NCBI GenBank assembly: GCA_026120185.1
Contig: JANUWF010001614.1
Location: 3,273,501 to 3,337,500, forward strand
DNA: 64,000 nucleotides
Source of the DNA: Voacanga thouarsii
Lineage: Eukaryota; Streptophyta; Magnoliopsida; Gentianales; Apocynaceae
Reading direction: 5' to 3'
Shown here one piece after another: positions 1-64,000 of this stretch. The notes under the pieces were generated by a model, which had not been told where the DNA came from, ran no database searches, and worked only from the letters and a program-made list of their open reading frames with translations. The first letter of the stretch is position 1. Every line of letters starts with the position of its first letter. Position numbers and translations under genes: made by a program.

Positions 1-3000
1 TGAGTTTTAAGTGGTATAAGACTCTCCTTGATAAATATTAGAGATAGATAATATATTGGGTAAAGATCTTATTTTATTTCTCAAGAAAAAAAAATCCGAT
101 TTAACCTTTTTATTTATTTAATTATTCTTAGAGAAATATTTTAGCTAAAACCTTAGCTACTTTTTTGAATTTCTGCTGCCATTTTCTTAGGAGATAAATC
201 TCCATATTTATCTTCCAAACTCAAAGATTTTTTATAAAGAGAGAGACTAATTTTATTTTAGCTTTTATTGTTTTAATTTTTGAAAGTCTTAGCTAAGAGC
301 AATTAAATTCCAGCTTTTATTTAATCAATAAAATTTTATGTTTAAAGCCTTTATGGGAATTTAGTTAGTTTGAATTAAATCTCTTTTTTTTCTTTCTTTT
401 CTTTTCCTAGCAAAATATTTTGTTGATTTTGAGAATAAAACCCTAGATAAAAATCTAGAAAATTTCCAGCCTTGTTGCTGCCACATTTCGGAGCAATCCT
501 AGCTCAACTCAAATTCTTCCAAGCTAGGGAAGCTTATCCTAAATTCTCTAGCAAATCAGATTCTATTCTATTTCCAATCAAATCAGGTTTTGTTCCTCTT
601 TTCCTGCAGATTTTCAGTCAGCCTTGTGCATACAGATGCCACACGAAATGTTGCACTCCTAAGTGTACCCAAACTCTTCTAAACCTAACTTAAATCATCT
701 AAAACACCTCTCACCAATTCAGATTTATTTTAGCTAAACAAACCAAATTTTTGTTCCCTCTTTTTCCAGAATTTTGACCAGCATTACACATAAATACTAC
801 ACAAAAATCTACACTTCAAAACATACCAAAAATCTTTATTGATTTAGCCAAATTACAACTCCTAAAACTCCCACTTTTCCCTCTCTAATTTGCGTCAGAA
901 CAGCAGCCAAAACCAGTCCAGAATTTCTCTCTTTTGCTTATAGTTTTCGCACAACACAAACACATCCACCTTACATAGAATTTTGGTTGTCAAAGCTTGC
1001 ACAAACTCCTTGTCTTGGTAAAAAACTGAACACACATGCAACCTCTCCTTGTGCACTGTTTTCGGCCAGCCTGGGAGTGCAATTTCAGACTGCTTTTCTT
1101 CCCTTAACCACTCTCAATTTTGGCCAACAAAAGGTACAGCAAGCTGCCTGTTTTCCCGCCATTGCTGCCCAAAGAGGTTTAGAACCATTAGGAGTCCTTT
1201 ATAGCATCATCTTCTAAACCCTAAATCAAACCCTCCTAACCCTAAACCAAAATAGTCGTCTATTCCATCCTTGCTGCACAAAAATTTCCAGCAAACTCTC
1301 CTCTGCAATTTTTGAAAAAAAACACAAGAGCAATCACTAGGCAAAAATTAAAATGCTCCCTAAGAGGAATTAACAAAGGCAGCTTTCCCTTCTTCTCAAG
1401 TGAACTCGTGACGATCATCATAGGGGCATCTTGATCTTGTTAATCCGGTTGTTGTAAGGTAAAAGAATTCTTATCCTTGGTGACGTAATTAAGGTTTAAT
1501 GTGATTGATGATGTCTATGGGAGTATAATAGCATGATGAATGTGTTTAATTGGGATAGATGTATATTTTGAGATGAGTAATGTGTTAAGCATGTTCAATG
1601 GATAGCGATGCTATATTTTATTCTGATAATGATGGATGTGAATTTTGATGGTTAAGTCGAGACCTTTTTGATATATTGCACATGTCTTTGATGGGTATAT
1701 GTTCATGGTATATTTATTTAATGGAATGGGTGATTTATTTGAAGTTAGATGATGAGTCAGAATGTTGAGCATGTTATAAGGAATTAGGGTGTGGTTAGTA
1801 ATTTATACGGGTTAGGTACCGTACATGATTTGTTTATGGGAATAAGTTAGTTTATATACATGCTTGAGATGATTGAGATCCTGATTATGATATTATGTGA
1901 TTCTAGATCAGGAGGTTATTTGAAGGAAGTGAGCAGTTGATTTTTATCTTGTTTATCTGAGGCGTACCATGTAAGTCCTTGCATAAACTCTTTTGTTAAA
2001 TGCTTGTGGTGGCAAGTCAAATGTTATAAAGCTTTGTGAAGCTATTGTTGAATTATGATTACTTGGACTGTAAATGTGGATGTTTATTCTCTGAATGGTT
2101 TTGTCAACTAACACCTTTATCAAGAACTATCTTCCTCTTAAACGTTTTAGAAAACTTTTTTTTAAAGAAAACCACGTTTTACAAAGCCAAGGTATGGAAA
2201 CATTGTGAATCAGGAATTGACGGATATGTTCGTTGAGTACTCAATAAGGGTAGGCTAACAATGCTAGTCTTGGAGGGCTTGAGTGAGTCTTTTGGCAAGA
2301 GCCCACCTCCAGAAGATAAGCTTTGCTTGAAAAGGCGACAGTATTGATTGGTCAGGCCAGTCTAAGCTAGCATTTATACCTGGTAAGGCATTATTTCCTG
2401 GCATGGACACCCGGATAGTTTTATTTGGTGTAGAGATAGAAGAGTATCTCACCCGGTGGGCTGTACACCCACCCTTGATCAGAATGCCCAAAGTGTGGTA
2501 CCTTGACCGTTCTCTTATCATGGGGCCCAAAGTGTGGCGCCATGACTATTTATTCGAGTGGATAGTTTATTTTATACAAAGTGTGACAATGAGAAAACTC
2601 CACTCCTTGCAAAGAGAAATCATTTATGACTTGCCAAATATTTCTGCAAATGTTTTCAGCTATGCATACACGAATTGTTCAAAGTACCATGTGCACACAC
2701 AGGACTTACTGACGTGTTAATATCACACTATTTTTATATCATATTTTCAGGAGGCGGATACTGCTAAGCAAGTGGGACGTCTAGTAGTTCGAGCTTTTGT
2801 TCCTTTATTTATTTTTGAGAGACAAATGTTTATTTATGTTTTTAGAACCGATGTTTGCCTATGTTTAGTCTTGCTCAAGTTTGATTCTGATGTAATAAGA
2901 GTTCCCTTTTATTTATCCAAGTTTTGACATCTTTGGTTCGACTTTATATTATGTGCCTCGTTTTAAAGACCCCTTGTCCTGGGGACGAGGTGACATCCCT

Positions 3001-3034
3001 GCCCTTTGTGGGTACGTAGTAGTGGGGTGTTACA
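1..3034 (+). mobile_element. Partial Ty3/gypsy LTR (3' part)
   Basis: The segment ends in GGGGTGTTACA, the same terminus seen at the 3' ends of the other long gypsy LTRs in this window. The last 800 bases match those LTRs in order: the palindrome TTGAGTACTCAA at 2233, a block with the CACCCGG and GGGCCCAAAGTGTGG motifs (2405-2540), and the AAAGACCCCTTGTCC terminal block (2966-2980). Other copies are 4.1-4.4 kb, so the 5' end probably lies outside the window. The first 1.4 kb is AT-rich and only loosely like the other LTRs, so a different origin for part of it is possible. The short reading frames inside have no recognisable product. Confidence 0.6.
2233..2244. promoter_or_regulatory. Conserved LTR palindrome
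   Basis: Perfect 12-bp palindrome TTGAGTACTCAA followed by TAAGGGT, 790 bp from the 3' end of this LTR. The same box occurs at a similar place in four other gypsy LTRs of the window. The function is unknown; a transcription-related role is an inference from its conservation. Confidence 0.5.
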
Positions 3035-3035
3035 T

Positions 3036-3917
3036 TGTTGGAATGTATGCCCTCTAGACTAAGTTTCTAATGTAATTATTAAATTTATTAATAAAAGAAT
3101 TTATTCTTAAAAATTTATTTGTGAATTTACAATTTATTTGTGTACAATTTAAGTTTGGAAATGACCCATTATGTTTAACTAAGTGATCCATGTGAATGGT
3201 GGTATTTCACAGTAAGGTCTAGATTACGGGTTACTTAATACATAAACGTTTATTCTTAATTGATTGATGAGAATGGAAATCTCATCATGTTTAGGTTATT
3301 GTGTTATGGATTCCAAATGGGGAATGACTTACCTTTAGCTAGTGAGAAGTTCACTCACTTCATAGTATAAACGTATTTTGAATACGTAGAATATGGCCTG
3401 TAATAGTGGTTTTTAAAAGTACTATTTAGAAGACACCCAGACTATTACTGCTATAGCATGGACTAATACTCTACCGCTTGAGTATGAGTGGTGGTCTGAT
3501 GAAGCTGGAAGTATGTACTCTGATATACTGTAGTTGAGGTTCTATTATAGAGCCAATATGCTTGTATGTTGGGTATATGTAACTAGTTAGTTAAGACAGA
3601 CTTATACAAGATAGCTTATGTGCTATATCGTCCCTTGTAACTGTTCAAATGATCTAAATATCCAGGACCCTAGGAAACATGACATGGATGTTTGCTTTAG
3701 GGTAGCTCCCTTAGAAAGCGAAAATATTCCAGGAGTCGTGGATCATTGGACTAGAGGTCTAAGGATGGTAAATGTCTTTTAGATAAGTGTTAGTACACTC
3801 TTCCTCTCTAAATATACGACGATTCATAGAGGGATATTTTAGTCATTACACCTATAGGTCGGAGACTTTCTAATGCAGCATTGTCCTTGGGGTCAATATT
3901 TCCTTATGGTGATATTA
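3036..3917 (+). mobile_element. Truncated Ty1/copia LTR
   Basis: It begins TGTTGGAATGTATGCCCTCT one base after the end of the gypsy LTR. It runs parallel to the reverse complement of the LTRs of the complete copia element at 44524-53419, including the stretch on cold-spot motifs such as GTGATCCATGTGAATGG and the GGTCAATATT block near 3895. Those LTRs are 2037 bp, but this copy stops after about 880 bp, where the sequence switches to gypsy LTR DNA near 3917. It is therefore a broken copy of the same family. No coding sequence is visible. Confidence 0.8.
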
Positions 3918-5905
3918 CAAAATTCCAGTCAATTTGTGAATACTCGATTCCAAGAATTATCATTTTTCAAAAATCTCAAGTATTTAATCCACAAAGGACT
4001 AAATTCAAAAAATTCATGCTTTAATCATCCATTAAGGTTTCCAAACCAAATATGAAGTTCATTCAAGCCCAAAGTGGCATAAGAGTAATTCTTACTCTAA
4101 TAAACTTTAAATACATTCAGGGATTTCTAAAATGGTATAAAACATAGAATTTCATGGAAAAGAGAAGCACACTAGCTTACAAAAGGTTTTAAAAATTAAA
4201 GGGACTCACCTCATGTCCTAATTAACTTTTCTGTTCACGGCCGTTCGACCACTGTTTCTACCATTTCCAACGAACCGTTGGCCGTTTATTCATAAACCTA
4301 CACCAAACATTGTTTTTAGGTCAAATTGTGTTTGGTCAAAAAGTAGCTGACGTGCCTGACGGGTAGCCGACGTCCAACCAACATGCTCGACGGGTGGCTG
4401 TCGTGCTCGACGGTTAGCCGACATCTAATCGATGTTTAGCCGACGGGGCCGACAGTTAGCCGATGATTAAGGAAAACGTTCAACTTTCGTTCACGTCGTT
4501 TTTTTATCGTTTGTTTGATTCTTTCGTTTCCTTTTTCCACATCCTTTATCCCTTAATATACAAGGAATTCACTTCATATTTCTCATTTATTTCTTCCAAA
4601 ATCACACAATTAATCATCCTCAAATTCATCTATTTTCGAACTCATTTTTCTGGAATTTCACTGCTTGACACATGATTTTGTTTTACATATAACTTTCAAT
4701 CCACAACTCTAATTTTGCTCCATGATATACCAAAACGACCATAAGACTTTTAAATTTAATTCTATTTAAGCCCATTTTCAGGGATCTGGTTCCTATAACA
4801 TGCTACACGGCAAAAACAGGCCCAGTAGTTTTGCTTCAATTCCCCTATTCATACTTTCCTTTGTTTTTCTTTAGCCTCTAACACCTTGGGAACATTAATT
4901 CATTCAAATTTCCTTCAAATCATCTTTGATTCTATAATTTCCAAGTTCCAATAGCTCACAAGAGTCACACTTATTCAACACAAATTCACCTTTTCTAATC
5001 AAAAGCTAATATAATCCATTTTTTCAACCAAGTCACTTCTATTTTTATTTTACTTTGGTCATCATCTCCTCAACCGAAAGAAATCCTTCAAACTACCATA
5101 AATTTTCAGTTCTTCTTCACCCAAAACATCATCCATAAAGCTTCTAGGCAGCCGACATACACATAGACACATAGAGAGTTCAGCAACAAAGTTTATAAAA
5201 CCAAGCTTTTGATTCAAAACCATGACATGAAAATCATGTTTTGATGTAAAAATTGATATCATAATGATCACCATTCACCCAACAACAACTTTAATTCAAG
5301 TAAGGTAGGGTTTTACCTTGTATTTAGAGCTCTGTGGTGTGATTTACTCCAAGAACCTCTCAAGAACTCACACCACACCAAGAACACACACTAGCTACCT
5401 TGTTCTTTCTTTTTGCTATTTTCTCTTGATTTCTTTTCCTTTATTTCTCTCCTCTTGAGGCTACTAAAATTCTTGGCTGTATAACAAGCTTACCATCGCC
5501 ATTCTCATCAGATTTTTGGCCAAGAGAATTTTAAACCAATTAATTGTATGGTGGCTAATGTATAGGTGTGTTCCAATGAAAAATTTACACACCGACCACT
5601 TATTTTCCTACTTAAGAACATCTCTTTATTTCACTTGTATGGTTGCCGGTTTCTTGGCCAATTCTTAGCCACTCAATCACCTTCTCATAGTCTATATATT
5701 GGCCAACCACATTACACAAGACCTTAATCAAAAAGGCCCACAAGTGATGTGTTCTAATCACAAAAATACACATCATTCTTTATTTATTATGTAATTCCTT
5801 AATTTCATGCATCTTGCATTAATCCTTCATGCAACATCTCTTAAATTGACATATGTCCATTGGCTACCAACACAAAATGCCACACACACCGTTTGTAATC
5901 TTGTC
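3918..5905 (-). mobile_element. Ty3/gypsy LTR remnant (element B 3' side)
   Basis: This stretch is collinear with 10190-12125 of the full LTR at 8536-12604, with many point differences. The shared landmarks are AGTCAATTTGTGAATAC, the GCCGTTCGACCAC block, a CpG-rich minisatellite, and TATGGTGGCTAATGTATAGG. It lacks the LTR start and about the last 1.6 kb. At 5905 it is fused directly to reverse-transcriptase sequence, which marks a deletion from mid-LTR into pol. Short reading frames inside it are chance. Confidence 0.8.
4340..4465. repeat. CpG-rich minisatellite in gypsy LTR
   Basis: Degenerate tandem units of roughly 20 bp built on GACGGGTAGCCGACGTGCC-like motifs, within an otherwise AT-rich LTR. 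The homologous block in the other LTR is at about 10605-10710. Confidence 0.6.
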
Positions 5906-6520
5906 TTTGGACATTACATGTCCCAGGAACATTCTTCTTGTAGCTAAAACTCATACTTACTAAAGTTTTGCATATAATTTAGCCTCCCTTAGCTCCTCTA
6001 ATACTTTTCAAATGTGTTGTTTATGCTCTTAGGGATCTTTAGAGTATACTAGGATAATCTATGAATATAACCACAAACTGTCTAAGTAAGGCCGATATGT
6101 TCAGTGTATCAGGTCTATGAAAATAGCAGGGGTATTAGTAACACCAAAGGGCAGCACTACAAACTCAAAAGGTTCATATCGTGTGTTAAATGTAGTTTTC
6201 AGTATATTTTCTTATCCAAACTTAGTAATATCCCTACCTCAATTCTAACTTTGAGAACCATTCTACTCCTTGGAATCAATTAAACAATTCATCAACCATT
6301 GGCAATGGGTAGTTATTCTTTACCGTCACTACATTCAACCTTCGATAATCTATACACATCTATAATGACCTATCTTTCTTCTTAACAAATAATACAGGTG
6401 CTCCCCACGGTGAAGTACTTGGCCGATTAAACTCTTACTCCATTAATTCCTGTAATTCTGTAGGTTCCATTTTATAATGAGTTCTTGGAATTGATTCTGC
6501 CGATGGCACCAAATCAATAG
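5906..6520 (-). pseudogene. Gypsy reverse-transcriptase remnant (element B)
   Basis: Minus-strand translation gives the gypsy RT landmarks [32 protein letters not shown] and QGVEWFSKL between about 6460 and 6240. It is collinear with the better copy at 14755-15400. In-frame stops occur, and the catalytic FIDD box is damaged near 6051-6062, where three bases present in the other copy are missing so that the second catalytic aspartate is lost. The segment is truncated at 5905 by fusion to LTR DNA, so thumb, RNase H and integrase are absent. It is non-functional. Confidence 0.8.
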
Positions 6521-7160
6521 AAAGTTATACTTCTCTCCCCGGTGGTAACTCCTTCAATTTTGCTGGAAAAACAACTAAATACTCATTCACAACAAGAACA
6601 TGTACGGGTTTCTTAACCTCTCCTGGCTTATTAATTACATAAGCCAAGTAACCAGTACACCCTTTCCTAAGCATCTTTTAGGCCTTAAGTCTCGATATAA
6701 AGGCAATACTTTTTCTTCCAGCCTTACCTACAAATTCCAATATAGGTTTCCCAGGTCGACGAAAATGTACTATCTTATGTCTACAATTAACTTGCGCATG
6801 ATGCCGAGATAGCCAATCCATGCCTAAAATAGCAGCATAATCCTCTATGAGAAAACATATCAAATCTCCTCCCAATAATTCATCTCCACCAAAGTCTTAC
6901 ATTCCTTATATACTTTTGCACTATTCATTTGCTTTTCCAATGGGGCACTAACAATCATTTCATAATAAAGTTTCTTCCCCTGTTACCCCCATAGCATCAA
7001 GGAATGAATTGGCAACAAAGTAATACGTAGAACTAGGATCTACCAATACTTTAGCATCATGATTTAAAATAAGAAGCGTATCTTCCACTACTATGGCATA
7101 ATTATCCGTCTTTTCCAATGCATCCACTCGTACATTGATTTGTGGTTTAGTAGGTCCAGG
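6521..7160 (-). pseudogene. Gypsy aspartic protease remnant (element B)
   Basis: The minus strand carries YAAILGMDWLSRHHAQVNCR (within 6678-6875), the conserved C-terminal part of chromovirus protease before RT. Upstream, near 7011-7050, VLVDPSSTYYFVA corresponds to the active-site region usually read as DPGATHSF in this family, so the glycine has become serine. Stops separate the two pieces. In the family this enzyme cuts the Gag-Pol polyprotein. Here it is a dead remnant between gag and RT of the same element. Confidence 0.7.
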
Positions 7161-8376
7161 TCTAGAGATAGAAGCTTTTCCTTGGTTCTCTCTTCCTAGT
7201 CCTGACCTATGCCCCTGATTATTTCTTTCTCGGTCAACTCCATCCTCACATCCTGCGAGGGTGAGGGCAATTGTAACTCTTATGCCCTATTTTTCCAAAA
7301 TTAAAGCATCTAAAATAGGGTTGTCCTTTAGTTGGCTTCCCCTCCTTTACATCTTTCCTTTCTTTTGCCATCAGAGTCTCCAAATCTTTTCTGACTCATA
7401 CCTTAGAATCCACTTCAATTTCTTCTACTCATATTTTCATTTATGCCAGCATTCTTATTGGCACTAGTGATAGTCTCAGTCAACTGTTGAATGCTAACAG
7501 CTATTTTCTAGAAAGTTTGGAACATAGGATTGCCCAAAGTCACAAGGTGGGGACCTTCCACATGGGGTTCCTCCACTATTGGCTTAGTATTATTTAGAGT
7601 AGTTTGCGATGATCGTCTAAAAGTTCATTTAGGAGACATCTGTACAGTTCATATGGTTTTACTACTAACACAAGCATGGGTATAGTGCACATAGCGAGAA
7701 CATAACATATACTCATTCTCATTTATCACAAAATTAATACAAAATTCGTGTGCCAAGCACATAGTTATATACACTGGCCAAACTATACATATCCTACTAC
7801 ATATATCCACATCTCATCCTCCTGCTCATTATCATCACTATTTGAAACAGGAAGTCCTGAATTAGTAGAAACCATATAGGGCTTGACTGCATTAAATCCC
7901 TCATTGCCATCCACATTAGGGTGTAACCAAGCCAGTATCTGTGGATCAATCTCCAATTCCTTCTCGAGCTCCTCGAGCTTGAGCATAGGCATTACTACCT
8001 CGGGTACTTTAGGATTCCCTCCAGCCTCAACAACCTCTAGTCTGGGTATTTCTTTCTCTAATACTCCCGGAATATCCCTGCCAAATACCTCCTCATTATC
8101 CTCAGACAACACTGCATCGTCGGGGATACTGTCTTCCTTATCTTCATCCTGATGGCATGGCTCAATATCGCCATCAACCTTATTAGAATCACCACCTACC
8201 TTCTCTATCTGACTATGTGGCGGTGATGTCCTCACAGGAGTAAGTGTTCTCTCTAGACTAAGGTCTTGCACAAACGGAGTAACCACAGGTACTGCCGAGT
8301 CAAATGAGCTCACAGTGAGACGGGATGCATGACGGTAGCCAGGGTCAGGTCCTGTCAAGATAAAATATCTCGGCAT
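7161..8376 (-). pseudogene. Gypsy gag remnant with CCHC knuckle (element B)
   Basis: The longest piece is a 197-residue minus-strand frame at 7783-8376 beginning MPRYFILTGPDPGYR. It is acidic, rich in D, E and P, and lies 145 bases downstream of the primer site, as a gag N-terminus would. Near 7252-7300 the minus strand reads RCFNFGKIGHKSYNCP, a CCHC zinc knuckle whose second cysteine has become phenylalanine. The central capsid-like gag domain is not recognisable between them and is probably deleted. The gag call rests on position and the knuckle; the acidic part alone would not identify it. Confidence 0.55.
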
Positions 8377-8520
8377 GCCTGCTTAGTAGATTGTCCTAAT
8401 ATTCCCATTATTGCTACACTCATCCAATGGGCGCTTGCCCTTAGCACTCCTATCTATCATACTTCCACAATGAAAGGGTTTTATCAATCGCTATGATGAC
8501 ACCACAGTTTTATAAAACTA

Positions 8521-8532
8521 GGCTCTGATATT
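8521..8532 (-). promoter_or_regulatory. Primer-binding site (initiator tRNA-Met), gypsy
   Basis: The minus strand reads AATATCAGAGCC just after the LTR end GGGGTGTTACA. It matches the plant initiator tRNA-Met primer site TGGTATCAGAGCC except at its first bases. This fixes the transcriptional orientation of the long gypsy LTRs: they run from TGT(A/G)A... to ...GTGTTACA. Confidence 0.75.
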
Positions 8533-8535
8533 AAT

Positions 8536-11500
8536 TGTAACACCCCTACTAAAGATAACAACAGAAGCATATCAACACCGGGTGTCGCCCCGTCCAGTTA
8601 CCCAGACAAGGGGTCTTTATAACGAAGAACCAATAGAGTATACAAGGTCCAGATCCATACAAATATCCCATAGTGATGGTCATATATAGATATACAACGG
8701 TGAATCTCGTACATGAAATTTTTTCATTTTGCATCAGTAATAAGGTATATTATCAAAAGGGAATATCCAGACCTAAACCACTGTCATTGTGATATCATCC
8801 TTCTATTCGTAGGCCTGCTCAATTCCAGATCCTACAAAAGGGTAAGATAAAAGACACGTGTGAGTGAAAAATCACCCAGTGAGTCCCGTGTGTACTAGTG
8901 CATTAATAAAGAGACAAAGTACATAAAATCCTTATGAGGAAAAGTTTTCATTTGTTCACTGGAAACAATTCCAAAACTCTCTAAAGAAGAGTTTATTCAA
9001 AACTCAATCATTTTTGAAAAACTATATTTTAATTTCAAATCATTGCCCTAATTTCCAAATCACAGGCACTTCTCTAATAGAAGGTCGGTCTGTAGGCAAG
9101 TCCCATAATCGTTGCCTTCGGCGCCACATATCATCGTACTGGGACTGCAGCCTATAGTACTCAATCACGCGTCACTGAAAAATAAGTACACCGCAGCGTA
9201 CTAAAATTAATAAGTGCACTGTAGTACACTAAATCTTTTACTTTTTACCGTAAGCCAAGGGTCTTAATCTTGACGTCAATCACCATTGAGGTAGCAAAGG
9301 GTTAAACAATGCCAGATGTTCAGCCCATCCCGTGAACAACCTAAATCAAAATGCACACAAGGCAAAACAATTGCCAAGCACTAGACGGCTAGTCAGGACG
9401 ACTTATCTTAATGTCGTATCGCCCTGTTTGGAGTAAGATAATCCCCAAAACTGATCGGGTTACTTGGGGTTATCTATTTCTAACATGAGCTAGTACAAAG
9501 ATCAAAATCCTTATTGAGTACTCAACGTTACCAATACCAACCCCTTCTGACTGATTAGGCTAGAGGGTTATCTGATCCTGTAGGATTTCAAAACAACCAT
9601 TTTTGGGGTAATATAACATTTTCCATAATTTGATCCCATTGACTCGTAAGTCATATCACAATTCCCATAGGCTTCGCAGGGCCAAACAATTCATTCCATA
9701 GGCACTTCAGGCTAATAAAGCAATTTTCAGGATTAAAATGTCGTTTTTCAAAAGTTAATCTCATATCGAGAGATCATTTTCCAAAACCATGTTGAAATAG
9801 GGTAAAGAGTTCTTTTCATACATTAAAACAAGTTTCCAAAAATATCTAGGTCATTTTGCCCGTACTCGATCACAAAAGTCATTTTCAAGGATATTCAGGT
9901 CATTTTACGCATACCCAATTCCAAAAGACTTTCTGAGGTTATTCAGGTCATTTCACTCTTACCCGATTTGAAAAGTATTTACAAGAGTTCCAATAAGGAT
10001 ATTTCGATCATTTACCGAATACCTGATTCCAAAGGATTTCATTAAACATTCCAATAAAGACATTTGAATCATTTTCCAAATACTCGATTCCAAAAGGAAA
10101 TTATTTCAAGAAATCCAGAATTCTAATCTTAAAAGAGGATTAAATTCAAAGTTTCCAAACATATTTCCATAAAATATTCCAATAAGGGCATTCTAGTCAA
10201 TTTGTGAATACCCGATTCCAAGAATTACCATTTTTTGAAAATCCTTAGTATTTAATCCAAAAAGGACTAAATTCACAAAATTCATACTTTAATCATCCAT
10301 TATGGTTTCCAAGCCAAATATAAAGTTCATTCGAGCCCAAAGTGGCATAAGAGTAATTCTTGCTCAGACAAACCTTAAATATTCAGGGATTTGCAAAATG
10401 GTATAAAACATAGCATTTCATGGAAAAGAGAAGCACACTAGCTTACAAAAGCTTTTAGAAATCAAAGGGACTCACCTCGTGTCTTAATTAATTTTTCCGT
10501 TCACAGCCGTTCGACCACCATTTCTACCATTTCCAATGAACCGTTGGCCGTTTATTGATAAACCTACACCAAACATAGTTTTTAGGTCAAATCATGTTTG
10601 GTCAAAAAATAGCCAATGGTTAGCTAATGTCCAGCCAACGTGCCCGATGGGTAGCCGACGTGCCTGACGATTAGGTGACGTCTAACCAATGTTTAGCCAA
10701 CGGAGTCGACGGTGAAGAAAAACATTCAACTTTTGTTCACGTCATTTTTTTTGCCGTTTGTTCGATTCTTTCATTTTCCTTTTCCCACATCCTTTATCCC
10801 TTCATAGACACGGGATTCACTTCATATTTCTCATTTATTTCGTCTAAAATCATACAATTAATCATCCTCAAGTTCATCCATTTTCGAACTCATTTTTCTG
10901 GAATTTCACTGCTTGACACATAATTTATTTTACACACAACTTTCAATCCACAACTCCGATTTTGCTCCATGATATACCAAAACGACCATAAGACTCTGAA
11001 GCTTAATTCTTTGTAAGCCCCTTTTCAGAGTCCTAGTTCCTGTAACACACAACAAGGCAAAAACAGCCCCAATAATTTTGTTTCAATTCCACTATTCATG
11101 CTTTCCTTTATTTTCCTTTTACCTTTAACACCTTGGGGACATTAACTCATTCAATTTTCCTTCAATCATATTTGATTCTATAATTTCCAGGTTCCAATTG
11201 TCACAAGAGTCATACTTATTCAACACAAATTCACCTTTTCTAATAAAAAACTAATATAATCCATTTTCCCAACCAAGTAACTTCTATTTTTATTCTACTT
11301 TAGTCATCATCTCCTCAATTGAAAACAATCCTAAAACTACCATAAATATTCAGTTCTTCTTCACAAAAAACATCATTCATAAAGCTTCTATGCAGCCGAC
11401 ACACACATAGATACACAGAGAGTTCAACAACAAATTTTATAAACCCTAGCTTTTGATTCAAAATCAAGACATGAAAATCACGTTTTCATGTTAAAATTGA

Positions 11501-12604
11501 TATCATAATGATCACCATTCACCCAACAACAACTTGAATTCAAATAAAGTAGGGTTTTACCTTGTATTTAGAGCTCTTTGGTGTGATTTTCTCCAAGAAC
11601 CTCTCAAGAACTCACACACCACACCAAGAACACACACTGGCTACCTTGTTCTTTCTTTTTGCTATTTTCTCTTAATTTCTCTCCCCTTGAGGCTACCAAA
11701 ATTTTGTGTTGTATAACAGCCTTCCACCACCATTATTATTAGATTTTTGGCCAAGAGAATTTTAAACCAATTAATTGTATGGTGGCTAATGTATAGGTGT
11801 GTTCCAATGAAAAATTTACACACCAACCACTTATTTTCCTCCTAAAAAATTTCTCTTCATTTCTCTTGTATGGCTTCTGGTTTCTTGGTCAATTCTCAGC
11901 CATTAATCACCTTCTCATGGTCCATATATTGGCCAATCACATTGCACAAGGCCTTAATCAAAAAGGGCCCACAAGTGATGTGTTCTAATCACAAAAATAC
12001 ACATCATTCTTTATTTATTCTGTAATTCCTTAATTCCATGCATCTTGCATGAATCCTTCATGTAACCTCTCTTAAATTGACACATGTCTATGGTCTATCA
12101 ATCACAAAATGCCACACTCACAGTTTTTAATCGCGATTTTCTGTTTTCCTCAGAAATAGCCAAAATCGGGTCCGAAACAGAAAAATATTTTATTTCACCA
12201 CTTAACTCCAAAAATTCTATCGAATCCATTGGTAACACTTAAATTCTTCAATTCCTTCTCCATTAGGTCAAATTCATGGTCAAAGTTGCAGGTGCGATCA
12301 AAATGATGAAAATGCCCCTAATATCCCAGATAGCATAATTCACACCAATACGTGCATTTTATTGCACTAATCAATTTTTTTTTTTAGCGTACACTCAAAT
12401 TCTTATTTTATTAACAATAGTAGCTTTCCGAAATTTAGGGTACAGGAGAACAAATCCAATAATTACATCCAGGTCCCGACAAAATATTTTTATACCAAAA
12501 TATTCGTCTCATTACACCGATCATCTTTTGTTCTAGCCAGTGATATAAATTCTCATCCTGTTATAAATAGTGGCTAATCAAAAGTAAAAGTGTGGGGTAT
12601 TACA
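8536..12604 (-). mobile_element. Full-length Ty3/gypsy LTR (4.07 kb)
   Basis: On the minus strand it begins TGTAATACCCCACAC at 12604 and ends GGGGTGTTACA at 8536. A purine tract precedes it and a tRNA-Met primer site follows it. It therefore acts as the 3' LTR of the pol remnant at 12605-15710 and as the 5' LTR of the gag/pol remnant at 5906-8535. It contains the CpG-rich minisatellite (10605-10710) and the TTGAGTACTCAA palindrome (9514-9525). Open frames inside it (10675-10923, 11534-11716, 11797-11988) show no family features and I treat them as chance. Confidence 0.85.
9514..9525. promoter_or_regulatory. Conserved LTR palindrome
   Basis: TTGAGTACTCAA, perfect palindrome, 978 bp from the LTR 3' end. 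Confidence 0.5.
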
Positions 12605-12617
12605 TTCTGCTTTCCTT
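12605..12617 (-). promoter_or_regulatory. Polypurine tract, gypsy element A
   Basis: The minus strand reads AAGGAAAGCAGAA immediately before the LTR start TGTAATACCCC. This is the expected place for plus-strand DNA priming. Confidence 0.65.
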
Positions 12618-12649
12618 ACAAAAATTTTGTCCTTAAAATTGTCTTATAC

Positions 12650-13003
12650 CTAGAATAATTCTGGATACTTTTCAACATCTTCACTTCTGTTTTCCCAAGT
12701 TGTATCTTGCATTGGATGATGATTCCACAATACTTTTACAAGTAAAATTTTATTTATTCCGCACACCCTTTTAGTATACTTTAAGATCTTAATAGGCTTT
12801 TCCTTATGCTTCAAGCTTGGAGTTATCTCAATAGGCTCTTCATTCAAAATGTGAGCGAGATTAGCTACGTATTTCTGAAGTTGGGCAACATGGAATACAT
12901 CGGGAATACTTTGAAGTTCTTTTGGTAACTTTAATCGATAAGTCACCTTTCCAATCCTCTTGACAATAAGGAATGGTCCAACATACCTAGGTGCCCGCTT
13001 CAT
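12650..13003 (-). CDS. Gypsy integrase C-terminus with chromodomain
   Basis: The 117-residue open frame begins with RYVGPFLIVKRIGKVTYRL and continues through VFHVAQLQKYV, the conserved C-terminal integrase segment of chromoviruses. It ends with a chromodomain-like tail, ILLVKVLWNHHPMQDTTWEN, and a final EKYPELF. In this family the chromodomain is thought to direct integration toward heterochromatin. The frame closes about 45 bases before the polypurine tract and 3' LTR, as in Tekay-type elements. Upstream integrase is broken by stops, so this is the intact tail of a dead polyprotein, not a stand-alone gene. Confidence 0.8.
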   Translation of the reverse strand: MKRAPRYVGPFLIVKRIGKVTYRLKLPKELQSIPDVFHVAQLQKYVANLAHILNEEPIEITPSLKHKEKPIKILKYTKRVCGINKILLVKVLWNHHPMQDTTWENRSEDVEKYPELF

Positions 13004-14160
13004 TCTTGGTCCTTAATTCCCAACTGTCATTATGGAGTCAACTTCAACAATATATGATCTCTTTCTGCAAATTTCAAATCTCTCTTACGTCGATCTGTAT
13101 AACTTTTCTGTCTACTCTGAACTACCTCCAACTTGATCTTAATCATCTCCACAGCCTATCAAACTTTTCAAGATCGAAGGCATCTTATTCACCTGTCCTT
13201 CATCCTAGACTACATTTTCTTTCATATAGAGCTTCAAATGGGGCCATTCCAATTGTTGATTGATGACTATTAGTGTATGCAATTCTGCATATGCTAAATT
13301 ATCAATTCACTTAGTTTAAAAATCTAAAGAGCAAGCCTGCAACATGTCTTCCAAAACCTTATTCAGTCGTTCAATCTGTCTATCCATTTATGGGTGCGCT
13401 GCTATACTGAACTTTAACGTTGTCCTATATCTTTGTTGCAGTTTAGTTCATCTCTGAGGTAAGTCTAGGATCTTTTTCTGACACAATCCTAGAGGATACT
13501 CATGTAGTTTGCTTGCTTCCTCCATATAGATTTCATTTAAATTCTCTAGGGAATTCCGTTAGTTAATGGGGATGAAATGAGCCGACTTAATTAGTCGATC
13601 CACTATCACCTATATAGTATTTCGCTATCCTACTACCATGGGTAATCCCGTAATAAAATCTATAGTAATTTTATCCCATTTCCGTGATGGAGTAGGCAAT
13701 AACTGTAGTAACCCTCCAGGTCGTTGCTGGTTGGCTTTCACTTGCTGACAAATTAAGTATCGAGCTACAAAGTCTGAAATATCCATCTTCATACCAATCC
13801 ACCAGTAATGCCATTTTGAGTCCTAATACATCTTTACTACTCCTAGATGGATGGTATACTTATTCTGATATGCTTCTATTAAAACATCTTGTGTCATTGC
13901 AAATCGTTTCGGAATACAATACTGACCCTGGTAATAAATAATTCCATCATTGTCCCTTCGAAACTCATCTCCTCCTTTATTTGCCCCCTTTTACATCAAC
14001 TTTTGCAACTTTTCATTTTTATCTTGCTTTTCTTTCAACTGCTACAGAAAAGCAGGTTGAATGGAGATTACCCATCCTTATTTCTCCATCTATGGCAAAT
14101 GCATTCAGTTCTAGAATTCATAATATCTAAAGAGCTGATAAATTTACCTTCCTACTAAGG
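13004..14160 (-). pseudogene. Gypsy integrase core remnant (element A)
   Basis: The minus strand near 13640-13770 reads CQQVKANQQRPGGLLQLLPT followed by KWDKITIDFITGLPMVVG and VIVDRLIKSAHFIP. This is the zinc-finger-to-core part of a Ty3/gypsy integrase, with the first catalytic aspartate (ITIDF) retained. Stops and frame changes interrupt it throughout, for example after PMVVG. Its position between RNase H and the chromodomain tail gives the Ty3/gypsy order (RT, RNase H, integrase) and confirms the minus orientation. Confidence 0.75.
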
Positions 14161-15710
14161 GCATCTGCTACTATGTTTGCTTTTTCAGAATGATACTTAA
14201 TTAGACACCGAATTTTTTTTAGAAATTCCAACCACTAATGTTGTATTATATTCAAATCTTTCTGGGTAAAAACATACTTCAAACTTTTGTGGTCAGTGAA
14301 AACTTCAAACTAAACTCCATACAAATAATGTCTCCACTTTTTAAGAGCAAACACAATAGTCACCAACTCCAGGGTATGTGTAGGGTAATTCTCCTCATGT
14401 GGTTTCAATTTCCTCGAGATATAAGCTATTATCTTTTTCTCTTACATCAATACTCCTCCCAATCATTCATTTGATGCATCTATGTTCATCTCATAAGGTT
14501 TCTCCATAATCAACAATACCAAAACAGGAGTAGAACTTAACCTTTTCTTCAGCTCCTGGAAATTTCTCCTACACTTCTTGATCCAAACATAAAGAACTTT
14601 CTTTTTGGGTGAGTCGAATCAAAAGTAAAGCTATCTTAGAAAATCCCGCAATAAATCTCTAATAATATCCTGCTAATCCCAGAAAATTTCGTATTTTAAT
14701 TGGAGTCTCGGGACGTTTCCAATTCACCATCGCTTCAACTTTCACAGGATCTGCTGTAATCTCATCTTTGGATATTACATGTCCCAGGAACACACTTCTT
14801 GTAGCTAAAACTCATACTTACTGAAGTTTTGTATATAATTTAGCCTCCCTTAACTCTTCTAATACTTTCTAAATGTGTTGTTTATGCTCTTGGGGATCCT
14901 TGGAGTACACCAGGATATCATCTATGAATATAACCACAAACTATCTAAGTAAGGCCAAAATATTCGGTGCATCAGGTCTATGAAAAATAGCAGGAGCGTT
15001 GGTAATACCAAAGGGCAACACTTCAAATTCAAAAGATTCATATCGTGTGTTAAATGTAGTTTTTAGTATATTTTCTTATTCAAACTTAGTAATATCCCTG
15101 CCTCAAGTCTAACTTTGAGAACCATTCTACTCCTTGTAATCGATTAAGCAATTCACCAACCATGGGCAATGGGTAATTATTCTTTACCGTCATTGCATTC
15201 AACCTTCGATAATCTATACACATCCGTAATGATCCATCTTTCTTCTTAACAAATAATACAGATGCTCCCCATGATGAAGTACTTAGTTGAATGAACCCTT
15301 GCTCCATTAATTCTTATAATTATTTTTTGAGCTCCTGTAATTCTGTAAGTGCCATTTTATAAGGAGTTCTTGAAATTGATTCTATCGATGGCACCAAATC
15401 AATGGAAACTTCTACTTTTCTCTCCGGTGGTAACTTCTTCAATTTTACTGAAAAAACATCTAAATACTCATTCACAACAAGAATATATTTGGGTTTCTTA
15501 ACCTCTCCTGGCTTATCAATTACATAAGCTAAGTATCCAGTACACCATTTCCTAGTCATGTTCTAGGCCTTAAGTCCTAATATAAAAGCATTACTTTTTC
15601 TTCTAGCATCACCTACAAATTCCAATATAGGTTTTCCAGGCCGACGAAAATGTACTACCTTATGTCTACAGTCAAATTGAGCATGATGATGAGATAGCTA
15701 ATCCATACCC
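14161..15710 (-). pseudogene. Gypsy RT and RNase H remnant (element A)
   Basis: The RT part includes the 79-residue frame at 15320-15559 (linker from protease to RT, with LPPERKVEVSIDLVP) and the 73-residue frame at 15086-15307 ([20 protein letters not shown] ... [14 protein letters not shown]). The catalytic box FIDDILVYSK is intact near 14906-14950. RNase H is seen near 14220-14305 as VFTDHKSLKYVFTQKDLN with an internal stop. The element has lost protease, gag and its own 5' LTR: at about 15710 the pol sequence jumps into LTR DNA of another family. Identity to element B is high in the shared part (about nine in ten bases by eye). Confidence 0.85.
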
Positions 15711-16666
15711 AATGAAGAAGAATTGATAGAGGGTTGTTTACCTTAAGAGTTGATTTCGGTTTTGGCGGGAGTTGTGTGTGTGCTGGCCGAAACTTTGGAG
15801 AAAATGGGAGGCTACTTGTTTTCATGTATTGAAGAGGTTTAAGGTGTGCTAATTTGCTGGTTTGATAGAGAGAAAAGGATTGGTTTGGGTGTTTTGTTGT
15901 ATGAAAGAGTTTCACCTTATTTTGGACTCTTGAACTAGACAACAAGAAAATGGCAGCTTTGCCTCTTCTAGTTGCATAAATTAAACAAGGTTTAGGTGAA
16001 GATTATGGCTATATTTTGGTTCTAGGATTGGCCGAAAATAAGAGAGAAAAGAGAGAAGAATGGAGACTGGTTTTTGGTTCTTGCTTTGGCTGAAATTGAG
16101 TGGAGCAAAAGAGTTCTTGTGCAAGTTGTGTTTTTGTAAAACAATAAAAGAGAGTTTGAGTGTATATTGCTTCAGATTTTCGTGTGTGTGTGTGTGTATT
16201 ATGGTCAAAATTATGGAGAAAAGAAAAGAGAAATTCTGGTATTCTTTTGCTAAATAAAAATCGAATTGGTTAAAAGTTATCTTGGGTAAACTTATCTCAA
16301 CTTTGAAGAGTTTAAGTTGAGCATAACTAGCTATCAAAGTGGCGGCCAAGCTTGTATTTTTTTTTCCAAAAAATTCAAGTGAAGAAAATAGGTTAATTGT
16401 CCAAGAAATAATTTAATTGATACACTAAATTACTTTATACAAAATTAAGTAATTAGAAGATAATTATATTTAAAGATAAAAAACTGGTTTTTAAAAAGAA
16501 AAGGCTGGAATTTTTTTTATCCCAACTTCATATTATTGAAAATATCAAAATCCGAAGAGATAATTGCTTAAATTAAAAATAAACATTATCTCTTTATTTC
16601 CATTTAAAATTCTTCAAAGAAAATTAAATTATGAAGGCTTATCTCCTATTAAAAAGTGGCGGCCAC

Positions 16667-18167
16667 TGATGCGTATTTATTTAGGTATAAAAATCATATA
16701 AAAATAAGCACATTCCCAATCAAGTTTAAATTAAAATGTTAATCCCAAATTAAACATATAAGCAAGCGTACTTATCATTAACATAGCATAGGGTTCAAAC
16801 GAGTGTCGATCCTCAAGGAACAAGTATGCATTAATCACTTTTCTCTCATTGTTTAACCGACTCAATAAAGTGAAAAAGAAAAAAAAATCAAATCAAATCA
16901 AATAATATATATGTGTCAATAATGGAGAATTATGTAACTTAAACCATTTTCTTGACAAACATGACCTTAGAGTACTTAACCGTTATCATAACTAATTATT
17001 CTCTTGGCATTATGAATGATTAAGATAGATTCACTTATTTTCCAATCCATGAGAGCACTACCTCCTAAATAAATTAGCATCACATTCCTGTCTCAACTAA
17101 TCCATCCAAAAGATGCATTAAATGCAATCCTTGATTAAATTTTCATATTCTGGCAATTTAAAACATGAAATTAACCAATGAATCCATTCTTGGCAGACAT
17201 CAATTAACCTTTAATTACCTGTTCTTAGCAATTAATCCCTTTTCCAAGCAAATTAATAGATAACAAATATGAAATTAATAAATTGAAACCACCATCCACC
17301 CCTTTTTCAAGCAAGTTAATGGAAAGCAATAACCAATTAATCTCATAATACGCATAAGTAATTAAATACTAAGAATAACAATCAATTAATCAAAAGATCA
17401 AATAACTCTAAAAAAATCATGAATACCTAAAATAATGTCAAATTATAATAAAACAATTAATACATTATTGTTCAAGAAAAAGAAAACAAAGTAAAAGAAT
17501 GCACTCATAGACAAGCCTCATTCTTCTTCCTTTGAAGACCTTCTTGCACAACCCTCCTTGAATTGAAGAATTCTTCCTTTGATTTGAGTGATTTTTTGTT
17601 ATGATCTATGAATTCCCCCCATTCTCTTGTGTTTTCCATCTTTTTATAATCTTAGGAAGTGCCTAAATTCGTTGGTGTAGGGCTTTTGGCTGATTAGAAG
17701 TAGGACTAAAATTTTGCAAATTGCCAAAAAACGCATGCAAAAATCAGGGCATTGCCTCAACATCAAGGCATAGTCGGCACCGGTTGTGTTATGTTTCTCC
17801 AGTTGCTCGCCAATTTTTCTTGATTTTCGCACAATCTTTTTCAGAGTGCAACCGGCGTCGCCTCAGGCTTCATAGCCGATGCTAGTTGGGTTCTATTCAG
17901 CTCTATTTCACTTGATTTTTTGTCATTTCAAAGTGCATGCCAGTAGCACGTGGCCGGCGCCGGTTCCCCTGTCCTGGCCGGCGCCGCCTCTGTTCTGTTT
18001 TACGATGTTTTTGTCTTATTTTACCCTTAAAATCTGAAATAATGCACAAAATACCTTTTCAAGGGTAAAATCTCAAATATGAAGGAATGTGACCAGTTAT
18101 TGAACAAAATGTATTACAAAATAGCCTTAAATAACTAGTAAAGATATGACTAATTTAGGCCCTATCA
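16667..18167 (-). mobile_element. Athila-like solo LTR, TSD GCCAC
   Basis: The 1501-bp segment reads TGATAGGGCCTAAATTAG on the minus strand at its start and ends ACGCATCA. It is flanked on both sides by GCCAC (16662-16666 and 18168-18172). Its 3' part contains the TTGTTCCTTGAGGATCGACA block also found, in the plus direction, in the Athila-like LTR at 55488-57147. No internal region remains, so this is a solo LTR left by LTR-LTR recombination. It carries a GC-rich GGCGCCGG patch near 17935-17995. Confidence 0.9.
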
Positions 18168-18479
18168 GCCACAACATAGCATTCTAGATATATTTTTATA
18201 TATTTTATTTCTTAATAAATCACTTAGATAATGACGTTAAAAATTCAGATTTTGGAATATTTAAAATTCCCTAAAAGATTAAGATAAAATATTAAACTAA
18301 GTAATAATAGGAATTTAATTTGTTTTTAATTCTTTTTATCTAATAAATCCAAGATCCTAGATTTTAGGAGTTGGAACTCCAAGACGGAGGCTACCCTAGG
18401 GATTTTGGCCAAGAAGTAGAGAAATTAGGGAAAAGAAAATAAATTAAGGAAAAGAAAGAAAAGATTTGCAAGAGCTGGA

Positions 18480-18538
18480 ATTTGAACTCAAGTCACAAAG
18501 AAATAAACACCAAGTCTTTACCACTAGACCATAATAAC
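18480..18538 (-). other. tRNA-like segment in gypsy LTR (copy 1)
   Basis: The minus strand reads GTTATTATGGTCTAGTGG and, about 50 bases on, GAGTTCAAATTCC. These resemble the tRNA box A and box B. It lies 264 bp from the LTR start. Confidence 0.5.
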
Positions 18539-18802
18539 TCTTATGCAAATATTCCTCCAACAAATTCCCTTAACTCCACTAAACTTACTTCATTTCCCTT
18601 CTAATAAATTCTACTCGATAAAACAAAAGCTCTACCGTCTCAAACAATACAACTATATCCAAATAAATAAATTCATGCAATAACAAACTCATGGATCACA
18701 TATATTCATGAAAATAGTTCAAATTATCAAATGCAATATAAAATGTTATGCCATGCATGACTTTCCCCATGAACTAAGGGTGGTTTTAGTCGGGGTATCA
18801 CA

Positions 18803-19555
18803 ACACCGCTAGAAATAAGGGGGTTGTTGAACACTTTACCTTAGTTCACTAGTTCCCTGGGAATGTTTGTTTCATATTGCATGATTTTTGGAATGTCATT
18901 GTTGAGTTTGCCAAGGTCTATTAATTTTTCTAAATGATGTCCCTTCATATTTGTGCTAGTGGATTTCTTCTCATGGCAACTCCTTCAGTTTGAGGTCTTG
19001 AAAGTTGATCCATGAAGTCCTGATTGAGTTCAAATTAACTAGATTAGACAATTAATTCGCTAGTAAAACTCTCTTATATGTTGTAGTAGTGAACATGTAA
19101 ATGTTTTAAAAGTAAGGCTTCTATCAAAAGGTAGTTTCTTTTAGTAATGGTTAGTTTATTTTCTTAGAATATGTTTTTTTAGAAATTTGCAGTGTAATTT
19201 TATCTTTGGATGTTGGAGAACTACCATTAGAAGAAAAGAATTTTAAAAAAAAAAATTCTAAAGCTGTTGTAAAATAAATAGTAAGAAGGAACGAAAGTGC
19301 GTGAGAAGGAAAGTTTCAATCTATTTTTAATCCAAAACATCACTTCTTTTCTTTCAAGTTTTCATATTTTTGTTGTTTTCCTTATGACCATGTCCAATTA
19401 GAAGTGACAAAATGACTTACTTAAACTAAGCTTTCTGCTGAGTTCAATTAAAAGTTTATTGTATTGTAGTTTGTTATTGAAGAGTTCATGTCAAGCCACT
19501 TAACTTCCTGAACTCTTGGGTGGTAATGATGTATTACTAGATACCACTTATGATC
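18803..19555. other. Unassigned sequence between elements
   Basis: No repeat terminus, no long open frame and no recognisable protein family on either strand. It may be the remaining host sequence between the gypsy block and the copia element, but nothing supports a gene here. Confidence 0.5.
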
Positions 19556-20382
19556 TGTTGGGTGTGGGTTTATTAATTGATGAATTAGTAAACCAATCAT
19601 ATTTAGAATTAGTAGGTTAATTCTAAATTATTAAGGATTATTAATTAATCCATAACATGTTTGGATTAATTCATATTGGTTACCAATAGACTGGAAAACC
19701 TAATAGGTCACATAAAATAGAAGATTAAGTACTTAAGATGTTATTTGATAACATTGTGGGGTTATTTGTGAGAAGAAGAAGTTATTGTGGTCAAATTATA
19801 ATTAGTTATAATTTCGGGCCAAATTGTAATGGTCAAATCTTGATGAATCCAATTACAATTCATAAATTCTAATCCTTTTAGAATTCTGGAAAGCTTGATG
19901 TCGTAGTGTTTTGTGACTTAACAGAGTAATATACGGGATATCACACAATTCAAAAGAGCCATATATATTTTTTGATATAGTGTGAATTACTCTCTTGGTA
20001 AAGAAAAAAACACAAGACATACACATGGTTTTCCTGTTCTCTCTCATAACAAAGAAGAAAACCTAGCCGCCGTCTAGTTTTTTGCTAGCATAGAAAACAT
20101 TTGGTGTCTTGAGCAACCATTCTCATGTGGATTACTATTGAAGTCAGTCTCACATTGAGATTGAAGAGGCGAGACAAACTGTTCATCATCTAGCTGCTGT
20201 TTGATCGAGAGGTTTGCTAGATCGTGCCTCAGTCATTGTCCATCAAAGTGTTTTGAAACCAGATAGAATAAGGTGAAAGTCGTAATTGTCTCTTTAAGCC
20301 CGTTTTACTCTCTGGCATGTGTTTGTGGGATTAGGATTTTTTCATTGCACAATATAGATTTTGCATGTCCTAGTTACCTATA
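19556..20382 (+). mobile_element. 5' LTR of copia element 1
   Basis: It starts TGTTGGGTGTGGGTTTATTA and ends immediately before a degenerate tRNA-Met primer site at 20384. The exact end is uncertain because the expected CA is not preserved. The matching 3' LTR is not in the window, since the element is cut at 24509 by an Athila-like LTR. The frame at 19853-20047 inside it is not recognisable. Confidence 0.6.
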
Positions 20383-20383
20383 G

Positions 20384-20395
20384 TGGTATCAAATC
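20384..20395 (+). promoter_or_regulatory. Degenerate tRNA-Met primer site, copia 1
   Basis: TGGTATCAAATC, against the usual TGGTATCAGAGC, directly after the LTR. Confidence 0.65.
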
Positions 20396-22629
20396 TAGGT
20401 TTCATGTCTATGATTAGAATGGGTTTTATGCTATTAAATTTGTTTCAAGCATGCGACAGGTTTCTAGTTTTATTACAGAAATGGTTCTGTGCTTGTTTTC
20501 ATGAAATCGTTTCATTGTTTATCTTCTTGTGATAAATTGTTTCATGCGTATTTGATGTCTAAAAATTGTTTCGGCATAGTTTTATTTCATTAAAATGTTT
20601 CCAGGACTCGAACCTGATCCATGAAATTGTTTTATGTTTTTCGTTGAAGTTTGGGTGTTCTGGATTATATCTTAGTTGTGCTGGGTGTCTGTGATAGTTT
20701 TGTGGGTTCTTGTTGCAGTGTTTTGACTCTGTAAAATTACATAATGTTTTCCAGTGAAAAGAAAAGCTGGTTTCTGGTTTCGTTTCTGTGATTCTGTTTG
20801 ATGAAAATTGCATTCGGATGGAAAATATTTTCATTTGGTTATTGAAATTATTTTTGGAAGAAATAATTCTTTTGGCTTTGTTTTATTTTCTACTAATAGA
20901 ATCCTTGTTTGAGTTGTGAAGATAGATAAAATCAGTCTTTGCACAGAGAATTGTTCTCTGAATTCACCGCAACATTTAAAGAAAATTGCTCCAGAAATTG
21001 TTTCTGGAAAGAAAGGCGAAAATTTGTTTTCTTTTCGTTATTCCTTCATTTGGCCCACACAATCTTTCATGAATTCCAGTGAGCCCTAATAAGTTTCAAA
21101 TTTTTTTTTTTTGGGACTAACCAAGATATATTTCTAAAATTGGTTTTAGAAATTAATATATATTATCTAAAATATTGATTTTAGTTATATATATATATAT
21201 ATATATATATATAAGTTTTTTTTAATTAATTTTCATTTTGAGAATTAAATCTAATTATGATTAGTTTTTAAATCGGACCCATGATTTAGGATAAAATTAT
21301 ATTTTGGAATTTAATATATTTTTAAAATATTAATTTTAGATTTTATATTATTATTTAATTCCTAAAACATGATTTTAGCAATTAATAAATTTTCTAAAAA
21401 TATTGATTTTAGATTTTATCCCAATTAAACTTCTAGAATATGGTTTTAGAAATTAAATCTAAAATATTGATTTTAGATTTTATCTTAATTTAATTTATAG
21501 TATTTGATTTTAGAAATTAAATCTAAAATATTGATTTTAGAATTTGTTTTATTTTTCCAAAATAGATATTTTGGAATAATAAAATCATATGTTTAATTTT
21601 GTCTAAAGCATATTTAATGGCTTGGTGGATGGTTATGGACTAAAACCAAATTGTATCTATTCATGCATTATTTACAGTTTATGTTTTATTAAATAGGACA
21701 TGCGAGTCTTGCCTTTTCTAAAATTCTTGTGTAATTCTCTTCTCATCTAACTCCCCTCGAATGTAACTTGAGGTTTCTCTATTTAGGAACTTTATGTAAT
21801 TATATTACATAGGTTAGATAGGGATAGAATTATTTTAATTTTGGAGATGGCAATCAAAACAAGGCGAGAGGGTAAGATCTTCTACTTAAATCATGCATGA
21901 ACACATAGGGTTAACCATGTTAATTTCCTTTTGGCTTGAGGAAATTAATTTAGGGAAAGTCCATAACCATACCACGTCATCGCTTTATTACCATGATTAT
22001 CAATTTATATGATTTATTGATATATTTATGCATGTCATTTGATGAAATCACTAAAAGGAATAAATCCCTCAATTAATATTAAATCTAATTCCTTTCATTA
22101 ATATAGTAAGAATGAGAGTCCTTTTTCGAGACCAGATTGTTGGGCTAACCTAAGCCTACTCGACATCGGGCATGTTCAAGTTATTGAATTAAATTCCTAA
22201 TTAATGGGTCGGGTTTAACTAAATTCTTTATCCCAATTGGGCTAACTTAAGTATAAAGAAATTTAGAGGAAATGTTGGGGTGGCCCAAAAGGCTTTAAGA
22301 ATAAAAGATGTTAATCACCTAATGATCCAGTAATTACATATGATGTAATTGGTATTGGATACCTACCATTAAACTCAAGGGTGGCTTGTTGGGTAAACCC
22401 AAGGTTATTCTTGAGGAATTTGGATACTGGTCCACTAAGAAAGCTTTCAATGGGTTTTCCCGAATCAATAGTGGGGTTATTGGTTTGAGAAAAATAGTGG
22501 AGTAATAATGCGTTTAATTAAAGACTTAATTATTTGCATTACATATGCATATAAAGTTAGTTAATATTTTCTATCTTTATATCTAGGTCACGTGCATCAT
22601 GTTTAACCAACCTAAGCTTACATAGCATA
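20396..22629 (+). other. Untranslated leader of copia element 1
   Basis: AT-rich sequence between primer site and gag. It contains a TA microsatellite (21185-21213) and a run of short hairpin-forming repeats (about 21120-21560). No coding potential is recognised. Confidence 0.5.
21120..21560. repeat. Array of short imperfect palindromes
   Basis: At least eight variants of TCTAAAATATTGATTTTAGA, each able to fold on itself, are separated by AAATTAAAT-type spacers. A TA run (21185-21213) sits within the array. Confidence 0.6.
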
Positions 22630-23214
22630 TTGGAGACCAACAAACCAACTGAGTCAAACTATTTCGACTGGTATAGAAACTTGAGAATTGTTCTCAAGTC
22701 AAAAAAGTTGCTCTATGTGCTAGATGCTCCTATTCCGCCACCACCAGCTCAAGATGGTCATGCTGATGAGCATGCTGTCCAGAAGAAGCATGAGGAGGAT
22801 AGTGACACGGTATCTTGTATCATGTTGGCGTCAATGACTCCTAAGCTGCAAAAACAATACGAGCATATGGATGCTCAATCGATTATTCTCCATCTTCAAG
22901 AGTTGTTTGACGCCTAAGCTAGATCAGAGAGATATGAGATCTCGAACCAACTATTCCATTGCAAAATGGCTGAGGGTGCTTCTGTGGCCAATCATGGGTT
23001 GAAGATGCTGGGCTTGATTGAGAAGCTTTGGTCTCTTGGGTTCCTGATGGATCATGAATTAAGTGTTGACTTAATTCTATAATCTTTGCCTAACAATTTT
23101 TCACAATCTGTGATTAACTATCAGATGAAAAAGATTGAGTCCACCATTCTTGAGTTGATCAATCTTCTCAAGACTATGGAATCCTCTATGAAGAAGGATT
23201 CCAATGCAGTCTAG
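22630..23214 (+). pseudogene. Copia element 1 gag remnant
   Basis: The translation contains YFDWYRNLRIVLKSKKLLYV, then LDAPIPPPPAQ and HLQELFDA, typical of Ty1/copia Gag. It continues after stops with ARSERYEISNQLF, MDHELSVDLIL and SLPNNF in the same frame. Three nonsense codons fall where the family usually has glutamine (22915 TAA, about 23080 TAA, 23212 TAG), each explained by a C-to-T change. No ATG opens the frame at 22630 (the codon is TTG), so the true start is lost or further upstream. Gag would form the particle shell; this copy cannot. Confidence 0.85.
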
Positions 23215-24509
23215 ATGGTAGAATCTTCTTCTTTCAAGATAAAGTTCAAAGGAAGAAAAAGAAGGCTCCCACTAAGCCCAAAGGTGGTATGAAGAAAAAG
23301 GATGTAGCCACCAAAGGCCCATGCCATCACTGTGGCAAAATGGGCCATCAGAGGTGCAACTACAAAGCTTACTTGGAGACCATCAAGGAAAAGAAGAAGA
23401 AGGAGAAGTTCACGGGCACTTCTACTTTTACTCTTGGCATGTTTATGATTGAGGTTAATACTGTCTTTAGAAATGAGATATGGGTATTGGATACCGAATG
23501 TGGATATCATTTATGCAATAACTTGCAGGGACTAAAGGACAGTAGAAGGCTAGAGAAAGGTGATGTGGACCTGCGTACTGCAAATAGAGCAAAGGTTGTT
23601 GCATTTGCTGTAGGGACTTACGAGCTACACCTACCTCTAGGATTAGTTTTAGAGCTGCAAAACTATTATTTTGTACCAGTTTTATTGAAAAATATTATCG
23701 CAATTGCGTGTTTAGACTTATGTGGATTTCATTTAGTATTTAAGAATAAATATTGTTCTTTTTCATTGAATAATATTCATTATGGTTCTGCAACTTTGGT
23801 TAATGGTTTATATGTTCTAGATATGGATAACCCAATCCTCAATATAAACAATAAGAAACCAAGGATAGATAATTCAATTTCAACTTATTTATACCATTGT
23901 CGTTTAGGCCATGTAAATGAGCATCACGTTTCTAAGTTACACAAGTTAGGTGACTTAGGGTCATTTGATTATGAATCATATGGAACATGCAAATTTTGTT
24001 TACTTGGTAAAATATCTAAAACTCATTTTTCTGAAAAAGGAGAAAGGGCCAAATAGTCATTAGCACTTATATATTCTAATGTATATGGCCCAATGTCAAT
24101 ACAATTAAGAGGAGGTTAACACTATTTCATAATCTTTATCGATGATTATTCACGATATAGGTATTTGTATTTAATAAAATGCAAAATTGAAGCTTTTGAA
24201 AAGTGCAAGGACTTCAAGAATGAGGTAGAGAAACAATTTGGAAAAGTATTAAAACTTTAAGATCTGATCGAGAAGGTGAATACTTAAGCCAAGAGTTTCA
24301 GGGTTATTTTAGAGATAATGGGATATTATCTCAATTCCACCATATACACCTCAACGTAACGGTGTATCTGAGAGAAGGAATCGAACCATTCTAGACATGG
24401 TACGAACCATAATGGCTCATGCAGACTTGCCAAAATCGTTTTGGGGGTATGCACTGGAGACTTCTGTTTATATTCTAAATAGAGTTCCGACAAAAACGGT
24501 TGATACCAC
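23215..24509 (+). pseudogene. Copia element 1 pol remnant (knuckle, protease, integrase)
   Basis: The 255-residue open stretch at 23289-24056 carries, in order, a zinc knuckle (CHHCGKMGHQRCNYKAY, last metal cysteine changed to tyrosine), protease (IWVLDTECGYHLC, where the DTG active site has become DTE), and the GAG-pre-integrase domain (YHCRLGHVNEHHVSKL ... CKFCLLGKISKTHFS). After a stop at 24056, integrase continues in pieces (VYGPMSIQLRGG, FIDDYSRYRYLYLIK, a frame-shifted NGVSERRNRT-like region) to about 24505. There the Athila-like LTR begins. RT and RNase H are not in the window. Confidence 0.85.
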
Positions 24510-24778
24510 TGATGGCGGCTAAATCATCATTATTTTCCTAGTTATTTGAAGCTAATTTGAGATACTTTTAATACAAACTAGTCATATTCCTTCCTATTTG
24601 ATATTTCACTTATAAAAATATTTTTTTGTGATTTTATGCAAAAATAGATGAAATTTAGAGCTAATTGAGTAATTTTCCAATGTAGACCCGACACCAGGCC
24701 AAGAACATGGACTTGGCACCAGTCCTAGACTGGAGGAACAGAGGAAAGCAGAAAAAAAAAAAAAAAAGACAAAGCAGA
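24510..24778 (+). mobile_element. Athila-like 5' LTR, left part
   Basis: It starts TGATGGCGGCTAAATCATC, similar to the TGATAGGGCCTAAATTAGTC start of the solo LTR at 16667-18167, and cuts off copia element 1. It stops at the CACTA insertion after AAAGCAGA; the continuation is at 55488-57147. The combined LTR is about 1.93 kb. Confidence 0.75.
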
Positions 24779-25060
24779 CACTACAAAAAAAAAGTGGCTT
24801 TTGGCAACACTTTTATTTGCAACATAGCAAAATTTGTGGTAAAATCTTGGTTTTTACTACAGTTTTGAATTCTGTTGCATATAAATCTTTTTTGTAATAC
24901 TTTATTTTGTCACGGCTACATTTTTGTAGATAAAAGTTCTTTTTTTACCACAGATTTAAAAATTGTGTAGGTAAAAATAATTTTTGGCCACAAAGATTTG
25001 AAATTGTGGGTAAATAAATTTTATTATCCATAGTTTTACTAAACTGTGGAAAAGCATATA
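24779..25060. repeat. CACTA left terminus and subterminal repeats
   Basis: After the terminal CACTACAA come several modules in which GTGGTAAA or its complement TTACCACAG flank short A/T spacers, for example TTACCACAGATTTAAAAATT near 24937 and CCATAGTTTTACTAAACTGT near 25029. Such modules are the usual transposase-binding regions of CACTA elements. Confidence 0.75.
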
Positions 25061-25229
25061 TATTTTTTTATTTTATCAAATATATATTACAAAATTTCAA
25101 CATAAAATGGAAGCTTTCCTTAGATAATATGGTTGAGGTAATTGTATATATTCAAGTGGTTTATATGTTCAAATCTTGACATTACTATTTTATTAATTTT
25201 TATATAGTTTTTTGGACCAATTACTTAGT

Positions 25230-27265
25230 TTTCTTGAATATTTTTGCAGATATTATGCTACATTCTGTTCCAAAATATATCCGATTACCTTCAAATTTTG
25301 TCATAACAGTTTTCTTATTAATTTTAACAAATCTAACGGTTAGATCATTAATTTGATATGCTTATCGTTGTAAATGCGTTACATTTTGGATATTTTTCTA
25401 GATATTATGCTAGATAATGTGGCAAAATATATCTGATTACCTTTAAATTTTTGTCATAACATTTTTCTTAGCAATTTTGACAAATATAACAATTGGATCA
25501 TTAATTTGATATGCCTATCTTTGTACATGCGTTAGGTTTTGAATATTTTTTTTAGATATTATATTAGATTATGTACCAAAAAATATAATAATTTTAACAA
25601 ATATAATGATTGGATCTTTATTTTTATACGCCTATCTTTGTAAGTGGTTATGTTTTGGATATTTTTTTAGATATTATGGTAGATTATGTACCAAATTATA
25701 TCCGATTACCTTCAAATTTTGTCATAACACTTTTCTTAGTGCTTTTAATAAATCTAATGGTTGGATCGTTAATTTGATACGCATATCTTTGTGAATGCGT
25801 TATGTTTTGGATTTTTTTAAATATTATACGAGATTGTGTATCAAAATATATCCGATTACTTTCAATTTTTGTCATAACACTTTTCACAGTAATTTTAACA
25901 AATCTAAAGTTGGATCATTAATTTGATACACCTATCTTTATAAATGCATTAGGTTTGGATTTTTTTTAAAGATATTATGCTAGATTATATACCAAATTAT
26001 ATCTAATTACCTTCAAATTTTGTCATAACAATTTACCTAGTGATTTTAATAAATCTAACAGTTGGATCGTTAATTTGATACGCTTATATTTGTCAAAATG
26101 TTAGGTTTTGGATATTTTTTTAGATATTATGCTAGATTATGTATCAAAATATATCTAATTACTTTTAAATTTTGTTATAATACTTTTCATAGTAATTTTA
26201 AGAAATCTAATAGTTGATCGTAAATTTGATATGCTTATCTTTGTAAATGCGTTAGGTGTTGGATTTTTTTTTTATAGATATTATGCTAGTTTATGTACTA
26301 AAATATTTCCGATTACCTTCAAATTTTGTCATAACACTTTTCTTAGTGATTTTGACAAATCTTACGGTTGGATTGTTAATTTGATTGATATGCCTATCTT
26401 TATAAATGCCTTAGGTTTTGGATTTTTTTTAGATACTATACTAGATTGTTGACCAAAATATATCTGACTACATTCAAATTTTATCATAACACTTTTCTTA
26501 GTGATTTTAACAAATATAATGGTTTGATCATTAATTTAATATGCTTATCGTTGTAAATGCGTTAGGTTTTGGATATTTGTCTAGATATTATACTTGATTA
26601 TGTGCCAAAATATATCCGATTACATTCAAATTTTGTCATAACACTTTTATTAGTGATTTTAACAAATCTAATGGATAGATTATTAATTTGATATGCCTAT
26701 CTTTGTAAATGCGTTAGGTTTTGGATATTTTTCTAGATATTATACTCGATTGTGTTCCAAAATATATTCGATTACCTTCAAATTTTGTCATAAAAATTTT
26801 CTTAGCAAATTTAACAAATCTAATAGTTAGATCGTTAATTTGATATGCCTATCTTTGTAAATGCGTTTGGTTTAAGATATTTTTTAGATATTATGCTAGA
26901 TTATGTATCAAAATATATCCGATTACCTTCAAATTTTGTCATAACACTTTTCTTTGTCATTTTAAGAAATCTTACGGTTAGATCATTAATTTGATATAAC
27001 TATCTTTGTAAATGCATTAGGTTTTGGATTTTTTTTAGATATTATATTAGATTATGTATCAAAATATATCCGATTACCTTCAAAATTTTGTTATAACACT
27101 TTTCTTAGTGATTTTAAAAAATCTAATGGTTGGATCTTTAATTTGATATGCATATCTTTGTAAATGCGTTAGGTTTTGGACTTTTTTTTAGATATTATTC
27201 TAAATTGTGTACCAAAATATATCCGATTACTTTCAAATTTTATCATAAACACTTTTCTTAGTGAT
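25230..27265. repeat. Tandem array of about 14 copies of a ~152-bp unit
   Basis: The anchor AGATATTATGCTAGATTATG or a variant recurs at about 25249, 25401, 25555, 25670, 25820, 25971, 26123, 26277, 26432, 26584, 26736, 26887, 27038 and 27191. The spacing is 150-155 bp except for one 115-bp unit with an internal deletion. Each unit also has CCGATTACCTTCAAATTTTG, CATAACACTTTTCTTAGTGA and TTGTAAATGCGTTAGGTTTT. The array is AT-rich and diverged between copies. Frames at 25606-25794, 25696-25887 and 26231-26452 arise only from the repetition. Confidence 0.9.
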
Positions 27266-28474
27266 GAAGGATTAAAAGAAAAAAGGAAGAGAGAAATAAA
27301 TATAATATTTATCTTATATTAATATATAGTATTAAATAACAAACTAATAAAAATGAACCACACTCTATTCCTTTAATGAAATTTACTTCTTACAAACAAT
27401 CAAAGAGAAATAAAATTAGAAAAAAATAATTTTTTTTACTAAACTTCTTGTGATTTTATCCTAGTGAGTAAGGTATAATGTTTTAAAATTTTTAAATTCT
27501 AATGTTTTTTTTATTTACATTGATAAAATTGATATTATTTTATATTTTATTTTAGTCTCATTGATAATAAATAATAAATGTTATTTTTTCATAAAGCACA
27601 AATGTTTTTTATGTTATGATTTTAGATATTCAAAATACAATTCATATTTAGATTTGATAGCATTTAGGAGATCTAATTAAACATTACAACTATTAGTTTG
27701 AATTTTTAGGGAAGAGAAAATCAAAAATAGATATGCTAATGTTGAGAAACTAAGATTATGAGATTAATTAGATATCTTTGCAAAAATCACATAATTTTGA
27801 GAGGGTCTAATGAATTTTTCGTAGTCCTTTGAAGTTGCACATCCTTAGCAATTTTAACTAATCTAACAGTTGGATCATTATTTTGATATGGTTATCCTCA
27901 TAAATGCATTAGGTTATGGGCTTAAAGATTATGCTAGTTTATGTAGAAAAATAAATTCGAGTACCTTAAGGAATTTGTAATAAAATAATACCCGTGTACC
28001 ATTAGCACCATTAATGGACTAAATAATAAATTTTAATAAAAAAATTTTTTTGAAGAAAAATTTAATCAAATTAAGGAATCTGTAAATGTAGATATCAATA
28101 CCCGTGTAATATTAACGCCATTAAAAAAAAGTACTATAGAGAAAAAGAAAAAAAGAGAAAAAAAAGAAAAAGAAAGAGGATTTTTTGTTGGAGACTATAA
28201 GTTTTTTACATAATACATGATATTTTTAAATATAATATAATCAAAATATTTTACAGAAAAAGAAATGCACTTCCTCTCTAATACTCTATAAGTTTTTCTT
28301 TTCTTCTCTTTCCTCTTTAATTCTATTCTTACTTCCTCTGAATCTTTTATACTATTTCAACTTAATTACTACTGCTGCAACAATTACAATTATTGTTTGA
28401 AAATAGAGAATTTTGTTTTATTTGAAAGAGATAGGTTAGGAAAATGGGTTCGGAGTTGATCTACAGGGGACATA
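27266..28474. other. AT-rich CACTA spacer with one stray repeat unit
   Basis: Mostly A/T-rich sequence without coding potential. From about 27838 to 27965 a diverged single copy of the 152-bp unit reappears (AATCTAACAGTTGGATCATT, AAATGCATTAGGTTATGGG, GATTATGCTAGTTTATGT), detached from the main array. It ends with GGGTTCGGAGTTGATC and the TSD ACATA before a solo LTR. Confidence 0.55.
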
Positions 28475-29248
28475 TGTAACACCCCCACTACCTAGGCCCA
28501 ACAAGGCCGGGGATATTGCCCCGTCTAAAGGATAAGGGGTCTTTATAACTAAATCACACAAAAGGAAATAAAAATAATAGTTTAAAATTGAACTTATTAC
28601 AACCCAAAAATTCAGAAACAAATCCAAAATAAATTGATTACTATCATCTCTCAAAACAACACACAAAATAAATAACATAAAATCTTCAAAGCAAGCAACA
28701 AATCTAGCTACTCATCTCCACAGTAGGATCGACCTGAAAACATGGCATAAAAGGTGATGAGATAAAAATCTCAGTAAGCCCGTATGTGCTTTAAGTGTTT
28801 CAGGTAAAACAGTTCATGTATGCAAGCTGTAAAAATTGTATAAGAGAAAGTTCTGGCAAGCAATAAATAAAGTTAAAAATAAAGAGTGGCGTTTTGCTTT
28901 TCAAATCATACATGTGCACAATAAATACAACCACTCAAATGGGCAGCCATGGGTTACCACACGTTGGGCCCCATGACCATATAACGGTTAGAATGCCACA
29001 CTTTGTGCAGACTGACAAAAGGTAGGTGATCGGCCTATTGGGTGAGATACTCCTCCTTCTCTACACCCGAACTTACCGGTTGTCCACTTCGAAAACATAC
29101 AGTCCACATGACTGAAACTTGCTAGCTTAGACCGGCATGACTTATTAGACTGGCATCCTATCCGGGAAGGACTCACCCCTCAGAGGTGGCCACCTACTGA
29201 GAGACTTACCTTAACTCTTCAAATACTAGTCCTAGTAGTCTACCCTTA

Positions 29249-29260
29249 TTGAATACTCAA
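29249..29260. promoter_or_regulatory. Conserved LTR palindrome (one mismatch)
   Basis: TTGAATACTCAA, one base different from the perfect palindrome, 774 bp from the LTR 3' end. Confidence 0.4.
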
Positions 29261-29772
29261 TGATGATTGTCCCACTTGGGAAAAAAATTGATAATGCATT
29301 ACTTTATTTGAAAATAGCAATTAAGAGTTTCTAAAATTCTTGTCAAAGTTAGTTTTTAGAAAGAGTTTAGTGTTTGTGCAAAACTGCTTGTTTGATTTTC
29401 AAATGATTTGTTTGACTGAAACAAGAAAGGAAATAGTCCTTAATTGCGTTTACAAAATGAGTGTCCATACACATCGAGTTTGGCTTGCCATAGAAATCTT
29501 GTCTTCAAATAAGTTTATGCAGAGGTTGTGAAACCCTGATCAAAACCAACCTTAGAGTAAGGGGGTTGGGATGCATATCATATTTTATTTCATGGTTAAA
29601 TACATTTTCATATGATTTTTATGTGTTTTGGATTCGGGTTTTATTGTCTTGAAGTCTTGTTGGTGAGTATTGTGTGAGAGGGGCAAGATGGTAATTTTTG
29701 CCCGAGGTGAAAATAGGGAGATAGCTTGTGGATTGAATAGAAAATAATTTTCTAGTAAAAATATCAACAAGA

Positions 29773-29837
29773 GTTGTTGTGGTGTAGTGGTTAGAGTTTT
29801 GGAATTAATTCTTGAGGTCTTGGGTTCAAATTCCATC
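29773..29837 (+). other. tRNA-like segment in gypsy LTR (copy 2)
   Basis: It reads GTTGTTGTGGTGTAGTGG, which fits box A, and 45 bases later GGGTTCAAATTCC, near the box B consensus with one extra base. It starts 246 bp inside the LTR. Confidence 0.55.
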
Positions 29838-31462
29838 ATAGAAGCTTTAGCTAGATTAAATTTTATTTTTGCTTAGTGGAGGAAATTTCGGTCTTAGGAG
29901 CTTAGAGTAAGGTAGGGATGATGTCCTAAGAGAGACATGCTAGGAGTATTCTAATTCCACTCTTTGGCCCTACTCGAATTTCCTAAAGGGAATTCTTGTT
30001 CCCTTGATCTTTGGTTTTCCTTAGGTTTCAACTTCTTAGTTTGATCAAGATGTTTTATCCATTTTCTTTCCAGAAATTTCAGTAAAATGCTGTGATCTTG
30101 TGGGATCAAAATGCCCTAGTAAAAGGCCTCTCATGGTCTGAAAAATGTGGAAGAATGGTGGGAAATTCCAAGGGGAAAAATCCCTCTAGTAAGCTTGCTG
30201 AAATTTCACTCTAGACTAGTTCATCTTCCTTCATGGCATGAGCTGAAATTTTTCAGCTTGTTGTACCTTCAAAATGTCGAAATTTTTAGCTAACATTCCC
30301 TCCCAAATGCTGCCAGAAAAATGATCTTTAGGATCAGTTTGAAACCTGAAAATTCTTGACCAATTTCGGACTGCTCAAAGCTGGAGCAAAACAGGAAAAA
30401 ATTCCTGTACGAAAAACAGTTTTGAGAGTCCAAAACCAAGCTGTTTTTTCCAGATCTTGTTCAGTACCTTAGCCATGTTTTTCCTTCATGAAGAAGGCTG
30501 GAAACCAGCCTTGAATACCCCTGAAATTCCCTTCAAAACTCGCTACAAATTGGCTGGTAGTGGCAGCCGAAAATCTGCCCAGAAAAATTCCTGTTCAGCG
30601 AAATGCTGGGCAGTCCAAATTTCCAGCTTTGTTTCTTATTTTTCTTCTGGCCGAAATACCAACCTTAATCTGTCAAAACCTTTCTTAAACCTCCATTAAC
30701 AGAGCTCCATTATTTCCCTCAAGCTTCTGCATGAAATTCAGCAATGGCTGTCCGAAAATCTCTTCAACAAATCCCTGCAATTTAGCTTAATTGGTTTCCA
30801 AAATTCTAGCCATCCTTGTTTAGCAACCTTCCATAATATCTTACTCAAATGACCAAACATCTTCTTCATCATTGTGCACCTTAGTTTTGGCCACCATAAG
30901 CCACCTTGAATCAGCTTTAATTCCTCAGAAAAGCTGCTCAACCAGTCGGCCATAGGAGACCTTCAAAGCTCTCCAAATTATCAAGATATCCTAGAATATT
31001 TAGTTTCCATATTCACTTCCTAAAAATATTCTCCAAGGATTGTGACCACTAACCCTTCATTTTCTCTTCCAAATCAGAGAAACAACTCCCTAAACCCTAC
31101 AAAAATTCGGCCAGCCTTATCCCTCACAAAAATTCGACAGCTGCACAAGAACCACCTCTCGAAATCTCTCAATCTCCAAGAACACACACACTACACCAAG
31201 AACACCTACCTCTTCCCTACACTTAATACCCCTCCAAACCATCTCAAATCCTCTCAAAAACTTTCAGATTTGACCTACTCACTGCTGTGAGTCCATCAAC
31301 ACCATTATTAACATCAAATTCCTCAAATCATCTTGCTACTTCAGATCAAAAGCAGAAATTTTTGTGAAGGACAAGAACATCTTCAAGGTAAATTTACTCT
31401 ATCAACTTCATCTTCTCCAAACATGATCTCTAGTGAGAACCTATGTGAATAAACATACTAAT

Positions 31463-31464
<2 letters not shown>

Positions 31465-31512
<48 letters not shown>
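31465..31512. repeat. CT microsatellite
   Basis: 48 bp of TC repeats. It lies at the same LTR position as the GA runs at 35169-35230 (62 bp) and about 40233-40247 (short) in the sister LTRs. Confidence 0.95.
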
Positions 31513-31514
<2 letters not shown>

Positions 31515-31729
31515 GGCTGAAACTCCTCTCCCTTGGCCGGATGACTTCTTCTCCATAATCATGCTCTCGCCATCTCCTTTGGACAAAGTTAGACACTTAG
31601 GAGTTGAGATCTACTCTAAACTCCTTCAAGGCGTTCATCAACCAAGTAAGTACCATCAATCCTTCTTTTAAACTCTAGAAGCAGTCTCTAGGGTGATAAT
31701 GATAATAGGTGGATGGTGATAGGATTTGA

Positions 31730-31730
<1 letters not shown>

Positions 31731-31765
<35 letters not shown>
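31731..31765. repeat. TA microsatellite
   Basis: Uninterrupted TA dinucleotides inside the inner solo LTR. Confidence 0.95.
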
Positions 31766-31770
<5 letters not shown>

Positions 31771-33077
31771 AGATTGAAGTATGAATATATGTATGATTGT
31801 GAAGGAGATGGGATTTATGCATGGAAGGATTGTCTTGGATGATTATATGATGATTTGAGGTTGATGCATGTCATAAGTAGTATATGTGATGAAGTATGCT
31901 AGAGATTATGTCGCCTTTGGTGAATAGGGTTTATATTCATGATGGATTAATATTGAAGCCATGATCATATTTATGCTAGTCGAGGTTAGATCATGTGTTG
32001 ATAAATTGAGATCTATGCTTATATGCATGATTTGGATGATTTGATGAATTAAAGGATTGTGTATGTATTGATTGTGGTTAGCCATAGGAATTTGATCATG
32101 ATCTAGTTGTCCCCAAACAAATTTTTACTTCATGAATAAAATATTCAATAAAATAATTTCTCTTAGTATTTTTGAAAAAAAAAAAACCTAGGAAGGGTAG
32201 ATTTGGATTGTCATATATATAAAGGATATTTTAGTCAAACAAATAATGATTTTTGCTAGAAAAATAAAATATATATATGTATATATTACTTAATATAATG
32301 AGATCAATTAAAGCCTTTATGAAAATAATTACAATTAGTAGAATATATATTACTAAAAATTTAACTATTATCTTCTAATCAAAACTCCTTAAGAATTTAT
32401 TTAATATTGTTCAAGTGAGACTCATAAAATTTATTTTCAACTAATTTTAGCTACCAATTATTTTCTAACAACGAAATTATTAATAAATCAATATTTTATT
32501 TAATACTACCTAGAACTCTTGATCAAATAAACTCTAAATTTTCCCTAACAAGATTTAAGCTTTCAACTTATTAAATTTATTTCCCAAACCATTAATTATT
32601 TTAAATAATTGTGCTAGGCTCAACTCTTAAACCTATTTACTTATTATTTAACCTTAAAGCTTGGGACACTAGGATCATGGTAGTAGTAAGTTGAGTTAAT
32701 TTAAAATTAAGGAAGTAGTTTGTGGCTTGAAATTGATTGTGATTTGTATTTGCCCATGTGGGGTTAGGTCTGTCGTTGGAGACCTTGTTATTGTGAGCAA
32801 GAATTAGGTAAGCTCCTGCACAAAACCTGTTTGATGCAAAATGTTTATTATGGCAAGCCAAGTGTAGAGTGCATGGACACTCATTTATGTAAAGGCAATT
32901 GAGGGTTAAATCCTTTCTTATTTCAAACATTTGAATTATTTAAAAGCCAATGAGCAGATTTACTCAAACTTAACCTCTTTCTAAAACTGATTTTGTTAAA
33001 GACTTTGGAAAACCCATAAATTGCCATTTTCATGTGGAACAGTGTTTTGTTCATTTTATCCCAAGTGGGAAACGTCG

Positions 33078-33089
33078 TTGAGTACTCAA
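33078..33089. promoter_or_regulatory. Conserved LTR palindrome
   Basis: TTGAGTACTCAA, perfect palindrome followed by TAAGGGTGGACTA, 800 bp from the LTR 3' end. Confidence 0.5.
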
Positions 33090-34427
33090 TAAGGGTGGAC
33101 TACTAGGACTAGTCTTTGAAGGGTTAAGGTAAGTCTCTCAGTAGGTGGCCACCTCTGAGGGGTGAGTCCTTCCTGGATAAAATGTCAGTCCAGTGAGTCG
33201 TGCCGGTCCGAGCTAGCAGTTTGTTTTCAATCAAGTGACTGTGGTTTGCCAGAATGGACACCCGGTTATTGTTTGGGTATAGAGAAGGAGGAGTATCTTG
33301 CCCAGTAGGCCGATCACCTACTTTTGTCAGTCTGCACAAAGTGTCGGCATTCTGACCGGTTTTGGGGCCCAACGTGTGGTAACCCATATCCCTTTCTTTC
33401 GAGCGGTTGATTTTATTACTTATGTATGGCTGGAAAAGCCAAAACGCCACTCTTGTTTTTGACTAATGTTATTGCTTGCCAGTATTTCTCTTATAAATGT
33501 TTCATACTTTGCATTCACGAACTGTTTTCACTAAACACCCGAAGCACACACAGACTTACTGAGATTTCTGTCTCACCACCATTTTATCATGATTTCAGGT
33601 CCATCCTGCTGTAGGCATGAGTAGCTATATATTGTCTGCTTTGGAAGAATTTTCTAAGGATTTATTTTGTGTAATGTTGGGAGAGCTGAGAGCGGATGAA
33701 TTTTTATTATGGATTTGTTTTGAGTATTCTTGGATTTATTATTATTTCTTTTGGGTTGTAATAAATTTTAAGTTGAAGTATCATTTTATTTCCGCTAATA
33801 TATTTGTGTGTCTTAGTTATAAAGACCCCTTGTCCTTTGGACGGGACGACATCCCTGACCCTGGCGGGCCTAGGTAGTGGGGTGTTACAGAGGCTTACCT
33901 AATCCTTTGCTTGATCAAACTTAAGAATCTTCCAAAGCTGATCTAACCCAACTTGGGGTAAACACAAGTCATAAGGTTATACTCAAGCTATATTCGCTTA
34001 CATAAATAATCTTAGTTCAATTAATTATAATCATGACCATAATGTCCTAAGTTTTAAGACTAGATGATAAAGGATTTTATAAAATAAGACTAGCTTGATA
34101 AGATAAAATAACTAGGGGCTGTAAAATAATTATTAATAAGTTATAGGTTCAAATAATAAATCTTGAGTGTTGTTATTAATAAATAAACTAGGGTTTAATT
34201 GTTGAAGAATCCTAAGTTCTAGATGATATTAATAAATGGTCATTCTTAAATAGTATTTTTAAAATAAATATTAAATTATTACTAATCTCTTTATTAATAC
34301 ATAGTAAATAATTAATAATATATAAATTTTATCAAGTTTTGATTAATAGATAACAAATAAATATAAATAGTATTTATGAATATATGGTCTACAAGGTCAT
34401 TAATATTTTACTTATTTGTATAAAAGG

Positions 34428-34469
<42 letters not shown>

Positions 34470-35167
34470 TTTAATAAAAGTTATTGTTTATTTGACTAGT
34501 AAAATATCACTATTTCATGGAATATTCCAATTTCAAAACTTTCTAAGAATTTCGAAATCTTGGGAGAAATACATAGTAATAATTTTAATTGGGGTAATAA
34601 AATTTGCTAATTAAAATAGCTTAGGATCAACAAGGTCATGATCATAATTTTCCTATTGCTAACAAGATTCATGAGCATATACTCCAACATCAATCAACAA
34701 ACTATTCTATTCATGAACAAAGGCTTAAATCCATACCTACTATCACATGATCAAATCCCTACTAAGCATAATCATACTCACGGCTTCAATGAAAATAAGA
34801 ACATAATATCCTATTCACCAAAAGTGACATAACATTCTAGCATGCTTAAACATTTATAATTTCTTAAGACATGATGAACATGCATCGATCCATAAGGAAA
34901 TTCATAAAGCTTAACCATGATCAATCATTCTCATGCTACAATCTCAACTTCTTCATACATATACATATACTCAATCCCCCATTCGTATTCTATCCTTCCT
35001 ATCAACAACCAAGAGACATGAATCCAGAATTCAAAAGAAAGGTTAAAGAGAAATACTTGGTTGATGACTATCTTGATGAAGATTTAAGAAGATCCACGCG
35101 CTTGAGAGTCTTGAATTGTCCAAGGGAGGAGAAAGAAAACAGCCATGGTTGTAGCAATGATTTCGGT

Positions 35168-35168
<1 letters not shown>

Positions 35169-35230
<62 letters not shown>
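35169..35230. repeat. GA microsatellite
   Basis: About 62 bp of GA repeats inside the split solo LTR. Frames across it encode only R-E or S-L repeats and are not genes. Confidence 0.95.
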
Positions 35231-35232
<2 letters not shown>

Positions 35233-36784
35233 TTAAAGATTGAAGGGAAGAAGATGAACAAAAGTTGTTCTTGGTTACCTTGATGATGTTTTTGAGACTT
35301 CAAGGAAAATTCTAGTTTTGATCCGATTGTAAATTTTTGTTTTCGAGATTTGATGTTATAAAATCTAGAAATGGACTCTAGGGAGTATGTAGGCTTGTTC
35401 TGGAGTTTTTGGGAGGGATTGGAGGTGTTTAGAGTGGTCTTTGGCTTGAAGAAAGGTAGTGTGTGTTCTTGGTGAAAATGGAGAGGATTAGAGAGAAAAT
35501 GCTGGACGAATTTCTGAAGGGGCTAGCCGAATGAGTGAGGGAGTTATGGGATTTTGATTTTCAGATTAGAGAGGAGAGAAAAATCTAGTTGTTTAAAATT
35601 CAAATGGAAAAATTTAAGGAGTGTTTTAAGGTAAAAGATATGGTAATGGTGTTTGATTGATGGAGGTTTCTTGGAGCTGCAAATGGCTGACTGGTTTGCT
35701 GTGTTTTGCTGAATTGAATGAGGGTTGAGGGAGCTATAAGGCTGGCTGAATTTCTGAGTTCAATGGTGGGAGGGTTTCTAGTTATGAAGCTTAATCCAAG
35801 GGTGTTTTCATGGAGTAAATGCTGGAAATTTTGGAATTCAAATGGAAGTTTGATTGGAGTGATTGTAGGAGAAATTTGAGGAGTGGTTGTGGAGTCTGTG
35901 CAAGGTCAGTGGAGGGGGTAATGGAGTTTAGTTCATGGCTAAACAAATGTTAACTTACAGAGGTTTTGAGGAGGTTTTCGGCCAAGGCTTGAAAGGAACA
36001 AGGTTGGAATTTTTTTTGGTTATGTTTCGAATTGGTTGCTGGAATTTACTGTGCAGTTTTCTGCAATGTTCCAGCCAATTTTCAAAGGGTTTTGAGAGGT
36101 GTTTGAAGGTCCTTTAAGGCTAGTTTCCAGCCTTCTATATGGAGGAAAAATAGAGGTAATTTACTGGTTTGAAGGTAGAAGAAACAACTTTGATCTCGGC
36201 CTGCTATGCTGCGAAACTGCCCAGAATTTTTTTCTGGTTTGTGCAGTTTTGTGTAGTTGGTTTTTGCACAAGAATTTCAGTCTTCAAGCTGAATAAATTG
36301 GCCATTTTTGTGGCAGCAATTGAGCAAGCAAGATGGCTGAGATTTTCAAAGGTTATGCTGCTCAAGAATCTGGAAAAATTTTAGATTTCTTCCATGGAGA
36401 AGATGAACACTATGGAGTGGAGTTTGAAGGTTCAACCATGGAGATTATTTCCCTTGGGAACCTTCCTTAAATCCTTCCATATTTTCAGTCAAATCTCCAA
36501 CCTCTAAGAGCCATTTTCGAAATTCAAAGACCAAAAATCCTTGTTGAATTTTATGGAATTAAAACATGGATTTGGATAAATTTTGAACAAAGCTTAATTG
36601 GTGAAGATGTTAGGATGAGCTAGAGGTAATAGAAGGACAAGAATTCTTTTAGAATTCTTTTAGGACATAAGGACATTCCCTTCATATCTCTCGTAGGACA
36701 ACACTCGTATTTTGTTTTCTATGGAATGCAAGAGACGAAAATCCCACCTAAAATTAAAATAATCATGACAAAAACTTAAATGAT

Positions 36785-36846
36785 GGGATTTGAACTCAAG
36801 ACCTTAGAGATTAATTCCAAAGCTCTAACCACTAAACCACAACAAC
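36785..36846 (-). other. tRNA-like segment in gypsy LTR (copy 3)
   Basis: The minus strand reads GTTGTTGTGGTTTAGTGG and later GAGTTCAAATCCC, which fits box B closely. It starts 250 bp inside the LTR. Confidence 0.55.
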
Positions 36847-37218
36847 TCTTGTTCTTATTTTCTCACCCAAATATTCTTCTTATTTAATCCTCAAGCTATC
36901 TTCCTATTTTGACCTCAAGCAAAATTACTGTCTTACCCTTCATACTCAGTAAGTATAACCAAGCCTTCTAGACTATAAATCATAATTCTAAAGCACATAA
37001 AATTATTCAAAAAAATAAAAATATATATATATATATATATATATTCATGCATCCCAACCCCCTTATTCTAGGATTGACTTTAGGTGGGGTTTCACAACAT
37101 AAGTCCCAGCAGTTGAAAGATTAGTATTCGCCGAAGCCGCAAAAGCCATAGTCGTTGGTAGTTCAGCCAATTCATTATCTACTCCGGGAGCAGCGATTAG
37201 TTTTCATATTTATGGGCA

Positions 37219-37828
37219 TTGCCATTTCCACGCTCTTTTTCATTGTCCTACACTCATCTCAGTCGCCCTACGCCACTGTTGATTACAATTACGGCCACAC
37301 ACATATCCAAAGCCACGAGTACTAGTACGGTGCCAGTTGTTGCCATCTCCGTGAATGGGACGTTAAAAATCCCCACCACACCGAGCACCACCACAATCAC
37401 TAATGGGAAGAAAGGAAAGAGGGCTTCCACTCGAGTTCTATGAGGTCACAGAAAATTCCAATTTTGCCTCTGTCATGACCATCGCCCCGTAGGGGTTGGT
37501 TTCGATGTGGACAGTATGTTCAGTAGGAACTGCTATGGTGCCCACAACTGCAGTTCCAAGCGGTGCATTTTTCATGATTCCGCCAACGGGGGCTACTATC
37601 GGCCCCAGTGCTAGGTCTTCTAATCAACCTCAGTTGTAGGCTATTCCAGCTACGGTGACCCCATTTTTCAACGTATCGGGGAGGTCTATTTCCAATTTTG
37701 TGTTTGCAATGCAGCTTGGGCTTACGGTGAATTTTGCTGCTGGTGGTGATTGCAACAACGTTGTGGAAGTCCAATGGCAGGTGGGGTTGGTGTCCAATTG
37801 GGATTCCTCTCAGTATTCAACAGTATAA
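37219..37828 (+). pseudogene. Class I TCP transcription factor fragment (TCP9/TCP19-like)
   Basis: The first frame (37219-37443) contains STVPVVAISVNGTLKIPTT, the stretch that follows the TCP DNA-binding domain in TCP9/TCP19-type proteins. A second frame (from 37520) gives TAMVPTTAVPSGAFFMIPPT and SSNQPQL, a TAG stop at 37637 where tryptophan is expected, then AIPATVTPFFNVSGRSISNF. TCP proteins regulate growth genes in the nucleus. The basic helix-loop-helix TCP domain itself is not found, the two parts are out of frame, and at least one nonsense codon is present. It is more GC-rich than its surroundings and lies inside the CACTA element, next to VPS16 sequence, so I read it as a captured fragment. 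Confidence 0.8.
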
Positions 37829-38734
37829 GGTATATTTCTTGTCCGTGGTTTGTCTTTTAGTTTTAACGTCAATTCTGATCCTTCTCTTGAATCTTTGTTG
37901 TCTTTTGTTTTGTTTTCTCTTTTTAGTTGCTTACTCTGTAACACCCCGGATGACCTAGGGCCGCCAGGGCCGGGGATGTCGCCCTGTCCAAAGGACAACG
38001 GGTCTTTATAACTAGGTCACAAATAAAATTGCTGAAATAAATAATACTCAAACTAAAAAGAATTTATTACAACCCAAAATACTTCAAAAGTACATCCATG
38101 AAATCCCAAAAAAAAACTATAATTAAAATCATCCACACTCGTCTCCCCAAAGCAGTACATAAAATCAAAAAAAGCACATTCTCTTCCAAGGTAGCTACTC
38201 ACCCACAACAGGATCAACCTGAAATCATGATAAAAGGTGGTGAGACGGAAATCTCAGTAAATCCGTGTGTGCTTTGGGTGTTTAGTGGAACCAGTTCATG
38301 GATGCAAAGTGTGAAATCTTTATAAGAGAAACATTGACAAGCAATAAACATTAGTCAAAAGCAAGAATGGCGTTTTGGCTCTTCTAGCCATACATAAGTA
38401 ATGAAATCAACCACTCGAAAGAAAGGGATATGGGTTACCACACTTTGGGCCCCATAATCGGTCAGAATGCCTAACACATTGTGCAGACTGACAAAAGTAG
38501 GTGATCGGCCTACTGGGCAAGATACTCCTCATTCTCTATACCCAAACAACCGCCGGGTGTCCATTCCGGCAAAAACATAGTCATTTGACTGAAACAAAAT
38601 AACCTGCTAGCTCGGACCGGCACGACTCACTGGAACTGGCATCTTATCCAGGAAGGACTCACCCCTCAGAGGTGGCCACCTACTGAGAGACTCACCCTAA
38701 CCCTTCAAAGACTAGTCCTAGTAGTCCACCCTTA

Positions 38735-38746
38735 TTGAGTACTCAA
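38735..38746. promoter_or_regulatory. Conserved LTR palindrome
   Basis: TTGAGTACTCAA, perfect palindrome, 798 bp from the LTR 3' end. Confidence 0.5.
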
Positions 38747-41700
38747 CGACATTCCCCACTTGGGATAAAATGAACAAAGCATTGTTCTTCATGAAAATAA
38801 TAATTTGAGGGTTTCCAAAGCTTTGAGAGAAATTAGTTTTAGAAAGAGTTTCAAGTTTGGAAAAATCTGCTCAAAGACTTTTAAATAATTTAAGCGTTGG
38901 AATTAATGATGAATTCAACCCTCAATTGCTTTCAAATAACCGAGTGTCCTTGCATTCCACATTTGGCTTGCCATAAGGAAATCATTTCACATCAATCAAG
39001 TTTTATGCAGGAGCTTACCTGATTCTTGCTCACAACAACAAGGTCTCGGACAGATGACCTAACCCCACATGGGCAAATACAAATCTTAATCAGATTCAAG
39101 CCACAATCCACTTCCTCAATTTTAAATCAACTCAATTCACTACTACCATGATCCTAGTGTCCCAAGCTTTAAGGCAAAACAATAATTGAATAGGTTTATA
39201 AGCTAAATTTAATTTGTTATTTAAGATAATTAATGGATTAGGAAATAAATTCTAATAAGTTGAAAGTTTAAATCTTGTTAAGGAAAATTTAGAGTTTATT
39301 TGATCAAGAGCCGTAGGTGGTACTAGGTAAAATAGTGATTTAATGATAGCTTAGTTGTTAGAAAATAATTGATAGCTAAAATTAGTTAAGATTAAATTTA
39401 ATAAGTCTTTCTTGGAAAATAATAAGTAAATCCTTAAGGGTTTTGATCTAGTAAATATTTTATTAAGTATAAATCTTTTTCATAAGGGCTTTAATTAATT
39501 TTCTTTATTTTAAATAATATTTATTTATTTTATTTTCTAGAAAAATCATTATTTATTTGACTAAAATATCCTTTACATATATTATAATTCCAAATCTACC
39601 CTTCCTAGGGTTTTCAAAATTCTTTAGCAAAAATTATTAGTAAATATTTTATTCATGAAATAAAATTTGCTTAGGGACAACTAGATCATGATCAAGATTC
39701 CATGGTCAACCATAATCAATAACATACTCAATCCTTCAATTCATCAAATCATCCAAGTCTTGCACATAGGCATATATCTAAATGTATTATTACATGATTT
39801 AACATCTACTAGCATAAACATGATCATGGCTTCAAAATCTAATCATGCATATAAATCATATTCACCCATGGTGACATAATCTCTAGCATGCTTCTTCACA
39901 AATACTACCTATGACATGCATCAAATCTCAACTCATCATTAAATCCACCAATATAATCCTTCCATGCATAAATCCCATCTCCTTCACAATCATACATATA
40001 CTCATGCTTCAATCAACAACATCACATACACAAACCCATCGTCATTCATCAACCTAGAGACATGATTCTAAATTTTAAAAAGAGGATTGAAGGTACTTAC
40101 TTGATTGATGAATGACTTGAAGGAGTTTAGAGAAGATCTCAACTCCTAGATGGCTAATCTTGTTCAAGAAAGGTGGCGAAAGCATGGCCATGGACAAAGA
40201 GACCATTCAACCAAGAGAGAGAATTTCGGTCCATGAGAGAGAGAGAGAAGTCATTAGTGTGATTATTCATATAGGTTTTCATTAGAGATCAAGTTTGAAG
40301 AGGATGAAGTTGTTAGAATAAGTTTACCTTGAAGATGTTCTTGTTCTTCACAGAAATTTCTGCTTTTTGATCCAAAGTAGCAAGATGATTTGTGGAGTTT
40401 GATGTTAATAAGGGTGTTGATGGATGCACAGCAATGAGTAGACTAAATCTGGATATTTTCGTGAGGGTTTGAGGTGGTTTGGAGGGGTATTAGGTGTGGA
40501 GAAGGAGTAGGTGTTCTTGGTGTAGTGTGTGTGTGTGTTCTTGTTGCTTGAAGAAAATCGAGAGAGAGAGAAGAAGAAGCTGCCAATTTTCTGAGGAATT
40601 GGGGCTGCCGAAATTATGTAGGGTTTAGGGAGTGATTTCTCTGATTTGGAAGGGAAAGGAAAGGTTAGTTGTTACAATCCTTGAAGAATATTTTTAGGAA
40701 GAGAATTTGGAAACTAGATATTCTAAGAATATCTTGATTTTTCTGGACAGCTTTGAAGTCTCCTATGGCCGACTGGATTGTGCAGCTTTTCTGGGGAATT
40801 AAAGCTGGTTAAAGGAGGCTTGTGATGGCTGAAACTAAAGTGCACAATGGTGGAGAAGATGTCTGATCAATTGAGCAAAATTTTATGGAAAGTTGTTAAA
40901 CAAGATGGCTGAAATTTTGGAAAGTAATCAAGCTAAATTGCAGGGATTTGGTTGAGGGATTTTCGGTCAGCCATGGAGGGAATTTCGTGCAGAAGCTTCA
41001 GGGAACAATGGATCTCTGTTAATGGAGGTTTAAGGGAGGTTTTGACAGAAGTAGGTTGGGATTTTTGGTTGGAACAAAATAGGAAACAAGCTGGACAAAA
41101 ATTCTGCATAGAAATTTCGCTGTACAGGATTTTCTGGCAGAATTTTCATCTGCCATTTCCAGTAGATTTGCAGCGAGTTTTGAAGGGGATTTCAGGGGTA
41201 TTCAAGGCTGGTTTCCAGCCTTCTTTATGGAGGAAAAACATGGCTAAGGTGCTGCACAAAATCTGGGAGAAAACAGCTTGGTTTGGAGCTCTCAAAGATG
41301 ATTTTCGTACAGGAATTTTTCCTGCTTTGCTCCAGCTTGTGCAGTCCGAATTTGGGCAAAAACTTTCAGGTTTCAAACTGATCCTAAAGACCATTTTTCT
41401 GGTAGCATTTGGGAGGGAATGTGAGCTAGAATTTTCGACCTTTTGAAGGTACAACAAGCTGGAAAATTTCAGCTCATTCCATGAAGATAGATGAACTAAG
41501 ATAGAGGAAAAATTTTAGCAAGCTTTCAAGAGGGATTTTCCTCATGAATTTTCCCACAATTCATTTACATTTTCCAAACCATGAGAAGCCTTTTACTAGG
41601 ATATTTTGATCCTAAAAGACCTTAGTCCTCTACTGAATTTTCTGGAAAGGAAAAGGATAGAACACCTTGATCGAACTAGGAGTTGGAAATTAAGAAAAAC

Positions 41701-41875
41701 TAAAGTCCAAGGGAGAATGAATTCCCTTTAGGCATTTCGCGAAGAACAAAAGAGTGAAGTGAGAATTCTCCTAACATGTCTCTCCTAGGACATCATCACC
41801 ACATTGATCTAGGCCCTCATGGCCGAAACCATCATTTTCCAAGCAAAATAAAATTACTCAAGCTAAAGCTTCTAT

Positions 41876-41940
41876 GATGGACTTTGAACCTTAGACCTCA
41901 ATAATTTATTCCAAAGCTCTAACCACTAAACCACAACAAC
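41876..41940 (-). other. tRNA-like segment in gypsy LTR (copy 4)
   Basis: The minus strand reads GTTGTTGTGGTTTAGTGG and later AAGGTTCAAAGTCC. It starts 246 bp inside the LTR. Confidence 0.55.
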
Positions 41941-43356
41941 TCTTGTTGATACTTTCACTAGAAAAATTATTTTCTATTCAATCCACAAGCTATCTCCCTA
42001 TTTTCACCTCGAGCAAAAATTACCATTTTGCCCCTCTCACATATCACTCACCTACACAACTTCAAAACAATAAACTCACATCCAAAGCATATAAAAATCA
42101 TATGAAAGCATATTTAAACATGAAATAAAGCATGATATGCATCCCAACCCCCTTACTCTAAGGTTGGTCTTGACTGGGGTTTCACATACTCCACCTCTTC
42201 TGATTGGACGTTTGATTAATGCTGACTAGCACCTTCTCGATTTGTGTATATCAGAGTATCTTGGGATGAACCAAGTGAGTTGTTCTTGAAAACTTGATTT
42301 AGTGGTTAAATTATGGGCCAAAAAGGGTAAAATTCTATTTCAAACTTGAATGATGCCTTCATTATCACATTTACCAATTTGCCAAATAGAAGTCCTCTTA
42401 GAGTGTTGGAAGTAATCTACTTCTTAATGTATCATACAAGTGATATTTTTTGTGATTCTATTAACTTTTGAGTTACTTAAGTGATTGTTCTGCTATCTTC
42501 ATCACTTAATCCTTTTGATCTTGTCTACATTCTTATTTGTAATTTTATTCTATAGAATTTTTTGTTTAATAGGGTCATACCATTAGCTTTATTGTCTCAC
42601 TTCTTTTTTCATTTCCTTATTGCTATTCCAAGCACTCAGGTGCTATGATCTTTCTCCGTTGTCCTTCACATTTTGTAATTAGTAAATGAAGTTTCTTAGT
42701 AGCTCTATTAAACATGGTATCATTTGGTGAAATAAACAAAAGATGGTAACATGATATCTGCCACTTATGTAGGAAAGAGCATAGTCATATTTTGTTATAT
42801 TACACATTGCTTCATTGTTGTCATTTACCTACTTATATAACTTCTTTTCAAGTTCTCTTATTTTATTCATTTGGCCTATGCGTAGGAAGTTGTGATTATG
42901 CACTGGGCATGTACCAAGATAACAACATCCTTAGCAATTCCTGATGCCAATCTCCTAGAAATATTGTTGGATAAGGTTTGTGTTCCTTGCATGAATGGGT
43001 TGATACATTTACTAGTGTCGTTTTGAGCTCATTTTTGTGGAAAGATAGCATCTAAAATAAATACTTCTTGGTTTTAGTTGAAGTTGTGCAAAGGTATATC
43101 TTATGCTGCAGTTGTTGCTCATGATAATAAGAATGGCCGCAAAAAGTTGGCTGCCATGCTTGTTGATCATTAACCTCACTCATCCAAGTAGTTGTCTTTT
43201 TCCTCCCCCTCGGTTCATTTCCACTATCAAACTATAGTAAATGTGTCTTTTTTATTTCTACTATTATTCTCCCCTTTTTCCCCTAGTTAGTAATAAAACA
43301 AATTAGATTCTTATTGCTTTTTATTTCTACTAGTGAACTTTTCCCCCTTTTTTCAG

Positions 43357-44187
43357 GTTATAGTAGAGAACTTATTAGAAGAAGAAATAGCAGGACTAAA
43401 AGAAATGTTCAAGATGATAGACATTGGTAATAGTGGGCAAATCACTTTTGAAAAGCTCAAAGATGGATTAAAACGAGTTGGTGCCAATCTTAACGAGTTT
43501 GAGATCTATGATCTAATGCAAGCGGTGAGTGTTTGACCAAATGTACACGTCATTTTTGTTCCTGTGTATTGGTATAAATTTCCTACTAGATGCTAGCTGA
43601 AATTGATAAATATCATGAAAATAGAGCTTCTTTCTCTAAATCTTAGGAGTACTAGTATTTTCGTGATAGATTATTGATTTCCAGGGAAGTTGGTCTCTAT
43701 ATATGCTCAAACCTATTAGTGATTTGCTTCATTTTCTAAAATTTCAGGCAGATGTTGATAATAGCGGAACAATTGATTATGGGGATTTTATAGCTGCAAC
43801 ACTACACCTTAACAAAATAGAGAAAATGGATCACTCTTTTGCTGTTTTCTCCTATTTCGATAAGGATGGAAACGGGTATATCACTGCACATGAACTTCAA
43901 CAAGCCTATAAGGAGTTTGGTATCGAGGACACCAACCTAGAAGAAATGATAAGAGATGTTGATGAGGACAGCATAAGTTTCAAGAATTATTTATACTGCC
44001 TTTTATGGTGCTACTTTGGTGCAAAAGAAGAGTCCTTGATATTTATTTCTGATTTGTAGGATGGACATATCGATATAACGAGTTTGTAGCCATGATGTAA
44101 AGAGGAATTCCAGTTGTTGTTGGTGGTGGAAAGAAGGACCTAGAAAAGAGCTTCAACATTAATTTCAGGAAAGCACTAAAACTTTAG
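43357..44187 (+). pseudogene. CDPK C-terminal (EF-hand) fragment
   Basis: Exon 1 (43357-43524) gives [20 protein letters not shown] and YDLMQA, the junction and first EF hand, whose loop has G in place of the usual third-position acidic residue. Exon 2 (43748-43972) carries EF hand 2 ([13 protein letters not shown]), EF hand 3 ([13 protein letters not shown]) and the start of EF hand 4. The expected donor reads ATAAGT, not GTAAGT. Exon 3 (44060-44187) completes EF hand 4 (DGHID), then has a one-base loss near 44072, and ends LEKSFNINFRKALKL. CDPKs are calcium-activated serine/threonine kinases. The kinase domain is absent, so this is a captured 3' gene fragment in the CACTA element. Confidence 0.9.
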
Positions 44188-44523
44188 AATAGATTTGTCT
44201 GTAGTGAGGCATTTGATGCTTTTCTTTTTCTTGGTTATTTTTGAATTTTTGAAATGGAATCAATCATTATGTCAATTTGTTAGGAGGGTACAAGGAAAAA
44301 TCCTAGTGCTAACCAAGCAGCAATCTTGATGGTTCAGCCTGCATTTTGATGTTTCCAGCTTTTTACTTGTCTTCGCCACTGGTTCTACTATTGTTGTATG
44401 CTACAGGAAAGCCACAAAAATAGTAGACTTCATCTTTTGGCAATATTCTTGCTACTTTTATTTCTCTAGAATTTGAATTTTATGAAGGTCTTTATGTTCT
44501 TAGATTATAATGGATGATCATCA
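44188..44523 (+). other. Sequence after CDPK fragment, up to copia insertion
   Basis: Probably CDPK 3' untranslated sequence followed by the start of another captured segment. A possible acceptor (TTCTTAG) near 44492-44503 leads into ATGGATGATC, which continues after the copia element at 53425. Confidence 0.4.
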
Positions 44524-46560
44524 TGAGGGAACCGAAAACAAAGAGCATGTGCAGTCACGGGAAAAGAATTTAGAGAAAAATAAAACCAAGCCTTAGAGGC
44601 CACACGGAAGCGTGAAGATTATACCTTTGCGCTCCTTAACCCTTCTAGGTTGAGTAGGAGCGGATTGAACGACTGGAATCGCCTCGCTTTGTCCACTTGA
44701 AGAAGCTTCCGGTTGAACACCCGCTAGCCTTCTACTTCACCTTGTTTGCATCAACGCTAAGCTTTCCAGCTCTCGGAATACTCCTCAGCCTAACCTCTAG
44801 TCGGTGAACACTATGGTGAAGAGGAACGGTCTCAATTCTCCTTGGTCCACTTGCTATTGGTTAGCAAAGAACAAGGAGTAAACCCAGAGGAAGGAGAGAG
44901 ACGTTGAGAGAGAGAGACTCACGTGAGGCTCTGATAAGCTTAGGAGGATTAGGGTTTTCTTCTACCAGAGATTAGTTTATTGGTTAAGCCAAAACTAGGT
45001 CTCTCATTATCTGATAAACATATCCCCGAGATTTCATATTTCAAAACACCCGGATGTTATCTTGAGAATCTGTTTCGCCTAACCCTAAACTTTTGTTAGC
45101 CGTATCTGGAAAAAACCCTAAGGTCCAAGCTATTGGGCCGGAAAAATATTTATTATTTTCCTTGGACCCAAAAGGCCCAAAATAATAAACAATAATTATT
45201 TATTTCTTGGGCTTATATAAATAACTCAATAAATAATTAATGAGCCCAAATGAACTAAAATAATTAATCTTTAATTATTTATTTCATGGGCCTATATAAA
45301 TAACCCAATAAATAATTAAATATTAATTATTTTCCCTAGTTTAAGCCTAGGTTAATTTCCTAATTATTCATACTGGACCTAGGCCCTGAATAATTAATTA
45401 ACCAATTAAACTAGATAATTAATTTCTCCCAACTCCTATTTTAATTAATTTATTTATTTTATTACAGTCCAATAATAAATTAGACTTCCTGAATAAAATT
45501 AAATAAAATCAAATAAAATAAAATCCTCTTCAACTGAGACCAATTCCTCAACCCAAAATTAGTTAGGACTTACAGGCTATTTCGAGGACCAAAAAGACAC
45601 ATCGCCTTGGCTGCTAAAATGACCAAAATACCTCTGCTATATAATTAGCTGTATTTTGCATTTTAAATATCTCCTAATATCACCATAAGGAAATATTGAC
45701 CCTAAGGACAATGCTGCATTAGCAAAGTCTCCGACCTACAGGTGAAATGACTAAAATACCCCTCTACACATCGCCGTACATTTAGAGAGGAAGAAGTGTA
45801 CTAACACCCCTCTAAATGAAATCTACCATCCTTAGGCTTCTAGTCCAATGATTCACGACTTCTTGGAGTGTTTCTGCTTTCCAAGGAAGCTACCCTGAAG
45901 CAAACATCCAAGTTAAGTTTCCCAGGGCCCTGGACATTTTAGACCATTTGGACAATCACAAGGGGCGATATAATGCAGAAACTATCTTGTACAAGTCTGT
46001 CTTAACTAACTAGTCACACATACCCAACATGCAAGTATATTGGCCCTACGATAGAACCTCAACTATAGCAAATCAAAGTATATGCTTCCAACTTCGCCAG
46101 ACCACCAACCCATACTCAAGTCGTAGAGTATTAGTCCACGCTATAGCGGTAGTAGTCTAGGTTTCTACCATATAGTACTTTGAGAAACCACTACTACAGG
46201 TCCTATTCTACGTATTCGAAATACGCTTATGTCATGAAGTGAGTGGACTACCCACTGGCTAAAGGTAAGCCATTCCCCATTTGGAATTCATAACATAATA
46301 ACCTAAACATAATGAGATTCCCAGTCTCATCAATAGGTTAAGAACAAAAGTTTGTGTGTTAAATAACCCGTGATCCATACCTTACTATGAAAGACCACCA
46401 TTCACATGGATCACTTATTTAAACACAATGAGTCTGTTCCAAATGAAAATCATGCACAAACAAAAAGTAAATTCACAAGCAATTTCTGAAAATAAATTCT
46501 TTTATTAAAATATTCAATTTTACATCAGAAACCTAGTCTAAGAGGGCATACAATCCAACA
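44524..46560 (-). repeat. 3' LTR of copia element 2
   Basis: 2037 bp. The start TGTTGGATTGTATGCCCTCT is at 46560 and the end is at 44524. It is collinear with the 5' LTR over its full length. Confidence 0.95.
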
Positions 46561-46571
46561 ATCTCCCACTT
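46561..46571 (-). promoter_or_regulatory. Polypurine tract of copia element 2
   Basis: The minus strand reads AAGTGGGAGAT directly before the 3' LTR. Confidence 0.8.
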
Positions 46572-46576
46572 GCACT

Positions 46577-47146
46577 CTAAGACTGGGTAAGTTCATAGGC
46601 GCCCACCCCTATGGCGTCTAAGTGTCTCTTAAAGACTCCCTCAGCCAAAGGCTTGGTGAATGGATATACTAGATTATTTTCTGAGACAATATGCTCCACC
46701 ACGACTTCCCGTCTCTGGATGAAATCCCGGATTAAGTGGTACTTCCTCTCGATATGTTTCCCCTTCTTGTGGTTCCGAGATTCCTTAGATTGCGATACTG
46801 CTCTAGTGTTGTCGCAATACATCACAATCGTCCTGTCCATATGTGGTACGACTCCAAGTTCTGAAAGAAACTTCCGGAGCCAAACTGCTTCCTTGGAGGC
46901 CTCCGAAGCAGCCACATACTCAGCTTCCATGGTTGAGTCAGCAATACAAGACTGCTTAATACTCCTCCATGAAATTGCTCCTCCAGACAAGGTGAAGACA
47001 TATCCACTAGTGGATTTTCTCTCATCCTTATCCGCCTGGAAGTCTGAGTCTGTGTAACCTGTAGGAACCAAATCATCAGCTCTGTAAACTAGCATATAAT
47101 CTCTCATTCCCTTGAGGTACTTGAGAATATGCTTACAGCTTGCCAA
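46577..47146 (-). CDS. Copia element 2 RNase H segment
   Basis: The 189-residue open frame covers the end of pol. ASCKHILKYLKGMRDYML joins RT to RNase H. GYTDSDFQADKDERKSTSGY, STMEAEYVAASEASKEAVWL, YCDNTRAVSQSKE and HIERKYHLIRDFIQ are the standard copia RNase H blocks, with the acidic residues D, E and D in place. This domain removes the RNA strand during cDNA synthesis. The frame closes just before the polypurine tract. It is out of frame with the RT segment upstream, so it is an intact stretch of a broken polyprotein. An antisense frame at 46611-47057 is its shadow. Confidence 0.9.
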   Translation of the reverse strand: MASCKHILKYLKGMRDYMLVYRADDLVPTGYTDSDFQADKDERKSTSGYVFTLSGGAISWRSIKQSCIADSTMEAEYVAASEASKEAVWLRKFLSELGVVPHMDRTIVMYCDNTRAVSQSKESRNHKKGKHIERKYHLIRDFIQRREVVVEHIVSENNLVYPFTKPLAEGVFKRHLDAIGVGAYELTQS

Positions 47147-48105
47147 TGAACCTCACCTTGGTTTGACTGATATCTGCTAACTAAGCCCACGACAAAGCAG
47201 ATATCTTGCTTAGTACACAGCATGGCGTACATGAGACTTCCCACAGCCGAAGCGTAGGGAATCCTACTCATTCTGTCCTTTTCTTCTTGAGACTTAGGAC
47301 AGTCCTTCGAAGAAAATGACAACCCATGTCTGCAAGGGATTAGAGCTCTCTTGCATGAGTCCATGCTGTACTTGGCCAACATCTTGTCAATATATGTCGC
47401 TTGGGATAACCCTAACATTCTCTGCTTCCTATTTCTAAGAAGCCTAATCCCGAGAATGTAGCTGGCTTCTCCCAAGTCCTTCATACTGAATTGACTAGAC
47501 AGCCAAACCTTTGTAGATGACAATGTCCCTACATCATTTCCAATGAGTAGAATGTTATCTACATACAGGACAAGAAAAACCACATTAATGCCTTCAAGTT
47601 TCCTGTACACGCATAGTTCATCTTCGTTTTAAATAAAATCATAAGACTTTACAGTCTTATCAAAACGAATGTTCCATGCTCTTGATGCCTGCTTAAGTCC
47701 ATAAATGGACTTCTTAAGCTTGCAAACCATATGTTCCTAGCCTTCAGCAATGAAGCCTTCCGGTTGGGACATATAGATGTCTTCGCTAAGATGGCCATTT
47801 AAAAATGCCGTCTTGACATCCATTTGCCATATCTCATAGTCATAGTGATATGCGATGGCAAGGAGGATGCGGATGGATTTAAGCATGGCTACCGGGGAAA
47901 AGGTTTCCTCATAGTCGATACCTTCTTTCTGAGTATACCCTTTCGCCACAAGCCTAGTTTTGAAGGTTTCCACCTTCCTATCCGCTCCTCTCTTCCTCTT
48001 GTATACCTACTTGCACCCAATGGGTTTTATCCCTTCAGGTGAAGCTACAAGATCCCAAACCTGATTGAGGTACATAGACTCAATCTCGGCTTTCATTGCT
48101 TCATG
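47104..48105 (-). pseudogene. Copia element 2 reverse transcriptase, broken
   Basis: Pieces at 47737-47973 ([41 protein letters not shown]) and 47104-47610 (LVLYVDNILLIGND, QFSMKDLGEASYILGI) are joined by KLKKSIYGLKQASRAWN. The catalytic YVDD box reads YVDN, so the second aspartate is lost. Two stops replace tryptophan (TGG to TAG, at the integrase-RT border and in the GCKW motif near 48008), and others replace likely glutamines near 47630 and 47735. A frame change near 47110-47140 separates it from RNase H. Confidence 0.9.
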
Positions 48106-49458
48106 CTAAGGATTTGCATCGGCATCAGCAATAGCCTCCTCGTATCTAGTGGGGTCTTGTTTCTGATGGTCGGAGACCAGCTCAAAGGCTTCTCCTGTCC
48201 ATCTATCCGGAACCCTAGACACTCTCCCACTACGACGAGGCTCCATTTGCACAGGCTCTTGAGGCTGTGCCTCTTCTTGTTCCAGAATAAGGTCAGAAGA
48301 AGTTGATTCCGTAGATAACTTCTCCTCAAGTTCCAACCTCGTTGAACCTTTAGTGGAAGTACTTTGATCATCTTCCAAGTATCTAGCATTGGTACTGATT
48401 AGTACCTTCTGCTCCTTAGGATGATTAAAGTAACCTCTTTTTGTCTCTTTTGGATACCCAGCAAAATAGCATAATTCTGATCTTGGTTCTAACTTGTCTC
48501 CCTTGATTAGTACATAAGCTGGACATCCCCAAATCCTGAGATGATTCAGACTTGGCTTACGCCCAATCCACATCTCATAAGGAGTCCTAGGTACTGACTT
48601 AGAAGGCACCAAGTTCAGAATATATGCCGCTGACTCCAGTGCATATCCCCAAAAGGACATTGGAAGAGTAGCATGAGACATCATGCTTCGGACCATTTCC
48701 ATCAACGTCCTATTCCTTCTGTCAGCTACTCCGTTCTGCTGGGGTGTTCCCGGTGTAGAGAGCTGGGATACTATCCCATGATGTACCATGTAGTCCTTGA
48801 ATTCACCTAGGAGGTACTCTCCACCACGATCCGATCGTAAGGTTTTGATTAATTTACCTGTCCGACGCTCCACTTTAGCCTTAAACTCCTTGAACTTGTC
48901 AAAAGAGTCAGACTTGTGTCTCATCAGGTAAATGTAACCATACCTCCTACAATCATCCGTGAACATGATGAAGTACTCAAAACCTCCCCTAGCTGGTGTA
49001 GACAATGGACCACACACTTCAGTGTGAACAAGACTCAACACCTCTTTGGCTCTATCCGCCTTTGGTGTAAAAGACCTTTTGGTCATTTTTCCCATCAGGC
49101 AGGATTCACATTGAGGCCAACTTTTCAATCTCAATGAGCCCGAAGGCCCATTATAGATTAGTCTCTGAATCCTGGTTGAGTTAATATGACCCAACCTTAG
49201 ATACCAAAGGTATGAATCATTGATTTTGGTCTTTCTCTTCCTAGTTAAAGGTTCAGACACAGCATTATTTGATTGGTTATTAATAGGGTTTAAAAAGAAC
49301 AAATTACCATACATGTGCCCAATACATAAAATTTCTTCATCTCTACTGATATAAATACCAGAATGGAAAGATACAGAATATCCTTGATTAATAAGTTTTG
49401 CAACTGAAATCAAATTTTGACGAAAACCAGGTACATATAAAATATCCTTTAAAACCAC
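48106..49458 (-). CDS. Copia element 2 protease end and integrase
   Basis: The open frame of 450 residues contains the end of protease (ILYVPGFRQNLISVAKL), the GAG-pre-integrase zinc-binding region (LWYLRLGHINSTRIQRL ... CESCLMGKMTKRSF), the integrase core (FIMFTDDCRRYGYIYLMRHK, TLRSDRGGEYL, GTPQQNGVADRRNRTLMEMV) and the linker to RT (RRSGRVSRVPDRW). Integrase inserts the cDNA into the genome. Two of the three catalytic acids look altered: HTEVCGP where the family has HTDVCGP, and VADRRN where it has VAERRN. The middle D (RSDRGGE) is kept. The frame ends at a TAG replacing tryptophan. Confidence 0.9.
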   Translation of the reverse strand: MVLKDILYVPGFRQNLISVAKLINQGYSVSFHSGIYISRDEEILCIGHMYGNLFFLNPINNQSNNAVSEPLTRKRKTKINDSYLWYLRLGHINSTRIQRLIYNGPSGSLRLKSWPQCESCLMGKMTKRSFTPKADRAKEVLSLVHTEVCGPLSTPARGGFEYFIMFTDDCRRYGYIYLMRHKSDSFDKFKEFKAKVERRTGKLIKTLRSDRGGEYLLGEFKDYMVHHGIVSQLSTPGTPQQNGVADRRNRTLMEMVRSMMSHATLPMSFWGYALESAAYILNLVPSKSVPRTPYEMWIGRKPSLNHLRIWGCPAYVLIKGDKLEPRSELCYFAGYPKETKRGYFNHPKEQKVLISTNARYLEDDQSTSTKGSTRLELEEKLSTESTSSDLILEQEEAQPQEPVQMEPRRSGRVSRVPDRWTGEAFELVSDHQKQDPTRYEEAIADADANP

Positions 49459-49465
49459 TATCTTA

Positions 49466-50108
49466 TTACAATAAAAAAATGAGATCTAGCTCTCCCACTG
49501 CAAGGGCCCAGACTTGTGCTCCATTGCCCACTCGAAGCCCATGTTCGCCCTTCTTGAGTCTTCTTATCTTTCTAAACCCATGCAAGGAGTTATAGATATG
49601 ATCAGTGGCTCCTGAATCAACAATCCAAGTAGAAGTTGATCCTACCATTGATATGAACTCTAGATAGTAAACATTACCTGTGGGATTTTTCTTGGCCTGA
49701 AGATCTGGACACTCTTTTTTCCAGTGTCCCTTCTTCCCACACTTGAAGCACTTGCCCTTTGGTTTGTCCTTGGGCTGGGTCTTGGGCTGGGCTACAGCAT
49801 TCCCCTTCTTCCTCTTGAACTTTCTGGGTTTAAGCCCAGTTCTTGAAGAAGAAGCCTTAGCAATCATGGCCTTTGACTGCGGCTTCATGACCTTCTCCGC
49901 CATCTGGAGCTCCTTCATCAGTTCAGTTAAACTCATATTCAACTTGTTCATGTTATAGTTTAACTTGAACTGAGTGAAAGAGCCCGGTAGAGATTCGAGA
50001 ACCATGTCCACTTGGCTCTCGGGTCAATGACAGCCCCTAAGATTTCTGCCTCCTCGAAAGCAGCAATCATCTTGAGCATATGCTCTCGGACTGATGCTCC
50101 CTCAAAAA
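49466..50108 (-). pseudogene. Copia element 2 gag (C-terminal part) and protease start
   Basis: The frame at 49466-50011 gives DMVLESLPGSFTQFKLNYNM, NKLNMSLTELMKELQMAEKV, a zinc knuckle CFKCGKKGHWKKECP with all four ligands, and protease STWIVDSGATDHI with an intact DSG. A homopolymer near 49474-49482 shifts the frame before the next segment. Upstream of 50011 the frame shifts again near 50025, and gag is recognisable only to 50108 (EGASVREHMLKMIAAFEEAE). The first half of gag, including its start codon, is absent. Confidence 0.85.
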
Positions 50109-51364
50109 TAAAATATCTAAGTCCAATAAAATCTCTATGTCAAGGCTTATATCCTATGAGAGATTTCTCCATGGACTAATTTTATTTAAGTTAAAACTTA
50201 ATGATTTCAAAATTTTCCAATTAAAACTTTCTAGGGACTTTGGTCTCAAGTTTATTTGACAAAATAATTTTTCTAGTCCAAAACAAAACAAAATGGCTCT
50301 CCATTTTAATTTACAAAAATATCTAAATCCAATATATTTTCTATGTCAAGGATTAAATCATTTGAGAAAATATTCAAGGATTAATTTTTGTACCAATTAA
50401 AATAACCATTTAATTTTTGAAGAAAAATTTTTTTCTTGTCAAAAATGTTCCCAAAGACCAAAGTCTTTGGGAAAAAGCACACATAGGTACATAAAAAAAA
50501 ATAGCATGCTCAAAACAATAAACGTTTTCATGCTTTTCTATTTTTTAAACCTAAGTGCCCAAATAATAGAATTAAACACATTAATTAATTAATTAATGAT
50601 CTTGTTTAATCCTAAAATCCCTTACTAATATTTTTCATGCAAATATATTTCAAGAATATAAATATTGCAAAAATATTAACTTCGCCTGGTATGGGACCCA
50701 AAACGAAAAAGAAAAAAAAATTGTAGAAAAAACGCTGGCGGTCCCCTGCACCGCGCCGCACCAGATCCGCGGCCGCATGGCGCGGTGCACCGCGCCACAT
50801 CGGATCCCTCATTGCACAACCCATGGAGCTGCCCACATCCCGCAACCCGCGATCGTTTCACCTCTGCTACCGACCCGCGAAGATCCGTGCTTTTGTCCGA
50901 TTTGCTGACCCGCGCTTCAATTGTAAATTTGCAATTGCAAATTTCATGCAATCGGCTCCAATTCTCCCAGCGGCTCGGCTCAACAGCGACCGGCTCTCCT
51001 CACAGAAACGCAGAGGCTCGGCTCGCATGGCTTAGGAACAGTGTCATCTTCTTCATTTTTTTCTTCTGTCCACGCGAAAATTTGCAGAGGCTTTTCCCTT
51101 CACCTTTTGCTTATTTCTTTGGCTTCTTTGGACATTTTTACTTACAAAAAACATCCAAAACAAAACCACAATCGCCTATACCCATTAAAATTGGGTTAAC
51201 ACGATTAACTAGCAAAGCCAAAAAAAAATTTACAGTGATGTCTATGCTTCAACGATGAAGCTCACAGAGATCCTATCCCATACCAAAACAGCGAAGGATC
51301 ACAGGTATAATCATCTTCTCCATTTTTATTAACTACCATGCTCCCTATATTGATAAAAAAACCA
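50109..51364 (-). other. Leader of copia element 2 with internal duplication
   Basis: A/T-rich sequence between primer site and gag. Around 50110-50318 and 50321-50460 the same block repeats in diverged form (ATATCTAA.TCCAATA, CTATGTCAAGG, GACTAATTTT or GATTAATTTT), about 211 bp apart. A GC-rich patch (50725-51030) holds several CGCG-containing motifs. The short frames here (50612-50845, 50785-51258) have no family match that I recognise. Confidence 0.55.
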
Positions 51365-51379
51365 GTGACTCTGATACCA
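51365..51379 (-). promoter_or_regulatory. Primer-binding site (tRNA-Met), copia 2
   Basis: The minus strand reads TGGTATCAGAGTCAC three bases after the 5' LTR end. Confidence 0.9.
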
Positions 51380-51382
51380 CAT

Positions 51383-53419
51383 TGAGGGAACCAAAAATAG
51401 AGAGCATGTGTAGTCACGGGAAAAAAATTTAGAGAAAAATAAAACCAAGCCTTAAAGGCCACACGGAAGCGTGAAGATCATACCTTTGCGCTCCTTAACC
51501 CTTCTAGGTTGAGTAGGAGCGGATTGAACGACTACAATCGCCTCGCTTTGTCCACTTGAAGAAGCTTCCGGTTGAACACCCGCTAGCCTTCCACTTCGCA
51601 TTGTTTGCATCAACGCTAAGCTTTCCAGCTCTCGGAATATTCCTCAGCCTAACCTCTAGTCGGTGAACACTATGGTGAAGAGGAACGGTCTCAATTCTCC
51701 TTGGTTCACTTGCTATTGGTTAGCAAAGAACAAGGAGTAAACCCAGAGGAAGGAGAGAGACGTTGAGAAAGAGAGACTCACGTGAGGCTCTGATATGCTT
51801 AGGAGGATTAGGGTTTTCTTCTACCAGAGACTAGTTTATTAGTAAAGCCAAAACTAGGTCTCTCATTATCTGATAAACATATCCCCGAGATTTCATATTT
51901 CAAAACACCCGGATGTTATCCTGAGAATCTGTTTGGCCTAACCCTAAACTCTTGTTAGCCGTATCTGGAAAAAACCCTAAGGTCCAAGCTATTGGGCCGG
52001 AAAAATATTTATTATTTTCCTTGGACCCAAAAGGCCCAAAATAATAAACAATAATTATTTATTTCCTGGGCTTATATAAATAACTCAATAAATAATTAAT
52101 GAGCCCAAATGAACCAAAATAATTAATCTTTAATTATTTATTTCTTGGGCCTATATAAATAACCTAATAAATAATTAAATATTAATTATTTCCCCTAGTT
52201 TAAGCCCAGGTTAATTTCCTAATTATTCATACTGGACCTAGGCCCTGAATAATTAATTAACCAATTAAACTAGATAATTAATTTCTCTCAACTCCTATTT
52301 TAATTAATTTATTTATTTTATTGCAGTCCAATAATAAATTAGACTTCCTGAATAAAATTAAATAAAATCAAATAAAATAAAATCCTCTTCAACTGAGACC
52401 AATTCCACAACCCAAAATTAGTTAGGACTTACGAGCTATTTCGAGGACCAAAAAGACACATCGCCTTGGCTGCTAAAATGACCAAAATACCCATGCTATA
52501 TAACTAGCTGTATTTTGCATTTTAAATATCTCCTAATATCACCATAAGGGAATATTGACCCCAAGGACAATGCTGCATTAGCAAAGTCTCCGACCTACAG
52601 GTGAAATGACTAAAATACCCCTCTACACATCGCCGTACATTTAGAGAGGAAGAAGTGTACTAACACCCCTCTAAATGACATCTACCATCCTTAGGCTTCT
52701 AGTCCAATGATCCACGACTTCCTGGAGTGTTTCCGCTTTCCAAGGGAGCTACCCTAAAGCAAGCATCCAAGTCATGTTTCCTAGGGCCCTGGACATTTTA
52801 GACCATTTGGACAACCACAAGGAGCGATATAGTGCAGAAACTATCTTGTACAAGTCTGTCTTAACTAACTAGTCATACATACCCAACATGCAAGTATATT
52901 GGCCCTACGATAGAACCTCAACTATAGCAAATCAAAGTATATGCTTCCAACTTCGCCAGACCACCAACTCATACTCAAGTCGTAGAGTATTAGTCCACGC
53001 TATAGCGGTAGTAGTTTAGGTTTCTACCATATAGTACTTTGAGAAACCACTACTACAGGTCCTGTTCTACATATTCGAAATACGCTTATGTCATGAAGTG
53101 AGTGGACTACCCACTGGCTAAAGGTAAGCCATTCCCCATTTGGAATTCATAACATAATAACCTAAACATGATGAGATTCCCAATCTCATTAATAGGTTAA
53201 GAACAAAAGTTTATGTGTTAAATAACCCGTGATCCATACCTTACTGTGAAAGACCACCATTCACATGGATCACTTATTTAAACACAATGAGTCTGTTCCA
53301 AACGAAAATCGTGCACAAACAAAAAGTAAATTCACAAACAATTTCTGAAAATAAATTCTTTTATTAAAATATTCGATTTTACATCAGAAACCTAGTCTAA
53401 GAGGGCATACAATCCAACA
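51383..53419 (-). repeat. 5' LTR of copia element 2
   Basis: 2037 bp, equal in length to the 3' LTR. It starts at 53419 and ends CCCTCA at 51383. Confidence 0.95.
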
Positions 53420-53424
53420 CATCA

Positions 53425-53533
53425 ATGCCCAGATGGAATCGCAGTTACACGCTTCACATTCCAGTCTATCTATGCTCAAAGTGATGATGAGAAGCTTGAA
53501 TTTGAATATAAATAAGGGAATACAAATATTCTG
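53425..53533 (+). pseudogene. Unidentified captured exon
   Basis: Joined across the copia insertion to 44510-44523, the reading is MDDHQCPDGIAVTRFTFQSI and YAQSDDEKLEFEYK, then TAA, then GNTNIL before a GTAATC donor at 53534. The protein-like composition, the upstream TTCTTAG acceptor and the downstream donor suggest an exon. I do not recognise the family with confidence. The in-frame stop shows that it is decayed. It is the fourth gene-like segment in the CACTA core and has the same strand as the others. Confidence 0.5.
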
Positions 53534-54930
53534 GTAATCTAGACCTTAATTACTTGGTTTTATCTTATTATTTAATTTCTATTGGTACTTTTATATTTCA
53601 AGGGTTGAAGTTTGTTTGGTGAGTTGGACAATGAAGTTGGATCAAAGTAAAGATGTGGTGACTCATGATGAAAAAAGGTAGAAGGATTTTTCATTTTTAC
53701 GCAGGGTGTTTTTTTTTGGGGAAGGGGTGTGGTAAGTGACGTGGTATATTTGTACCTAGTTCAAATGACATAATTTTTCATGCGTCAGTGACGACTATTT
53801 CATTTTTCTTATAGTTCAAAATCCTCTTGTTTCTATGGTTCTGTCAGACTCTAGTCCCTACCACATGTTATGAGTAGAAATATCAATTTTATTTTGTCAG
53901 TACCCTATCATCTTGTGGTCCTATTTTAATTTATGCACCAAAGATATGGATGCTAGCTACTCTTGATATTCACTATTGTAGGATTTGGATCAGTTTTTTT
54001 TCCCCTTATACTTAGTCTATGTTTTGGTGACCATCTTTTGTGGCCTAAATGTAGCTTTCAGTATTTTCCTGACTTTGAGATTGCTGCAAGTGTTTGTGTC
54101 TTTGCAAATTAGTGGAAATGTCAATTTAGTTGCTTCATTTCTTTTGGGGACCACAAGAGGGGGTGGGATGCTAAATGGCTAAGTATTATCTTATCAAGTG
54201 GATGTTAATGCAGAGAGATAAATCAGTAATGGGAGTGGTTGACATGATATGTTTTTCTAAGTGTTGATGTATGATGAAATTAAGGAATTTATTGACTCTA
54301 TTCCTCCCTTTAAGAATATGTGGTCATAACTGTTAGGTCAGAATATAGCTTAACAATAAGGTTCACTGGTGAGTTTTTACCTCTGTATATAATGCCACCT
54401 TAAAATTTTAATCTTGTTAGACCTTCATCCCTTTCTCCTGGTATATAAGGTTATTTTGGTTTGTGTTTATGATGTTCTGATTTATTTTAACTTGCATTTC
54501 AGTTGGTGATTTGAATCACTTGATTTTTGCTACCATGAGTGGAGTGACTTGCTGTCTCTGATTCCTTGGTGAACTGAATTCTAATCTCCGTACGCTTGCT
54601 GTCAACCTCATTCCCTTCCCCTGATTGCACTTCTTCATGGCTGGTTTGCTCCTTTGACCTCACGTGGCTCTCAGCAATATTGTGCAGTTACAGTTCCTAA
54701 GCTTACATAACAAATGTGGTGTATATTAAGTTATTATTGGAAGATGGCATTTTAAATGTTTGATCAATGGATGATAGTTGATTGTTAATATTGGAGGTTT
54801 TCATAGTTCTATATATATAGTAGATGATGATGTTGTTAAAGTAGAGGGAAAAATAATTTAATATTTTGGCTAAAGTTTTGCATTTTATGATGGATAATTT
54901 CAAATAAGGTTATTAGGATAAATGCAATAT
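53534..54930. other. Intron-like or unassigned CACTA interior
   Basis: T-rich sequence following the unidentified exon, plausible as an intron. The frames at 53985-54182 and 54703-54903 show no family features. No transposase motifs were found. Confidence 0.4.
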
Positions 54931-55487
54931 CACTACGGATTTACATTTGTAGTGAAAAAGATTAATATATAACAATGTAAAAAATTTATCAAAAAATTGT
55001 GAGAAATGATTTTTTCTGATATTAAGAATTCCGTGGAAAAAAGTATTAATTACAACAGTAAGGGAATTGTAGCAAATGGATATTACCCACGGTTATGTCA
55101 ATTTAGAAAAGAACCGTGATTATTTCTAACTGAAATTTAACTGTAACAAATAATATTCATCACAATTGAAAAATATTGGAAAAATCATGACAAAAAATTG
55201 AAATCTTTGCCTACAGTTAATAACCATTGAGAAAAGCTGTGGCAAAAGCTCATGAACAAATAACACACTTCATTTACAACAACTACAAAACTGTGGTAAA
55301 TCTGTGGTAAAAGGTATTTCTCACGGCTACACAATTGTGCCAAACTTTTTGCAATGGCTGTAATGCCCATGCCTAAAAAATCGTGGTGTTTCCATGGCAA
55401 AAATGTATTTGCCATAGTTTTGACCAATTTAGCCACACTTTCTCTGGCATTGCCAAAAGTCTTTTTTTTTTTTTTTTTTTTGTAGTG
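54931..55487. repeat. CACTA right subterminal repeats and terminus
   Basis: It holds repeated modules such as CCACGGTTATGTCAATTTAG, GTGGTAAATCTGTGGTAAAA and CACGGCTACACAATTGTGCC. It closes with GGCATTGCCAAAAGTC, a T run and TGTAGTG. The minus-strand end mirrors the left terminus, including CTTTTGGCAA. Confidence 0.8.
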
Positions 55488-56882
55488 AGAGGAAGGTGAA
55501 ATTGGAAATTGAAAAGGAAACAACGACTTAAAAGACAAAGCCGCGGCTAGGTCAGCTTAAGGAACAAAAGACAAAACAGGAAAAGGAAGTAACAAAATCG
55601 GTGGGCTAACGCAAGAAAAACAAAGAAACAAAGCAAAGGGGAAAAAGATAATAACCTATCATGGGGAGGATGAAAGACATCTTGGGAAGGATGCATAAAG
55701 CTAAGTTGTGGCTCAGCAAGAAGACAACATAAGAAGGAAATTACGGGTTGCTTGATTAGCTTGGTTGTGGCGGCTCACCAAATAACACAAGATTGGCTTG
55801 GATGAGCTAATGCAAGAAGAAAGGGGATGGCTTTGGTGGCTCATTGGCTCGGTAGAAAAGAATTCAGCTCAGGTGAGCCGAATTCATAGAAGAGTGGCTT
55901 TCGTGTGGCTTGAATAAAAGGAAAGTGGCTCAGTCAATGGAATTGAAGGAAAAACCGCTTGGGACTTGGTAATTGGCTCTTGCGAAGCCGATTTCAAGAA
56001 AAGGAATGTGCTTCAGTACAAAAAGAAAAAATCGAGTTTCCAATTCTTTCACAACTTAAGTCGTGGACTTTCTTTATTTTTATTTAGAATTTTATCAGGA
56101 AATTACTTATTCTTTTTGGTTTCGGAGTTTTAGGAAATTTGTAAGCCTATAAATAAAGGCCAATTACGTTAGAAAAAAGATGTGTGGTCAATGTGGAGAC
56201 TTAGACATAGTTTTTAGAGTGCACCATTAATATTTTTTCTAGAGAAATTACTCAAGGAGCATTGATTCTTGGAGGAGTTTTCATTGGAAATTGAAAAGCT
56301 TGTCTATAAGTATTTATCTCTTTCCTTTATTTTCTTTTTTCTTGAACAATGATGAGTTTAATTCTTTAATTGTATTTGGATATCATTCTTAGATTTATGA
56401 TTTTGAGTTAATTAATTCTTTGATCAGTTGATTATTTTTCTTTGGTATTTGATTACTTGTTCTTATTGCTTATTGATGTGAGTTCTTTTAATTAACTTGG
56501 GAAACGATGTTAGGAGTTTATTGTATTGATTTTGTATTTGTCAAATCTTAATGGACTAAAGTGATTAAAGATTAGTTGATTTCACCTTGAGCAAAAGGTC
56601 ATTAGCTAATGTCATATTTATGAGGAATTGATGAATTTAATGCATGTTTTGGTTATGTTGGTTTGATTGGGAAATCTACTAATTTAATCAAAAGATAGTG
56701 ATTCCATGGATTGGGAAAGAAGTGGAGTCTACATAAGTAGATTCATGACTTGGGAAACGATTGAATTTTATATTATATTCCTTCATGATGCTAAGGAAAT
56801 AATTGGTTGTGATAAGTGTTAAATAATTCATTTCAGGCTTTTGAGAATAATTACTTAATTACATATTTTTCTCTCAATGAGT

Positions 56883-56926
<44 letters not shown>

Positions 56927-57147
56927 TTTGATTTCTTTATCAATTTGTTGGGCCAGTTAAACAATGAATGAAAGTGATTAGTGTGTACTTGTTCCTTTGA
57001 GGATCGATATTCGTTAATTCCCTATACTATGCTCGTGATGAGTATATTTGCTCGTATATGTATTTTGGGATTAATGTTTTAATTAAAACTTAGCTAAGGG
57101 ATGGATTTAAATTTGATGATTTTTATACACCCAAAATTTACACATCA
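55488..57147 (+). mobile_element. Athila-like 5' LTR, right part
   Basis: It continues the LTR interrupted at 24778. It contains a possible transcription region (AGCCTATAAATAAAGGCC, 56143), a TA microsatellite (56889-56923) and the block CTTGTTCCTTTGAGGATCGA shared with the solo LTR at 16667-18167. It ends CACATCA just before a tRNA-Asp primer site. The first three bases (AGA) are the CACTA target duplication. Confidence 0.85.
56889..56923. repeat. TA microsatellite
   Basis: Uninterrupted TA repeats within the Athila-like LTR. Confidence 0.95.
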
Positions 57148-57153
57148 AATTTT

Positions 57154-57171
57154 TGGCGCCGTTGCCGGGGA
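57154..57171 (+). promoter_or_regulatory. Primer-binding site (tRNA-Asp), Athila-like
   Basis: TGGCGCCGTTGCCGGGGA, the well-known tRNA-Asp primer site of Athila/Tat-type plant elements, seven bases after the LTR end. Confidence 0.92.
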
Positions 57172-58690
<1,519 letters not shown>

Positions 58691-58699
58691 CCAAAAAAT

Positions 58700-59321
58700 T
58701 TTAATGATAAAAAAAAGGTCAGGAATGGTATGATGCTAGGGCCTCGAATAGGATTATTATTGAAAAAAATAATCAAACCTTATTTGGATCAATCATTGAA
58801 TATAACTGAAATGTTTGGAAGGATTGGTTGGGTCCTATTTTAGGTTTGAGAGGTGAATTTTATCCTACCCTTGTGAAGGAATTATGCTAACATGAAAAAT
58901 AAAAGGCAAGGACATTTGCAACAAATTGAAACATCTATAAAAGGCATATCCATTATTTTGACTAGGGTTTAACTAGCTGCCATTTTAGGAGCGGATGATA
59001 GTGGCCCTTAGATAGAAATTGACCACCATACTATAAATGATCTCTTCTGAACCAACTTGGAATTTTAATGTTGCTTTTTGACAGTTAGGTTTGGAACAAA
59101 AAACTTCTACACATGGTTCTTCCTTTCTCTCTAGGAATGATCTTGCTCCTCAATGGAGGGTTATTTTGCATATCTTGCATTTCATTGTTTGCCCTCAATT
59201 GAGTAGTTTGCATGAAGTTCGACTCATTGAGGTTTATATACTTTCTAAAATGCTTCATGGAGAACCAATTCCCCTTGCCCCTTTGTTACTAACCTCTATT
59301 AGCCCTAAGGGCATTCTTTTG
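58700..59321 (+). pseudogene. Athila-like gag-region remnant
   Basis: Broken translation gives RYDARASNRIIIEKN, VWKDWLGPILGLRGEFYPTL, VKELC and, in the open stretch from 59091, SRNDLAPQWRVILHILHFIV and SLHEVRLIEVYILSKMLHGE. This pattern (strand of Y-P-x-L-V-K-x-F/L-C, then a L-x-x-I-L-x-x-I/L region) resembles the first open region of plant Athila-type elements. Stops break it in several places. It is cut at 59322 by a copia LTR, so protease to integrase are not seen in the window. Confidence 0.6.
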
Positions 59322-60572
59322 TGTTTTGAATTATGACAAACATTGATGAGAACTAATGTGTGTGACTTACATGTGATAGGACATGTTTGACTCAAGTTCT
59401 TTCAAGGCATGCATATAAGATTGCTAGGGAGTTCTTGAGGAAATGGAATTCAAAGTGATGATTGATCAAGAACAACCTCAACCTAAGAGCTCACAAGATT
59501 GTGAAGTCGTTGTGAAAGAACTTTAGACTAGGAATCATTTTGTTAAGGAATTTTATGTAAATTCCTATGTCTTCTTTACCTTATGATTTAGTTTATTTCT
59601 TCCTTGAAGCACTCAAGCAAAAAGATTTCAAAGTATTAAGTCTTTAGAATTCTGGATTGAGTAGTTTGGATGACTTTGCATCCAAAAGCTTCATCCAAAA
59701 CTCTGTGAACAGTGTCGAAATGTTTCTGTCTAGAAAAGTGTCATTTTGGACTCATCTTTTGGACATAATATCGTCCGATCATTGAGTTCAAAACTCTAGA
59801 AAATTTGATAGCGAGAAACTAGTCGTTTCTAGCCGTTGGAGATTTACTTTTTGTTTTTATAAAAGCTTTTAAAACTCGATTTTAAAGCAGATTTTTGTTC
59901 TATGTTTCTAAGAAACACTCTTACTCTTTAGAATACAAAAATCTCCCTTTTCATAGTGCTTTAAAGTGAAATCAAATTTGTTCAAAAGGTAAAGGTTGTT
60001 TGTGCTCATTTTTTTGCACATTTGCTCACAAGTGCAAGTTATCTCTATTTCATTATTACAATCCTTTTTGTATATCAAGGTTGTTGTGTAAAACCCATTC
60101 GGGGGTGAGTCTTGATTTGTAGTTGATTGAGAGGTTTGGTTAAAACCAAGTGTGGTGATTCTCTCTTGTAATTGGTGTAGGCAAACACCATTGTGGTGGC
60201 TTGAGCTTATAGAAGTCTGGTGTAAAATCCTTATCTATGAGTTTAAGGTAGTGGATGTAGATCTTGGTAGATGAACCACTATAAATCTTCTGTTCATTCT
60301 CTTTGCATTTAATTTTGTCAGGTTGTGAACTTTCTTACTCAAATATTTTCAATCATTCAAAACAAATCTTTATGATTCTCACCAACCCATCTTGATTCTT
60401 GTATTAATTGCACATCTCTTGTCTCATCTCATTTAGATCATAGTTGGTTCTTTAAGACGGATTTAAAACTCTTCTTCGTATCTCTAGCAAACACCTCGAT
60501 TTGAAATATAAAAGGAGGATTTCAAAAATACATTTTTAAAGAGTGTTTTAAATTTTCCATAAACCTTATTCA
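59322..60572 (+). mobile_element. 5' LTR of SIRE-like copia element 3
   Basis: It starts TGTTTTGAATTATGACAAAC, a start typical of SIRE/Maximus-type copia LTRs. The likely end is ACCTTATTCA, 21 bases before the primer site; an end nearer 60590 is also possible. No second LTR lies in the window because the element runs past its end. Confidence 0.65.
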
Positions 60573-60593
60573 CCCTCTTTAAGGTTTTTTATT

Positions 60594-60604
60594 TGGTATC
60601 AGAG
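60594..60604 (+). promoter_or_regulatory. Primer-binding site (tRNA-Met), copia 3
   Basis: TGGTATCAGAG after the LTR, followed by an A/T leader and the gag ATG at 60651. Confidence 0.8.
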
Positions 60605-60650
60605 ATAAGTTTACTCTTTTTTAGCACACAGCCTTGTAGAAAAGATCCTT

Positions 60651-61606
60651 ATGGCAAATATCTCTTCTCTTTCCTATGTCGAGAGATCCTTGACAAATAG
60701 ACCTCATTTGTTCACTGGAAGTAATTACACTTTTTGGAAAAATTAGATGAAGATCTATGTTTGGTCAATTAATTTTGAGCTGTGGAACTTAATTGAAAAA
60801 GGACCATATGTTCCTTCTAGAAATGTTGAAGGTCGAATAGTTCCAAAACAAAATGATAAATATGATGCCGAGGACAATGCCAAAATCACATTGAATTTTC
60901 AAGCTATGAATATTCTATGTTGTGCCCTTAATACTACTGAATATAACCGAGTAAGTGGCTATGATTCAACCTATGACATGTGGAGATTACTTGAAGTCAC
61001 CCATGAGGGGACAAATCAAGTGAAGGAGTCTAAGTTGAGACTTTTGATTCATGATTATGAATTATATTCACTATGAGGCCAAATGAGAGTATAACTGATA
61101 TATTTACTAGATTCACAAACATAGCAAATGGACTTAAGGCCTATGGGAAAAGCTATTCCCTTGGTGAATAAAATAGAAAAATTCTGGATGCTCTGCCAAA
61201 GAGCTGGCAACCTAAAGCTCTAGCTGTGGAAGAATCCAAAGACCTGAAAACCTTACCGACTGAAGAGCTAGTTGGCTCTCTCCTAACTCATGAAATGAAA
61301 CTCAAACGTTTTCAAGAATCTGATGACCATGACAAAGGCAAAAGAGGAATAGCTCTAAAAGTTGCTGATGAGGACGCTGGAAATAGCTAATTTGATAGTG
61401 ATGATGGAACTGAAGTAGATACTGAAGAATTGGCTATGATTGCAAAGAAATTCAGAAGAATGTTCAAAAAGACAAATTTCAAAAGAGGAAAGAAGTTCAT
61501 GAAAAGGAAGGGACAGACCTCATCATTTAAGTCTCAATGTTATGAATGAAAAAGTACAGAACACTTCATTGCTGACTGCCCAATAGCCAAAGAGAAAGAA
61601 AGTAAA
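60651..61606 (+). pseudogene. SIRE-like copia gag, first part
   Basis: An ATG at 60651 opens MANISSLSYVERSLTNRPHL and FTGSNYTFWKN. A TAG at 60744 stands where tryptophan is usual, and the frame then continues MKIYVWSINFELWNLIEKGP to about 61070. After a one-base frame change near 61068 the text continues RPNESITDIFTRFTNIANGL and LPKSWQPKALAVEE. The zinc knuckle near 61540-61580 reads CYE, TGA, KSTEHFIADCP, so its second cysteine codon is a stop. These are the standard landmarks of SIRE Gag (UBN2-like domain plus knuckle). The protein cannot be made intact. Confidence 0.85.
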
Positions 61607-62430
61607 ATGCTCAAGAAGAAAAAGAAGGATCTGAAAGTAAAGAAGGGCAAAGGACTCATGGGAATTTGGGATCAAAATGAGTCTGAATATGAGGAAAATG
61701 AAGATTCTGAAAATAAAACTGCTAACATATGCTTCATGGCAATGAAGGACAAGGTAAACTCCTCCTCATCTAACCTTGTAACTGAATTACATGATTCTAA
61801 TTGCGATAATATTGATGATCCAAATTCTCTTCTTATTGATATGTTCCGTGAACTAAAAAGATTGTCAAAAGGGAACAAGGAAATGAAGGTGAAAATTGAT
61901 TCACTATCAACTAAAAATGACAATATGATAAATAATAACAAAAATCTACTTGACTTCATGTACTGCCTGAATGTTGAAAAAGAAATCATTTCTACTTTCT
62001 TGAAATGTTCTACTCATGAGAATAAATGTTTGTATGATCGAGTCTTATCTTTTGAAGTCATGATTTGTGAATTTGATAGTATGAAAATGAAGACTGATGA
62101 TTTCACTACTTGTATTAAAAAAATTCATTGATGGTCGAAGCAACCTGAATAAACTTCTTGGAACTCAACGGATGGCTAGAAATAGAAATGGCCTTGGCTA
62201 TAGCAATCTGCACAAATCAGGAAAACACAAGTGTTATTTTGTAAAAGCAAGATCCTCAAATAGAAATTATACATGTTGCACTTATTGTGGTAAAAATGGA
62301 CATATTGCATCTCTAGGTGTCACATTAGGAAAAGAATTAGTTCAGGAATGAAATTTGATTGGAGAATAAAAGAATCACTACTAACCCTTATGGACCCAAG
62401 AAGATATGGGTACCAAAAATCACTTTCCCA
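61607..62430 (+). pseudogene. SIRE-like copia gag, C-terminal region
   Basis: An open frame of 174 residues (61607-62131) continues directly from the damaged zinc knuckle. It is lysine-rich at first, then acidic (ESEYEENEDSENKTANICFM), then coiled-coil-like (RELKRLSKGNKEMKVKIDSL). After a frame change, a second knuckle-like CTYCGKNGHIASLG (about 62278) lacks its last cysteine. Long gag tails of this type are usual in SIRE elements. Confidence 0.75.
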
Positions 62431-62868
62431 TCTTATGTATAGGTACGTTCATTGGATAAAATGAGCTTCACAAAGTGGTTTTTGGATAGTGGATGCTCAA
62501 GACATATGACCAGAAATACAGCCCTATTAGAAGATGTTCAAGCCACAAAATGATGGGTTCGTTACCTTTGGAGACAAAAAGAAAATAAAGATACTTGGCA
62601 TAGGTAATATTGGTAAAAGATCTTCACCTATTACCAAACAAGTATTATTGATTGATGAGCTGAAATACAACTTGGTTAGTATTAGTCAATTATGTGACAA
62701 TGGTTGCAAAGTCATCTTTGAGAAAGATTCTTGATCTACTATGGACAACTCAAATAATGAAATATTTTTTGTTGCTAATCGTGTTGGGAATGTATATGTA
62801 TACTATCTTGATGATCTTATAGCTCATGATATTAGATGTCTTTCCATGCATGATAATGATGGCTATCT
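62431..62868 (+). pseudogene. SIRE-like copia protease
   Basis: KWFLDSGCSRHMTRN near 62475-62520 keeps the DSG active site of copia aspartic proteases. A frame change near 62535 leads into the next open stretch (62534-62734), with GFVTFGDKKKIKILGIGNIG and YNLVSISQLCDNGCKVIFEK, the rest of the protease fold. A TGA closes this at 62734. Confidence 0.8.
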
Positions 62869-63480
62869 TTAGCATAGAAGACTAGGCCAAGTATCATTTG
62901 ATTTGCTAAACAAATTATCCTTAAAAAAGCTTGTTAGGAGACTATCTAAAATAAAGTTTGATAAAAGCAAAATATGTGATGCATGCCAATTTGGAAAGGA
63001 GATCAAAACCTCTTTCAAATACAAGAAAATGATTTCCACCTCAAAACCCCTTGAATCAATACATATGGATTTGTTTGGACCGATGAACACTACCAGCCTT
63101 TGTGGTAAGAGATATGCTTATGTTCTAGTAGATGTTTTCTCAAGATTTACTTAGACTTTGTTTCTAGGACAAAAACATGAGGCATTTCCTGAATTCTCTA
63201 AATTATTCAAGTGCATCTAAAACTCTATTAGATGCAAACTGATTTCTATTAGGAGTGACAATAGTAGATAATTTTGCAACAATGAGTTTACACATTTTTG
63301 TGACGAGAATGGAGTTTTTCACAACTTTTCAGCTGCTAAAACCCCTCAACAAAATGGTGTTGTTGAGAGGAAAAATAGAACCTTGCATGAAATGGCTAGA
63401 TCCATGATTTGTGAAAACTCTCTTTCAAAATACTTTTGCACTGAAGCTGTCAATACAGCATGTTATATTGTTAATCGAGT
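62869..63480 (+). pseudogene. SIRE-like copia integrase
   Basis: The GAG-pre-integrase zinc region reads HRRLGQVSFDLLNKL (usual RLGH changed to RLGQ) and CDACQFGKEIKTSFKYKK. The core follows with ESIHMDLFGPMNTTSLCGKR, SIRSDNSR, a stop in place of the usual E, and TPQQNGVVERKNRTLHEMAR. The three catalytic acids (D near 63068, D near 63258, E near 63369) are present, but at least three stops break the frame. Confidence 0.85.
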
Positions 63481-64000
63481 GATGTTGAGACCCTTTCTAA
63501 AAAAAAACACCCTTTAAGCTTATGTTTGACAAAACTCCATCAATTTCTTATTTTAAAGTATTTAGCTGTAAATATTTTGTTCTTAATATCCGAGGCAATC
63601 TTGAAAAATTTGATAGCAATTTGATGTGCTATTTTCCTTGGATACTCTTCTAATAAAAAGACATATAGAGTATACAATAAGAAAACTCTATGTGTGGAAG
63701 AATCCATACATTTTGTCTTTCATGAATCTAATATTTATAGATCAAGTAAAGATGATGACAATGTAGGGATTTCATAAGAAATAGGTAAAGAGCAGCTCAA
63801 AGCACCATCGCTAGACATTCATGCTAAAGAAGAGGAATTGGAATAGCAACAAGCTGAACAAAGCAAGCAAGAAAATGAAGAGCTCAATGATTATGGACTA
63901 CCAGGAGATTGGAAGTATAAAACTAGTCATCTAAAAGAGTAAATTATTGGTGATCCTAGCTGTGGAATCAAAACTAGATGGTATTTTGTGGATAATTTTG
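63481..64000 (+). pseudogene. SIRE-like copia integrase-RT linker, cut by window end
   Basis: Frame-shifted remnants include an acidic stretch (KEEELE, QQAEQSKQENEELNDYG) and LPGDWKYKTSHLKE with IIGDPSCGIKTR. The latter is the conserved segment just before RT in SIRE elements. RT lies beyond the window. Confidence 0.7.

Follow-up and report, generated by a model that had tools for sequence, protein, structure and literature searches.

Within the 64,000-nucleotide stretch of Voacanga thouarsii DNA analysed here (the window), positions 24779-55487 are a single CACTA insertion within an LTR of a repeated retrotransposon, and the best reading of it, to which we assign a probability of about 0.95, is a non-autonomous CACTA (Pack-CACTA) element. 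It is an ordinary, though very clear, Pack-CACTA, and its kind is already known. Between its ends lie fragments of host genes, including a TCP gene with a likely source gene and a CDPK, and its family relatives offer a hint of how such cargo may be built piecewise.

Results

The element begins with CACTACAA at 24779 and ends with TTGTAGTG at 55487; CACTA-type terminal inverted repeats are present, with the same ends in other family copies, and what look by eye like repeated subterminal motifs are visible at both ends. AGA flanks the element on either side (24776-24778 and 55488-55490) as a 3-bp target-site duplication. These ends, the duplication and their coordinates had been proposed by a first-pass annotation of the DNA, and all were as described upon re-reading. 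The annotation had also taken the flanks to be two halves of one LTR, and this is borne out by a junction query of 538 nt (269 bp per flank, with a single AGA), for which 40 of 4394 candidates were scored. The query had 42 matches. Besides the two halves in the window itself and two short fragments, these comprise 38 other LTR copies that run continuously through the junction. Uninterrupted copies of the host LTR, which the annotation had proposed to look for, do exist: six of the 38 were read and none carries the insertion, the bases at the target being AGA in four of the six and other bases in two (L051 and L052). The right LTR half adjoins a putative PBS-like stretch, and the name "Athila-like" that the annotation gave to the host LTR was not confirmed by the Pfam scan.

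The annotation described a 30.7-kb CACTA transposon. The span holds, but later insertions make up 21.8 kb of it, leaving about 8.9 kb for the transposon proper. Three later LTR elements are nested in the core, each with a 5-bp duplication, and a fourth sits inside the first of them (Table 1); the core without the three measures 8,926 bp, in agreement with the earlier estimate of about 8.9 kb. A complete family copy that lacks nested insertions measures 8,311 bp and covers 95% of this core. The K2P distance is 0.080 between the window and L009, the main copy without nested insertions, and 0.033 between the LTRs of the nested copia-type element, which would correspond to about 3 and about 1.3 million years, respectively, at a rate used for rice that may not be the host's rate. 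An Rfam scan of the window gave no match.

Table 1. Features of the element and of the LTR that it interrupts, in window positions.
Feature	Positions	Strand	Basis or remark
Left half of interrupted LTR	24510..24778	+	Junction-spanning query
Target-site duplication AGA, left copy	24776..24778	.	Sequence; AGA in 4/6 uninterrupted sites
Left end, CACTACAA terminus and subterminal region	24779..25186	+	24779-25060 with 39 other copies listed, 89-91%
152-bp tandem repeat array	25187..27276	+	In 17/20 fetched family stretches; main array ~510-2,700 bp from left end
Left core segment, common to part of family	27277..28474	+	Sequence comparison
Later insertion, solo-LTR-like, TGTAACACC...TTTCACA, itself interrupted	28475..37096	+	5-bp duplication ACATA
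Solo-LTR-like, same kind as its host (28475..37096), inverted inside it	29527..33889	-	Duplication GAGGT/GAGGC
Cargo segment	37098..37309	+	Six further places match it alone, in full or in part; three of these end at 212-214 of query
Captured 3' part of TCP19-like gene	37308..37798	+	Likely source G000:C474:2549256-2549748 (89%)
VPS16-like (name presumed) cargo module, first part	37797..37936	+	C773 and C792 start here
Later insertion, solo-LTR-like	37937..42186	+	5-bp duplication TACTC
VPS16-like (name presumed) cargo module	42187..43327	+	Exon-like 42886-42976, 43078-43170; GT-AG intron; gene name tentative
CDPK cargo module	43331..44523	+	EF-hand exons 43357-43525, 43749-43971; GT-AG intron
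Later insertion, copia-type retrotransposon	44524..53419	-	5-bp duplication CATCA; LTR K2P 0.033
Rest of CDPK-side cargo module	53425..53821	+	Match edges
Further cargo module	53819..54716	+	Also at places absent from VPS16/CDPK query matches
Right end common to family, ends TTGTAGTG	54717..55487	+	Genome copies
Target-site duplication AGA, right copy	55488..55490	.	Sequence; uninterrupted sites
Right half of interrupted LTR	55488..57147	+	First ~270 bp tested; outer limit from first-pass annotation

The family is large, with hundreds of candidate copies per end. The left-end query (24779-25060) had 604 candidates and the right-end query 606, and with 40 scored in each case, 39 other left ends (89-91%) and 39 other right ends (81-89%) were listed. 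Copies carrying both ends, as the annotation had anticipated, are present elsewhere in the genome; of the 20 family stretches that were fetched, 12 were found to have both. The 3-bp duplications of these 12 are exact in nine (one of which, L024, has a changed terminus and was placed by eye), carry one mismatch in two and are unmatched in one, and the chance of at least nine exact duplications among 12 is 1e-13. L009 (CAC/CTC) and L019 (CAC/TGC) are among those without an exact duplication, and these three copies are a point against the Pack-CACTA reading. The complete copies that were read span about 3-9 kb, several with gene cargo. When 10 frames of other members of the family were scanned against Pfam, only one, in L021, gave a match above the cut-off (Ccdc124), and a frame in L026 has 16 relatives, none of them named.

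The annotation had reported no transposase within the element, and we likewise found none, either by tblastn or in Pfam scans of selected frames. With two tnp2 domains of the same genome as queries, tblastn gave 0 matches at E<=1 in the window and the fetched stretches, against a positive control that is 59% identical. This search covered the whole window element and the whole element in 12 of the 20 family stretches; of the other eight, which stop before the right end, it covered the part that was fetched. Four sequences were excluded (L001 and L029 duplicate window sequence; L055 and L056 supplied the queries). Genes of the tnp2 type are abundant in this genome (6170 Transposase_21 candidates, 150 scored), and inspection by eye placed none of the 150 scored candidates closer than 30 kb to any of the 80 family ends listed. 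A transposase-bearing family member was not found among the fetched stretches or these scored candidates, which we count against the Pack-CACTA reading.

The annotation had recognised pieces of at least three host genes, of which TCP and CDPK are borne out by searches, while VPS16 remains a presumed name. The TCP19-like piece has a match at E 2e-17; Pfam on the cargo itself gave no TCP match, and the assignment as such rests on this match and on the likely source gene. That gene, C474, has at its edge 341 bp that read as one open frame with a Pfam TCP match (E 1e-25). Similarity between cargo and C474 ends abruptly at the breakpoint, with 36/44 positions identical on one side and 18/60 on the other, and C474 is likely the source of the TCP piece. 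The CDPK cargo gave 126 bits to 2aao (best E 3e-38), and the nearest CDPK exons outside the cargo carriers are 71-77% identical, which weighs against the present reading. The VPS16-like peptide had neither a Pfam nor a PDB match, and its 22 genome matches (19 candidates) fall only at known cargo carriers, a search in which no source gene was found, again a point against; for these reasons we keep VPS16 as a tentative name.

Across copies, exon conservation is no better than intron conservation, which makes the captured pieces look non-functional; a test across copies saw no selection on the CDPK exon, and in L009 that exon holds a stop codon. We regard the pieces as probable passengers that lack a protein function. 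That they serve some purpose, for instance by giving rise to small RNAs directed at their source genes or by acting as chimeric exons, could be argued from the splice sites, which are intact in the window, and from soybean Tgm-Express1, whose exons are described as spliced into transcripts (PMC1947982), but the equal conservation of exons and introns speaks against it and we consider it improbable. The same observations bear on a reading of the region as host genes (TCP, VPS16 and CDPK) amid repeats and not a transposon at all. The exons are recognisable and have splice sites, and a gene finder might call them; yet the uninterrupted sites refute this reading, transposon termini and a duplication are present, parts of the cargo lie at 20 places, and neither the conservation of the exons nor the L009 stop codon is what it would predict. 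We give it virtually no credence.

Discussion

The VPS16/CDPK cargo is represented, at least in part, at 20 places including the window (19 others); six of the 20, again counting the window, have nearly all of it. The element has multiplied together with its cargo, apparently with no transposase of its own. The parts appear in different combinations among these places, several with matching joints, which suggests assembly from modules. At the first joint, the TCP piece ends at 701 (C474) and the next module starts at 700 (C773 and C792); at the second, five places have the VPS16-like module ending at 1135-1144 and two have the CDPK module starting at 1146-1147; at the right-hand joint, the edge is 397 at two places and 395 at seven. 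The order of joining was read from match edges, without a tree. We propose, at roughly even odds, that the family is a cargo-shuffling system with fixed ends, mostly with the 152-bp array, whose interior has been repeatedly rebuilt by fusing segments earlier carried in separate elements; the window lineage would be a carrier of TCP19 and VPS16 fused to a CDPK carrier, the joints overlapping by 0-3 bp.

It may instead be supposed that the full cargo was captured once, the shorter combinations being later deletions and not separate modules. About 1234-1501 of the VPS16/CDPK query is missing from L009 (C655:3417761-3419797), a short stretch from C620:1804010 and about 1755-1825 from four places, as deletions would leave them; at six places on the CDPK side the match begins at 1250-1327 of the query, off the joint, and several right-hand matches, their edges scattered as well, begin or stop away from the joints. 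Because of these off-joint edges we have rated module assembly lower, and deletion higher. Nevertheless, the complementary edges fall at the same points in separate sets of places (five against two at the second joint, seven against two at the right-hand joint), edge 700 at two places complements edge 701 of the likely source gene, and C474 has its TCP domain beyond that edge. On balance we find deletion from a single capture unlikely.

Under module assembly, the TCP19 piece, the VPS16-like piece, the CDPK piece and a further right-hand segment would have been carried separately and later linked by gap repair or end joining. Aberrant excision of elements lying next to each other may have been involved, a mechanism proposed for the Pack-CACTAs of Arabidopsis (reviewed in PMC13317346). 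The element itself may have been moved in trans by the transposase of another CACTA element. If cargo shuffling is correct, this would be a natural family in which gene capture by fusion can be seen directly. One genome here presents ends, an uninterrupted site, a likely source gene, a breakpoint and several cargo combinations, and the legible joints make the fusion model testable from sequence alone. An annotation pipeline could also mistake such cargo for TCP and CDPK genes.

Comparable elements have been described. Soybean Tgm-Express1, a CACTA of 5.7 kb, contains five host-gene fragments, unrelated to one another, whose exons and introns are retained (PMC1947982); it resides in a mutant allele and is supported by transcripts, whereas the window element is known from its sequence. 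The Jozin CACTA-like elements of Chenopodium likewise combine captured gene fragments with satellite arrays, the gene pieces being located 5' to the coding sequence that the element itself carries and the arrays on the 3' side (PMC8978399), while the array of the window element is on the left and no transposase coding sequence was found. In common bean, pvCACTA1 is similarly abundant, encodes no protein and is described without an identified autonomous partner, but it is small (PMC4938662), in contrast to the complete copies here of about 3-9 kb, several with gene cargo. The Pack-CACTAs of Arabidopsis, rice and maize likewise have CACTACAA-type ends, a 3-bp duplication and no transposase, and they contain pieces of host genes, which in maize often stem from several loci (PMC8903248). 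Relative to these, a tandem array of 152-bp units lies close to the left end in most of the sampled copies here, and matching joints between cargo modules are readable across copies.

Structure of the insertion and its relatives

A CACTA element is inserted here into a single LTR, the halves of which form both of its flanks, and its CACTA-type ends with AGA on either side are as the first-pass annotation had described them (see the table). Searching the genome (1.35 Gb, 1848 contigs) with a 538-nt flank query (269 bp per side with a single AGA) gave 42 matching places (4394 candidates, 40 scored). Two are the halves in the window itself, two are short fragments, and the remaining 38 are LTR copies, all of which cross the junction without a break. 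Six of these copies were read at the target, and all were without the insertion, the target bases being AGA in four and other bases in two. Because the 38 copies are continuous and the six read sites uninterrupted, the flanks are one LTR hit by the CACTA insertion, as had been claimed, and the empty site that the annotation proposed seeking is thereby supplied. Its name for the host LTR, Athila-like, was not confirmed, a downstream frame giving a sub-threshold Pfam match only; a stretch downstream of the LTR resembles a primer-binding site (PBS-like).

Four later insertions lie inside the transposon, each with its own target duplication, and subtracting them leaves 8,926 bp, in agreement with the core of about 8.9 kb estimated previously. 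In one frame of the 44524-53419 element, which we take to be copia from its domain set, SH3-like, gag-pre-integrase and Pol_BBD domains exceeded the Pfam cut-off, with an integrase core just under it. The copy at L009 (a fetched stretch of contig C655) has the same part order and no nested elements; it measures 8,311 bp, and its coverage of the window core is 95%.

Features of the transposon and its surroundings, cargo-query matches elsewhere, and interior groups of family members
Feature	Location or members	Sequence or duplication	Remarks
Left terminus	starts 24779	CACTACAA	AGA directly outside
Right terminus	ends 55487	TTGTAGTG	AGA directly outside
Solo-LTR-like element, outer	28475-37096	ACATA	
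Solo-LTR-like element, same kind	29527-33889	GAGGT/GAGGC	inverted inside outer one
Solo-LTR-like element, third	37937-42186	TACTC	
Copia-type element	44524-53419	CATCA	LTR K2P 0.033 over 2037 sites
GA run	35169-35230		pure, 31 units, within outer solo LTR
Inverted LTR relative	3034-3917		~85% to LTRs of the 44524-53419 element
Direct repeats	3922-6821 vs 10190-12132 and 14755-15706		~87%; left of transposon, probably parts of other LTR elements
Two inverted stretches	16685-17516		resemble portions of interrupted LTR (56298-57128) at 75-77%; probably belong to a related LTR
Matches outside cargo places	C888:2116198-2116979 (two); C888:126016, C560, C621:2963674 (one each)		
Group A	window, L009, L013, L020		
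Group B	L010, L019		
Group C	L014, L016, L022, L023		
Group D	L017, L021		
Group E	L011, L026, L027, L028		
Group F	L012, L018, L024		looser, without array

Other genome copies with these ends, which the annotation had suggested looking for, are plentiful: among 604 left-end candidates the 40 scored were the window itself plus 39 further copies at 89-91%, and among 606 right-end candidates the 40 scored included 39 others at 81-89%. For twenty of the 39 further left-end copies, a stretch of ~10 kb from near the left end onward was fetched; these were drawn from left-end matches starting at the first base and are hence biased to close relatives. The right end was located in 12 of the 20, and no right end lay within the other eight stretches. 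Exact 3-bp duplications flank nine of the 12 (TCT, TCA, TCA, TCA, TTA, GAA, ATA, TAT and GGA, the last in L024, whose altered terminus was placed by eye), a frequency of at least 9/12 having a chance of 1e-13 by base composition; two (L009, L016) have one mismatch and one (L019) is unmatched. A 152-bp tandem repeat occurs in 17/20 stretches (2-15 matches each). Its main array lies ~510-2,700 bp in from the left end, and some stretches also have isolated matches outside it. All-against-all comparison of 21 elements placed 19 in groups by interior, by eye from a coverage table, with L015 and L025 in none. L015 and L016 (C865:28914 and 38969) lie ~10 kb apart with ten identical bases on the left side, a sequence likeness that suggests tandem duplication of the region.

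Captured gene pieces and transposase

The TCP gene piece claimed for the core was borne out: in L020 the less decayed frame hits proteins of the TCP19 type (best E 2e-17; 33/96 candidates at E<=0.01), the named relatives being from flowering plants. Among 20 matches to the TCP region, that on contig C474 covers query positions 211-701 at 89%. The 341 bp of sequence read at this place lie mostly upstream of the matching part and are open in one frame throughout, encoding a TCP domain recognised by Pfam (E 1e-25), which makes the locus the likely source gene. Near window position 37308, identity between window and C474 drops from 36/44 on one side to 18/60 on the other, and the captured piece excludes nearly all of the TCP domain. 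The CDPK piece likewise held up, with two EF-hand exons, a GT-AG intron and CDPK AK1 as closest solved relative (126 bits). For a further piece, presumably VPS16-like, the genome search located exons at cargo carriers only. Groups B and D carry other pieces, the beginning of a gene for T-complex protein 1 theta (L010:5654-5983, minus strand, best E 4.5e-10; L019 has the same interior) and a Ccdc124-like piece (L021:6327-6656, minus strand, E 1.6e-9).

Across copies the cargo exons have diverged as much as the introns, with identities to the window (exons first, then introns), over stretches sometimes short, of 91.0-95.8% and 96.0-96.4% for L009, 92.2-93.5% and 93.1% for L013, and 89.3-91.2% and 96.0% for L020. 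Between window and L009, 15 codons of CDPK exon 2 differ (12 residue changes, one stop, in L009, and two silent). Judged from sequence, the captured segments act as passengers. Copies within group A are K2P 0.06-0.12 apart, array excluded, which exceeds the nested copia LTR value and is consistent with the copia having landed later.

The element had been described as lacking a transposase, and tblastn with two tnp2 domains of the same genome indeed produced no hit at E<=1, either in the window or in the other loci searched (leaving out the two source loci, and also L001 and L029 as repeats of window sequence); as positive control, one domain found the other at 59%. Of 6170 Transposase_21 candidates in the genome, 150 were scored, and none of these lay, by eye, within 30 kb of 80 listed family ends, the nearest being ~31 kb away on C198. 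As such, an autonomous CACTA partner that would supply transposase to the family is something we infer.

Proposed assembly of the cargo

Searching with window 42186-44520 gave 31 matches, resolving into 20 cargo places (window counted) and five matches elsewhere, that on C560 being a short stretch adjoining a TCP piece. The nearly full stretch occurs at six places (at 91-92% in the five outside the window); the VPS16-like side stands alone at five, ending at query 1135-1144, and two places start at the opposite edge of this joint, 1146 and 1147. With the TCP-region query, the C474 match ends at 701 and those on C773 and C792 start at 700, while three places start at 211 as C474 does and three others end at 212-214. 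With the right-hand query, matches end at 397 in two places and start at 395 in seven. Such complementary edges in separate sets would be expected if the cargo was joined from segments first carried apart from one another. If the shorter combinations came from a single large cargo by scattered deletions, edges matching in this way (1135-1144 against 1146-1147, 701 against 700, 397 against 395) would not readily arise; deletions clearly also happened, and six more CDPK-side places starting at 1250-1327, off the 1135-1147 joint, together with several right-hand matches with different edges, speak for them. Under the joining of separate segments, the 0-3 bp overlaps at joints would be compatible with end joining or short-homology repair, although alignment places such edges only to within a few bases. 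Neighbouring elements may have fused through aberrant excision, a route proposed for Arabidopsis Pack-CACTAs according to a review (PMC13317346).

Relation to known elements

The window element fits an already known kind, Pack-CACTA, which it resembles in features, cargo and lack of transposase (PMC8903248), and on the same points soybean Tgm-Express1 (PMC1947982). CACTA elements of Chenopodium are known to contain captured gene pieces and satellite arrays (PMC8978399), and in bean a large CACTA family is described without an identified autonomous partner (PMC4938662). What the present element adds to these is the legibility of its cargo joints.
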